Part shown: positions 1 through 34,891 of the stretch, in pieces | Position numbering within the stretch: position 1 is the stretch's first letter | Layout: every line of letters begins with the position of its first letter | Program-made: the position numbers and the translations under genes | The notes under the pieces: generated by a model | Seen by the model: only the letters and a program-made list of their open reading frames with translations | Told to the model about the DNA's origin: nothing | Database searches by the model: none | Virus record (IMG/VR): IMGVR_UViG_3300042260_000193 | Coordinates: 1-34,891 of that record | DNA length: 34,891 nt | Source of the DNA: a virus | Reading direction: 5' to 3' (one strand)

Positions 1-158
1 TTCTTTTCATTGGCAATATAAATCTTAACTGATTGCTTATGGTCATCGTACTTAATAAGGTGAATCTCTTGACTTTCACCTAGTACTTTCTGACCAACAA
101 TGTAATGCATCGCTCCACCCTTATAGTCCGGGCCAACCGATATCTTCCTGATTTCCAT
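1..158 (-). CDS. Unrecognised small protein, 3' end cut by window edge
   Basis: The first 52 residues of a minus-strand gene are present; the rest lies beyond the window edge. The ATG follows directly after the TAA of the fibre gene upstream, so the two are probably cotranscribed. The visible part has no signal peptide or membrane segment and begins MEIRKISVGPDYK. I do not recognise a function with confidence. It resembles short conserved proteins near fibre genes in aquatic phages, but that is only an impression. Confidence 0.6.
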   Translation of the reverse strand, partial: MEIRKISVGPDYKGGAMHYIVGQKVLGESQEIHLIKYDDHKQSVKIYIANEK

Positions 159-761
159 TTAATTTAATTTCCAAATTTGAATCTGAGATGATGGTACATT
201 AGACCAACCACCTAGCACTGTGTGGCCGTAAAGGCCACCTTGGTTTACACCTGACGAGTCACGCATAATTTCAAACCAAAAGATGTCACCAACATTCGCT
301 TGGAATGGTATGGTTACCTCGTAAGGTATGTCTAAGTTCGGTGCGTCAAGATGGAATCCTTTAGTCACGCTAACCTGAGTTCCATTCAAACGTGCTCTAA
401 ACAAAAGAATAGCTACACCACCTGACGAACCTTGACGCTCAACAGAACCAAATCCATTAATCATGTAGAGTCCCGCCTTATTGAATGTAACCTTTCCAAA
501 TGCATCTAACGAAACATCAGTTGATGGGCTTCCTTGAGCAGCGCCAAATGATACAATCAACGGTGTGTCAAGTGCTGATGGAGCCTGCGTAACAAATGAT
601 GTTCCGTTTAATACCTGAGTTGCAGATAGATTAGCATTAACTAATGACACAATGTCACCAATAAGGTAATTTTTGGTTGCATCCAAGTTATTAACGTCAG
701 TACCAATTAACTTATCATTTAAGTTTGGCGTTGAATCATTTGCGTAGCTACTAATCTTCAT
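159..761 (-). CDS. Putative tail fibre / receptor-binding protein with C1q/TNF-like domain
   Basis: 200 residues. The N-terminus (about 1-45) has the pattern of a short virion-attachment segment seen in phage tail proteins (SSYANDSTPNLNDKLIGTD). Residues of about 70-200 look like a C1q/TNF-type jelly roll: alternating strands, a glycine-rich 'FNKAGLYMINGFGSV' strand typical of that fold, and a hydrophobic C-terminal strand ending IQIWKLN. Such domains often form trimeric host-binding tips. It is followed without a gap by the partial gene at 1-158 and preceded by a small coiled-coil gene. It lies in the side branch (1-4447), so it may not belong to the main phage. The fold assignment is by pattern only. 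Confidence 0.65.
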   Translation of the reverse strand: MKISSYANDSTPNLNDKLIGTDVNNLDATKNYLIGDIVSLVNANLSATQVLNGTSFVTQAPSALDTPLIVSFGAAQGSPSTDVSLDAFGKVTFNKAGLYMINGFGSVERQGSSGGVAILLFRARLNGTQVSVTKGFHLDAPNLDIPYEVTIPFQANVGDIFWFEIMRDSSGVNQGGLYGHTVLGGWSNVPSSQIQIWKLN

Positions 762-764
762 CTC

Positions 765-998
765 TTATTTTTTTGTGACCTCTCCGGTTTGCATGTTAAT
801 TACAGCATCCTCACCGTACTTAGTCATTAGTTCCTGTTCATGCTTTGCAAACTCACTTCTAAGAATCTCAATGTTTCTCAGAGCAGCTTGCTTCTGCAAC
901 TCAGCATCAGCAACGTGAAGCTTAAGTTGGTTAAATTGACCGTGCATAGCTTGAGTCTTTTCAAGCTCTTCTTGCGTTAAAAATTTTTCTACTTTCAT
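765..998 (-). CDS. Small coiled-coil protein of unknown function
   Basis: 77 residues, highly charged, with heptad-like helix over about 8-60 and a conserved-looking end (INMQTGEVTKK). It has no membrane segment. It lies 3 bp upstream of the C1q-like fibre gene, so it could be a fibre-linked chaperone or structural helper, but nothing in the sequence proves this. Its start is supported by a Bacteroidota-type promoter element 16 bp upstream (1014-1021) and by the stop of the phosphoesterase gene at 1029. Confidence 0.6.
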   Translation of the reverse strand: MKVEKFLTQEELEKTQAMHGQFNQLKLHVADAELQKQAALRNIEILRSEFAKHEQELMTKYGEDAVINMQTGEVTKK

Positions 999-1013
999 TT
1001 GATTTAATTTTTA

Positions 1014-1021
1014 CAAAGATA
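1014..1021 (-). promoter_or_regulatory. Candidate Bacteroidota -7 element (TATCTTTG)
   Basis: On the minus strand TATCTTTG matches the Bacteroidota -7 consensus TAnnTTTG. It sits in the short gap between the phosphoesterase stop (1029) and the ATG at 998, leaving a leader of roughly 10 nt. No clear -33 TTG was found, so the call rests on the -7 match and its position. Confidence 0.4.
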
Positions 1022-1028
1022 CAATTTA

Positions 1029-1901
1029 TTAGATAATTATTTTATTCGAGTCAATACTCTTCTCCATCCTATCAAGACCATCCTTTATAACACGTATGTT
1101 TTTAAATCTAAGTATACGCCCACCTAGTGGTTTTGGTGGAGCTCCTCGCTCTACGTGCCAACCGTGATGTCCATCCTCGTATTCCTCTTTATAAGTTCCC
1201 GTCAACATCAAATGAATCTGACGATGCTTTACGCAATAACCTTGGCTTGGATTATGTTGAATCATATCTCTAACGTCATTACGAGATGCATTCTCGTGAA
1301 TATGACCCATTGTAAATACATCAAAGTCTTCATATAGCTCTAAGGCCCTAGTTAGATTAATGGCGCCCTTTGTAACTATTCCACCGCCTCCCGAGCCATG
1401 GAAGTACTTAACCTTGTACGTAACTAAGTTTCTAACTCCAATCTTAATTACCAACCACCCACCATATCCACCTACCTGCACGTTTGTTCCGCACTTAAGA
1501 TTAAGCAGGTCAACAAAGCGCTGTAGGATGTCAGTCTCTTGGTATTTGATTACACCCGTCTCATGGTTACCATACCCTATAACAGTCAAAAGGTGAGCGT
1601 ATGGGGCCCACCATTCTACAGCTGTCTCTACAATTGAGTCAAGGTACCTAAAGTTGTTATGCTCAGGACGTATGTCTGACTTGTTTCTGCGATTATCGCC
1701 ACGACCCTGCATCAGACAAAAGAAGTCCCCATTTATCATGATAGGTATGTCGTGCTTCTTAAAGTATTCAAGGTGCTTTGTGAGAACCTCCCAATCACAC
1801 TTAGGATTATCCCAATGGATGTCTGAGAGCATTGCTATCTGAAAATCATCTGTCGGGACGATTATCTCATGCAAGTTTTTTGAGTGCTTGATTAGCTGCA
1901 T
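1029..1901 (-). CDS. Calcineurin-like metallophosphoesterase
   Basis: 290 residues carrying the full binuclear metallophosphoesterase motif set: D-x-H (D27, H29), GD (D59), GNHE (N112, H113), a lone His (H168) and GHIH (H200, H202). The family hydrolyses phosphomono- or diesters; the substrate cannot be told from sequence. It overlaps the u-spanin gene by 35 bp, so it is the distal gene of a lysis cassette. The main genome has a phosphoesterase at the same relative place (24816-25880) with a different motif arrangement. It lies in the side branch. Confidence 0.85.
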   Translation of the reverse strand: MQLIKHSKNLHEIIVPTDDFQIAMLSDIHWDNPKCDWEVLTKHLEYFKKHDIPIMINGDFFCLMQGRGDNRRNKSDIRPEHNNFRYLDSIVETAVEWWAPYAHLLTVIGYGNHETGVIKYQETDILQRFVDLLNLKCGTNVQVGGYGGWLVIKIGVRNLVTYKVKYFHGSGGGGIVTKGAINLTRALELYEDFDVFTMGHIHENASRNDVRDMIQHNPSQGYCVKHRQIHLMLTGTYKEEYEDGHHGWHVERGAPPKPLGGRILRFKNIRVIKDGLDRMEKSIDSNKIII

Positions 1902-2352
1902 ATCTTATAATTAGAGTCAGTATTATTCCAATGACTAAACCAAGTAGAAATAGATTTGCACCTTTCTTATTTTCATGCCTAGTCTTTTTTGTTTCTTTCT
2001 TAGCTTCAACCTTTTGTTTTTGGAGTGCTATTTTTTGAGCTTTAAGGGCATTACGCAGTGAGTCCTGATACATTTTGCGAATATGTGCTAAACTATCCTT
2101 AAATCGCTGATTATCGAATCGTGTGCGCCATCTAGGAATATATTCAGTTACAATTTTAGGAACTATAGAATCTCTATAAATCAATGAATCTTTTCCCTGA
2201 ATGTTTTTTACAACTAAGTAAGGTACTTTTATGGTGTCTATATCAATGGTATGAACATATCCCTTTTGAATTGCTTTATCATGCAATTTAGTAGCTGAGC
2301 ATCCTAGAACTAGGTGCGCTATGATTAAAATAAGCGCTAATTGTTTCATCAC
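1867..2352 (-). CDS. Putative unimolecular spanin (lipoprotein with C-terminal membrane segment)
   Basis: 161 residues with a lipoprotein signal (hydrophobic 5-16, lipobox LVLGC with Cys18) and a second membrane helix near the C-terminus (about 132-149). A charged helical region lies between them. An outer-membrane lipid anchor plus an inner-membrane helix in one chain is the architecture of T1-type u-spanins, which fuse the two membranes in the last step of lysis. The position right after the amidase and holin fits. A homologue with the same layout and the shared element KAI(Q/K)KGY is encoded at 25877-26317. Function is inferred from topology and context, not from close sequence identity. 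Confidence 0.65.
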   Translation of the reverse strand: MMKQLALILIIAHLVLGCSATKLHDKAIQKGYVHTIDIDTIKVPYLVVKNIQGKDSLIYRDSIVPKIVTEYIPRWRTRFDNQRFKDSLAHIRKMYQDSLRNALKAQKIALQKQKVEAKKETKKTRHENKKGANLFLLGLVIGIILTLIIRYAANQALKKLA

Positions 2353-2630
2353 TTGAAGAATGAGCGCTTCTTGTCAGCGCGATTTTTTGATTGAGACTGC
2401 ATACGTGTACGGGTGCGAGACTTATGAGCTACGTCTTTCTTATCCCCGTTACCATAAGTTCCCTTCTCTCTGTTCTCTTTGTTGAGCTCAGCACGATAGT
2501 TCTTACGTGCCTCAGTAGAGTGGTATTCTTTATCATACGCCTCCTTCTTGGCTCTAGCCTCAGGATTTGACTGATAGTACTTTGCAGTACGTGAAGTTCC
2601 TGTCTTGGTTCCTGCTATTTTGTTGCGCAT
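2349..2630 (-). CDS. Small basic conserved phage protein, unknown function
   Basis: 93 residues, very rich in Lys and Arg, with the segments 'YYQSNPEARAKKEAYDKEY' (about 18-36) and 'KGTYGNGDKKDVAHKS' (about 57-72). I recognise this pattern from aquatic phages, including cyanophage-type myoviruses, where it is conserved but has no assigned role. It could bind nucleic acid given its charge. It overlaps the amidase stop by 16 bp and the spanin start by 4 bp, so it is embedded in the lysis cassette. It lies in the side branch. Confidence 0.75.
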   Translation of the reverse strand: MRNKIAGTKTGTSRTAKYYQSNPEARAKKEAYDKEYHSTEARKNYRAELNKENREKGTYGNGDKKDVAHKSRTRTRMQSQSKNRADKKRSFFK

Positions 2631-3259
2631 GACTTAAGCATTTCGATTAGCTCGGGATGAGGATATACGTCAGTCTTATCTTTTCTAACAGAGTTGTGTG
2701 TGTATACTCCGGGGTTACCGGCCAATGCTCTTCTTGACACACTCCAAATGTCTTCATTATAGTCCAATGGTATTCCATAAATATCATTCCAATATAGTAA
2801 CAATTCTTTTGTTGATTCAATCTGCTCCTTGGTATATGAGTGCCAAAACTGAAAACCCTTGTATGGAGTATCAAGCTTGATGACATCCTTCTTAGGTATC
2901 TCTATGCCAACGTAGTTTACAAACTTGCCTTTTGATGCCTCTTTTAAGAAGCCCCAATTGCATATCTCTACACCGATTGATAGCTTATCTAGGCTTTGGT
3001 AAGGAACACCGTTAGAATTAAATACACCCTGCTTTAGACCAAGGTGGTATCCCCAATACTTTGAGCTAAATCCCTGAGCAATTAATCCGTCTGTTCCTAT
3101 CGCAACACAGGTTGCTACACGGTCCTTTGTTGATGCCCAATACTTAAATACCTGCTCAGCATTGCCATTTCCTGCAGTGTGGTGTAGGTATATCTGCTTC
3201 TTCTTGGTTTCTTCCTTGAAGTAGTGTGATGCTGCGAAGTCTACCTGCTTAATGTTCAT
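2615..3259 (-). CDS. N-acetylmuramoyl-L-alanine amidase endolysin (Amidase_2/PGRP fold)
   Basis: 214 residues. The pattern fits the zinc amidase_2 family, which cuts between MurNAc and L-Ala in peptidoglycan: 'IYLHHTAG' (Zn ligand His26 or 27), 'GYHLG' (about 70-74), 'SIGVEICNWG' (94-103) and 'YTHNSVRKDKTDVYPHPE' (second His188, then Lys195 and Asp197 where the third ligand is expected). There is no signal peptide, so export would need a holin, which is encoded immediately upstream (4-bp overlap). It is unrelated to the M15 lysin at 26329-26793 although both sit in the same cassette slot. Confidence 0.88.
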   Translation of the reverse strand: MNIKQVDFAASHYFKEETKKKQIYLHHTAGNGNAEQVFKYWASTKDRVATCVAIGTDGLIAQGFSSKYWGYHLGLKQGVFNSNGVPYQSLDKLSIGVEICNWGFLKEASKGKFVNYVGIEIPKKDVIKLDTPYKGFQFWHSYTKEQIESTKELLLYWNDIYGIPLDYNEDIWSVSRRALAGNPGVYTHNSVRKDKTDVYPHPELIEMLKSCATK

Positions 3260-3750
3260 TGCTTTATATTTCTATAGGTGCTTGCTGCGTTTTCGACTGC
3301 TGCACGAATCTTTTTGACTACTGAGAATACAGCCTTTAGCATATTGTTTCCTGTGATGTCAAACCAATTCTCATTGATTGACGATATCTCGATAAGTGAG
3401 AAGATGATAAGTATACCATTGGTAAAGATGGCCTTGTTTAGAACAATCTCATACCCTGCGCTATTTAGAACGCTACTGACAAATGGCGTGAGTAGATAGA
3501 AGTCAAGCGGTAGAAGCGGAAGAGCTACAAATGCGTATCCTGCGAGCTTGAACATATACCCTCTGCGTAACATCTTTGATAGAAACACCTCACGGTAGGC
3601 TCTCTTTTCTCTCTTGGCTATATACCAAAGAGATATGAGCTTTACGATGGTGTCTACGCCAATTGTTATAAATAGACATATGGCAGACAGCTCTACCGGG
3701 GCCCACATTGCTGTGAGTGCTATCAAGAATGTTATCAACTTGCTTTTCAT
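3256..3750 (-). CDS. Putative holin, multi-span membrane protein
   Basis: 164 residues with about three membrane stretches (roughly 5-42, 67-92 and 108-124) and a charged amphipathic C-terminus. The element 'SINENWFDITGNNML' near the end matches 'SINESYFSVTGVNVW' in the shorter protein at 26846-27271, showing common ancestry. Both precede an endolysin and a u-spanin, supporting a holin role. It overlaps the amidase gene and the small basic gene upstream by 4 bp each, so translation is likely coupled. Confidence 0.65.
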   Translation of the reverse strand: MKSKLITFLIALTAMWAPVELSAICLFITIGVDTIVKLISLWYIAKREKRAYREVFLSKMLRRGYMFKLAGYAFVALPLLPLDFYLLTPFVSSVLNSAGYEIVLNKAIFTNGILIIFSLIEISSINENWFDITGNNMLKAVFSVVKKIRAAVENAASTYRNIKQ

Positions 3751-3884
3751 TTTCCTTGTCCTTTGTACTTTTTCTTGTAGAGCTTTGACGACTTTAGCTT
3801 TGACGTCTTAGCCTTAGCATGAATACCCGGGCGTTCCTTCTTGCTCGCCTTCACAAAGTTACTAATTTCTTTAATCTTTGCCAT
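3747..3884 (-). CDS. 45-residue Lys-rich conserved phage protein
   Basis: A short minus-strand gene starting MAKIKEISNF and ending in a strongly basic tail (SSKLYKKKYKGQGK). ATG at 3884, TGA at 3747, the stop overlapping the holin ATG (ATGA coupling). I recognise the 'HAK.KTSKLKSSK.YKKKY.GQG' pattern as a tiny conserved protein of aquatic phages with unknown role. It occurs in the same cassette as the other basic protein (2349-2630), which suggests the two belong to one module. It fills the gap between the fibre and the holin. Confidence 0.75.
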   Translation of the reverse strand: MAKIKEISNFVKASKKERPGIHAKAKTSKLKSSKLYKKKYKGQGK

Positions 3885-3887
3885 GTC

Positions 3888-5147
3888 TTATACAATCTTC
3901 AAAATTCCACCGTCATTGTAAATGTCACCTGCATTCAACCCCGTAGGTGACGTAGGCAATCCCTCAAACCTTACTCGCCCACTTGTTGAGTGGAAGGCAA
4001 AGTGAGAATATCCTGTTCCTGATACAGCAGGGTTATAATAGAATCCTCTAATTATACCATTATAGGTCCCTGTATTTTCTATAGATGTACTAACCTGTAC
4101 AGCATTATAAGTTGCATTTCCAGATGCGAAAGACATCCTTCCTCCTATAGCTTGAATAGCCATATTACCTGTCGTTGAAGGATTGGCAGCGCCTCCTCCA
4201 CTTATGGTCATTATTGTTCCTGTATTGTACCCAACTTGATTTGTAAAATTATGTTGAGTTCCGTTTATTACATTAGATTGATAGTTAATTTGACCACTAT
4301 TAAAAATTCTTGTAGTAGAGCCATCTAAATTGAATGTTAATCCATTTCCTAGTGTCAAAGCACCACTCACCCTCGCAGTACCTTGAACATCAAATAAGTA
4401 ACCCGCATCTGTTGGGGCAACTGTACCGTTTGAAATAATTACGTTGTCAGTACCATCTTTCATGAAAAAACGATATGGTCTTGTCGAGCTTCCTATAAAA
4501 AATGTATTGTATGAACCATATCTAATTTGTGCATTATATACTCCAATTTCTAACCAACCTCCTCTTGTACTTGTTCCTCCATCAAAATCATTAAATGTAA
4601 TTCTATTTAATCTACCTGATACACTACCTTCTGACATTTGAATATAAGAAGTTCCTGCCGTCCCGGGTCCAAATACTCCAACACCATTAACATGAAATTT
4701 TTGAACAGGCGTACTCGTACCAATCCCCAAACGTCCATTCGTGTTATCCCAAAACAAGTTCCCCGACTCCTGCACAACATTCCCCGTTCCCTCGAATAAC
4801 ACCCGTCCGACTGTACCTGAAGTAATAGCAGTTGTGCCGATTGTTATGCCTGTTGAAATAGTATACGTTCTATCTGCCGATAAGTCTTGTGTTACTCCGT
4901 TTATTGTTAGGGTTCTTGATGTAGGGACTTTGGCGTCTAAAGCGTTTTGCAAGTCCGTTTGTGCGGATAGTGTGCCGCCTATATCTCCCCAGTCAACGTT
5001 GCCTACTGCGGCGTCTATTATTTCTTGACCTGTTATTGACTTGGAAACGTAACCTGTTCCAGTGAACTCGGCTACTTCTATTAGATCGTCTGCGGCTAGG
5101 TTTGAACCTTTGGCGGGTAGTTGGCTAATCTTTATTTTTTGGTTCAT
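3888..5147 (-). CDS. Tail fibre protein as assembled (possible chimera of two phages)
   Basis: 419 residues. The N-terminus (1-120) contains a virion-attachment-like segment 'MNQKIKISQLPAKGSNLA' and 'TNGRLGIGTSTPVQKFHVNG' (about 136-155), the repeat typical of Bacteroidota phage fibre shafts. The C-terminus is glycine- and Ser/Thr-rich beta structure ending 'GLNAGDIYNDGGILKIV'. Residues 192-260 are shared almost exactly with the partial fibre at 34283-34891. Base composition changes near 4740: CpG-rich upstream in the gene, CpG-poor downstream. The box TTTTAATATCGTTATG abuts the ATG. The residues after about 234 probably come from the side branch rather than the main phage. Confidence 0.75.
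   Translation of the reverse strand: MNQKIKISQLPAKGSNLAADDLIEVAEFTGTGYVSKSITGQEIIDAAVGNVDWGDIGGTLSAQTDLQNALDAKVPTSRTLTINGVTQDLSADRTYTISTGITIGTTAITSGTVGRVLFEGTGNVVQESGNLFWDNTNGRLGIGTSTPVQKFHVNGVGVFGPGTAGTSYIQMSEGSVSGRLNRITFNDFDGGTSTRGGWLEIGVYNAQIRYGSYNTFFIGSSTRPYRFFMKDGTDNVIISNGTVAPTDAGYLFDVQGTARVSGALTLGNGLTFNLDGSTTRIFNSGQINYQSNVINGTQHNFTNQVGYNTGTIMTISGGGAANPSTTGNMAIQAIGGRMSFASGNATYNAVQVSTSIENTGTYNGIIRGFYYNPAVSGTGYSHFAFHSTSGRVRFEGLPTSPTGLNAGDIYNDGGILKIV
4369..4574. repeat. 206-bp direct repeat, copy 1 (matches 34686-34891)
   Basis: Identical to 34686-34891 apart from T4447 versus C34764, which changes Asp to Gly in the fibre protein. The 127 bases 4448-4574 are exact and end where the window ends in the other copy. 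Offset between copies is 30,317 bp. Direct, not inverted. Confidence 0.97.
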
Positions 5148-5159
5148 AACGATATTAAA
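5148..5159 (-). promoter_or_regulatory. Start-abutting box TTTTAATATCG + GTTATG (fibre gene)
   Basis: The minus strand reads TTTTAATATCGTTATG into the fibre ATG. The same word with one variable base precedes the ATG of four other structural genes at identical spacing. It may be a translation enhancer or a phage-specific promoter giving nearly leaderless mRNA. Confidence 0.55.
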
Positions 5160-5160
5160 A

Positions 5161-5610
5161 TTAGTTACCTTCTTGTTTAAGTGGGACGGCGCAGTCTGTC
5201 CAGTTGTTCACGGCAAAAGTCGCAGTCATTACCCAACCCGCCGCGTAGTCTAGTAAGTCGTTGTTCAATGGGTCAAACGTTGGGGCGTCTACTAAATCGA
5301 AAGCGTAGTTTGTCGAATTGATAAAATACGTATACAAGTCGTAGAGTATTTGCTGGCAGTCGGACAGAATTACGTTAATGTTTTCGCGGTCTTTTTGTAT
5401 TATGTCGAAACAATAAATTTCTAGGACAAAGTCGTTCGTGTTTTCAGTGGCCAACGCTTGCACGGGTACAATAAAAACAATAGGGTACTTTTCGTCCTTT
5501 GTGGCGAAGTTGAACATTTGTTCTTTGAAGTCCGAACCTACCTTTTTAACCTGAACATGGTTGTTGTAAAAGTCCGTTATTTCGTTTATTAGTGCTTGGT
5601 AACTTGTCAT
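5161..5610 (-). CDS. Putative tail completion/terminator protein
   Basis: 149 residues, no membrane segment. It begins with a helix (MTSYQALINEITDFYNNH), followed by mixed alpha/beta sequence with 'YPIVFIVPVQ' (about 42-51) and 'LEIYCFDI' (62-69), the look of tail-terminator or neck proteins of Bacteroidota siphophages. It overlaps the tape-measure stop by 4 bp and precedes the fibre gene. It is a small structural protein by context; the exact role is inferred. Confidence 0.5.
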   Translation of the reverse strand: MTSYQALINEITDFYNNHVQVKKVGSDFKEQMFNFATKDEKYPIVFIVPVQALATENTNDFVLEIYCFDIIQKDRENINVILSDCQQILYDLYTYFINSTNYAFDLVDAPTFDPLNNDLLDYAAGWVMTATFAVNNWTDCAVPLKQEGN

Positions 5611-7634
5611 AATTCCGACCCTTGTTTTATTTTGTTTATTTTGCTTTGCGTGCTTGTTATGTCGCTTTCACTTACGACGGCTTGCACCACTATATTTTGG
5701 TTAGTTGTTACGCTTTTAGGTTGCCCTTGCGTGTTTAGGTCGTTGCCTTGTCCAAACATTTGAACGGACGGAACTAAAGGCGTAACGCTAGTAGAAGACG
5801 AACTAGTAGGCGTAGAACCTCCACCGCTAATTGTACCGCTAGGGTTACTCAATAGTTGTTTAGCTTTTACCATGTTCGTGGTAATTTGCAATATGCCGCT
5901 AGCGAACTGCGCAATACCCGCGGCACCCGCTGAAACTGAGTTAAACGGGTTAGCATTTGAAGCGGCAACTAGGGCGCTTATAGCTTTAGCCGTGTCTATT
6001 CCTATTTGAACTAGGGCCGACGCCTTGTTAATCTTTTCTAGTTTCTTTTGATCGTTGGTAACTAGGGTGGCTAGGTTGCCTAACGCGTTGGCGTAGTCGC
6101 CTATTGTAGATATTTTAGCGTCCCTAATTTGGCGGTCTTGTTCTATTTGCGCTAGTGCTTTGGCTTTTGCGTCTTCGGCTTCTTTGTCCGTTATTGCTTT
6201 AATTTCCGCCGCGCGTTTTTCTTCTAGCGCTTTGGTGTCCATTCCGTACTGCTCGGCTAGCGCAATGAGTTCGAAATACTTTGTTTGTACTTCGTCTATT
6301 TGTCGTTGTGTTTCGGTCATAGTCAACACGCGCACTTGTTCTTCGAAGTCTTCTTGCGCTTGTAGCTGTGCGTTCTGGTTGTCTTTAATTGCTTTAGCTA
6401 TGTCCGCTTGTCGTTTGGCTTCGGCTTCGGCTTGCGTTTTAGCACTTGCGGCTAGTTCCGCTACTCTTTGTTCTTCGTAAAGTTTAGTTAACTTGACCTT
6501 TTCGGCACCCGTTAGGTTTTCGTTCTTCTTGGTGTCTTCGATTAGCCTTCTATACTTTTCCTCTGTAGTTGCTATTTCACGCTTGTTATCGTCTTCTATT
6601 AGGGCTATTTGTATGTCCTTAATAGTACGCTCGGCGTCTAGTCTGTTCTTCGCGTAGGCTTTAGCTTTTTCTAAATTCTTCGCCGCGTTTTCTTTTGCTT
6701 TAGCTTCTTGTTCTGCTTGGTCTGCAATTTCTAGCAAGCGGCGTTCTTTGCGTCCGTCTGCAAGTATTTTCTTTTCGGCTTCTATTTGTTCGCGTAGTTT
6801 CTTACGGCGTTCTAGGTTGTCTTTAGACGCTATCTTTTGTAGGTATGCGTATTCCTTTTGTGCGTTGTTTAGTCGCCCGTCGGCTTCTTTTGCTATGGCT
6901 TTAGACTTCGCTACTTCTAGGTCGGTGGTATCTTTACCCGCCGCCTTTGCTTTGGCTATTTCTATGTCGAATGCGTCGCTTACTTTTTCCGCTCTTTTCT
7001 TTGAACTTTCGGCCGCCTTTTCGTTCGTCTTTTGCATTACTTTAGCGTGTTCTTCGGCCTTGTAATTCGTTAAGCCCATTTCATCGGTAAGCTTTTGAAA
7101 GCCTTTTATAATAGCGTTAATGGGTGCCATTAATAAATTAAACGCTTTTTCTAGTGCGCCTATCTTACCCAAGAAAGCAACGAAGCCAGCTACTAAAGCG
7201 GCAACTATTGCACCAAGTAAAAACATAGGATTAGAAAGTATTTGCGCGCCTAGCTTAACGAAAGCCCCACCAACGTTTTTAACTACGCCCGTAAGTCCTT
7301 TTAAAGCCCCGCTTATTTCCGCTTTACCTACGGACCCTAGCGTTTTGGCAAAGGTTTGCGCCTTTTCACTTGCACCCTCAAAGTCTAGGCTTGCTAGGTC
7401 GGCTTGTATTAACCCGAACGAATTACTAACGGCTTCGAATTTTGATCCCGTGTTAAAGACGCTTACTTGTTCGTTTACGTCTTTTAGTTTGTCTGCTAGT
7501 TCACCCGCCTTTTGCGCGAGTTTAGCCATAACTTCGGGGTCTGTCGCGTCTGCTATTGCGCCCTTAACCGCCTTTAGTTCGGCTTTAATTGCGGCAATGC
7601 CCGTAAGTTTTAAAGGTATTTGTACTTCGTTCAT
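5607..7634 (-). CDS. Tail tape measure protein
   Basis: 675 residues, the usual tape-measure design: a hydrophobic span at about 137-157, long Ala/Lys/Glu coiled coil over about 195-490, and an Ala/Gly-rich hydrophobic region near 530-590 (ASALVQIGIDTAKAISALVA). The family sets tail length and is ejected with DNA; at about 0.15 nm per residue a tail near 100 nm would be expected. It lies between the large 899-residue tail protein and the putative terminator. The gene has its own TAATATTG box before ATG 7634. No other tape measure occurs in the window. Confidence 0.88.
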   Translation of the reverse strand: MNEVQIPLKLTGIAAIKAELKAVKGAIADATDPEVMAKLAQKAGELADKLKDVNEQVSVFNTGSKFEAVSNSFGLIQADLASLDFEGASEKAQTFAKTLGSVGKAEISGALKGLTGVVKNVGGAFVKLGAQILSNPMFLLGAIVAALVAGFVAFLGKIGALEKAFNLLMAPINAIIKGFQKLTDEMGLTNYKAEEHAKVMQKTNEKAAESSKKRAEKVSDAFDIEIAKAKAAGKDTTDLEVAKSKAIAKEADGRLNNAQKEYAYLQKIASKDNLERRKKLREQIEAEKKILADGRKERRLLEIADQAEQEAKAKENAAKNLEKAKAYAKNRLDAERTIKDIQIALIEDDNKREIATTEEKYRRLIEDTKKNENLTGAEKVKLTKLYEEQRVAELAASAKTQAEAEAKRQADIAKAIKDNQNAQLQAQEDFEEQVRVLTMTETQRQIDEVQTKYFELIALAEQYGMDTKALEEKRAAEIKAITDKEAEDAKAKALAQIEQDRQIRDAKISTIGDYANALGNLATLVTNDQKKLEKINKASALVQIGIDTAKAISALVAASNANPFNSVSAGAAGIAQFASGILQITTNMVKAKQLLSNPSGTISGGGSTPTSSSSTSVTPLVPSVQMFGQGNDLNTQGQPKSVTTNQNIVVQAVVSESDITSTQSKINKIKQGSEL

Positions 7635-7646
7635 AACAATATTAGC
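7635..7646 (-). promoter_or_regulatory. Start-abutting box CTAATATTG + GTTATG (tape measure)
   Basis: The 15-bp gap between the 899-residue tail gene and the tape measure reads GCTAATATTGTTATG into the start. It is the most divergent of the five boxes (CTAATAT instead of TTTAATAT). Confidence 0.5.
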
Positions 7647-7649
7647 CTT

Positions 7650-10349
7650 TTAGTAGGTGCGTATTTCTAAAGTGGTGTTGTTTAGTATGTCGTCTTCGTG
7701 TGCGTGTCCGCTAGTATTGCAAGTAATTACAACTATGTCGCCGTCCGTGTTTATGTACGCACTTGTTAAGTGGTCATGGTTTACGTTATTAATCATTACA
7801 TAGGTTGTTAGTGCGTCGAAAGGTGTAGTAGGCGTTCCTAAATACTCCCCGTCATTTGTTCTAGTCCATGTAACTACGCCCACGTTATTAGCTAATTCTA
7901 GCGCATCTGGTGCGTTTGTACCCGTTTGTGTAAGGTTAGCTATATACGCGCCCCTTTGCGTTGCTATGCCGTTAATTCTAGGCGTTATAATTCCGTCTTC
8001 GTTTAGCGTGTTGTCGTCCCCAATAACTATACCGCGAACGCCTTGCGCTATTGTGTTACGCGTTCCGTATACCGATACGTTTGCACCTTCCAGAATTAAG
8101 TTGCCCGTAGACATTCTAGAGCGTAACACAGATTGCAAAGCTTCTTCCGTTGTTGTACTTGGTGCGGTGCTACCCGTGTTAGTAATAAAAGGCGCTAGTT
8201 GTATTTCGCTGTCTACGCTTATTAACTCAACTTTGGTTAGCGTGTCCGTGTTTGCGTTGTAGTCAATTACGCGGTTAATATTCCACCAACTATTGTCTAT
8301 GCGTATTTTGTCGTTAAGCTTCAACCCGTGAATGTCCGCTTCGGTCAACCTAAAAAACGCGGTTAACATTTTACCTTCGTTTATTTGGTTAATTGTACGT
8401 CGCCAATATAGGTTGTAAAGGTTGTTATTCGTTAGGCTTAAAGGTTGGTAGTAGTAAAAGTCGCACGTTCCAAAGTTCAAGTCGAAGCTAGGCGTTAGCG
8501 CGTTGTCGAAGTGCGTAATAGCTGGGTAGGTTGTTACCCCATAGGTACCCGTTAGCCCGCCGTCTATTAGGTCGTAAGACCCGCACGTCTGTTCACCGCC
8601 GTCGTAAAGTATTCTTAAACCCGTTTTAGGCGCTTGCCCGTCTATCATTGGAACTATTGCGCCAAAGGTTGTCGTAGTAATTGGCGTAGGCGAAAAGATT
8701 AGTTCTTTCGTGTCTATGTCTTTAACGTACTCGCTATTAAAAATGTATTCTAGTTGCCCGTATATTTCGCGGGTTGTGCTAAAATATAGCGTGTTCGGGG
8801 TGTCCGTGTCTTGCTTGTATGTTAAGATTAAGCGCTTGTTTGTTACGTCGGGTAAGAACGCAAGGCTTTGTTCGCGATCCTTTGCTAGTTTCTTTGTCCA
8901 GTCCTTTTGGGCGCCGTTGTCGTAGTATTCGTCGCGGTGGGTTAGTATTATGTTGTTAGGTTGTTCGGGGTCTACGTCAGCGAATAGGTTGTACATTGTA
9001 AAGACGGACTTAACAAAGTCGCTTTGCTTAATCTTTTGGGGTACGTATTCGTTCATGCTAACAAACCCGCCTATTGGTTGGGTATTGCTATTCGGCGTTA
9101 TTTCTACTTTAATGTCTAGAATGTCTAGGTTTACGTCTACTTGCGCCAAATTACCCGTAGAAACTTCGCGCCACTTATTGGTAGGTTGCCAATTTGAAGT
9201 TATGCCAGTAGCAATAGTTAATAGGTCGCCCGTTGTTATGTAGCCACTTGGGCTTGTTATTACGACATTTGCGTAAGAACCGAACGTGTTTAAACCGCTA
9301 GCTAAATAATCAAAAGGGTTTAAAGTAAACGGCGTTAAGTTAGCGGTTGTACCAACAAAGGAAGCGTTTAAAGCTTTAACGTAAGGCGTAAACGTTGCAC
9401 TTCCCGCAAAAGAACCTAGCGTTACTTCTACGTCCGTAGCCGCATGGTTGTAAAATTGTAGGTCGTAGCTTATTGTTATGTTAAATTCGTAGCCTTGTGA
9501 AGCCGCGGGGTCTGTGTCCGTTGGTGCGGTATATTGCCCCGTTGTTGGGTTAAAGATGCTTTGCGGGTCTAGTTCTTCTGTCCAAGGCGAAATAACTTCT
9601 TGAAAGGTATTAAACGAACCGCTAGGGGATTGCGCCGTAGTAGTTGTGTAGTCCGTTCTAGCGCGTACCTTGTAGTCGTTCCAGTCTATTTGGTTTTCGT
9701 CGCCGTTGTAAGGAATTAACAACTTGTCGAAACGTGCCGCTTGTAAGCCCGCCCAAGTGTATGAAAACCCCGCGTTTGCAAAGATGCGGTCGAAGTACGT
9801 CTTTGCATAGATAGCGGGCTTTAGTTGTCGAACGTTGTAAAGGTTGTCCGTGTCGTAAGGTAAGACGTATTTGTAGCCGTTGGCTTGCGTGAATGAGTAG
9901 GTAGAAATAATGCTACTAGAGTTTGCGTAGTGGTCTAGGTCGCTGAAGTCTATGTCGGTTAGTTCGGCGTTTGTTATTGCCGTAAATAGTTCCGCTTTCG
10001 TGTCCTTTATTAACACCTCGTAGTTAGCAACTTGTTCGTAGGCGTCCGTTGTTTGGTATTTGTTTACGGCAATAAGTTGTAAGATTGCGTCCTCTAAAAT
10101 TACAACGTCGTTTTGCAATACTTGGCAACGTGTTAACTGCGTAATGTCAAACGTACCCGCGTCTATGTTTACGTCGTAATAATGGTTTAGAAGTTGGTTA
10201 TTGTTGTCCGTTGCTGGTAGTACAATAGTCTTACTGAATGTACCCGTTCGCTTTGTTATGTCGCGTATTTCGCCAACTGAAAACGTCAAAGGGAAATTAA
10301 CGTCGGGGCGCACGTCTAGCACGCCGTTGTCTAAAACTATCTTAACCAT
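7650..10349 (-). CDS. Large tail/baseplate protein
   Basis: 899 residues, the longest protein here. It begins 'MVKIVLDNGVLDVRPDV' with 'KRTGTFSKTIVLPAT' (about 34-48), a start common to large tail proteins next to the tape measure in Bacteroidota siphophages. The middle is beta-rich. Near the C-terminus 'GVRGIVIGDDNTLNE' and similar turns look like a beta-helical or fibre-like extension. Position directly after the tape measure in the tail block suggests a tail-tip or baseplate hub role. I see no catalytic motif. It overlaps the upstream 489-residue gene by 8 bp. Confidence 0.7.
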   Translation of the reverse strand: MVKIVLDNGVLDVRPDVNFPLTFSVGEIRDITKRTGTFSKTIVLPATDNNNQLLNHYYDVNIDAGTFDITQLTRCQVLQNDVVILEDAILQLIAVNKYQTTDAYEQVANYEVLIKDTKAELFTAITNAELTDIDFSDLDHYANSSSIISTYSFTQANGYKYVLPYDTDNLYNVRQLKPAIYAKTYFDRIFANAGFSYTWAGLQAARFDKLLIPYNGDENQIDWNDYKVRARTDYTTTTAQSPSGSFNTFQEVISPWTEELDPQSIFNPTTGQYTAPTDTDPAASQGYEFNITISYDLQFYNHAATDVEVTLGSFAGSATFTPYVKALNASFVGTTANLTPFTLNPFDYLASGLNTFGSYANVVITSPSGYITTGDLLTIATGITSNWQPTNKWREVSTGNLAQVDVNLDILDIKVEITPNSNTQPIGGFVSMNEYVPQKIKQSDFVKSVFTMYNLFADVDPEQPNNIILTHRDEYYDNGAQKDWTKKLAKDREQSLAFLPDVTNKRLILTYKQDTDTPNTLYFSTTREIYGQLEYIFNSEYVKDIDTKELIFSPTPITTTTFGAIVPMIDGQAPKTGLRILYDGGEQTCGSYDLIDGGLTGTYGVTTYPAITHFDNALTPSFDLNFGTCDFYYYQPLSLTNNNLYNLYWRRTINQINEGKMLTAFFRLTEADIHGLKLNDKIRIDNSWWNINRVIDYNANTDTLTKVELISVDSEIQLAPFITNTGSTAPSTTTEEALQSVLRSRMSTGNLILEGANVSVYGTRNTIAQGVRGIVIGDDNTLNEDGIITPRINGIATQRGAYIANLTQTGTNAPDALELANNVGVVTWTRTNDGEYLGTPTTPFDALTTYVMINNVNHDHLTSAYINTDGDIVVITCNTSGHAHEDDILNNTTLEIRTY

Positions 10350-11811
10350 TTATTGCGTCGTTGTTTGCAAGCTTAACGTTTATAGTTTGCTTTATTAGGT
10401 TCTTATTTCGTTGTTTGAATACTTCGTAGCTATTCGTCGTTACAATGATAGGCACGTACATAGTGCTTTCGGCTATATGTACTAAACATCCGTCTTCGTC
10501 TAGTAATAGTTCGCCGTCTTCGGTCGTTACGTATTGAACAACTTTTAAAAAGCATTGTGGGCTTGTTACTAGTTCTTCGAAATACTCGGCCATGTCTTGG
10601 GTCATGTAGTTGCTATTTAGTTCCAAAGACTTTACGTTGTTCAAGTTAAGCGTAGAATAGCCAAACTCTTGATAGTTGTACGTCCATTCGCCCCCGCTAA
10701 CGTAGCCCGTTACGTCTTGGTTGTATTCCTCGCGGGTTACTTCGCCACGTTCGTAGCTTTTCAGTTGAAACGCAAAGCTAGAAAACGACCCCATACGATC
10801 CAAAAAGACTACGTCGTACTCGCTTATCTGTGTGCGTCGGTCTATGTCTACTCTATACTTTCGGCTCTTTTGCGTTCCGTCTTCGAACCAAAATTCATAG
10901 TAGGTAGTATCGTCTTTTACTAGGGGCAACGTACCAACTGCGGGCGTTAACGTGCCATGATTGTTCGGGCCTACTGCTATTTGCTGAATAGTAGCGTTCG
11001 TTACTATGGTCTTACTAAACAAGTCGCCGTTTGAGTTTTCAAATACTATCTTTTTACCTACCCTTGCGCGTGCGTTTAACCAAAGGTCTTGTGCTATCGT
11101 ACAATAGAAGTTCGTTAAAGGTTGGTTTGTTAGCCAGTATTTCGTCGGGTCGTTTAGGTTGTATTCTTGGTTATCCCAATATACGAACTCCGTCCAGCGT
11201 CTAGCGCCGTTAAACACGTTGCTACTTGATAGCGTTTGTATGTCGTAGGTTACTACTTTGCGGTTATCGGCATAGGTTACCACGCCGTCTATGTTTGCGT
11301 CCGTTACACTAGACCACGCTACGCTAATTTCGAACCATGACCCCGAAGCGTTAGTTACAGAATGTAGACCTTCTACTAGAGGGTTAGCCGTACCGCCGTC
11401 GTCTTGGGTAATGTTAATCTGGTCGCCTATTGCGAACGTGTTTGTAACGTTTACGCGCACAAAGCCACCCGAGTTTGTTAAGGCCGACGTGTAGCTAAAT
11501 TCTGCTAGGTATTCTTCGCCCGTCTTTACTTGGTATTGGTAAAGAGAATTTACGGCTTCATGGTCCAAAGTTACCGACGGATCAAAGTCCCAGCTTACGT
11601 ATGAACTTAAGAACTTCGAAAGGTCTTGTTCGCCGTAGCCGTCGTTTATTCTAGGTAGGACTTTAAAGCGGCCTATTCGTGTCGCGCCGTTGTATACGTC
11701 GAAAATGTACTTAAAGCCCGTGTTTGTTTTGTTCGTGCTGTCTATTATGTACTTAACGGGGTTGTAAGCGGGTGTGAACGCTTGGGGTTGTGCTATTGTA
11801 GATTGTGCCAT
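10342..11811 (-). CDS. Putative tail tip / distal tail protein
   Basis: 489 residues, beta-rich and Thr/Asn/Tyr-rich with no membrane segment or enzyme motif. The N-terminus 'QAFTPAYNPVKYIIDSTNKT' and the alternating strands fit a virion surface or tail-tip protein. It sits between the large terminase and the 899-residue tail protein and is preceded by the box TTTTAATATAGTTATG at its ATG. Role is inferred from place and composition; no homologue is identified with certainty. Confidence 0.6.
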   Translation of the reverse strand: MAQSTIAQPQAFTPAYNPVKYIIDSTNKTNTGFKYIFDVYNGATRIGRFKVLPRINDGYGEQDLSKFLSSYVSWDFDPSVTLDHEAVNSLYQYQVKTGEEYLAEFSYTSALTNSGGFVRVNVTNTFAIGDQINITQDDGGTANPLVEGLHSVTNASGSWFEISVAWSSVTDANIDGVVTYADNRKVVTYDIQTLSSSNVFNGARRWTEFVYWDNQEYNLNDPTKYWLTNQPLTNFYCTIAQDLWLNARARVGKKIVFENSNGDLFSKTIVTNATIQQIAVGPNNHGTLTPAVGTLPLVKDDTTYYEFWFEDGTQKSRKYRVDIDRRTQISEYDVVFLDRMGSFSSFAFQLKSYERGEVTREEYNQDVTGYVSGGEWTYNYQEFGYSTLNLNNVKSLELNSNYMTQDMAEYFEELVTSPQCFLKVVQYVTTEDGELLLDEDGCLVHIAESTMYVPIIVTTNSYEVFKQRNKNLIKQTINVKLANNDAING

Positions 11812-11823
11812 AACTATATTAAA
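11812..11823 (-). promoter_or_regulatory. Start-abutting box TTTTAATATAG + GTTATG (489-residue tail gene)
   Basis: Same word and spacing as at four other structural starts. The 30-bp gap after the terminase stop contains little else, so a signal that restarts expression here is plausible. Confidence 0.55.
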
Positions 11824-11841
11824 ATTCTAGTCCGTGTTAAT

Positions 11842-12993
11842 TTAGAACGCAAAGTAGGCGTCGTCGGTAAAGTATTGTTCTTTAATGTAGGTAGTCGCGT
11901 ACCTTACGGCGTCCATAGCGTCGTCGAATAGCTTTACTGGTTCGTCCGTTATAGTGTCCACTACCTTTTTCCACTTGTAATTTGCGTATTCCTTTTCTAG
12001 GTTTTTGTCTGCCATAGCAAACACGCCGAAGGTCTTTATATTATCTATACCCTTTTTTACGACCTTGTTAGCGTTAAGGACATTGTAGCCCGCGTTATTC
12101 ATTTCGGCTATTATTTCGGGGCGTGCATAGTCCGCTATTATTTCGGTTTCCTTTTCGACGTCTAGCGAAGCCATGCGGTCTATTAGGTTGGACGTGGTTA
12201 GGTAGCTTTCGTATATTACGGGTTCTATGAATATGTCCTTTTCGTGCCAGTAGACGCGCATTAAAGCGGTCGGGTGGTTGTAACCAAAGTCCAAGCCGTA
12301 AACGTATTGCGTAAAGCGTGCGGGTCTGTGCGGTAAGAACGTCCAGTTCGAGTATATGTTGGCCTTGCTTATAGCGTGTTCGCCTAGTGCGTAAATTTGG
12401 TATAGTGCTTCGTCCGTTCGTTTAAGGTCCTCAATTTGCCGTTTAATGCTATCGGGCAAAAATGGGTTGTCGCGGTACGTGCTTTTGATTAGTACGCTTT
12501 CGTCTTTTGGTAGTTCGTAAAGCCAACTTGTACTATCTGAAGGGTTATAGTCAAAGATTAGCTTTTGTTCGGTACGCATATTTAACTGCGTGAAGTCGTC
12601 TAGGAATAGTTCGTTAGCCTCATTACACCATGCTACGTGGCGCTTGCGGCCCCTTATTTTCTGTTCGTCGTCAACACTAAAGAACTCAACTATAGATCCA
12701 TTGGGGAACGTGTAAATATGTTCTGACATATTGTGGCTAGACTTGTCGTATATGCCCGCTTCTTTAAGCACTTCTAGAAAGTCGCGCATAGCCGTTGCAC
12801 GTAACGCTGGGAATGTCTTACGAATGATTGACACAACCTTTTGCGGGTTTTGTAAGCAGTAGACCATTATAAGCTGACAAAGCGAATACGTCTTACTTGA
12901 ACGCGAACCCCCTTCGTTAATGATAAAACGCGCCTCATTGTTGTAAAGCGCGTCGTAGTTACGTTCAAAAACTATCGTAGACTTTAACTCCAT
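11842..12993 (-). CDS. terL: Terminase large subunit
   Basis: 383 residues, PBSX/Terminase_3 type. The ATPase shows Walker A GGSRSSKT (28-35) and Walker B HVAWCNEANE (about 119-128). The nuclease shows the expected acidic set: YGLDFGYNHP (Asp235), IIADYARPE (Asp288) and LFDDAMDAVRYA (Asp357/358, Asp361). It packages DNA into the procapsid with the small subunit, whose stop overlaps its start by one base. Its length is slightly short for the family, but all motifs are intact. Confidence 0.95.
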   Translation of the reverse strand: MELKSTIVFERNYDALYNNEARFIINEGGSRSSKTYSLCQLIMVYCLQNPQKVVSIIRKTFPALRATAMRDFLEVLKEAGIYDKSSHNMSEHIYTFPNGSIVEFFSVDDEQKIRGRKRHVAWCNEANELFLDDFTQLNMRTEQKLIFDYNPSDSTSWLYELPKDESVLIKSTYRDNPFLPDSIKRQIEDLKRTDEALYQIYALGEHAISKANIYSNWTFLPHRPARFTQYVYGLDFGYNHPTALMRVYWHEKDIFIEPVIYESYLTTSNLIDRMASLDVEKETEIIADYARPEIIAEMNNAGYNVLNANKVVKKGIDNIKTFGVFAMADKNLEKEYANYKWKKVVDTITDEPVKLFDDAMDAVRYATTYIKEQYFTDDAYFAF

Positions 12994-13424
12994 TACTCTA
13001 GTTCTTTGGTGTCGGGTCTTATAATTGAAATTTTGATTTCGTTTATGTTTTCGCCGTTGCTGGTTACGTCCGTCTTTTCGGTTAGGTTGTTTAAACGTTG
13101 GGTTATGGACGGGTTGTACTGACCAACCATACCGCCTTCGATTTGGTCGCGTCGGATTGCTTTCTTAATACGCGTAGTGATAGTCCCGTATTCGGAGTAT
13201 CTGCCGTCCGTATTATCGAAATAATGATGGCAGTCGCTGTAATTTTCGATACACCAAATTTCAAAGCCTTCCATTGTTAGTGGTACTTCTAGCTTTTCTT
13301 GTACTACCTTACCGCTTTGTAGTGCTTTGTCTATGGTTCTTGGGTTCGTCTTTACGTAGTTAGCGTATTCCTTAAACATTTCCCATAGCTTTTCTGGTGT
13401 TTCTATGTATTTATGCTTTCCCAT
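12993..13424 (-). CDS. terS: Terminase small subunit (DNA recognition)
   Basis: 143 residues. It shows 'VPLTMEGFEIWCIENY' (about 48-63) and 'YGTITTRIKKAIRRDQIEGG' (about 79-98), a pattern I know from small terminase subunits of Bacteroidota phages. The helical N-terminus (LWEMFKEYANYVKTNP) would bind the packaging site. It is directly upstream of terL with a one-base overlap. The packaging site itself could not be located. Confidence 0.85.
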   Translation of the reverse strand: MGKHKYIETPEKLWEMFKEYANYVKTNPRTIDKALQSGKVVQEKLEVPLTMEGFEIWCIENYSDCHHYFDNTDGRYSEYGTITTRIKKAIRRDQIEGGMVGQYNPSITQRLNNLTEKTDVTSNGENINEIKISIIRPDTKELE

Positions 13425-13605
13425 TTTTTTCCGTGTTTTTAAAGTGGTCTAGAAATTGGTCTTCTGTTAGTTCTTCTACGCATAGCAAAAAGGGCATATC
13501 TGTAAGGTAAACGATTAAATGGTGTCCTTCATTACGTAGCTTTTCTTCTACTATGCTACCTATATGGCTCATTTTATGCCCCATGTCTATAAGGTAAAAA
13601 GCCAT
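13411..13605 (-). CDS. Small protein of unknown function
   Basis: 64 residues, no membrane segment. It overlaps the terS start by 14 bp and follows the 159-residue gene without a gap, so it is part of the packaging operon. Not recognised. The short acidic C-terminal helix (VEELTEDQFLDHFKN) could mediate a protein contact. Confidence 0.6.
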   Translation of the reverse strand: MAFYLIDMGHKMSHIGSIVEEKLRNEGHHLIVYLTDMPFLLCVEELTEDQFLDHFKNTEKNGKA

Positions 13606-14085
13606 TTACTTTTCGTTTTTTATCTGTTCGAGTTTTCGTTGCGCCCATTCTATACCTTCGTCGCCACCCCATGCCAGCCACATTAAACGCCCACACCCGT
13701 CGCCGAGTTCCTTTTGGCTGTTCTGTCTGTGTCGTTCAAAACTGGCCATTCGTGAAATGGTGTCTTGGCTTATAGGTTCGTTTTTTGCTAGTTGGTTGGC
13801 GCGTTGTTTTCCTACGGGCGTTCCACAAGACCCCCAGCCGTTTTCTTCGGCCCAACGTAAAGCTATTTTTGCGTTTTCACTTGCGGCTTTTGGGTAGTCC
13901 GTGTAGGTCTTTTCGGCAAACGACTTTTTATAGAGGCTTAAAGCTTCGCGTTTGTGCGTTTCCCAAACCCTATTGCAAACGGCGTAACGTTGAAACTTGT
14001 CTGGGAATGAATTTACGCTTTCTTCGTCGGCCATGCAACGTTGTAAGAACTTGTCTTTACCTTCGCCTTTAATTGGTTGTGGCAT
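13606..14085 (-). CDS. Orphan copy of a domain usually linked to prohead proteins
   Basis: 159 residues in two parts. The N-terminal 'MPQPIKGEGKDKFLQRCM' (1-18) and the C-terminal 'NAKIALRWAEENGWGSCGTP' with 'GDGCGRLMWLAWGGDEG' resemble segments I recall fused to prohead protease or other head proteins in many phages. Here they form a free-standing protein next to the terminase genes. It has invariant-looking Cys and Trp residues that may fold around a metal or disulfide, but this is not shown. No enzyme motif is visible. It overlaps the 88-residue gene upstream by 17 bp. Confidence 0.6.
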   Translation of the reverse strand: MPQPIKGEGKDKFLQRCMADEESVNSFPDKFQRYAVCNRVWETHKREALSLYKKSFAEKTYTDYPKAASENAKIALRWAEENGWGSCGTPVGKQRANQLAKNEPISQDTISRMASFERHRQNSQKELGDGCGRLMWLAWGGDEGIEWAQRKLEQIKNEK

Positions 14086-14335
14086 TTTTCCTTCTTTTTC
14101 TAGTTCGTTTTACTACTGGTTTCGGTTCTTCTACGGCGTCCGCTTGCGCTACTTCATGATCTATGCCCGTGTAGCTTATTGTTTGGCTTTCGCGTTCGAA
14201 TAGGTACCCTAACCCCATAGTCGCGTAATAACTAAAACGCGCGGGGTCTATTTTGTCAACCTCTATGCGTCTTTCGCCTAAAATACTATCGTAAGTAATT
14301 AGGGTTTTTCCTTTGTATTCTTCTTTAATTTTCAT
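14069..14335 (-). CDS. Small protein with basic C-terminus, unknown function
   Basis: 88 residues: a compact N-terminal part (IKEEYKGKTLITYDSILGE), an aromatic middle, and a basic tail (VVKRTRKRRKNATTN) that could bind nucleic acid. It is the kind of short gene found near head or packaging genes in Bacteroidota phages. It overlaps the membrane-protein stop (ATGA) and the next gene by 17 bp. Confidence 0.65.
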   Translation of the reverse strand: MKIKEEYKGKTLITYDSILGERRIEVDKIDPARFSYYATMGLGYLFERESQTISYTGIDHEVAQADAVEEPKPVVKRTRKRRKNATTN

Positions 14336-14493
14336 GGTTCGTTTTTATTTAGTGCTTCTATTATTATTTCTATTCCGCCAATTGCAATAAGTACACCCAT
14401 TAAAAAAACGGCGTGCTTAAATTCAACAGCAGAAATTAACACCCCGACAGCTACTATTATTAAGCCCGTTGCTATTCTATTTGTCTTTTCCAT
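14332..14493 (-). CDS. 53-residue two-span membrane protein
   Basis: Short gene with ATG at 14493 and TGA overlapping the next ATG (ATGA). Two hydrophobic helices (about 8-24 and 28-46) flank a short charged turn (EFKHA), and the tail is polar. It overlaps the sigma-like gene stop by 17 bp. Function unknown; a holin-like or superinfection role is possible, but it lies far from the lysis cassette. Confidence 0.6.
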   Translation of the reverse strand: MEKTNRIATGLIIVAVGVLISAVEFKHAVFLMGVLIAIGGIEIIIEALNKNEP

Positions 14494-15112
14494 TCTTATA
14501 ACTATATTCTATTTGCTTTATTCTTTGTTTCAAAGCCTTAATCATGTAGTAAGCAGACGTGCGGGGTATGTCGAAGAATTCGGCCATTTGTGGCGACGTT
14601 TGGCATTTATGTTGGAAATATGCCTCAGCTATGCGTTTTTCTACGGGGTTCGTTATTTCGTCTAAATACGTAGAAATGCAAGCCATACGCAAAGCTATTG
14701 TTTCTTCTATGGCTATTTTGTGTTCTATGTCGCGGTCTTCGGGTTCGTCTTTTGGTACGTACTCCACGCTTTTAACCTCGTCTTGTTTACGGCTTACCGA
14801 CGTAGGCCACCAAACTTGCATTTTGATTGTGTTGAGTAGGTAGCTTTTTACTTGGCTTTCCGTCGCGGGGTGGTCTTCCATTGTAGCAACGTGTAAATAG
14901 GCGTTGTTTATAATGGTGTCGGCCTTTACCATGATTAAATCTAGCTTTTTACTTAACCGCAAACGCGTAAGCATATACGTAGTGTAAGCCTTTACTTCTT
15001 CGTAGTTCGCCGTTATGTAGGCGTCAAGCGTTTTTTTGATGCCAGACGAGGAACTCATTGTAGAATTTTGTGCGATCACTTGCGGCGCATAGACATCGGT
15101 TGTCATTTTCAC
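14477..15112 (-). CDS. Sigma-70-like (region 2/4-like) transcription factor
   Basis: Up to 211 residues. The C-terminus has a sigma region 4-like helix-turn-helix: 'EKRIAEAYFQHK' then 'TSPQMAEFFDIPRTSAYYM' (about 172-190). The N-terminal helices (about 38-100, 'MVKADTIINNAYLHV') have the spacing of region 2 of small ECF-type sigma factors. It stands at the head of the packaging/tail block, so it is a candidate late-gene activator. An alternative start at Met19 (15058) would reduce the overlap with the upstream gene from 89 to 35 bp. Remote similarity only; it might instead be a plain DNA-binding regulator. Confidence 0.55.
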   Translation of the reverse strand: MKMTTDVYAPQVIAQNSTMSSSSGIKKTLDAYITANYEEVKAYTTYMLTRLRLSKKLDLIMVKADTIINNAYLHVATMEDHPATESQVKSYLLNTIKMQVWWPTSVSRKQDEVKSVEYVPKDEPEDRDIEHKIAIEETIALRMACISTYLDEITNPVEKRIAEAYFQHKCQTSPQMAEFFDIPRTSAYYMIKALKQRIKQIEYSYKNGKDK

Positions 15113-15227
15113 GCATTACGCGGTTTTTAATCTTTTGCAACTTCTTTAAGTGAAGTTTGCTTAACCTTGTAGGGGTTAACACGGCTAGTATTCCGTCTAT
15201 TTCTAGTTTTTCAGCTTCTGTAAGCAT
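15024..15227 (-). CDS. Small conserved phage protein, unknown function
   Basis: 67 residues beginning 'MLTEAEKLEIDGILAVLTPTR' minus its last residue, with a mid-protein 'CLCAASDRTKFYNEFLVW' that looks like a compact Cys-containing motif. It overlaps the sigma-like gene, whose true start may lie further in. I recognise the type from Bacteroidota phages but know no function. It is probably a partner or regulator in the early part of the late operon. Confidence 0.6.
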   Translation of the reverse strand: MLTEAEKLEIDGILAVLTPTRLSKLHLKKLQKIKNRVMRENDNRCLCAASDRTKFYNEFLVWHQKNA

Positions 15228-15454
15228 AAATCGATTGTGTGCGCGGTTAAACTTACTAGCGTTGCCGTAAATAAATTACCTGTTAAAGCCCAACTTGTCC
15301 AAAATCCTACGCACTTAGGGCAACCAAAAGCGGCGTGTAGTGGTATTGTAAGGCCGTTAATGGGCAAACGGCTAAAGATAGCGTCTAAAAGTAGTTGTAA
15401 TGGCTCGAAATTGACAAGCCACCACGCTAAAGAAACGTATATTATAAAGTCCAT
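15203..15454 (-). CDS. Small membrane protein with CPKC motif
   Basis: 83 residues with hydrophobic helices at about 3-14 and 57-70 and the motif 'AFGCPKCVGFWTSW' (about 42-55), as in DUF1360-like membrane proteins. The two cysteines may bind metal or be redox active. It is the first gene after the terminator at 15503-15524, so its promoter is expected in 15455-15502. Function unknown. Confidence 0.65.
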   Translation of the reverse strand: MDFIIYVSLAWWLVNFEPLQLLLDAIFSRLPINGLTIPLHAAFGCPKCVGFWTSWALTGNLFTATLVSLTAHTIDLCLQKLKN

Positions 15455-15457
15455 AGT

Positions 15458-15467
15458 GTAAATTTAC
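15458..15467. promoter_or_regulatory. Perfect 10-bp palindrome upstream of the late operon
   Basis: GTAAATTTAC lies 4 bp upstream of the membrane-protein ATG, in the short gap after the terminator. It overlaps TAAATTTA, one mismatch from the Bacteroidota -7 element. It could be an operator or a weak promoter. Short palindromes of this kind occur by chance in AT-rich DNA. Confidence 0.3.
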
Positions 15468-15502
15468 TTGTTTTTATATTCGTGTTTCGGTAAGATATTA
15501 AC

Positions 15503-15524
15503 AAAAAAGCCCCAATTAAGGGGC
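15503..15524 (-). terminator. Rho-independent terminator of the early arc
   Basis: Minus strand: GCCCC stem (15524-15520), six-base loop, GGGGC (15513-15509), then six T (15508-15503). It follows the HTH gene (stop at 15546) and separates early from late genes. Confidence 0.8.
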
Positions 15525-15545
15525 CTTCTAGTAGTAGTTAAGCGT

Positions 15546-15746
15546 TTAAAGTTGGTGTCTAATTAAATACTCGTCTAGTTTTATTGCGGTCTTTAACGTA
15601 ACGTCTTTACCTTCTAGGAAATTCTGTATTTGAAAGGCGTGAAACTTACCCGTTCTAGCTTTAATTTCTTCGGCTATTTGGTTACGTGTTTTGGACTTTA
15701 AAACCTCGCGTATTTTATTGCGTAATTCTATGTCGTTTATGTGCAT
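15546..15746 (-). CDS. Small HTH DNA-binding protein
   Basis: 66 residues. A helix-turn-helix of Cro/XRE type is suggested by 'TRNQIAEEIKARTGKFHAFQ' (about 20-39) followed by a recognition-like helix and 'LKTAIKLDEYLIRHQL'. It is the last gene before the early terminator and could repress early promoters. No integrase is found, so a lysogeny role is not supported. It follows the SSB-like gene by 5 bp. Confidence 0.6.
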   Translation of the reverse strand: MHINDIELRNKIREVLKSKTRNQIAEEIKARTGKFHAFQIQNFLEGKDVTLKTAIKLDEYLIRHQL

Positions 15747-15751
15747 ATCTT

Positions 15752-15985
15752 TTAAAATGGTAGGTCGTCGTTAAGTGGTACGGGTGGGTTTGTAGGTTCT
15801 TGGGCTACGTATGGTTCGCTAAATGAAGCCGAAAAATACTTTTCGCCCGTCTTTGTGTCCTTTACCCAAAGTGCTATTTCCATTTCTTTACCGTTTACCA
15901 TGCACTTTCCTTTGTAGTCTGGGTGGCTTTCCGTCTTTTTGTAAGTGTTCTTAAAAATTGCACCCGCGTTGTTCTTTGTTTCCAT
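15752..15985 (-). CDS. Small ssDNA-binding-like protein with SSB-type C-tail
   Basis: 77 residues. A compact beta-rich core ('CMVNGKEMEIALWVKDTKTG', about 28-47) is followed by a Pro-rich linker and an acidic end 'NDDLPF'. Bacterial SSB proteins end in a similar acidic-hydrophobic tip (DDDIPF) that recruits replication and repair partners. The core is too short to prove an OB fold. The tail and the early-region setting, with recombination genes upstream, support an SSB-like role. Confidence 0.55.
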   Translation of the reverse strand: METKNNAGAIFKNTYKKTESHPDYKGKCMVNGKEMEIALWVKDTKTGEKYFSASFSEPYVAQEPTNPPVPLNDDLPF

Positions 15986-15988
15986 GTT

Positions 15989-16396
15989 TTAGTTGTTTAA
16001 GTAAATAATAAAGTTAATGATTGTAGCCAATACCACAACGCCTATTAAGACCATTGTAGCAATTGCGCCCGTTTTTTCTTTTTCCATTTGTTTTTTGCTT
16101 GTTTTTGGCGTTTTACGCTCCGTTTTTAACTCTAGGCTAGTTTGTTCTTTGTTTTGTGAACTTGTCCACGTACGGCGGTATTCCTGAGTTAGTAGGGCTA
16201 CACGTTTAGCCGTGCGAATGTTTGGCTTTTTACCCGCCCATTCATAAACCCCGTAATCTATTTGCTGAATGTAGTTGTACTTTTTCAGTACGTAGAACAA
16301 GTCGAAGCGTCTAGGCTGAAATTCAGCCAGTCTAAAGGTTTTCTTTTCGGCCATTGCGTCTATGGTGGCCTTGTAGTTTTCTAGGTTATGTTTCAT
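15989..16396 (-). CDS. Protein with C-terminal membrane anchor, unknown function
   Basis: 135 residues from ATG 16396, which overlaps the upstream stop (ATGA); a longer reading from 16462 would run far into that gene, so the internal start is preferred. The soluble N-terminal part ('RLAEFQPRRFDLFYVLKKY' and 'QIDYGVYEWAGKKPNIRTA') may be a small winged-helix-like domain. A basic linker leads to a single membrane helix near the C-terminus (VLIGVVVLATIINFIIYL). Not recognised. Confidence 0.6.
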   Translation of the reverse strand: MKHNLENYKATIDAMAEKKTFRLAEFQPRRFDLFYVLKKYNYIQQIDYGVYEWAGKKPNIRTAKRVALLTQEYRRTWTSSQNKEQTSLELKTERKTPKTSKKQMEKEKTGAIATMVLIGVVVLATIINFIIYLNN

Positions 16397-16620
16397 AGGT
16401 AAAAATTTACGTTGTTGTCGTTCATAGCTTCGCGTAGCATTTCGCGGCATTTGTTGTAGCATTCCATTTCGCAGTCAGTAGCTTCGCGGTTGTTAATATA
16501 TCCGTGTTTTACTATGCCGCGTAATTTTTGGTCTAATTCCCAAACTACGTCGTACCAATTTCCAGCGTTTAGCGCTTGTATTGCTTCGGGCTGGTTGTCG
16601 TATTCTATTGTTACTTTCAT
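16393..16620 (-). CDS. Small phage protein, unknown function
   Basis: 75 residues starting 'MKVTIEYDNQPEAIQALNAG', an alpha/beta pattern common to small early phage proteins, with Cys at about 50, 54 and 58 (CEMECYNKC). Function unknown. Its ATG is directly preceded by the box AAATCAGAATAAG shared with two neighbours. Confidence 0.65.
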   Translation of the reverse strand: MKVTIEYDNQPEAIQALNAGNWYDVVWELDQKLRGIVKHGYINNREATDCEMECYNKCREMLREAMNDNNVNFYL

Positions 16621-16621
16621 C

Positions 16622-16636
16622 TTATTCTGATTTAAA
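16622..16636. repeat. Direct repeat ttattctgatttaaa, copy 1
   Basis: On the minus strand it reads TTTAAATCAGAATAA, leading into ATG 16620. Matches 16723-16737 over 15 bases and 17118-17130 over 13. Confidence 0.7.
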
Positions 16637-16721
16637 TACCATAAATTAAATACTGTTCATACTGACCTTCTGTTAAAACCACATATTGACCACTTACTTT
16701 GATAATATAGTTTCTTTCCAT
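16632..16721 (-). CDS. Possible 29-residue protein
   Basis: A tiny gene with ATG at 16721 and TAA at 16632, beginning MERNYIIKVSGQYVVLTEGQ. Its start carries the AAATCAGAATAAAATG box and it spans exactly the interval between two copies of the repeat. The strand-like composition is plausible for a real mini-protein. Support is the shared start box only. Confidence 0.4.
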   Translation of the reverse strand: MERNYIIKVSGQYVVLTEGQYEQYLIYGI

Positions 16722-16722
16722 T

Positions 16723-16737
16723 TTATTCTGATTTAAA
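16723..16737. repeat. Direct repeat ttattctgatttaaa, copy 2
   Basis: Second copy, 101 bp from the first, in front of the 29-residue gene. Its minus-strand form contains the end of the 50-residue gene. Confidence 0.7.
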
Positions 16738-16875
16738 GGTTAATTGAATACCAAATGCAAATTGATATTTATGTACTTGCAATAACATACTAAACCAAGG
16801 ATATACACTTACATTGCACTCTACTCTTGACTGTTCTGATTTATAGATATATCCATATACTCTTTTACTTTTCAT
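16723..16875 (-). CDS. Possible 50-residue protein
   Basis: Begins MKSKRVYGYIYKSEQS and ends FGIQLTFKSE; ATG 16875, TAA 16723. Its last codons form part of the repeat box of the next gene, so stop and downstream start nearly overlap. It lies in an AT-rich, CpG-poor island. No known family; codon pattern and tight packing support a gene. Confidence 0.45.
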   Translation of the reverse strand: MKSKRVYGYIYKSEQSRVECNVSVYPWFSMLLQVHKYQFAFGIQLTFKSE

Positions 16876-16876
16876 A

Positions 16877-17116
16877 TTATTTTTTTTTAAATATTAATAC
16901 CGAACTTTTCCCCGAACTTTTCCCCGAACTTTTCCCCGAACTTTCTAATATTGGCATATATCCATCTTCAATAATTTTAGTAATCATATCTATACACATT
17001 TTTAAACTTAATATTTCTTGTTTTGATAAACATCTGCTTGTATGAGTTAAATGCTCTTGCTCAAAATATTCTATTCCTTCAGATACATCTATATAATGCT
17101 TTTGTACTGCTGTCAT
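16877..17116 (-). CDS. Small protein with tandem GKSS repeat
   Basis: 79 residues. A helical N-terminal part ('KQEILSLKMCIDMITKIIED') is followed by SSGKSSGKSSGKSS near the C-terminus, encoded by 12-bp tandem units (16900-16944), then VLIFKKK. The repeat would expand or shrink in frame. The gene lies in the AT-rich island with the AAATCAGAATAAGATG box at its ATG. Unknown function. Confidence 0.6.
   Translation of the reverse strand: MTAVQKHYIDVSEGIEYFEQEHLTHTSRCLSKQEILSLKMCIDMITKIIEDGYMPILESSGKSSGKSSGKSSVLIFKKK
16900..16944. repeat. 12-bp tandem repeat (ccgaacttttcc), 3.75 copies
   Basis: Three exact units (16900-16911, 16912-16923, 16924-16935) and a partial fourth. It encodes the GKSS repeat in the 79-residue protein. 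Unit length is a multiple of 3, so copy change keeps frame. Confidence 0.9.
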
Positions 17117-17117
17117 C

Positions 17118-17130
17118 TTATTCTGATTTA
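17118..17130. repeat. Direct repeat ttattctgattta, copy 3
   Basis: Third copy, at the ATG of the GKSS-repeat gene (17116). A shorter 10-base fragment is also present at 16834-16843. Confidence 0.7.
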
Positions 17131-17142
17131 TTTAGTTCGTGT

Positions 17143-17445
17143 TTATTTACAATTACATTCGTGCATTGAGTTACTGCCATAGCACGCGCAGCTTTTCCTA
17201 CTTCCTGAGGCTTCGCGGTAACCATTGCTAAATGCTTCGACCTCTACTAGCGCTATGTCTTTTTTGATGCGCTCTAGGTACAACGTGGCGTCCATAAGTT
17301 CTTCTTGTAGGTGGGTTATCCATTGATCTAACGTTAGGTCGTTTCGTGTTAGCGGCGTTCCGTATTTCTTTAGGCCCGTGTTTGAACGTTCGACGTATTT
17401 AGCTAGCACGCTTTTTACTATCTGGTCTTCTACTTCTTGTTTCAT
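17143..17445 (-). CDS. MazG-like small protein with Cys-rich tail
   Basis: 100 residues. 'ERSNTGLKKYGTPLTR' and 'WITHLQEELMDATLYLERI' (about 42-60) match a phage family in which the EExxD helix resembles MazG-type nucleotide pyrophosphohydrolases. The second acidic helix of true MazG is not evident, so activity is uncertain. The C-terminus carries 'CACYGSNSMHECNC', a possible metal site. It overlaps the exonuclease stop by 4 bp. Confidence 0.55.
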   Translation of the reverse strand: MKQEVEDQIVKSVLAKYVERSNTGLKKYGTPLTRNDLTLDQWITHLQEELMDATLYLERIKKDIALVEVEAFSNGYREASGSRKSCACYGSNSMHECNCK

Positions 17446-18122
17446 AAAAAATTATATAAAGTGTTAAAATACTCGCGGCATAGTTCGACGCGCTCTTTGA
17501 TTTCGGCAATTACTTGTTCGTCTTTTTCTACTTTGAAGAACTTTACACGGCGGTTGTCTGGTATATGGTCAAACGAATGGCGCTTTAACACTTCGTCGCG
17601 TAGTTCTTGGCTTTCGTCTATTAATCTAGCGTTCCAATGCGCGCGGCGCACTTCGTCTTCTATCATGTCCGCGGGTGTATTGACTAGGCAGTAAACTAGT
17701 AGTGCTTCGGTCTTACCCGTCAATTCCATGTAACCTTGCAATTGATAGTAGTAGTCTTTGGTCGGTATTTCCGTAGCAAAAAACGGGAATGTCGTAGCGT
17801 CCCATGAGCTTTTCACGTCCAAAAGTATGTCGTTCGTGTTTACGTCGGGCGTTCCAGTTAAGAACTCGTTTTCAAAGTGTTCGTGGTTCTTATATAAAAA
17901 GCCTAATTCTAGCGCGTTTGAGGCCATTTCTATGGCTTCGTCTTCTACTAGGTTACCTTTGTCGGTGTAACGACTTGAAAACGTCTTAATAATGCCGTAT
18001 TTCGCACGTAACACTTCTTCTTCTATGTATGTCTTTGCGGTTTGGCTTAACAACTCCCCCTTTGTGCGGGGGTTAGTCATTATTTTACCTATGGCAGAAC
18101 ATCGAACTTTCCAAGCATTCAT
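17442..18122 (-). CDS. YqaJ/lambda-type recombination exonuclease
   Basis: 226 residues with the PD-(D/E)XK nuclease pattern: Glu60/62 in 'GNLVEDEA', Asp93 in 'TGTPDV', the D-x-K pair Asp102/Lys104 in 'ILLDVKSSWD', and 'YYYQLQGYMELTG' (about 124-136), as in YqaJ exonucleases. The family digests one strand at dsDNA ends to give single strands for the annealing protein. That partner (Erf) is directly upstream with a 4-bp overlap, the usual two-gene recombination module. Confidence 0.85.
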   Translation of the reverse strand: MNAWKVRCSAIGKIMTNPRTKGELLSQTAKTYIEEEVLRAKYGIIKTFSSRYTDKGNLVEDEAIEMASNALELGFLYKNHEHFENEFLTGTPDVNTNDILLDVKSSWDATTFPFFATEIPTKDYYYQLQGYMELTGKTEALLVYCLVNTPADMIEDEVRRAHWNARLIDESQELRDEVLKRHSFDHIPDNRRVKFFKVEKDEQVIAEIKERVELCREYFNTLYNFL

Positions 18123-18646
18123 AACGCGTTAAGTATATCGGTTTGACCTTCGGTTAATTGAAAACTAGCCTCTAGCTTTTCGCGGGTGTATTCGCCTTTT
18201 TGTATGGCTACTACTGCCGCTTGAAAACGTTTTGGGTCTATTGTTTTCTTTTGGGGTTCGTTTTTTACTTGTTCGCCACTTGCGTCCGTGTCTTTGTCGG
18301 TTACAAGGCCTAAACAACTAGCCAACGCGTAACGACGGAAATACGTAACACCACTTCCAAAGCTTTGGTAGTCGTTTTGGCCTTTGAGACTTACGCTAGG
18401 AATTGCTACGCTACTTTCCATGTTTTCGCCCGTTTCTACGTGGAATATTTTTGTAGCTATATAGTTAACGTCGTCTTTTGTGTGTAGCATTTGGGTAAAT
18501 CCTAGCCCGTGTTTCGCTAGTAGCGGGTTAATTACTTTGAAAATTGCGGGTAGATCGCTATAAGAATAGCCGAACCCTTGCGTTCCTTTGTGAATTACTG
18601 GTACTTCTTGCTGAAAAGCCGCAAGCGCTTTTAATAAATGTTTCAT
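18119..18646 (-). CDS. erf: ERF-family single-strand annealing protein
   Basis: 175 residues. The ERF core is plain: 'GYSYSDLPAIFKVINPLL' (about 26-43), 'HGLGFTQ' (46-52), and 'GSGVTYFRRYALASCLGLVT' (97-116), the family signature. It anneals complementary single strands in phage recombination and concatemer formation. It precedes the exonuclease and has a promoter element just upstream (18677-18684). Its start reads AACAAGTTATG, a word also at the M15 lysin start. Confidence 0.92.
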   Translation of the reverse strand: MKHLLKALAAFQQEVPVIHKGTQGFGYSYSDLPAIFKVINPLLAKHGLGFTQMLHTKDDVNYIATKIFHVETGENMESSVAIPSVSLKGQNDYQSFGSGVTYFRRYALASCLGLVTDKDTDASGEQVKNEPQKKTIDPKRFQAAVVAIQKGEYTREKLEASFQLTEGQTDILNAL

Positions 18647-18670
18647 AACTTGTTGTTTTTAAGTGTTAAC

Positions 18671-18686
18671 TATATGCAAATATATA
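18671..18686 (-). promoter_or_regulatory. Promoter of recombination operon; 16-bp element shared with 24603-24618
   Basis: Contains TATATTTG (minus, 18684-18677), a full TAnnTTTG match, 31 bp before the erf ATG. The flanking 16 bases TATATATTTGCATATA are identical to those at 24603-24618, suggesting a common regulator or promoter class. No strong -33 element. Confidence 0.6.
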
Positions 18687-18688
18687 CT

Positions 18689-19207
18689 TTATTTTAATTC
18701 ATTCGTTTTTTTCTTGTAAATTTTTATCAATTCTTTCAATTCTTCGATTTCCCAACGTTTCTCTAGGTGCGCCCTACCTTGTAATTCAATCAATTTTGCG
18801 GCGCCTATGCGTTGCTGTATGCCTATCTGGTAGTTTAGTAGGTTGCCAGATAGGAAAGTGTTGCAGTGTTCGCATTGAAGGTGGCAATTATCTTCGTCAA
18901 AACGCACGTTTGAATGGCCGCCTTGGCTGTAGAAATGACCACAATTTTTTTTCTTTGGCGGTTGGTTGCAAGAAATGCACGGCTTACCCTCGTCGCGTTT
19001 ACGTATGTAGGTATTGAATACTTTTTGCGCGTCTTTAAGCCAGTCGCTGGTTGTTTTTAGTTCTGTTGTCCATTTCTTTTTCGTGTTTTTCCACGCGGCG
19101 GCTTTTGTTTCTTCTACAAAGGCCCTAACACATTCGTCTTTTAGGCAGTATTTATGGTTAAAGCGTATCGGTTCGAACTTGTCTTTGCAATTTTTACAGC
19201 GTGGCAT
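18689..19207 (-). CDS. ninG: NinG/Rap-like recombination protein
   Basis: 172 residues with the NinG layout: N-terminal zinc-binding cysteines (CKNCKDKF, CLKDEC), then 'CISCNQPPKKKNCGHFYSQG' and 'CHLQCEHCNTFLSGN' (about 112-126), which hold the HNH-like metal site. In lambda, NinG (Rap) is a structure-specific endonuclease that resolves recombination intermediates. It stands next to erf and the exonuclease, so a complete recombination set is encoded. Confidence 0.88.
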   Translation of the reverse strand: MPRCKNCKDKFEPIRFNHKYCLKDECVRAFVEETKAAAWKNTKKKWTTELKTTSDWLKDAQKVFNTYIRKRDEGKPCISCNQPPKKKNCGHFYSQGGHSNVRFDEDNCHLQCEHCNTFLSGNLLNYQIGIQQRIGAAKLIELQGRAHLEKRWEIEELKELIKIYKKKTNELK

Positions 19208-19211
19208 GTGC

Positions 19212-19715
19212 TTATATTTTATATGAAACGTTATATATTTCTTGGAACTTGTTTACATATGCTAAATGTGCATCAAAATCATTTTTATAGTAGCCAATTG
19301 AAACTGTTTTACCTTTTATTGCAATTTTAGCTTGATAGTATATTTTTTCAGATCCGTTTTTAAGTATGCTTTTCTTATAATAAACACCAGTATATTTCTT
19401 TTTTGAGCTGCGATTTGAATTGTTGACTGATTGAGAAACCCATCTTAGGTTATCTAATTGGTTATTTGATTTATTTCTATCAATATGGTCACACACTTCA
19501 TTTAGTTTAGGCAGTCTATCAAATGACATTAAAAGCAATCTTGCAATAGTTATAGTTTTAGTTACGCCATTTTCAGTCAATCTAAAATTTAAATATCCTT
19601 TATTATTAGTGCTGCCATTTAATTGCTTTATAGTTCCATTTTTTATAGACCTAACCTTTCCACATTTTGTAATTTCATAATTACTATATGTGGGTATTTT
19701 TATCCATTTTTCCAT
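19212..19715 (-). CDS. HNH homing endonuclease (NUMOD4 + HNH + AP2)
   Basis: 167 residues from ATG 19715, one base after the upstream stop; an upstream ATG at 19730 is possible. Domain order: NUMOD4 ('WIKIPTYSNYEITKCGKVRS', about 4-23), HNH ('VCDHIDRNKSNNQLDNLRWV', about 73-92), AP2-like DNA-binding domain ('YTGVYYKK' to the end). Such genes are free-standing selfish endonucleases that spread by cutting uninvaded relatives. Base composition is AT-rich and CpG-poor unlike its neighbours, a sign of transfer. Confidence 0.9.
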   Translation of the reverse strand: MEKWIKIPTYSNYEITKCGKVRSIKNGTIKQLNGSTNNKGYLNFRLTENGVTKTITIARLLLMSFDRLPKLNEVCDHIDRNKSNNQLDNLRWVSQSVNNSNRSSKKKYTGVYYKKSILKNGSEKIYYQAKIAIKGKTVSIGYYKNDFDAHLAYVNKFQEIYNVSYKI

Positions 19716-19716
19716 A

Positions 19717-19974
19717 TTAATCAATTTCAATTACTTCATTTATCCAATTACGAAATAGTATTTGCAAGTCTATTTGTTGATTGTAAATTTCAGCTGCATT
19801 TTCACCATCAACACGCAACACTTTACTATCAACTCTTTGTATTTCTTCACAAAGTATGTTTGCCTTTCTTTTTAATGATTGCTTAAATACATATTGATTA
19901 TTGAGATCTTCTATAAAGTCGCCTAGCACGGGTAAGAACGCGCACAGCGCAACTAGTTTTTGTTCTTTTGTCAT
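19717..19974 (-). CDS. Small protein, composition break within the gene
   Basis: 85 residues beginning 'MTKEQKLVALCAFLPVLGDF'. The first 20 codons match the CpG-containing style of the phage, while the rest is AT-rich like the HNH gene that follows. The C-terminal part may therefore have been replaced when the endonuclease gene arrived. Function unknown. Confidence 0.6.
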   Translation of the reverse strand: MTKEQKLVALCAFLPVLGDFIEDLNNQYVFKQSLKRKANILCEEIQRVDSKVLRVDGENAAEIYNQQIDLQILFRNWINEVIEID

Positions 19975-19975
19975 C

Positions 19976-20767
19976 TTAAAAAAGTTTTAATTGTTTAATA
20001 TTCATTTCGCTATTATAAATTCGTTCCGTGTTTGGGTCGATTAGGTCGGCAAATTCTATTTCACAGAACGTGCCGCAGTCTGGCAGTATTGGCGGTTCGT
20101 GTTTTCCCTCGTTTGGTTTAAGGTCGGCCAGAAATTTACCCTTAATGCAACTAGCGCCCGTTTGTATTTCTAAGTCGGCCATTCTTTGGTAGTATTCTGG
20201 AAACTCTTTACGTACTTTATTCCAGTAACCCTTTCCGCCTTTAACGCAGCCGATACAATTGTTGTTGTGAAAGCCTAGTAAATACATTTTAGGTAGTTGT
20301 ATTCCGTTTATTAGTAGCAGTTCGGCGCATTGTTCTTTTGATAGCTGACGCTCAATAAGCGGAAACAACGGCTTTGCTTTTGGGTGTTGTTGTGCAAAAC
20401 GAATAGCGCGGTTTATTTCTTTGCGTGAAAACTCAAAACCAAAAATTTGCCCCTCGTAGTCTATTTCTTTTTCGATTTTATAGCGCACGTTCTTTTTTAA
20501 CTCTAGCGTACACCTAGCCCCAGACGGGCCGTTAATATACCGCGTCTTTTCTATTACGTCGAATTGGTCTACGTATTTTTCGCTACGTACCTTGTTTATT
20601 TTTTTACCTAGCCAGAGTTCGCAGTCGTCTAAAAAACGTTCATTGTCTGGGTGGGCGCTATCTATTACCATGTAGTAAAGTTCTACGTTGTCTTTTCCGT
20701 ATTGCTCTATTGCTATTTTACAAGCTACTGCGCTTGTTACGCCACAACTAAACCATGCTATTTTCAT
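19976..20767 (-). CDS. PAPS-reductase-like PP-loop protein with cysteine cluster
   Basis: 263 residues. The N-terminus has a PP-loop variant 'SCGVTSAVA' (7-15) of the PAPS reductase/adenine nucleotide alpha hydrolase superfamily. Cysteines at 86, 171, 174, 207, 231 and 235 ('NCIGCVKGG', 'DCGTFCEIEF') could hold an iron-sulfur cluster as in DndC-type and related enzymes. Phages often carry such proteins; a role in sulfur-linked nucleic acid modification or defence evasion has been suggested for relatives but is not established. It lies among replication genes, not metabolic ones. Confidence 0.75.
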   Translation of the reverse strand: MKIAWFSCGVTSAVACKIAIEQYGKDNVELYYMVIDSAHPDNERFLDDCELWLGKKINKVRSEKYVDQFDVIEKTRYINGPSGARCTLELKKNVRYKIEKEIDYEGQIFGFEFSRKEINRAIRFAQQHPKAKPLFPLIERQLSKEQCAELLLINGIQLPKMYLLGFHNNNCIGCVKGGKGYWNKVRKEFPEYYQRMADLEIQTGASCIKGKFLADLKPNEGKHEPPILPDCGTFCEIEFADLIDPNTERIYNSEMNIKQLKLF

Positions 20768-20768
20768 G

Positions 20769-21059
20769 TTAAAAAGTGTTTGTTTGTATTTCCATTTCTA
20801 ATTCTTTGATGCGTCTGGCTAGTTCCATGTTACGGCTCGCTAGTACCGTGTTTTCACGGCTTAAAGATACCGCGTGTTCATGCAGTCTAGTAAAAAACGA
20901 AACCGCCTCTAGTAGTTCTTGTTCGCTTTTCTCAGCGCCTTGTATGTAGTCCGTAGCTTCGGGGCGTGTTTTTAGTATTTGTTCGCGTGCTGTTTTTATT
21001 CTTTGCTGTATTGCCCAAAGGTTAGCCCGTGTTTTTATAATTTCAAGTCCTAGTTCCAT
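20769..21059 (-). CDS. Coiled-coil protein of unknown function
   Basis: 96 residues, almost all helical with heptad character ('NMELARRIKELEMEIQ' near the end). No membrane segment or motif. It lies one base from the PAPS-reductase-like gene and two bases from the helicase gene, so it could bridge or regulate either. Not recognised. Confidence 0.6.
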   Translation of the reverse strand: MELGLEIIKTRANLWAIQQRIKTAREQILKTRPEATDYIQGAEKSEQELLEAVSFFTRLHEHAVSLSRENTVLASRNMELARRIKELEMEIQTNTF

Positions 21060-21061
21060 GT

Positions 21062-22000
21062 TTAAAAAGGTGTTTCGTTTGCGAGGCGTCTAAGCTTTTC
21101 GCTGGTTGTTAGTATTTCGTTTTCTATTTGCTTTTGTACTTCTTTTGGTCTGTATGGGGCTAAAGGGTCTATGCCGTTTATTTGAAAGCCTAGCCCGCTA
21201 TTAAATTCGCACTTAACTGGTTGCTCTATTTCCGTATGTTTGCCGCCAGTTTCTTGGTCTTTAACTTTTTCTACTCCTATCAAAGTCTTAAATTTAAGTT
21301 CGGGGTGTTTAATTAGTCGGTGAATTACTAGCATGTCGTCGCAGCGGTTCAAAAATGCTTTTCCGCCTTCTATGTGATCCTTTAAGGGTGGCTTTAAATG
21401 GCCTTTGAGTTCGCCGTCTTGGTAAATGTTACCAGTTCGCCCGCTTTCGGTGTTTGGGTGCGTGTTTATATAGATAGTTATTCCCGTTTGGTTGCAAAAT
21501 TGGCGAGCCTTATTCATAAATTCGTAGTTCCCTTCGTACCCCATTTGCCTATCTAAGCCCGTGAAGGGGTCTATAAGCCCAACGTTTGCCCCGCTTTCCT
21601 TAAAAAGGTCTAGCACTTCTTCGGGTTTGTACAAATTCGAGTTGTCAACGAATGTAAAGTATTGTTCTAGGTAGGCTAGGTCGCCCGCTATTTGCGAATG
21701 GGTTAATTTACTAAAGTGTTTGCCCCTATACATTTGGATTAGGTCGCGCATAATTTGGCCCTTTTGGTTTTCACCCGACCAAATACAAAACGTTAGCCCG
21801 TGTTTTAGTGCCAAAGCTAAAAAATACCAATTGATCCAGTACGTTTTTCCGACGTTGTCATGGCCTAGTATTATAGTTAGTTGTTTAGGTTTGAACCTTA
21901 GGTAGTCGTCTAGGTAGCAGTCTAAGCCTAGGCCTTTTTTTATTTTGCCGTCCCTTACGTCTAGTAAGTATTGCAGCGAGTCGCCTTGTTTTAGTAGCAT
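21062..22000 (-). CDS. DnaB/RecA-type replicative ATPase (helicase)
   Basis: 312 residues. A RecA-fold ATPase is shown by Walker A 'GHDNVGKT' (46-53), Walker B 'VGLIDP' (140-145) and the DnaB-like context 'LTIILGHDNVGKTYWINWYF'. It lacks the N-terminal domain of full DnaB, being one-domain like several phage replicative or RepA-type helicases. It is next to the replication initiator gene (2-bp gap), so it probably loads at the phage origin. Confidence 0.8.
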   Translation of the reverse strand: MLLKQGDSLQYLLDVRDGKIKKGLGLDCYLDDYLRFKPKQLTIILGHDNVGKTYWINWYFLALALKHGLTFCIWSGENQKGQIMRDLIQMYRGKHFSKLTHSQIAGDLAYLEQYFTFVDNSNLYKPEEVLDLFKESGANVGLIDPFTGLDRQMGYEGNYEFMNKARQFCNQTGITIYINTHPNTESGRTGNIYQDGELKGHLKPPLKDHIEGGKAFLNRCDDMLVIHRLIKHPELKFKTLIGVEKVKDQETGGKHTEIEQPVKCEFNSGLGFQINGIDPLAPYRPKEVQKQIENEILTTSEKLRRLANETPF

Positions 22001-22002
22001 GG

Positions 22003-22698
22003 TTAGTTTTTTAGGTGTGCTAGTAATGCGTCGCTTTCTGTTTTTATGGTTAGCCCGCTATACTTGTCTATTGTTTCGGCTCTACTAAAAAATTCGGGTG
22101 TGCAATACTGGTAGTTGTTGTCTTTATGGTATTTGCTAGCTGCTGCGTTCGTTATTGCGTCGTTTATTTGTTCTTTGGTGTAACCCTCTTTTAGCCTAGC
22201 TTGAAAAGAACGTTTTGTTTTTTCGTTAATTACTTCAAACCTACGGCCAAAAGTTCTATTTATGAAGCCTAGCAACGCTAGGTAGTCTATATTCTTTTCA
22301 TTCTTATTATTCTTTTCATTCTTGTTTGTTGTTAATTGTTTGTTGCTCGTTTGTTGCTCGTTTGTTAGTGGCTTGTTAGTAGTTTCGTTTTCTTGTTGGT
22401 AACATTCGTATTTACAGATAGTTACAATAGTAAATTGGCTTGTTGATTTTACTTCAATTTCGCTTGTCTTTTCTAGGCGCTTTAAGTTGGTTCTAATTAC
22501 TTGAATTGATAGCCCCGTGGCGTTTGAAATGTTACCCAAAGACGAAATAAATTGACCGCGTTTTACTTCTATACCTTGCCATTTTCCGTCTTTATGGTTT
22601 GCCTTTATAAGCATGTACAAAAACAAATGCACGGCTTCGGACTTATTAAACCATTCCCAGTCTAAAAATTTCCTATGTAATTTTATCCAGCCGCTCAT
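22003..22698 (-). CDS. Replication initiator (wHTH + Phg_2220_C-type domain)
   Basis: 231 residues. N-terminal winged helix ('WIKLHRKFLDWEWFNKSEAV', about 4-23, and 'ATGLSIQVIRTNLKRLEK', about 60-77), a low-complexity Asn/Lys/Thr linker (about 105-135), and a C-terminal domain of the Phg_2220_C type ('LLGFINRTFGRRFEVI', 'YCTPEFFSRAETIDKY'). Proteins of this plan bind origin repeats and recruit the helicase. The linker DNA contains iteron-like repeats (22291-22367). The downstream gene is the helicase. Confidence 0.8.
   Translation of the reverse strand: MSGWIKLHRKFLDWEWFNKSEAVHLFLYMLIKANHKDGKWQGIEVKRGQFISSLGNISNATGLSIQVIRTNLKRLEKTSEIEVKSTSQFTIVTICKYECYQQENETTNKPLTNEQQTSNKQLTTNKNEKNNKNEKNIDYLALLGFINRTFGRRFEVINEKTKRSFQARLKEGYTKEQINDAITNAAASKYHKDNNYQYCTPEFFSRAETIDKYSGLTIKTESDALLAHLKN
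22291..22367. repeat. Iteron-like repeats inside the initiator gene (candidate origin)
   Basis: Two copies of attcttttcattctt (22291-22305, 22309-22323; period 18) and four starts of gtttgtt(g/a) (22324, 22338, 22349, 22360), two of them as an 11-bp tandem gtttgttgctc. The 11-bp period is not a multiple of 3 and is about one helical turn, which favours DNA-level binding over protein repetition. Phage origins often lie within the initiator gene. Confidence 0.45.
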
Positions 22699-22907
22699 TA
22701 GAATACTACTTTGAAGTCGTAATACAATGTAAAGCGGGCGTTTTTATCAATCTTAGCTTGTGCAAAAGTAAATACGCCTATACCTACTTGAATTTCACCC
22801 ATGTATTTTTTGTCGTCTTGTACTATTTTTTCAAATTCCGCTAAATCTTTAAACGACATTCCAGCTTCAAAACATTCTTTCAAATTGTAAATAATAACTC
22901 TTTTCAT
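22698..22907 (-). CDS. Small protein preceding the initiator, unknown function
   Basis: 69 residues beginning 'MKRVIIYNLKECFEAGMSFK', with helix then strands ('MGEIQVGIGVFTFAQAKI'). It overlaps the initiator start by one base (TAATG), so both are translated together. Immediately upstream is the structured leader/terminator (22926-23012). Not recognised. Confidence 0.6.
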   Translation of the reverse strand: MKRVIIYNLKECFEAGMSFKDLAEFEKIVQDDKKYMGEIQVGIGVFTFAQAKIDKNARFTLYYDFKVVF

Positions 22908-22925
22908 ATTTTAATTTTTAATCAT

Positions 22926-23012
22926 AAAAAAACCCTCGCAAATCCGTAGGCTCTCACATCTACTTCATTACAAGGGTCAATAATACCTTTAGGTTCTATG
23001 TTGTGAGAGCGA
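22926..23012 (-). ncRNA. Structured leader or small RNA with terminator-like end
   Basis: Minus strand, starting just after a TATATTTG promoter element. Arm A (23010-23002) is a perfect 9-bp complement of arm A' (22958-22950). Arm B (22978-22968) pairs with B' (22941-22931) over 11 positions counting G-U, followed by seven T (22932-22926). Order A-B-A'-B' means the two stems interleave: a pseudoknot, or alternative folds with and without a terminator. It precedes the initiator operon, so it could attenuate replication genes, or be a free small RNA of about 85 nt. Confidence 0.5.
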
Positions 23013-23020
23013 ACCGCTTA

Positions 23021-23028
23021 CAAATATA
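23021..23028 (-). promoter_or_regulatory. Promoter -7 element TATATTTG before the structured leader
   Basis: Full match to TAnnTTTG on the minus strand, 5-8 bp after the DnaA-like gene stop. A transcript starting about 6-8 nt downstream would begin at the first arm of the structured leader. Confidence 0.5.
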
Positions 23029-23032
23029 ACGT

Positions 23033-23461
23033 TTAACTTTCAATAAAGTTGCATTGCTCTAAAACTTTTTCGTAAACACCTAGCTTAACACGGCGTCGAA
23101 TACGTTTAAAGTCGCGAATAGTCCTAGCCTCTATAATGTCCGCTTTTAAGTCCGCTTTTCTTGCGTTCTTTTGTTCTGGGAATATCAATACGCTACCCTC
23201 TAGTTGCTTCTTTAGTTGGAATGTTTCGTGTTTATAGTCTTCGTCGTTGTACCCGGTCAAGTTTTCGTGTGTTCGTAGGCCGTGTATAATTGTAGCGTGG
23301 TGCTTACCGAATATTTCGCCAATTTGCGAAAGGCTAAAGCCGCTTGTTCTAAGTTCGTGGTATAGGTACGCGCGTTTGTAAATCAGTCCGCGATCCCTAG
23401 CCTTGTTTCTTAGGTCGTAGGCTTCGACAAGTTCGTGGATTATTGCTATTTTGTTTTTCAT
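23033..23461 (-). CDS. DnaA domain IV-like DNA-binding protein
   Basis: 142 residues. 'YKRAYLYHELRTSGFSLSQI' and 'GEIFGKHHATIIHGLRTHEN' (about 28-67) closely follow the C-terminal DNA-binding domain of DnaA, which reads DnaA boxes through a helix-turn-helix and a conserved 'HxTxxH'-type segment. There is no AAA+ domain: this is the binding domain alone. It may direct replication to the phage origin or compete with host DnaA. It lies next to the initiator operon. Confidence 0.75.
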   Translation of the reverse strand: MKNKIAIIHELVEAYDLRNKARDRGLIYKRAYLYHELRTSGFSLSQIGEIFGKHHATIIHGLRTHENLTGYNDEDYKHETFQLKKQLEGSVLIFPEQKNARKADLKADIIEARTIRDFKRIRRRVKLGVYEKVLEQCNFIES

Positions 23462-23667
23462 TTGGTTTCGTTTTTATAGTATTTTTCTAGTTCCTCGGCT
23501 ATGTGCCATTCGTTAGCGTGCCACGGGTGGCCGTTGTTGTCTGTTACAAAAACACGTGTTGTTTTTAGGTATTCGATAGGACTTAACCCAGCTTTGAGAG
23601 CGTCTATTTTTTTATTGTGTAGTTCAGCAATAAATAACGCGGCTTGTTTTGCTTGTTCTCTTTTCAT
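23458..23667 (-). CDS. Small early protein, unknown function
   Basis: 69 residues with an Ala-rich helix (KQAALFIAELHNKKIDALKA) and a polar end. It overlaps the DnaA-like start by 4 bp and its ATG overlaps the stop of the 48-residue gene upstream (ATGA). Not recognised; probably a partner in the early operon. Confidence 0.6.
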   Translation of the reverse strand: MKREQAKQAALFIAELHNKKIDALKAGLSPIEYLKTTRVFVTDNNGHPWHANEWHIAEELEKYYKNETK

Positions 23668-23810
23668 ATTTCCGTTATTTTGAATTTGCCGTCGTTGTAT
23701 CTGCCAGTCTCTAGAAAGTCCATCTTTTTGTAGTAAGCCAGCGACTTGCTAGTAAAAATCCATTCTTGCACTATTGCTAGGCCTACTTGGTATGTTAGTT
23801 TGTATCTCAT
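23664..23810 (-). CDS. 48-residue early protein, unknown function
   Basis: Begins MRYKLTYQVGLAIVQEWIFT, ends GKFKITEI. ATG 23810, TGA 23664, with ATGA overlaps on both sides (at 23807-23810 and 23664-23667). It fills an otherwise empty 140-bp gap. Coupled overlaps are the main support. Confidence 0.6.
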   Translation of the reverse strand: MRYKLTYQVGLAIVQEWIFTSKSLAYYKKMDFLETGRYNDGKFKITEI

Positions 23811-24019
23811 ATCTCTTGCATTTTAATTTCACAGATGCGGTTATAAAGTCCTTCGTTAAAGTTTGTCCAAAATCGGTTGCGTTGGTAGTGGCTAAACGCA
23901 CCACCACTCGTCAGCGTCGTTGTACTCTGTGACGTAGGAATCTTCGAACGTGTTAGCTTCGTAAAGTTCAGTAAGGCGCTCGTCGCAAGCGCGGGTTTCT
24001 TTAATAGTAAGTCTTTCAT
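23807..24019 (-). CDS. Uncertain overlapping gene
   Basis: A 70-residue frame whose first 43 codons lie inside the 102-residue gene in another frame. Its end is ATGA-coupled to the 48-residue gene, and its last third is the only frame covering 23811-23891. It may be a genuine overlapping gene, or the remains of a shorter gene lacking a usable ATG. Confidence 0.3.
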   Translation of the reverse strand: MKDLLLKKPALATSALLNFTKLTRSKIPTSQSTTTLTSGGAFSHYQRNRFWTNFNEGLYNRICEIKMQEI

Positions 24020-24200
24020 CGTAAGTAATTTTAGTTATTTTATAATTTGCGTAAGCGTCGTAAATTTTTATTTCGTATTCTGCTAGAATTTCGCCGTTGG
24101 TATCGGTGTCGCCTTCATCCCAAAGGGTGACCATTAAGTAAACGAAGTTCATGCCGCTAGCTTTGTATACTTCGAAGTCTTTAAGTTCTGGTGTTTTCAT
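23892..24200 (-). CDS. Acidic small protein, unknown function
   Basis: 102 residues, acidic, starting 'MKTPELKDFEVYKASGMNFV' and ending 'NDADEWWCV'. The negative charge would suit a DNA mimic or a protein inhibitor, but that is speculation. It has no membrane segment. Closely packed with the next gene (1 bp gap). Confidence 0.6.
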   Translation of the reverse strand: MKTPELKDFEVYKASGMNFVYLMVTLWDEGDTDTNGEILAEYEIKIYDAYANYKITKITYDERLTIKETRACDERLTELYEANTFEDSYVTEYNDADEWWCV

Positions 24201-24201
24201 G

Positions 24202-24426
24202 TTATTTGAATTTGTCGTTATATACGTGGTTCATGTACTTGTTAAAGCTTGGCTTTAGTTCGTATGTCTTTTGTTTGTGTGTTTGTTCGTTTCGTGTTTT
24301 GGCATCTAGTACCGGGTAGCTATTTGTTGAAGCAAGCCAGTACAAAAAAACGAGGCCTAAAAGCATTATAATGCCACCGCCGAGCGTGTCGCGTTGGTAT
24401 TGGTCTAGGTTTTTAATTGTTTTCAT
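24202..24426 (-). CDS. Small single-span membrane protein
   Basis: 74 residues with one hydrophobic helix (about 15-32, GGGIIMLLGLVFLYWLAS) and a polar tail. It overlaps the upstream gene by 14 bp. Unknown; small membrane proteins at the front of the early region are often involved in host takeover or superinfection exclusion. Confidence 0.6.
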   Translation of the reverse strand: MKTIKNLDQYQRDTLGGGIIMLLGLVFLYWLASTNSYPVLDAKTRNEQTHKQKTYELKPSFNKYMNHVYNDKFK

Positions 24427-24586
24427 CTTGAATAGTATCTAAAAGGTTTAAAATTGAACCCCAAGCGCCGAGCGCGTAACGGGTGTGCTTATGGTCTACA
24501 CCATATTGGCTTTTGCATTCTTGCAAGTCCGCGTACAATTCTTGTTCTTTGCTGCGGATAAGGTCTAAAATTTGTTCTTTGTTCAT
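24413..24586 (-). CDS. First early gene, small helical protein
   Basis: 57 residues from ATG 24586 (MNKEQILDLIRSKEQELYAD). A longer start at 24652 would place the promoter element (24609-24616) within the coding region, so the internal start is preferred. The protein is helical and acidic with one Cys. It is the first gene of the early arc. Confidence 0.65.
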   Translation of the reverse strand: MNKEQILDLIRSKEQELYADLQECKSQYGVDHKHTRYALGAWGSILNLLDTIQDENN

Positions 24587-24602
24587 GTCGTTAGCGTTTT
24601 TG

Positions 24603-24639
24603 TATATGCAAATATATATAGCTTTATCGGATATATCAA
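24603..24639 (-). promoter_or_regulatory. Early promoter (TTG ... TATATTTG)
   Basis: Minus-strand TTG, a spacer of 20 bp, then TATATTTG (24616-24609): a good Bacteroidota-type promoter. The 16-bp element TATATATTTGCATATA (24618-24603) is identical to that of the erf promoter. A leader of about 15 nt leads to ATG 24586. Confidence 0.6.
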
Positions 24640-24731
24640 CAAAAAGTTTCACAAATGTTCAAAGTTTTTTTAACTTTTTTTAAAATCATAGTGTTTACTT
24701 GGGCTGCAGACGTGGTAAATTTTACAACTAT

Positions 24732-24761
24732 CGTAACAAATACCGCTATAAAAATGTTACG
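24732..24761. promoter_or_regulatory. Inverted repeat upstream of the early promoter
   Basis: Perfect 7-bp arms CGTAACA (24732-24738) and TGTTACG (24755-24761) with a 16-bp AT-rich spacer. It lies in the 230-bp gene-free stretch between the late terminator and the early promoter, which otherwise holds only an AT-rich run near 24660-24690. Operator or replication site; untested. Confidence 0.45.
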
Positions 24762-24765
24762 AAAC

Positions 24766-24789
24766 AAAAAAGCCACCCCGAAGGATGGC
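24766..24789 (-). terminator. Rho-independent terminator with UUCG loop
   Basis: Minus strand: GCCATCC (24789-24783), loop TTCG, GGGTGGC (24778-24772), six T (24771-24766). Seven pairs including one G-U. It ends the late arc after the metallophosphoesterase gene (stop 24816). Confidence 0.85.
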
Positions 24790-24815
24790 CTTTAACAACT
24801 ATGAAACGTGTAAAG

Positions 24816-25880
24816 TTAACTAAAAAAGTATTCGTTTATGCTTTTGCGGTGTTCGTCGTAGTTAAAATGCACAAAACCCGACTTACCTAGTTGAAAGTTT
24901 GTAGCTACCCAGTTGCTAGAGGGGCTAAAAGCGGGGTAATTATAATACTTGAAAACGTCCGAACTTGAACTATCAAATAAGTATAGGTGGCTGTCGCCTT
25001 TTTCAAAGGTAATATCTAGGCCTTTGTTAACTAGTTGTTTCGTGTTTAGGTAGCCGAGTATTTTGTTTATTTGGTTAGGATCTATTTTAGGCTTAAACCC
25101 GTGCTTTAAATTATGGGTGTCTTTTCCGTGCGTAGTAATGAAACAATAATTACCTACTAGTTCGTAGTCTATAAACGCCGTCTGGTTAATTACCTTCACG
25201 TGTTTTAAGTCGCGTTCGACGTATGTTTTGAAAGACTGGTTAACAAAGTACGCAAAGTCGCCGCTATGGTTGTCGTTGCAAATGTTTCGAACGTGAATAG
25301 TTTTGTAGAACGGCGCCAGGTATTGCAGTAACAAGGTCTTAAATTGAAAGCCAACATCGAAAGCTTTTTGGTTGCTCATGTTTTGCGGTAACGCGTGGCC
25401 GCCTCTAGTCGTTTGGGCGTTAAAGCCGTCTAAGTAGTCGCCTAGATCCAGAATATAAAGCGTGTCGCTGTTCTGTTTTTCTAGTGTGTAGCTTACCATT
25501 TGCTCTAGTCGGTCAAATAGTATATCTTCGTTCCATTCTGTGCCGTACATACTGCGCCCTTTGTCGCTTGCGTCCATTCCTATATGCACGTCTGTAAATA
25601 CTAGCTTGTCAAATAGGCCTTTGTGCGTTCGTTTTTTTGTAGGTTCTATAACTAGTTTCGGCGCGTCTTTAATTAGGGCCTCAAAGTCTATATTTTTAAC
25701 GTCGAAGTCATTACCAAAAGACGGATTTTTAAAGAACAAGCTAGCATCTTTCGATTTTAACCAGCCATGTTTAACGTCTTTTTCGTCTAAGCCTAGGCCG
25801 TTAGCTTGTTTTTTGATAGCCCGGTATTGATTGACTATGTCGGCTTCGTCTGGTTTTAATCTGTATCGAAATTGCTTCAT
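24816..25880 (-). CDS. Calcineurin-like metallophosphoesterase, second type
   Basis: 354 residues. Motifs: D-x-H (Asp97, His99), GDYLD (Asp148), a variant N-D-N-H (Asn202 to His205, 'ICNDNHSGDF'), and 'THGKDTHN' (His251). A late 'KGDSHLYLFD' stands where GHxH is expected. The N-terminal 85 residues are an extra domain with a helical part like a DNA-binding extension. Substrate unknown. It overlaps the u-spanin by 4 bp and is the last gene before the terminator. It differs in length and motifs from the 290-residue enzyme at 1029-1901. Confidence 0.8.
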   Translation of the reverse strand: MKQFRYRLKPDEADIVNQYRAIKKQANGLGLDEKDVKHGWLKSKDASLFFKNPSFGNDFDVKNIDFEALIKDAPKLVIEPTKKRTHKGLFDKLVFTDVHIGMDASDKGRSMYGTEWNEDILFDRLEQMVSYTLEKQNSDTLYILDLGDYLDGFNAQTTRGGHALPQNMSNQKAFDVGFQFKTLLLQYLAPFYKTIHVRNICNDNHSGDFAYFVNQSFKTYVERDLKHVKVINQTAFIDYELVGNYCFITTHGKDTHNLKHGFKPKIDPNQINKILGYLNTKQLVNKGLDITFEKGDSHLYLFDSSSSDVFKYYNYPAFSPSSNWVATNFQLGKSGFVHFNYDEHRKSINEYFFS

Positions 25881-26317
25881 AAATTGTATTTAGAGAATTT
25901 GAGTAACCAATGCGCAACGTAACCCGCCACGAATCCGATTATAAATAGCCACAAATTAGCTTTCGTTTTTTTATTGCGTTCGGTTTTCCACTTTACGACC
26001 TCTACTTTTTCTAGCATTTTTATAGTGTCGCGCTTTAGTCTGTATTCTATTCGTGTTTCTAGTCGCGTTTTAGGCACGAAAGAACGCTTGTAACGCACTA
26101 TCGTATCTTTTTGGTATATTACCCTTTCCCAATAAATTGAATCCCTTAAAACGTACGGAATCGAATCGACCGAACTTATTGTTATTGTGTCCGCAATAGT
26201 GTCGCAGCGGTAACCTTTTTTAATCGCCTTATTTATATGGTAATTAACGCCGCAACTTGTCACAATTATTGCAAGAATAAGTGACAAAATAAGGTTATAG
26301 CTTGAAAGTTTTTTCAT
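25877..26317 (-). CDS. Putative unimolecular spanin
   Basis: 146 residues. Lipoprotein signal (hydrophobic 8-20, lipobox 'VTSC' with Cys22) and a C-terminal membrane helix (about 120-137), with a charged periplasmic region between. This single-chain outer- plus inner-membrane design is that of u-spanins, which fuse membranes at lysis. The element 'KAIKKGY' is shared with the spanin at 1867-2352. It follows the M15 lysin by 11 bp. Confidence 0.68.
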   Translation of the reverse strand: MKKLSSYNLILSLILAIIVTSCGVNYHINKAIKKGYRCDTIADTITISSVDSIPYVLRDSIYWERVIYQKDTIVRYKRSFVPKTRLETRIEYRLKRDTIKMLEKVEVVKWKTERNKKTKANLWLFIIGFVAGYVAHWLLKFSKYNL

Positions 26318-26328
26318 TTTTTAAGGCT

Positions 26329-26793
26329 TTAGGCTGATATTTCAAAGTGCATCCAGTCGTAATTCTTGGCTCTTCCCAAACTTAAGAATCCGTGTTTCTC
26401 GAAAATGTCTAGCATTTGTTTGTACTCGGGGCGTGCAAAGCGTGCAGTTTTACTAGTTTCTTTCAAAGTGTTTCTAGCGGGGTCTAAATCTATGGCAATA
26501 CCCCACGCGTGCTTCGACCATGAAGTACCGCCGCGCATTTTGCGGTAATTAAAACAGCCCCCGTAAAGGTCTATACCTAGTTCTACTATACGTTCGTACC
26601 CGTACACCTCTAAAAGTTCGTTAAACACGCTTAAAAAGGCGTTAGCTACGTCTTTATGGCAACGCATACGGGTTACTTTTGTCTTGGTGTCCCATGCTAT
26701 ACGCATCGGATAGGGTAGATTAATAGTAGTTAAGTACGTTCCCGCTTCGTTAGGTTGTCCGTATTTCTTTAGGGCTTGGGCAGTTGTTAGCAT
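26329..26793 (-). CDS. M15-family L,D/D-peptidase endolysin
   Basis: 154 residues. Zinc site of the M15 (VanY/Ply-type) family: '[13 protein letters not shown]' (His95, Asp102, SxHxxGxAxD) and 'YDWMHFEI' (Asp146, His149). The family cuts peptide bonds in peptidoglycan stem peptides. There is no signal peptide, so a holin is needed, and one lies directly upstream. It is unrelated to the amidase at 2615-3259. Its start reads AACAAGTTATG. Confidence 0.88.
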
Positions 26794-26845
26794 AACTTGT
26801 TATTAAAGGGACAAATGTCCAGTTTTTTGAACTATAAACGGGACT

Positions 26846-27271
26846 TTATTTAAGTTCCTCTAGTTGTTCTTTGCTGCGTAGTACAAAGGTTTTAAACTTG
26901 TCCCAAACATTTACACCAGTTACAGAAAAGTAGCTTTCGTTAATGCTTTTTACTTCGGTTACTACGCAGAAGAAAGTAAACATTTTTGTTAACACTAGAT
27001 CCACCGCAATGAAATGACCTAGAATGTCGGAGACTACGTATTTTTCCAGCAAGAAAATAAACACAATAGCACCCGAATAAAGAAGGCTTTTGCTTATTGT
27101 ATGGCTCAAACGTCTAGAACGTATAGACGACCAACCGCCTTTTTTCACGCTTCGCCAAATACCAAAACACGTGTCTAAAATAATAGCTAGCACGGCAATA
27201 AATACAAGCGGTTTAACGGGCGCTAAAACGGATAGTAAGGCAAAGGCTAGAATTTGTGTTTTAGTTGTCAT
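26846..27271 (-). CDS. Putative holin
   Basis: 141 residues with about three membrane stretches (7-39, 60-80, 85-105) and a charged end. 'KSINESYFSVTGVNVW' (about 107-122) matches the protein at 3256-3750. It overlaps the adaptor gene by one base and precedes the lysin, so the lysis genes are expressed together with head genes. Confidence 0.65.
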   Translation of the reverse strand: MTTKTQILAFALLSVLAPVKPLVFIAVLAIILDTCFGIWRSVKKGGWSSIRSRRLSHTISKSLLYSGAIVFIFLLEKYVVSDILGHFIAVDLVLTKMFTFFCVVTEVKSINESYFSVTGVNVWDKFKTFVLRSKEQLEELK

Positions 27272-27828
27272 TAAAAAACCATTATTGAGTTATTGTACCC
27301 GTTGTCGTTGTAACGTTGGCCACAACGTCCAAAACACGTACCTATGCAATCGCACGCGTCAATCTGTGGGCGTAAGTCTGTGTCGCGGTTTTCCTTACTT
27401 GTAAAAAGCGGGAAAAGGTTTTTATTGGCTAGCAACCATTTCGAAAGTCGGGCTTCAAAGAAACTCGCTTTTTGTGCGTAGTGTTCCATAGAAAAGGCTA
27501 CTTCAGCACGGCTTACACTACTAGAAAAGTCCCCAAACTGCGTTTGCAAACCTTTGTTTTTAAGTTGGTACGAAAGGCCAAAAACGGCGTCTTCTGCCGA
27601 ACGCCACGCTACTACGGGTTGAATAAACGCAACTAGTTCTTGTTCGTCGTTGGTTAACGTTTGGTTGTTGTACTTTGCTAGAAGGTCGTTATAAAACACG
27701 GAACCCAATATAGGTTGAACGCGTAAGTCTGATTGCGTTTTAATGTATGGCGTTACGTCTGTTACGTCTACATTTGCCGTAATAGGCGTGTTCGTCTTTA
27801 AGTAGTTTTCTGTTATAAAGTAAATCAT
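27271..27828 (-). CDS. Head-tail adaptor (connector) protein
   Basis: 185 residues. The opening 'FITENYLKTNTPITANVDVT' and 'LRVQPILGSVFYNDLLAKYN' (about 35-54) are typical of connector proteins next to the portal in Bacteroidota phages. The C-terminus has a cysteine group 'ACDCIGTCFGRCG' (about 158-170) that may bind metal. It overlaps the portal stop by 4 bp. Confidence 0.7.
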   Translation of the reverse strand: MIYFITENYLKTNTPITANVDVTDVTPYIKTQSDLRVQPILGSVFYNDLLAKYNNQTLTNDEQELVAFIQPVVAWRSAEDAVFGLSYQLKNKGLQTQFGDFSSSVSRAEVAFSMEHYAQKASFFEARLSKWLLANKNLFPLFTSKENRDTDLRPQIDACDCIGTCFGRCGQRYNDNGYNNSIMVF

Positions 27829-29126
27829 AGCGCGGGGGTTTGTACGGGTATTACGTCGCCACCTTCAACGGGTGGTAAGCTTGCAAGCGCTCTAATTTCG
27901 TTCGGTGTCATGGTGTCAAGTACTTTAGTAGCTACCAACGGCGACATAGCGTTAAGGGCGTCTTGGGTTTTACTTGCGTCGCCTTCTACTTCTACGATAG
28001 TTTCATTAATAATCTGGAAATTCTTAATAGAAAACGTAGCAGACAAACGCGAAATGTTAATTAACTCTTGAAAAATTTCCGTTACTTGTTCGCGCAAAGG
28101 AATTACAACGTTCTTTTCAAAAATAATGTAGGCTTGTTTAATGTCCGAACCATTACCCAAAGAACCCGTAGTGCGAACGCCTAGTAAGATAGGGTCGATA
28201 GTATGGGCAAAGCAAATTTGTTCGGTATTTAACCCGCTAGCTTCTTGAAATAGTTTGTCGTTTTGGTTTGTTGGTATGCTTTCGATTTTCGGTAATTGGT
28301 CTTGACTATTTGCAAAGAAGGCCACACCTTTACCCGCGTTATGCGCACCTTTCATGCGGTCGATAGTGTCGCGTAGTACTTTCTTTTCTTCTTCGCTTTG
28401 TGGGCGTTTAGGAAAAAGCATAGCAAAAGACGGGAAAATAGAGTTTTGAATGTTCGACTTTGCAAAGTATGAAAGTTCGCCAGACAAGAAAGCGAAGTTT
28501 AAAGCGCTAGTGTATTGCGGTAATGGGTAATAATCTTGACCAATGCTAGGTAATTCGTAGGCGTAAAGCTGGCACTTGTCCGTATTTAGTGGGTGGTATG
28601 GTTTAACGGGTTCTACGTCTATTCTACTACTCCAGTCGTCGCACAAATAGTAACAATCTTTTTTGTTGTTAATACGTACCTTTTCGGGGCTTACGTTTTC
28701 AATGCTTTTTACTTTTCCTTTGTCGTCAAAGTACAATTTAAAGTACACGCGGTGGTGCATTACTAGTTGTTTTGTAACGGCTTTAAGCGCTTTAGATAGG
28801 CGCATTTTCTTTTCCCAAGTATACAACGCTAGTTTTTCGTCGGGCGTTAACTTGTCCGTCTTTAATTCGTACCCCGCGCCTATTGTAGCGTTAACTTTAA
28901 AGTCCACAACCGCCCCATGTAAGGGCGACATATAGTAAAGTTGGTTTAACGTTTCGGGGAAAAGGTTGTCTTGTCCAAAAGGAATATAGCCCGCCACTTG
29001 GTAGCGTCCGTTAACGTAAGGTAGCGTTAAGTTACCCCCGCCAATTTTACCGAACGGCGTTGAAAAGCTTTGATAGCCTTCTATTACCTCTGGTTTTTGT
29101 TGTCTAAATCTATCAAAAATACCCAT
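27825..29126 (-). CDS. Portal protein
   Basis: 433 residues from 'MGIFDRFRQQKPEVIEG', a start typical of HK97-type portals; 29135 (MTSMGIF) is also possible. The sequence is that of a portal: 'MSPLHGAVVDFKVNATIGAG', 'NVSPEKVRI', 'ELSYFAKSNIQNSIFPSFAM' and a long helix near the C-terminus. It forms the dodecameric ring through which DNA enters. The upstream gene stop overlaps or abuts its start. All flanking genes are head genes. Confidence 0.88.
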   Translation of the reverse strand: MGIFDRFRQQKPEVIEGYQSFSTPFGKIGGGNLTLPYVNGRYQVAGYIPFGQDNLFPETLNQLYYMSPLHGAVVDFKVNATIGAGYELKTDKLTPDEKLALYTWEKKMRLSKALKAVTKQLVMHHRVYFKLYFDDKGKVKSIENVSPEKVRINNKKDCYYLCDDWSSRIDVEPVKPYHPLNTDKCQLYAYELPSIGQDYYPLPQYTSALNFAFLSGELSYFAKSNIQNSIFPSFAMLFPKRPQSEEEKKVLRDTIDRMKGAHNAGKGVAFFANSQDQLPKIESIPTNQNDKLFQEASGLNTEQICFAHTIDPILLGVRTTGSLGNGSDIKQAYIIFEKNVVIPLREQVTEIFQELINISRLSATFSIKNFQIINETIVEVEGDASKTQDALNAMSPLVATKVLDTMTPNEIRALASLPPVEGGDVIPVQTPAL

Positions 29127-29127
29127 A

Positions 29128-29478
29128 CTAGTCATATATCGAAGACACGGCAACGCCAGCAACTACCATGCGGCCTTCTTCTATTAAGTTTAATTCGTCT
29201 GTGTTCGTGTTTTCGTCTACTATTATTTCTACGAGGCTTTCGTAAACGCTATATTTATATTGACCTTTTGTTAGTGTGACGTCTACGCCTTCTTCTAAAG
29301 TGAAAAGGTTGTAACGTTGTGGCCAATTACTAGTGTCTACACCCGCCCAAAAGATAGGCTCTACGGCGGTGTTATATTCGCCCTCAAACACGAACAAATA
29401 AAAGGGGTTTACTAACGTCGTTACCTCGCTTAATGTCAGCGCGAACGTGTTTATTTCCCCCTTGTCTATGTAAATCAT
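29128..29478 (-). CDS. Small virion-associated protein, unknown function
   Basis: 116 residues from ATG 29478. The longer frame to 29517 adds a non-conserved stretch, while ATG 29478 carries the box TTTAATATTGTTATG, so it is preferred. Beta-rich ('NPFYLFVFEGEYNTA', 'LTKGQYKYSVYE'). I recognise the pattern from Bacteroidota phages near portal and tail genes, but no function is known. Confidence 0.7.
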   Translation of the reverse strand: MIYIDKGEINTFALTLSEVTTLVNPFYLFVFEGEYNTAVEPIFWAGVDTSNWPQRYNLFTLEEGVDVTLTKGQYKYSVYESLVEIIVDENTNTDELNLIEEGRMVVAGVAVSSIYD

Positions 29479-29490
29479 AACAATATTAAA
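29479..29490 (-). promoter_or_regulatory. Start-abutting box TTTAATATTG + GTTATG
   Basis: Decides the start at 29478. In this case and at 32107-32118 the word TTTTTGAAC also lies 15 bp upstream of the box. Confidence 0.55.
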
Positions 29491-29510
29491 TTTTGAAAGC
29501 GTAACGTTCA

Positions 29511-29537
29511 AAAACACAAAACCCCCTAAAGAGGGGG
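29511..29537 (-). terminator. Terminator after the putative tail tube gene
   Basis: Minus strand: CCCCC (29537-29533), six-base loop, GGGGG (29526-29522), then a T-rich tail broken by single G (TTTTGTGTTTTT). It separates the tail tube gene from the portal block. Confidence 0.7.
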
Positions 29538-29565
29538 CTAGTGTTATCCGAATAAAAGGGCTTAA

Positions 29566-30084
29566 TTATGGTGTAGTCAATCCCGCAATAATAGCTGGGT
29601 CTACCTCGTAAGCCAAAGATTCGTTTTCCGCGATTAAAGTAAGGGAATATTTACTGCCGTCTGCACGGGTAACCCCAGAGCCTTCGCCGTAAGCGCTAAC
29701 TTGCAAGTATGGAAAATACCAATATTTGCCGTTTGCGTCGCCTACTACCGCGTTCAAGTACTGCTGGCCAGCGCCTAATACTTTAATAGCGCGGCTTTTT
29801 TCTTGGTCGCGTCGGTGGAACATTAAGTTAATTGTTTGAGTAACAAAAGACGAACCATTTACTAGGTCGATAGTTCCGTCTTCGGTAAAGCTACCCGTGT
29901 TACGTTTGAATTCTAGCGCAACGTAAGGCGCAGTTTTAGTAATAGCGGTTACTTCCCAGTTCGTGCCTGTTTCGTCTGTGGTAATACCCGTAATGTTGTC
30001 TTGTTGGTTAATCAACAAAGTGTAAATCCCGCCGCTGTTGTTGTTGCAGTCTTTTAGGATTTCTTCGAGTGTAGCGCAAGCCAT
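29566..30084 (-). CDS. Putative major tail tube protein
   Basis: 172 residues, beta-rich, starting 'MACATLEEILKDCNNNSGGI' and with 'NLMFHRRDQEKSRAIKVL' (about 86-103) and a C-terminal 'LIAENESLAYEVDPAII'. Its size, beta content and position fit a siphophage tail tube protein. It is isolated between two terminators, which suits a protein made in large amount. Confidence 0.6.
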   Translation of the reverse strand: MACATLEEILKDCNNNSGGIYTLLINQQDNITGITTDETGTNWEVTAITKTAPYVALEFKRNTGSFTEDGTIDLVNGSSFVTQTINLMFHRRDQEKSRAIKVLGAGQQYLNAVVGDANGKYWYFPYLQVSAYGEGSGVTRADGSKYSLTLIAENESLAYEVDPAIIAGLTTP

Positions 30085-30107
30085 GATTTTTAGATTTAAT
30101 TGGTTAT

Positions 30108-30135
30108 AAAAAAGGGCGGCGTTTTATGGCCGCCC
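30108..30135 (-). terminator. Strong terminator after the major capsid gene
   Basis: Minus strand: GGGCGGC (30135-30129), eight-base loop, GCCGCCC (30120-30114), six T (30113-30108). Perfect GC-rich stem. Confidence 0.88.
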
Positions 30136-30160
30136 CGTATCTTTTTAAATTGTGTTACGA

Positions 30161-31093
30161 TTAAGCAGCGAAGCAGTCGTTATATACAACAATTTGTGAA
30201 GGGTTCGTGTAGTGGAAACCAGCTTTAAGGTTTGCACGTGTACGAATGTAAGGTTCTGCAACTGAATCAGACAAGTTAACCGCTTTAAGGGCTTTAGAAT
30301 CTCCTTCAGCATCAAAGGCGTAAATAAGGTCTGTTTTCAAAGCAAGAACCATAGTAGAGGTTGGCATACCTTCAGCAAGAACGATTTTAATACCTAAGAA
30401 TGTAGGCGCTAAAGGTGCAGTAACGTAAGTTAAAGTGTTACCAGAAGCCGCGGCAATTTGGTAATTAACGAATACGTCGCTAGAAACGAACAAACGAAGG
30501 TCAGCACGTTTAGCTTGAACAGCCGCTGGACTAGCTTGAAGTACGCTAGTCATGCGAGCCAATACGTTAGACGAAGTAATAGCGTCAGTATAGAGGCCGT
30601 TAACTGCTACGTCTGCACAAAGTTTTTTCAAGTACCCGTCGCACAAAGATAAAACTGGGTCTGTGCTAGTGGTGTCGCCTTGCCAACGGATCAACTCGAG
30701 GTCGTTACCGATACGGCCAGCCATTTCGTTCCAGTAGTAAGACATAAAGCTAGCTACTGAAAAGTCGCCGTTTGAACCTTGCGACATTTGTAAAGCAAGA
30801 AAAGATTGCTCGAGGTCAAATTGGCAAATTTGGCTCATAGCTGAAAGCGCACATACGTCGATGTCTACAGCGTCAAGGTTGTCTGTAGGAGCGGCGAAGT
30901 TACAAGTAGAAGGCGCAAGCAAGTTACCGAAAGTAACGTTCGCTAATTTAGTAGCTGACTTAATACCTGGCAAAGTGCGGTAGTTGTCTGCAATGTCTTC
31001 TGTTAAATAAGCTTTGCTGTAAAACTCATCTGGGTTAGGACAAAGAAGCGCGTTTGTTTCTACGTCCAAGTCAAATTTTAGATTTCTAATCAT
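30161..31093 (-). CDS. Major capsid protein (HK97-like)
   Basis: 310 residues, no signal peptide, no membrane segment. Beta and helix pattern with 'DFSVASFMSYYWNEMAGRIG' (about 109-128), then 'ADLRLFVSSDVFVNY' and 'GIKIVLAEGMPTSTMVLA' (about 234-251), characteristic of the P and A domains of HK97-type shells. It is preceded by the protease/scaffold gene and followed by a strong terminator, as for a highly expressed coat protein. Confidence 0.82.
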   Translation of the reverse strand: MIRNLKFDLDVETNALLCPNPDEFYSKAYLTEDIADNYRTLPGIKSATKLANVTFGNLLAPSTCNFAAPTDNLDAVDIDVCALSAMSQICQFDLEQSFLALQMSQGSNGDFSVASFMSYYWNEMAGRIGNDLELIRWQGDTTSTDPVLSLCDGYLKKLCADVAVNGLYTDAITSSNVLARMTSVLQASPAAVQAKRADLRLFVSSDVFVNYQIAAASGNTLTYVTAPLAPTFLGIKIVLAEGMPTSTMVLALKTDLIYAFDAEGDSKALKAVNLSDSVAEPYIRTRANLKAGFHYTNPSQIVVYNDCFAA

Positions 31094-31122
31094 TGTTTTG
31101 GTTTTTATTTGTTTTTAAATTA

Positions 31123-32106
31123 TTACTTGTTAAATGCGCGAAAAGCTTTGAACTTATCGAAAGCCGACATTTTTTCGTTTTTCGCTAGTTCGATTTGGTC
31201 TTCGACTTCTTCTTTTGCTACGCCTAGTTCTTCGATTTGGTTTTTCAAGTCTGCAACCATTCCGATAACGGCGTTAATTTGTTCTTCGAGAATAGGCATA
31301 ACGATAGCTTTAATGGCTTCAGCGTCTGTAGCTGGGTCTACTGCCATTTCGGCGTCTGCTACTTCTTCTTCTACTACTTCTTCTTCGGTTACGCTAGTGT
31401 CTTCCATAGCCACTTCTTCGGTAACTTCTTCAGTTACTTCGGCCATTTCGACTTCTTCTTTTTCTACTTCTTTAATTTCTACTACTTGGCCGTCTTTAAC
31501 CACGTAGATTTTACCTTCAATAAGGTGTTCTCCGTCTGGGAAATTCATGTTATTTTGTTTTAAGTGTTTACTTAATTTCATACCCAGAAAGCCTTCAATA
31601 GAAAAACCTACTTGTTCGTTTTTTACTAGTTCGTTATAGTACTCTTTGTCGGTTACTTGGGCGGTTAGCATTAACGTACCTTTAGGCACTTCGATGCCAT
31701 AGGTTGTAAATGCTTTGTCTTGGGTTGGGTTTTCGACTATCCACGCTTCTAGAATGTAAGCGGGTACCTCTTTACTAGGGTCATGTTCAAGATTAAAAAC
31801 GTTTCTGTTTTGTAGGTCTTGCATGAACTTAACGTGAATTTGCTCTATTGTTTGTTCGTCAAACTGCACGTAGTACTCGCCCGCTTCGTCGTCGCGTCTG
31901 TAAATATCCATAGGGATCATTGCGGGGGCGGTTACCCTATACTTTAAGTCGTCGCTAAAGAAACGTTTTTGTACGTTTGCGAAGGCTAAACCGCGTACTT
32001 TTATAGCTGGGTTGGAAGTGAAAGCAATTTGTTCAATGCCTAATTCTTCGCCGTCGCTATACTCGGGGTCTATTGTAATTTTGTAAACGGGTAAGTCGTT
32101 AACCAT
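31123..32106 (-). CDS. XkdF-type prohead protease with scaffold-like C-terminus
   Basis: 327 residues from ATG 32106, the start fixed by the box TTTTAATATGGTTATG (another ATG lies at 32112). The N-terminal part carries the XkdF serine protease pattern: 'NLEHDPSKEVPAYILEAWIV' (His108) and 'NEQVGFSIEGFLGMKL' (Ser169). Residues of about 210-327 are a very acidic, repetitive helix (EVTEEVTEEVAMEDTSVTEE), as in scaffolds. One protein thus probably serves as both scaffold and maturation protease. It is next to the capsid gene. Confidence 0.82.
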   Translation of the reverse strand: MVNDLPVYKITIDPEYSDGEELGIEQIAFTSNPAIKVRGLAFANVQKRFFSDDLKYRVTAPAMIPMDIYRRDDEAGEYYVQFDEQTIEQIHVKFMQDLQNRNVFNLEHDPSKEVPAYILEAWIVENPTQDKAFTTYGIEVPKGTLMLTAQVTDKEYYNELVKNEQVGFSIEGFLGMKLSKHLKQNNMNFPDGEHLIEGKIYVVKDGQVVEIKEVEKEEVEMAEVTEEVTEEVAMEDTSVTEEEVVEEEVADAEMAVDPATDAEAIKAIVMPILEEQINAVIGMVADLKNQIEELGVAKEEVEDQIELAKNEKMSAFDKFKAFRAFNK

Positions 32107-32118
32107 AACCATATTAAA
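32107..32118 (-). promoter_or_regulatory. Start-abutting box TTTAATATGG + GTTATG
   Basis: The fifth copy. It contains an ATG of its own (start 32112), but the box spacing in the other four cases points to ATG 32106. Confidence 0.5.
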
Positions 32119-32125
32119 AAAGCCT

Positions 32126-32133
32126 TATATTTG
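32126..32133 (+). promoter_or_regulatory. Plus-strand promoter element TATATTTG
   Basis: Full TAnnTTTG match, 18 bp before the plus-strand ATG 32151, in the 44-bp gap between divergent genes. No -33 TTG is evident. Confidence 0.55.
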
Positions 32134-32150
32134 TTCAAAAAATTATTACT

Positions 32151-32690
32151 ATGGTTACTATCCTAAACAAAGAAATTCCTAACGAATTAAACGAGTTGAC
32201 TATACAGCAGTTCGAAGACATTACAGAAATTCACGCTAACCCGAAACTAGACCACGTAGAAAAACACCTAGAAGTTTTTAAGTACATGGGCGTTAGTGAC
32301 GAAATAGAAGACGTAGACTTCGAAACGTTTAAAGAGTTTATCCGTGTTTTCAATACGGCAAAGGCGCCCGAAGGCGTACTATTAAAACGCTTTGAAGCGG
32401 ACGGGTACACCTACGAAGCCTACCAAGAAGAATGGAAGTTAAGCGCCAAAGAAACGAAGCTAATTGAAAAGACGCTAAACAATAAACACAAAGGCTACAT
32501 TTCCGAAGTGCTAGCGGTGCTTTTCAAACGTACCGACCTAACAAAAAACGAACACTACACCGACGCGCATATTAAACACAAAGCAAAAATAATTCGTGAA
32601 CTACCCGCCGAAGTTGCAGTACCTTATTTGGTAGCAGTAGCCGACACAATTAACAAACAAGTTCAATCTTTAAATGAAGTTACCGAATAG
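32151..32690 (+). CDS. Paralogous pair, first member (possible tail assembly chaperone)
   Basis: 179 residues. It shares its plan with the next gene: an N-terminal helix region, 'DGYTYEAYQEEWKL' (compare 'DGHTYTLQPFKKLTL'), and 'LAVLFKRTDLTKNEHYT' (compare 'ASVFWRRTELDKWGN'). Such a pair near tail genes could be tail assembly chaperones, a role suggested by the family's usual place near the tape measure in related phages. Here it is on the opposite strand to all other genes. It has a promoter element just upstream. Confidence 0.65.
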   Translation: MVTILNKEIPNELNELTIQQFEDITEIHANPKLDHVEKHLEVFKYMGVSDEIEDVDFETFKEFIRVFNTAKAPEGVLLKRFEADGYTYEAYQEEWKLSAKETKLIEKTLNNKHKGYISEVLAVLFKRTDLTKNEHYTDAHIKHKAKIIRELPAEVAVPYLVAVADTINKQVQSLNEVTE

Positions 32691-33447
32691 TTGGCTAGAG
32701 GTTAAGACGTACCAATTTAAGGAACTACGCGCTTTAAAAGATGCGGGCGGGTTCTTTAACATTCAGCTAGAAACGTTGGCTATTTTAGCGGACGTAAGCA
32801 CGGACGAACTAGAAGACCTAACACTAGAAGAAGTAGGCGACTTGTTTAGGTCGGTTAAATGGGTGTTGCATGAGCCTAAAAAGGGCGTGTGTAACGAACT
32901 ATTAATAGACGGACATACATACACCTTACAACCATTCAAGAAACTAACGCTAGACGAATTTATAGACCTTGAACATTTCCTAGAAAACGACTACCTAGTT
33001 CATATTTCGCATATTGCTTCCGTGTTTTGGAGACGTACCGAACTAGACAAGTGGGGAAACCTACTATTTGAGCCGTATATTTTTAGCCCGTTTGATCGCT
33101 ACGAACTTTTCGAAGAAGTAGAAATAACAAAAATCTATGGAATAGTCCCCGAATATTTAAAGTTTAGGGAAAATTTCATGCAGAAATACAAGGGTTTGTT
33201 TAACCAAGACGAAGACGAACCGCTAGAAGTTAAAGACTTCGATAGCATAGCCGAATACAAAGAACACTTGAAGGCCCAAGAACAAGAACAAAAGGCTAAA
33301 AAGTGGGGCTACGAAAGTTTAATATTTGATTTGTGCGACGGCGACATAACAAAAATAAAGGCAGTCGGTGAACTGCCCTTAATACTTGTTTTTAATATGC
33401 TCGCAATGCGTAAAGAAATGGGGTATTTAGAAACCCCTAAAGGTTAA
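32674..33447 (+). CDS. Paralogous pair, second member (possible tail assembly chaperone)
   Basis: 257 residues, overlapping the first gene by 17 bp in the +1 frame with its own ATG. The core 'LTLDEFIDLEHFLENDYLV' and 'TKIYGIVPEYLKFRENF' matches a protein family common in Bacteroidota phages that I associate with tail assembly. The extra C-terminal part is charged and helical. It ends in a convergent 21-bp overlap with the tail completion gene. Function is inferred. Confidence 0.68.
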   Translation: MKLPNSWLEVKTYQFKELRALKDAGGFFNIQLETLAILADVSTDELEDLTLEEVGDLFRSVKWVLHEPKKGVCNELLIDGHTYTLQPFKKLTLDEFIDLEHFLENDYLVHISHIASVFWRRTELDKWGNLLFEPYIFSPFDRYELFEEVEITKIYGIVPEYLKFRENFMQKYKGLFNQDEDEPLEVKDFDSIAEYKEHLKAQEQEQKAKKWGYESLIFDLCDGDITKIKAVGELPLILVFNMLAMRKEMGYLETPKG

Positions 33448-33858
33448 AGGCGCGTTAAAGTCGCCGCCTATTGGTTGGAAAGTGTAAACAATACTACGCT
33501 TGTCGCCTAGAATTTTAGCTACTTGCAAGATAGGATAGCGTTGTGTCATCCATTCGGTGTACTGGGCGTAAATTTCCGCGGTAATTCCTTCGGCGTTTAG
33601 TCGTTCGGTAAGCTTTGCGCAAAGGTCGAAAGGGGCCATATTTATCGTTCCGTTGTTTAGAAACCCGAAATAATACATTGCTAGTATTTGTATTTCTAGT
33701 TCGCCTAGCGCGGGAATAGCGGCGTTAATACGAACACTATCGTAAAGGGCGCCCGTGTCTATTAGCGCTTCTTCGGCTATTACCTTACGTAACGTTCTAG
33801 CTATCTTATTACGAGTAGCATATTTAACGTTAAAAACTCCGTTATTCTTGTAGGCCAT
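33427..33858 (-). CDS. HK97 gp10-like tail completion / minor head protein
   Basis: 143 residues. 'RKVIAEEALIDTGALYDSVR' (about 24-43) is the hallmark of the HK97 gp10 family, which joins head and tail. The middle 'YYFGFLNNGTIN' fits the same fold. It overlaps the small upstream gene by 17 bp and the plus-strand gene by 21 bp. Confidence 0.75.
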   Translation of the reverse strand: MAYKNNGVFNVKYATRNKIARTLRKVIAEEALIDTGALYDSVRINAAIPALGELEIQILAMYYFGFLNNGTINMAPFDLCAKLTERLNAEGITAEIYAQYTEWMTQRYPILQVAKILGDKRSIVYTFQPIGGDFNAPLTFRGF

Positions 33859-33982
33859 TTTCGTTTGGTTCTTCTTCTTGTTTCTGGTTTAGAATGTTCA
33901 ATACCAAAACACCAAACTTAGTCGGCATTTCGGCAATTACTTGTTCTAGTTCTTTTACTTGTTTTTCGGTTAGTGTTAACAT
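33842..33982 (-). CDS. 46-residue protein, unknown function
   Basis: MLTLTEKQVKELEQVIAEMP with an acidic, Gln-rich end. ATG 33982, TAA 33842, overlapping the gp10-like start by 17 bp. It fills the gap before the tail completion gene. Helical; no motif. Confidence 0.6.
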   Translation of the reverse strand: MLTLTEKQVKELEQVIAEMPTKFGVLVLNILNQKQEEEPNENGLQE

Positions 33983-34000
33983 AGCTTTTTTCTTGCTAAG

Positions 34001-34273
34001 TTACGAAATAATTGTAACCCCAATTGCGTCAGCTACATACTCGTTAACTACGTTGTTATCTAACCCCCAAGCGGCAAACTGCTCTTCGGTCAAAGTGTAG
34101 TTGTCCGCCTTTAAGCACTTACCTTCTTCGGTTAATAGTTCGTAGTAAGTTTGGCAAGTTGTTGCGGTTGTTTCGAAGTTCAATACAAGGACTGACATTC
34201 GTGTTGCCGTACCTTCGTTAAGTGGGTATACGATTGGTTCAATCGCTACGCCGTTTGTTGGTGTTGTTGTCAT
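34001..34273 (-). CDS. Small tail-associated protein, unknown function
   Basis: 90 residues with 'MTTTPTNGVAIEPIVYPLNE' and 'YTLTEEQFAAWGLDNNVVNE' (about 59-78), a pattern I know from short genes next to fibre genes in Bacteroidota phages. Role unknown. It lies 9 bp after the fibre gene. Confidence 0.65.
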   Translation of the reverse strand: MTTTPTNGVAIEPIVYPLNEGTATRMSVLVLNFETTATTCQTYYELLTEEGKCLKADNYTLTEEQFAAWGLDNNVVNEYVADAIGVTIIS

Positions 34274-34282
34274 ATTTATAAT

Positions 34283-34891
34283 TTATAAAGTTATCCAAGT
34301 TGTTCCGTCATAAAAACACGGACGATTTAAAGTTGTGTCGAATATTTGAAGTCCCGTTGCAGGTGATGCAATAGCGTTCTTTTGTGTTGTTGTCATTCGT
34401 GGGGGAAGGAAGCCTTTGGTTGTTGAAACTGCCTGTATAATTGCTGATGCCTCAGGTGTAGATACCCCGTAAGTCCCCAAGGAAATACCATATTCTGCTC
34501 TTGTATTTATTCTTGCTGAATCAGTGCTTATAATAATGTTTGTTCCCCCGCCTGCAAATTGAAAATTATAGCTATATTGTCTGAATTGAATTCCTCCACT
34601 TACAAAAATACCTTGGTTACTATCGGAACCAATTTGAACCCCTTGACCGTTAACATTTCCCGTGTTTACGGATAATGTATTTACAACCCTCGCAGTACCT
34701 TGAACATCAAATAAGTAACCCGCATCTGTTGGGGCAACTGTACCGTTTGAAATAATTACGTTGCCAGTACCATCTTTCATGAAAAAACGATATGGTCTTG
34801 TCGAGCTTCCTATAAAAAATGTATTGTATGAACCATATCTAATTTGTGCATTATATACTCCAATTTCTAACCAACCTCCTCTTGTACTTGT
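34283..34891 (-). CDS. Tail fibre protein, C-terminal part (start beyond window or joined to 4575)
   Basis: The reading frame is open to the window end, so the gene is 5'-partial here. It shares about 69 residues with the fibre at 3888-5147, then diverges and ends 'GLQIFDTTLNRPCFYDGTTW', a C-terminus common among Bacteroidota phage fibres. If the window end joins base 4575, the protein is 393 residues and in frame (573 + 609 bases = 394 codons). Composition of the divergent part is AT-rich, so the tip may be a transferred module. Confidence 0.75.
   Translation of the reverse strand, partial: TSTRGGWLEIGVYNAQIRYGSYNTFFIGSSTRPYRFFMKDGTGNVIISNGTVAPTDAGYLFDVQGTARVVNTLSVNTGNVNGQGVQIGSDSNQGIFVSGGIQFRQYSYNFQFAGGGTNIIISTDSARINTRAEYGISLGTYGVSTPEASAIIQAVSTTKGFLPPRMTTTQKNAIASPATGLQIFDTTLNRPCFYDGTTWITL
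34686..34891. repeat. 206-bp direct repeat, copy 2 (matches 4369-4574)
   Basis: One mismatch (C34764 versus T4447). The final 127 bases are exact and run to the last base of the window, consistent with a k-mer overlap at a contig end. Confidence 0.97.

Follow-up and report, generated by a model that had tools for sequence, protein, structure and literature searches.

A metagenome contig that probably joins two phages through a shared, near-identical tail-fibre cassette

Introduction

Simulations with metaSPAdes and MEGAHIT contigs, carried out for the contig-joining tool COBRA, showed that end overlaps of maximal k-mer length (maxK) occur at regions common to different genomes (PMC10914622). 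Chimeras between genomes that originate at such regions escape contig-joining tools, and COBRA states its own inability to detect them (PMC10914622). With regard to the phages themselves, Smug et al. (2023) found recent mosaicism across phage families in fibres and spikes only (PMC10684548).

The two subjects meet in the virus record IMGVR_UViG_3300042260_000193, which was analysed over its whole length of 34,891 nt (the window). Sequence comparison gives a probability of about 0.93 that this metagenome contig is a chimera of two phages, A and B, which share a fibre segment, S, that moved recently between them. The two would have been glued together during assembly because this near-identical piece of tail fibre is common to both. 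The reading draws on the synteny of the circle formed by A, the identity of the B part, the linkage of alleles to A and B, a reciprocal chimera and the fit to k = 127.

The terminal repeat

The 206 nt at 4369-4574 are found again at 34686-34891, with a spacing of 30,317 and a single mismatch (4447 T, 34764 C). The end of the window thus equals an internal stretch for exactly 127 bases (34765-34891 and 4448-4574) and then differs at 4447/34764, which is the form of a lariat. The repeat, its lone mismatch and the exact 127-base end had all been described in a first-pass annotation, and were borne out when the window sequence was re-examined. None of the remaining repeats in the window is longer than 38 nt, and they are 71-90% alike, so a chance origin of the 206-nt repeat is excluded. 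The same annotation proposed a circle with a side branch and pointed to 127 as a usual largest k-mer of assemblers. This reading is supported by relatives that join the ends, by their 127-base overlaps and by a k-mer graph in which branch and circle meet at a k = 127 vertex. When position 34891 is connected with 4575, the fibre frame stays open over 393 amino acids and ends in a stop, as predicted.

Phage A and the closure of the circle

Phage A occupies 4575-34891 and would form a circle of 30,317 bp closing from 34891 to 4575, as indicated by synteny and by 127-base overlaps in relatives. The small and large terminase genes (terS and terL), the portal gene and the capsid-like, protease-like and tape-measure genes are each present in one copy in the circle, in agreement with the first reading of the sequence. 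Since the circle carries terminases, a portal and capsid-like and tape-measure genes, A is a tailed phage; the tape measure points to a siphovirus-like one, and no tail sheath was found among the proteins scanned. The A endolysin (26329-26793, minus strand) contains a Peptidase_M15_4 domain (Pfam, 3.5e-11). At the opening of the circle, the N-terminal part of the A fibre (4575-5147, minus strand) continues at 34891, and the C-terminal part (34283-34891, minus strand) includes A's own left part of S (34686-34891). A small fibre-accessory ORF (34001-34273, minus strand) is 73% identical at the amino acid level to an ORF in the fibre cluster of B, and the tail-completion ORF is found at 33427-33858.

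It had also been suggested that the early and the late arc each end in a terminator. Immediately beyond the metallophosphoesterase gene there is indeed a hairpin (24793-24768); a scan of 24000-34891, however, gave 15 terminator-like hits versus 12.2 +/- 3.5 in shuffled sequences, which is no excess. Two further features of A may be mentioned. A PAPS-reductase-like protein (phrog_424) is encoded among the early genes at 19976-20767, and a short in-frame tandem repeat of 12 nt, giving SGKS units, is found at 16900-16944, towards the C-terminal end of an ORF that spans 16877-17116.

The closure of A is based on its relatives. Related IMG/VR contigs, the best of them 65-91% identical to A in the tape measure, align over nearly the whole circle, and many run across the site at which the circle is opened in the window. 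At least 14 relatives have a fibre locus of 2.2-3.4 kb that links the tail-completion ORF with the ORF following the tape measure; the corresponding distance in the closed circle A is 2.5 kb. In one relative (L023) the A-type fibre N-terminus and C-terminus, homologous to the two parts found at opposite ends of the circle sequence, are contiguous within a single gene whose middle part differs. Another contig (G005) breaks inside the A-type fibre locus. Exact 127-base end overlaps are present in three relatives of about 30 kb, which are likely products of the same pipeline. G004 is a closed circle of 30,152 bp. G002 and G003 are lariats, the end of G002 matching from position 827 on (827-953 and 29706-29832, circle of about 28.9 kb) and that of G003 from position 405 on (405-531 and 29191-29317, circle of about 28.8 kb); their short side branches are probably strain variants. 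As the relatives have 127-base overlaps and join the two ends of the window, k was 127, and a circular or circularly permuted A genome of about 30.3 kb is supported. Bases 4575-4724 of A are represented solely by a collapsed edge common to A and B. No single contig reading A-S-A was found in IMG/VR, where the exact S pattern occurred in L025 and L071 only, in a search that may pass over the record of the window itself and those close to it.

Uncultured A-type phages in IMG/VR, such as 3300043468_000519 and 3300042472_000148, resemble A in gene order, in nucleotide sequence over the structural arc (77-87%) and in forming circles of about 29-30 kb. Between the shared flanking genes, most of them carry fibre proteins unlike those of A.

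The side branch and phage B

The side branch (1-4447, minus strand) is DNA of a podovirus, B. The evidence is its composition and its match to L025 (IMGVR_UViG_3300047480_000113), a partial contig of B of 27,520 bp, to which window positions 1-4727 are 99.91% identical with mismatches only at 75, 83, 87 and 4725. The branch encodes a 200-aa ORF, a 77-aa ORF, a metallophosphoesterase, a 161-aa Rz-like ORF and a 93-aa ORF, and further an amidase, a holin-like ORF and the 3' end of the third B fibre. The amidase is the B endolysin, an N-acetylmuramoyl-L-alanine amidase (2615-3259, minus strand; Amidase_2, Pfam 1.2e-11). The branch thus brings a second lysin (Amidase_2 versus the Peptidase_M15 of the circle) as well as a second metallophosphoesterase.

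On both sides of the match L025 is flanked by podovirus genes, and the contig comprises three tandem fibre genes, a holin-like gene and the amidase, followed by terL and a portal-type gene. The large terminase of B is 79% identical to that of Podoviridae sp. ctfjg026 (MW202828, circular, 60,850 bp) and 45% identical to those of Flavobacterium elemo podoviruses. Like B, these phages have a portal-type gene adjoining terL; the lysin differs, being Amidase_2 in B and Peptidase M15 in MW202828. Through its relative described as a podovirus B can be placed among the podoviruses, and its genome is probably about 60 kb. The three tandem fibre paralogues (L025 3775-9372) have DAGYxLDVNGTARV linkers and mostly the same C-terminal GFLPPRMT module, and might be a store of exchangeable cassettes.

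The dinucleotide distance of the branch is 0.022 to the rest of B versus 0.243 to A; among segments of A it is 0.03-0.095. By sequence, composition and gene content, the branch and the circle are different genomes. Apart from the fibres, the proteins of A and B correspond only in the fibre-accessory ORF (73% identical) and, weakly, in an Rz-like protein. Composition and gene content also rule out that the branch is a strain variant of A.

These data bear on the alternative raised in the first-pass annotation, a longer genome with a true second copy of the fibre; the window would then be a single linear genome that also has a second lysis module. The contig as printed reads that way. Sequence and composition, however, assign the branch to another phage, the end of the window falls exactly on the k = 127 vertex, and the relatives close at the same place. 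Two true fibre copies in one genome were rejected on these grounds; the alternative is contradicted, has hardly any probability left, and survives only in the form of an unlikely cointegrate of A and B.

The B metallophosphoesterase (window 1029-1901) is 69-70% identical at the nucleotide level to G003 8123-8867 and G004 24378-25119, and the metallophosphoesterase of A itself differs from the B-like one in these two relatives. This gene is possibly another case of exchange between the A and B phage groups.

The shared fibre cassette

S (4369-4727, minus strand) is near-identical in A and B, and corresponds to L025 8533-8891 and L071 9967-10325. L071 (IMGVR_UViG_3300051215_000053) is a contig from another assembly. 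The shared part is about 356 bp (4369-4724) with one difference between A and B, at 4447, and is exact over 277 bp (4448-4724). On either side the A and B sequences part sharply, and L025 and L071 both leave the window at 4725. Recent mosaicism is recognised by at least 90% identity between otherwise unrelated genomes, and S, with its one difference in about 356 bp, lies within that range.

At position 4447 the T goes with B (left copy of the window, L025) and the C with A (window end, L071). Because the two alleles go with different genomes, A and B each own a copy of S. The linkage weighs against an explanation in which S is present in B only and A acquired it purely by assembly error. Under that explanation it would be noted that S is collapsed in both chimeric contigs and that a separate allele is seen beside A for the left part only. 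Yet in two contigs the left copy in A is marked by a separate allele, C at 34764, and closing the circle yields an intact fibre whose two termini are the same as in L023. We regard this explanation as very improbable.

S encodes residues 141-259 of the A fibre. It starts within a GIGTSTP motif and ends exactly at DAGYLFDVQGTARV, so that its borders are conserved linkers, and such linkers recur in the B fibres. The block that follows in the A fibre (4701-4841) likewise resembles B, with 93% identity to its first fibre. In IMG/VR the cassette was found in L025 and L071 only, apart from one 59% relative and one partial match, while the C-terminal end module of the fibre is very widespread (at least 587 loci). 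Among cultured phages no match was obtained for the S protein, for the A capsid or, in a nucleotide search, for the fibre/tape-measure region, and no Pfam domains were detected in the fibre proteins.

From these comparisons we infer a recent exchange of a fibre cassette between two morphotypes, by which the A and B lineages would have come to have S in common. Recombination probably took place at the repeated linker motifs that flank S, GIGTSTP and DAGYxxDVxGTARV. The base composition of S, measured over 359 bp only, is outside the A range and near B, which suggests a B-like donor; the direction was probably from such a donor into A.

The k-mer graph and the reciprocal contig

A de Bruijn graph built at k = 127 from circle A and contig B (L025) contained four edges, namely S (4448-4724), A (4598-34891), B-left ending at 4574, and B-right. 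The branching 127-mer at 4448-4574 (V1), where B and A enter S, equals the last 127 bases of the window, and the graph predicts a second one at 4598-4724 (V2), where A and B leave S. The end of the A edge coincides with the last base of the window, 34891, at k = 127 only (at k = 99 it is 34863, and at k = 141 it lies beyond the window).

Being longer than k, S would collapse to one edge with two entries (A and B) and two exits (A and B). The assembler would then have gone from B-left through S and round the whole of A, halting on its return to the vertex at which S is entered and leaving a lariat that ends in an exact 127-mer. The other assembly may have taken the path from A through S to B-right. 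L071 matches window 24720-34891 at 99.93%, passes through S and continues into B-right (99.98%), and so reads as the reciprocal chimera, A to S to B. The window contains a complete A and a fragment of B, and L071 a fragment of A. The choice of path may reflect an imbalance in abundance, the more abundant phage being followed out of S.

The reciprocal contig also raises the question of a physical cointegrate, in which a circular A had entered B by a single crossover in S. The order would be B-left, S, A, S, B-right, with the window as its left part and L071 as its right part. Taken together the two contigs do read B, S, A, S, B. The k-mer graph would not differ from the one for A and B as separate genomes, the two S alleles would flank A, and the cross-joins chosen in both assemblies (from B into A in the window, from A into B in L071) would follow as well. 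L025, on the other hand, reads B-S-B without A, the relatives of A close as circles of about 30 kb, and the collapse of a short segment common to both genomes in a de Bruijn graph accounts for these data with no further assumption. A hybrid of about 90 kb with two complete morphogenesis sets would fit neither capsid. Because A-type and B-type genomes occur apart and such a hybrid is implausible, the cointegrate is given only a slight chance. If true, it would be a recombination intermediate in nature, with the siphovirus-like A inside a fibre gene of the podovirus B.

Hosts and significance

A scan of bacterial genomes with a portal profile revealed no relative from which a host of A could be read, and its terL and portal gave weak hits, at 22-34%, that were scattered across Bacteroidota and other phages. 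In A (4575-34891), which is rich in CpG, CCGG occurs 4 times versus 53 expected, CAGG 4 versus 63 and CCTG 15 versus 90. In B (L025, 27.5 kb) GATC is found 0 times versus 99 expected. The opposite site avoidance suggests different host restriction or modification backgrounds for A and B despite the shared fibre cassette.

If A and B have been joined by the assembler as proposed, the deposited record mixes two phages, and whatever is derived from it on gene counts, lysis genes, completeness and host would be in error over about 13% of the sequence. Trimming the record at 4575 would yield a complete new circular phage genome. A real fibre exchange would then create chimeric contigs in both directions, and lariat ends in virus databases could serve to detect recent transfers from one phage to an unrelated one. 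The near-identical fibre cassette in two co-occurring morphotypes makes a shared receptor testable.

Comparison with known systems

The window resembles the cases described with COBRA in its exact end overlap of length k, in the region shared between genomes and in the circularity deduced from an end overlap (PMC10914622). It differs from them in that the overlap is internal, giving a lariat, and that the assembler crossed the shared region without a break (PMC10914622). As in the mosaicism described by Smug et al. (2023), a near-identical fragment is found in the fibres of otherwise unrelated phages (PMC10684548). The case of S is seen at the DNA level, with one difference in about 356 bp, and concerns an internal cassette between linkers, in an uncultured siphovirus-like genome and a podovirus genome. 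The exchange of S is a clear new case of the domain shuffling known from phages, and not a new kind.

Follow-up and report, generated by a model that had tools for sequence, protein, structure and literature searches.

A kissing-loop RNA family before the replication genes of flavobacterial phages

Flavobacterial phages, some of them cultured, carry a family of structured RNAs that is absent from Rfam 15 and stands at the control point of DNA replication. We characterized it in virus record IMGVR_UViG_3300042260_000193 (positions 1 to 34,891; the whole of this stretch is referred to as the window), where the element lies on the minus strand directly before a replication operon (Table 1). The initial annotation had described interleaved stems, A-B-A'-B'. 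The two hairpins carry 9-nt tips that match each other without a mismatch, which makes these stems a kissing-loop pseudoknot within one molecule, formed on an intrinsic terminator; since the element consists of two hairpins with kissing loops, both stems are able to coexist. We favor, with a probability of roughly 55%, the reading that it is a regulatory leader or short RNA that restrains transcriptional read-through into the replication operon and in some cases its translation. The window itself derives from a tailed dsDNA phage, because it encodes a terminase large subunit, a portal, and a tape-measure protein.

Table 1. The RNA element and its surroundings in the window (P, stems; K, kissing segments)
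Feature	Position	Strand	Sequence	Remark
Complete element, first half	22926-23028 (both halves)	-	TATATTTG-TAAGC-GGTTC-[GCTCTCACA]-ACATA-GAACC-TAAAGGTATTATT-GACCCTTGTAA-TGAA-GTAG-A-	kissing 9-mer bracketed
Complete element, second half		-	-[TGTGAGAGC]-CTAC-GGAT-TTGCGAGGGTT-TTTTT	kissing 9-mer bracketed
Promoter -7 box	23021..23028	-	TATATTTG	Bacteroidota TAnnTTTG; predicted transcription start ~23016
P1, 5' strand	23011..23015	-	GGTTC	partner 22996-22992
K1, loop 1	23002..23010	-	GCTCTCACA	A of the initial annotation
P1, 3' strand	22992..22996	-	GAACC
Unpaired linker	22979..22990	-	AAAGGTATTATT	most conserved single-stranded part (alignment A1)
P2, 5' strand (terminator stem)	22968..22978	-	GACCCTTGTAA	B of the initial annotation
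Internal loop, 5' side	22964..22967	-	TGAA	opposite GGAT (22945-22942); columns conserved in A1
P3, 5' strand	22960..22963	-	GTAG
K2, loop 2 (terminator hairpin tip)	22950..22958	-	TGTGAGAGC	A' of the initial annotation
P3, 3' strand	22946..22949	-	CTAC
P2, 3' strand	22931..22941	-	TTGCGAGGGTT	B' of the initial annotation
Seven-T run	22926..22932	-		intrinsic terminator, predicted RNA 3' end; kept in relatives
DnaA C-terminal HTH-like protein	23033..23461	-		before the RNA; PF08299, E 4e-7, slightly below gathering score
69-aa ORF	22698..22907	-		first gene behind the RNA, starts 18 nt past the T-run
DnaD-like replication initiator/helicase loader	22003..22698	-		phrog_2514, E 1.6e-30
Replicative helicase-like ATPase	21062..22000	-		phrog_18375 DNA primase/helicase, E 9e-22
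Phosphoadenosine phosphosulfate (PAPS) reductase-like gene	19976-20767			phrog_424, E 5e-49; closely follows the replication genes
Terminase large subunit	11842-12993
Portal protein	27825-29162
Tape-measure protein	5607-7634

Direct reading of the window bore out the primary observation: the 9-bp match of A with A' is perfect, the 11 positions of B and B' form 11 pairs including G-U, and the arrangement A-B-A'-B' is preceded by a promoter box and ends in seven T. The original inventory of stems was right about these two helices and overlooked two others, P1, which encloses A, and P3, which encloses A'. Folded without constraints, the 96-nt core had a minimum-energy structure of exactly P1, P2, and P3 (-24.1 kcal/mol), with K1 and K2 unpaired in their loops, and the kiss, treated as a free duplex, averaged about -12 kcal/mol across the family. 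Tandem G.A pairs could form between the TGAA and GGAT sides of the internal loop, a non-canonical pairing that is inferred. A descriptor combining TAnnTTTG, kissing segments 7 nt or longer, a terminator stem, and a T-run gave a single match in the window and 119 matches across related loci totaling 3.2 Mb, versus 4 in the identical DNA reversed. The element is far above chance expectation, and the observation is confirmed.

A lack of compensatory changes in homologues was to have refuted the proposal; such changes were found. With the initiator (P0002) and helicase (P0004) as queries, we retrieved 160 viral loci, of which about 120 contained the element by BLASTN, and 92 distinct stretches were aligned. 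In alignment A1 (45 distinct sequences), 96.5% of 1257 pair cells formed standard pairs and 24 of the 28 pairs changed on both sides, whereas slid controls, with partners shifted by 1 to 3 columns, were only 30 to 51% paired. The best-kept helix was the kiss K1/K2 (8 pairs tested, 99.2% paired, 6 of 8 changed on both sides), followed by P3 (96.7% paired; both-side changes in 4 of 4 pairs), P2 (96.6%; 9 of 11), and P1 (91.9%; 5 of 5). These counts were not corrected for phylogeny; the slid controls retain the same relatedness and yet scored far lower. Because of this covariation we regard the reality of the element as settled, and the suggested pseudoknot is upheld by the A/A' helix, which covaries across relatives. 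Per-sequence folds placed both K1 and K2 wholly in loops in just 32 of 70 members of subtype I, to which the element in the window belongs; in the nested fold they also lay in hairpin loops for several members of a second subtype (subtype II, below) and for L251. The latter (positions 137-242, 35 bits) is a distant member with a perfect 8-bp kiss (CTCATCAC/GTGATGAG) and an unrelated first gene (MEKQRMLLLPKSFIESY...) behind it.

A covariance model, R1, comprised the nested stems only, without the kissing pairs. It matched about 115 of the 160 loci plus at least about 80 further loci retrieved with DNA patterns, with a single match in nearly every locus. Applied to named phages not used in building it, R1 found the element in Cellulophaga phage phi18:3 (NC_021794; 46.1 bits) and Tenacibaculum phage JQ (MT002873; 42.1 bits). 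The loops of phi18:3 (CTTCTGAC/GTCAGAAG) form a perfect 8-bp kiss (8/8) and those of JQ (GCATCCTAC/GTAGGATGC) a perfect 9-bp kiss (9/9). This is a blind test, as R1 could not have demanded the kisses. The phi18:3 element, whose T-run is near positions 3074-3081 of the record, precedes a 69-aa ORF and an annotated DnaD-like helicase loader. The architecture is shared, with other sequences, by Cellulophaga phages phi13:2, phi19:3, and phi46:3 (loops CTCTCACAA/TTGTGAGAG) and by Flavobacterium phage vB_FspS_morran9-1 (loops GTGAGAAG/CTTCTCAC), with kisses of 8 to 9 bp; these four were assigned by the descriptor because their R1 scores were weak or absent. In morran9-1 (L464, 2876-3019), the RNA is overlapped by gp42, an annotated 47-aa "hypothetical protein," which is probably not a real gene.

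The cultured carriers infect Flavobacteriaceae, and most other relatives are metagenomic contigs without a known host. In all, the element was present in more than 130 distinct phage loci, and it recurs in many viruses of flavobacteria. When the window region was compared with named phages by BLASTN, there were zero matches; the cultured relatives were reached through a weak BLASTN match to a diverged member, a protein match, and then the covariance model. Among bacterial genome contigs, a pattern scan returned 31 stretches, 0 of which were confirmed. The sole match in 199 genomes of the genus around one Flavobacterium genome, L450, was rejected as a false positive, as it overlaps a coding gene and has no kiss. 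A search of 395 genomes of the order recovered only remote relatives of P0004. No searched bacterial chromosome carries the element, within limited sensitivity, and its restriction to phages holds only as far as was searched.

The box before P1 meets the pattern of a Bacteroidota sigma-A promoter (TAnnTTTG, -12 to -5) and stands at the same exact place in 76 of 77 distinct relatives; promoter activity is inferred. TAnnTTTG boxes lie at -12 to -5 of mapped starts in F. psychrophilum (PMC9723704), from which we place the start one base before P1, so that P1 would be the extreme 5' end and operon transcripts would have to cross the terminator. From this box to the T-run is about 91 nt, in keeping with the short RNA or attenuator of about 85 nt that had been envisaged; there are no transcript data, and the choice between attenuator and small RNA (sRNA) is unresolved. 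The criterion for an intrinsic terminator was also met, with a stable P2 stem ending in GGGTTTTTTT and a T-run directly behind it (terminator hairpin mean, -18.0 kcal/mol in 70 members); termination itself is predicted. Strong termination is not universal, because in the L042 group the T-run is broken and weaker. The distance from T-run to ATG was 16 to 23 nt in 72 of 77 members, and this gap held no promoter box in 71 of 77. At the other 6 loci, all subtype I, a TAnnTTTG-like string (e.g., TAAATTTGCAAAATGG) stands just before the next gene, where a leaderless transcript could start.

Under the favored reading, transcription would begin at the TAnnTTTG box, and the first bases would fold into P1. 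The nascent RNA would then form P2 and P3, the K2 tip kissing the P1 tip, K1, by 8 to 9 bp. The T-run behind P2 would end most transcripts, and the product would be a stable RNA about 91 nt long. Because only about 18 nt separate it from the next gene and no promoter box intervenes (in the window and most relatives), the replication operon would be expressed only from read-through transcripts, and since it would be made only in this way, the RNA would limit the supply of initiator and helicase. The structure, conservation, and place of the element and the complementarity of K1, K2, and K3 (a third copy, below) on which this scheme is built are observed; promoter and terminator function, the limitation of the operon, and the direction of control are inferences. 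No conserved overlapping alternative helix that would act as an anti-terminator was found in subtype I. An AAGG/CCTT anti-terminator was considered and rejected; by eye, it is not kept in members with other P2 sequences.

The main rival is an independent, trans-acting phage sRNA, a possibility that remains alive although we think it rather unlikely; a ligand sensor and an origin or primer element, discussed below, are less likely. The ~91-nt RNA would pair with phage or host RNAs, or contact a protein, elsewhere, the linker AAAGGWATTATT being the contact site and the operon position a matter of genome economy. A promoter box of its own in nearly all members, together with the terminator, suits such an RNA, as do the linker, which is the most conserved unpaired part, and the contigs that hold two RNAs with different kissing sequences (L254 and L073). 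The first downstream gene varies widely, which speaks against a regulatory leader and also fits an independent sRNA. Also counting against a regulatory leader are the lack of K3 in the window and in nearly all of subtype I, the broken T-run of the L042 group, the promoter-like string before the next gene in 6 of 77 loci, the lack of a conserved anti-terminator helix in subtype I, and the per-sequence folds, in which both kissing segments are fully looped out in just 32 of 70 subtype I members. However, the kissing segments have no second match of at least 8 nt in the window and a single chance match in subtype I loci, upstream transcription into the operon must cross the terminator in most members, and subtype II links loop 2 to the adjacent start codon.

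Placement before replication genes, as proposed initially, recurs in more than 100 loci. At least 131 distinct loci were found, with the usual order being DnaA_C-like HTH gene, RNA, zero or one small variable gene, DnaD-like initiator, and helicase; the DnaA_C-like family is immediately upstream of the RNA in at least about 100 loci. The slot directly behind the RNA is the one that varies between phages; in the window its occupant, the 69-aa ORF, had no Pfam or PHROG match. The RNA still stands in front where the replication genes differ, as with an 800-aa BT4734-like/PriCT primase or a DUF3987 protein. In relatives, PAPS reductase-like genes are sometimes inserted near the RNA. In nearly all loci it is flanked by the DnaA-like gene on one side and the initiator operon on the other, as would also be expected of a replication-origin element, in which the terminated RNA serves as a primer or opens origin DNA, like oop or plasmid pre-primers. 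We consider this highly improbable, given two RNAs in one contig, one of them before a homing-endonuclease-like gene (L073), and given the K3 copy at the start codon in subtype II, which points to translation.

Loci without an R1 match mostly carried another RNA at the equivalent site, with the same promoter, which we term subtype II. Its P1 has 3 to 5 bp and a loop of 6 to 7 nt, its linker usually includes AUUAUU, and its terminator hairpin has an AGUA/GAA internal loop, which we take to be the loop E/sarcin-ricin motif pattern, and a 6- to 7-nt loop that kisses loop 1. Whichever gene came next, a copy of the loop 1 sequence, K3, lay at its start codon in 24 of the 27 cases listed. All 10 distinct K1/K2/K3 combinations having K3 paired at 6/6 positions between K3 and K2, compared with a mean of 4.72 in shuffled combinations, 0 of 5000 of which reached the observed value; the shuffle was not corrected for relatedness, and five different sequences had matched copies. 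In L365/L366 and L121/L393, K2 has a better pairing partner in K3 than in K1. This is direct evidence, at the level of complementarity only and without binding data, that loop 2 of subtype II has a partner at the translation start. Since loop 2 can also pair with K3 there, the regulatory leader of subtype II would choose between its own loop 1, leaving the start free, and K3, covering it. Because the window has no K3, this translational part is not seen in it; within subtype I, a third copy was found only in the CCTTCGAC group (CTAAAACTTCGACAATG), where it may be due to chance.

Both subtypes may share a contig. L254 bears RNAs at 1587-1682 and about 3950-4040, with different kissing sequences, flanking inserted genes that include one for a PAPS reductase-like protein. 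L073 has a subtype I RNA at 3720 and a second RNA, of subtype II, from 5752 onward (kiss GTTACGG/CCGTAAC), directly before a gene starting MKKEIWKDV that resembles the NUMOD4/HNH homing endonuclease family F7.

Kissing sequences turned over within constant surroundings. Among locus pairs with at least 93% identical 122-nt upstream flanks, the kissing sequences differed in 20 of 29, and some of the RNA cores were just 57 to 72% alike; phi18:3 and phi13:2 are 97% identical up to the promoter and have different RNAs beyond it. Such co-changing loops suggest, as far as comparison of genomes can, selection for pairing codes or recombination between them. An extension of this idea is a self-competing, three-segment switch with phage-specific codes, in which loop 2 would pair with loop 1 or with the operon start site. 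Codes would be exchanged between close relatives by diversifying selection, like diverging plasmid incompatibility groups, and the RNA of a resident phage could act on a superinfecting phage with the same code. Support comes from the covariation of K1, K2, and K3 and from the 20 of 29 flank-matched pairs that differ in the kiss, but the idea remains speculative, and we would not expect it to hold. If the codes matter, RNA pairing would be linked to competition between phages.

The initial annotation recognized no known riboswitch class, and the window had 0 matches to Rfam 15 at gathering thresholds; at E values of up to 10, only mir-3015 and OmrA-B appeared, at chance level. The guanidine-IV family was not matched either, although its presence in that library is unconfirmed. 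A literature search of incomplete coverage found no paper describing the RNA. In the guanidine-IV (mepA) riboswitch, which acts in a 5' leader, guanidine binding brings about a kiss between loops that impedes the intrinsic terminator coupled to it (PMC11611296). The phage RNA also couples a kissing loop with a terminator, a similarity in principle only: its kiss uses the terminator hairpin tip, kiss and terminator can coexist, there is no Rfam match, and replication genes lie downstream. By analogy, the RNA could be a leader that senses a ligand or protein, with the kissing complex as the sensor and its stabilization altering read-through; the conserved unpaired ACANNATA, the linker, and the internal-loop nucleotides could form a binding site. 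We judge this unlikely, as no ligand pocket was recognized, the kissing and stem sequences vary freely, the genes downstream are for replication rather than metabolites, and the RNA, unmatched in Rfam, is known only from phages as far as was searched.

Plasmid systems of the IncI-alpha type rely on a leader peptide together with an antisense RNA transcribed from the opposite strand. In IncI-alpha, IncB, and IncL/M plasmids, a leader pseudoknot is reported to control the supply of the initiator RepZ or RepA (repZ/repA; Asano & Mizobuchi 1998, cited in PMC10724649). The phage RNA likewise places a pseudoknot in the leader of an operon for a replication initiator. It differs in that it has a terminator and that a promoter of its own stands immediately at its 5' end, and no antisense RNA or leader peptide was seen for it, in a comparison that did not extend to conserved promoters on the opposite strand. 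Among the short, structured RNAs that phages encode near replication or immunity genes, and that act by base pairing and termination, are P4 CI RNA, P1 C4 RNA, and lambda OOP RNA. The present RNA has no Rfam match; C4-type RNAs pair with sites elsewhere in their own operon, and OOP is antisense to a neighboring gene, whereas the present RNA runs in the direction of the operon. In RNAI/RNAII of ColE1 and in TAR/TAR*, fully complementary hairpin loops of 6 to 9 nt kiss between two molecules; here both loops lie in one short RNA, and pairing between two copies is not excluded. Support for the pairing is strong enough that mutants of phi18:3 or similar phages can be planned immediately, with effects that are predictable. 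Membership in any of these classes has not been shown, but the RNA resembles, in the way it works, the known leaders based on kissing loops or pseudoknots, and it is an uncomplicated case from nature of a kissing loop locking the tip of a terminator.
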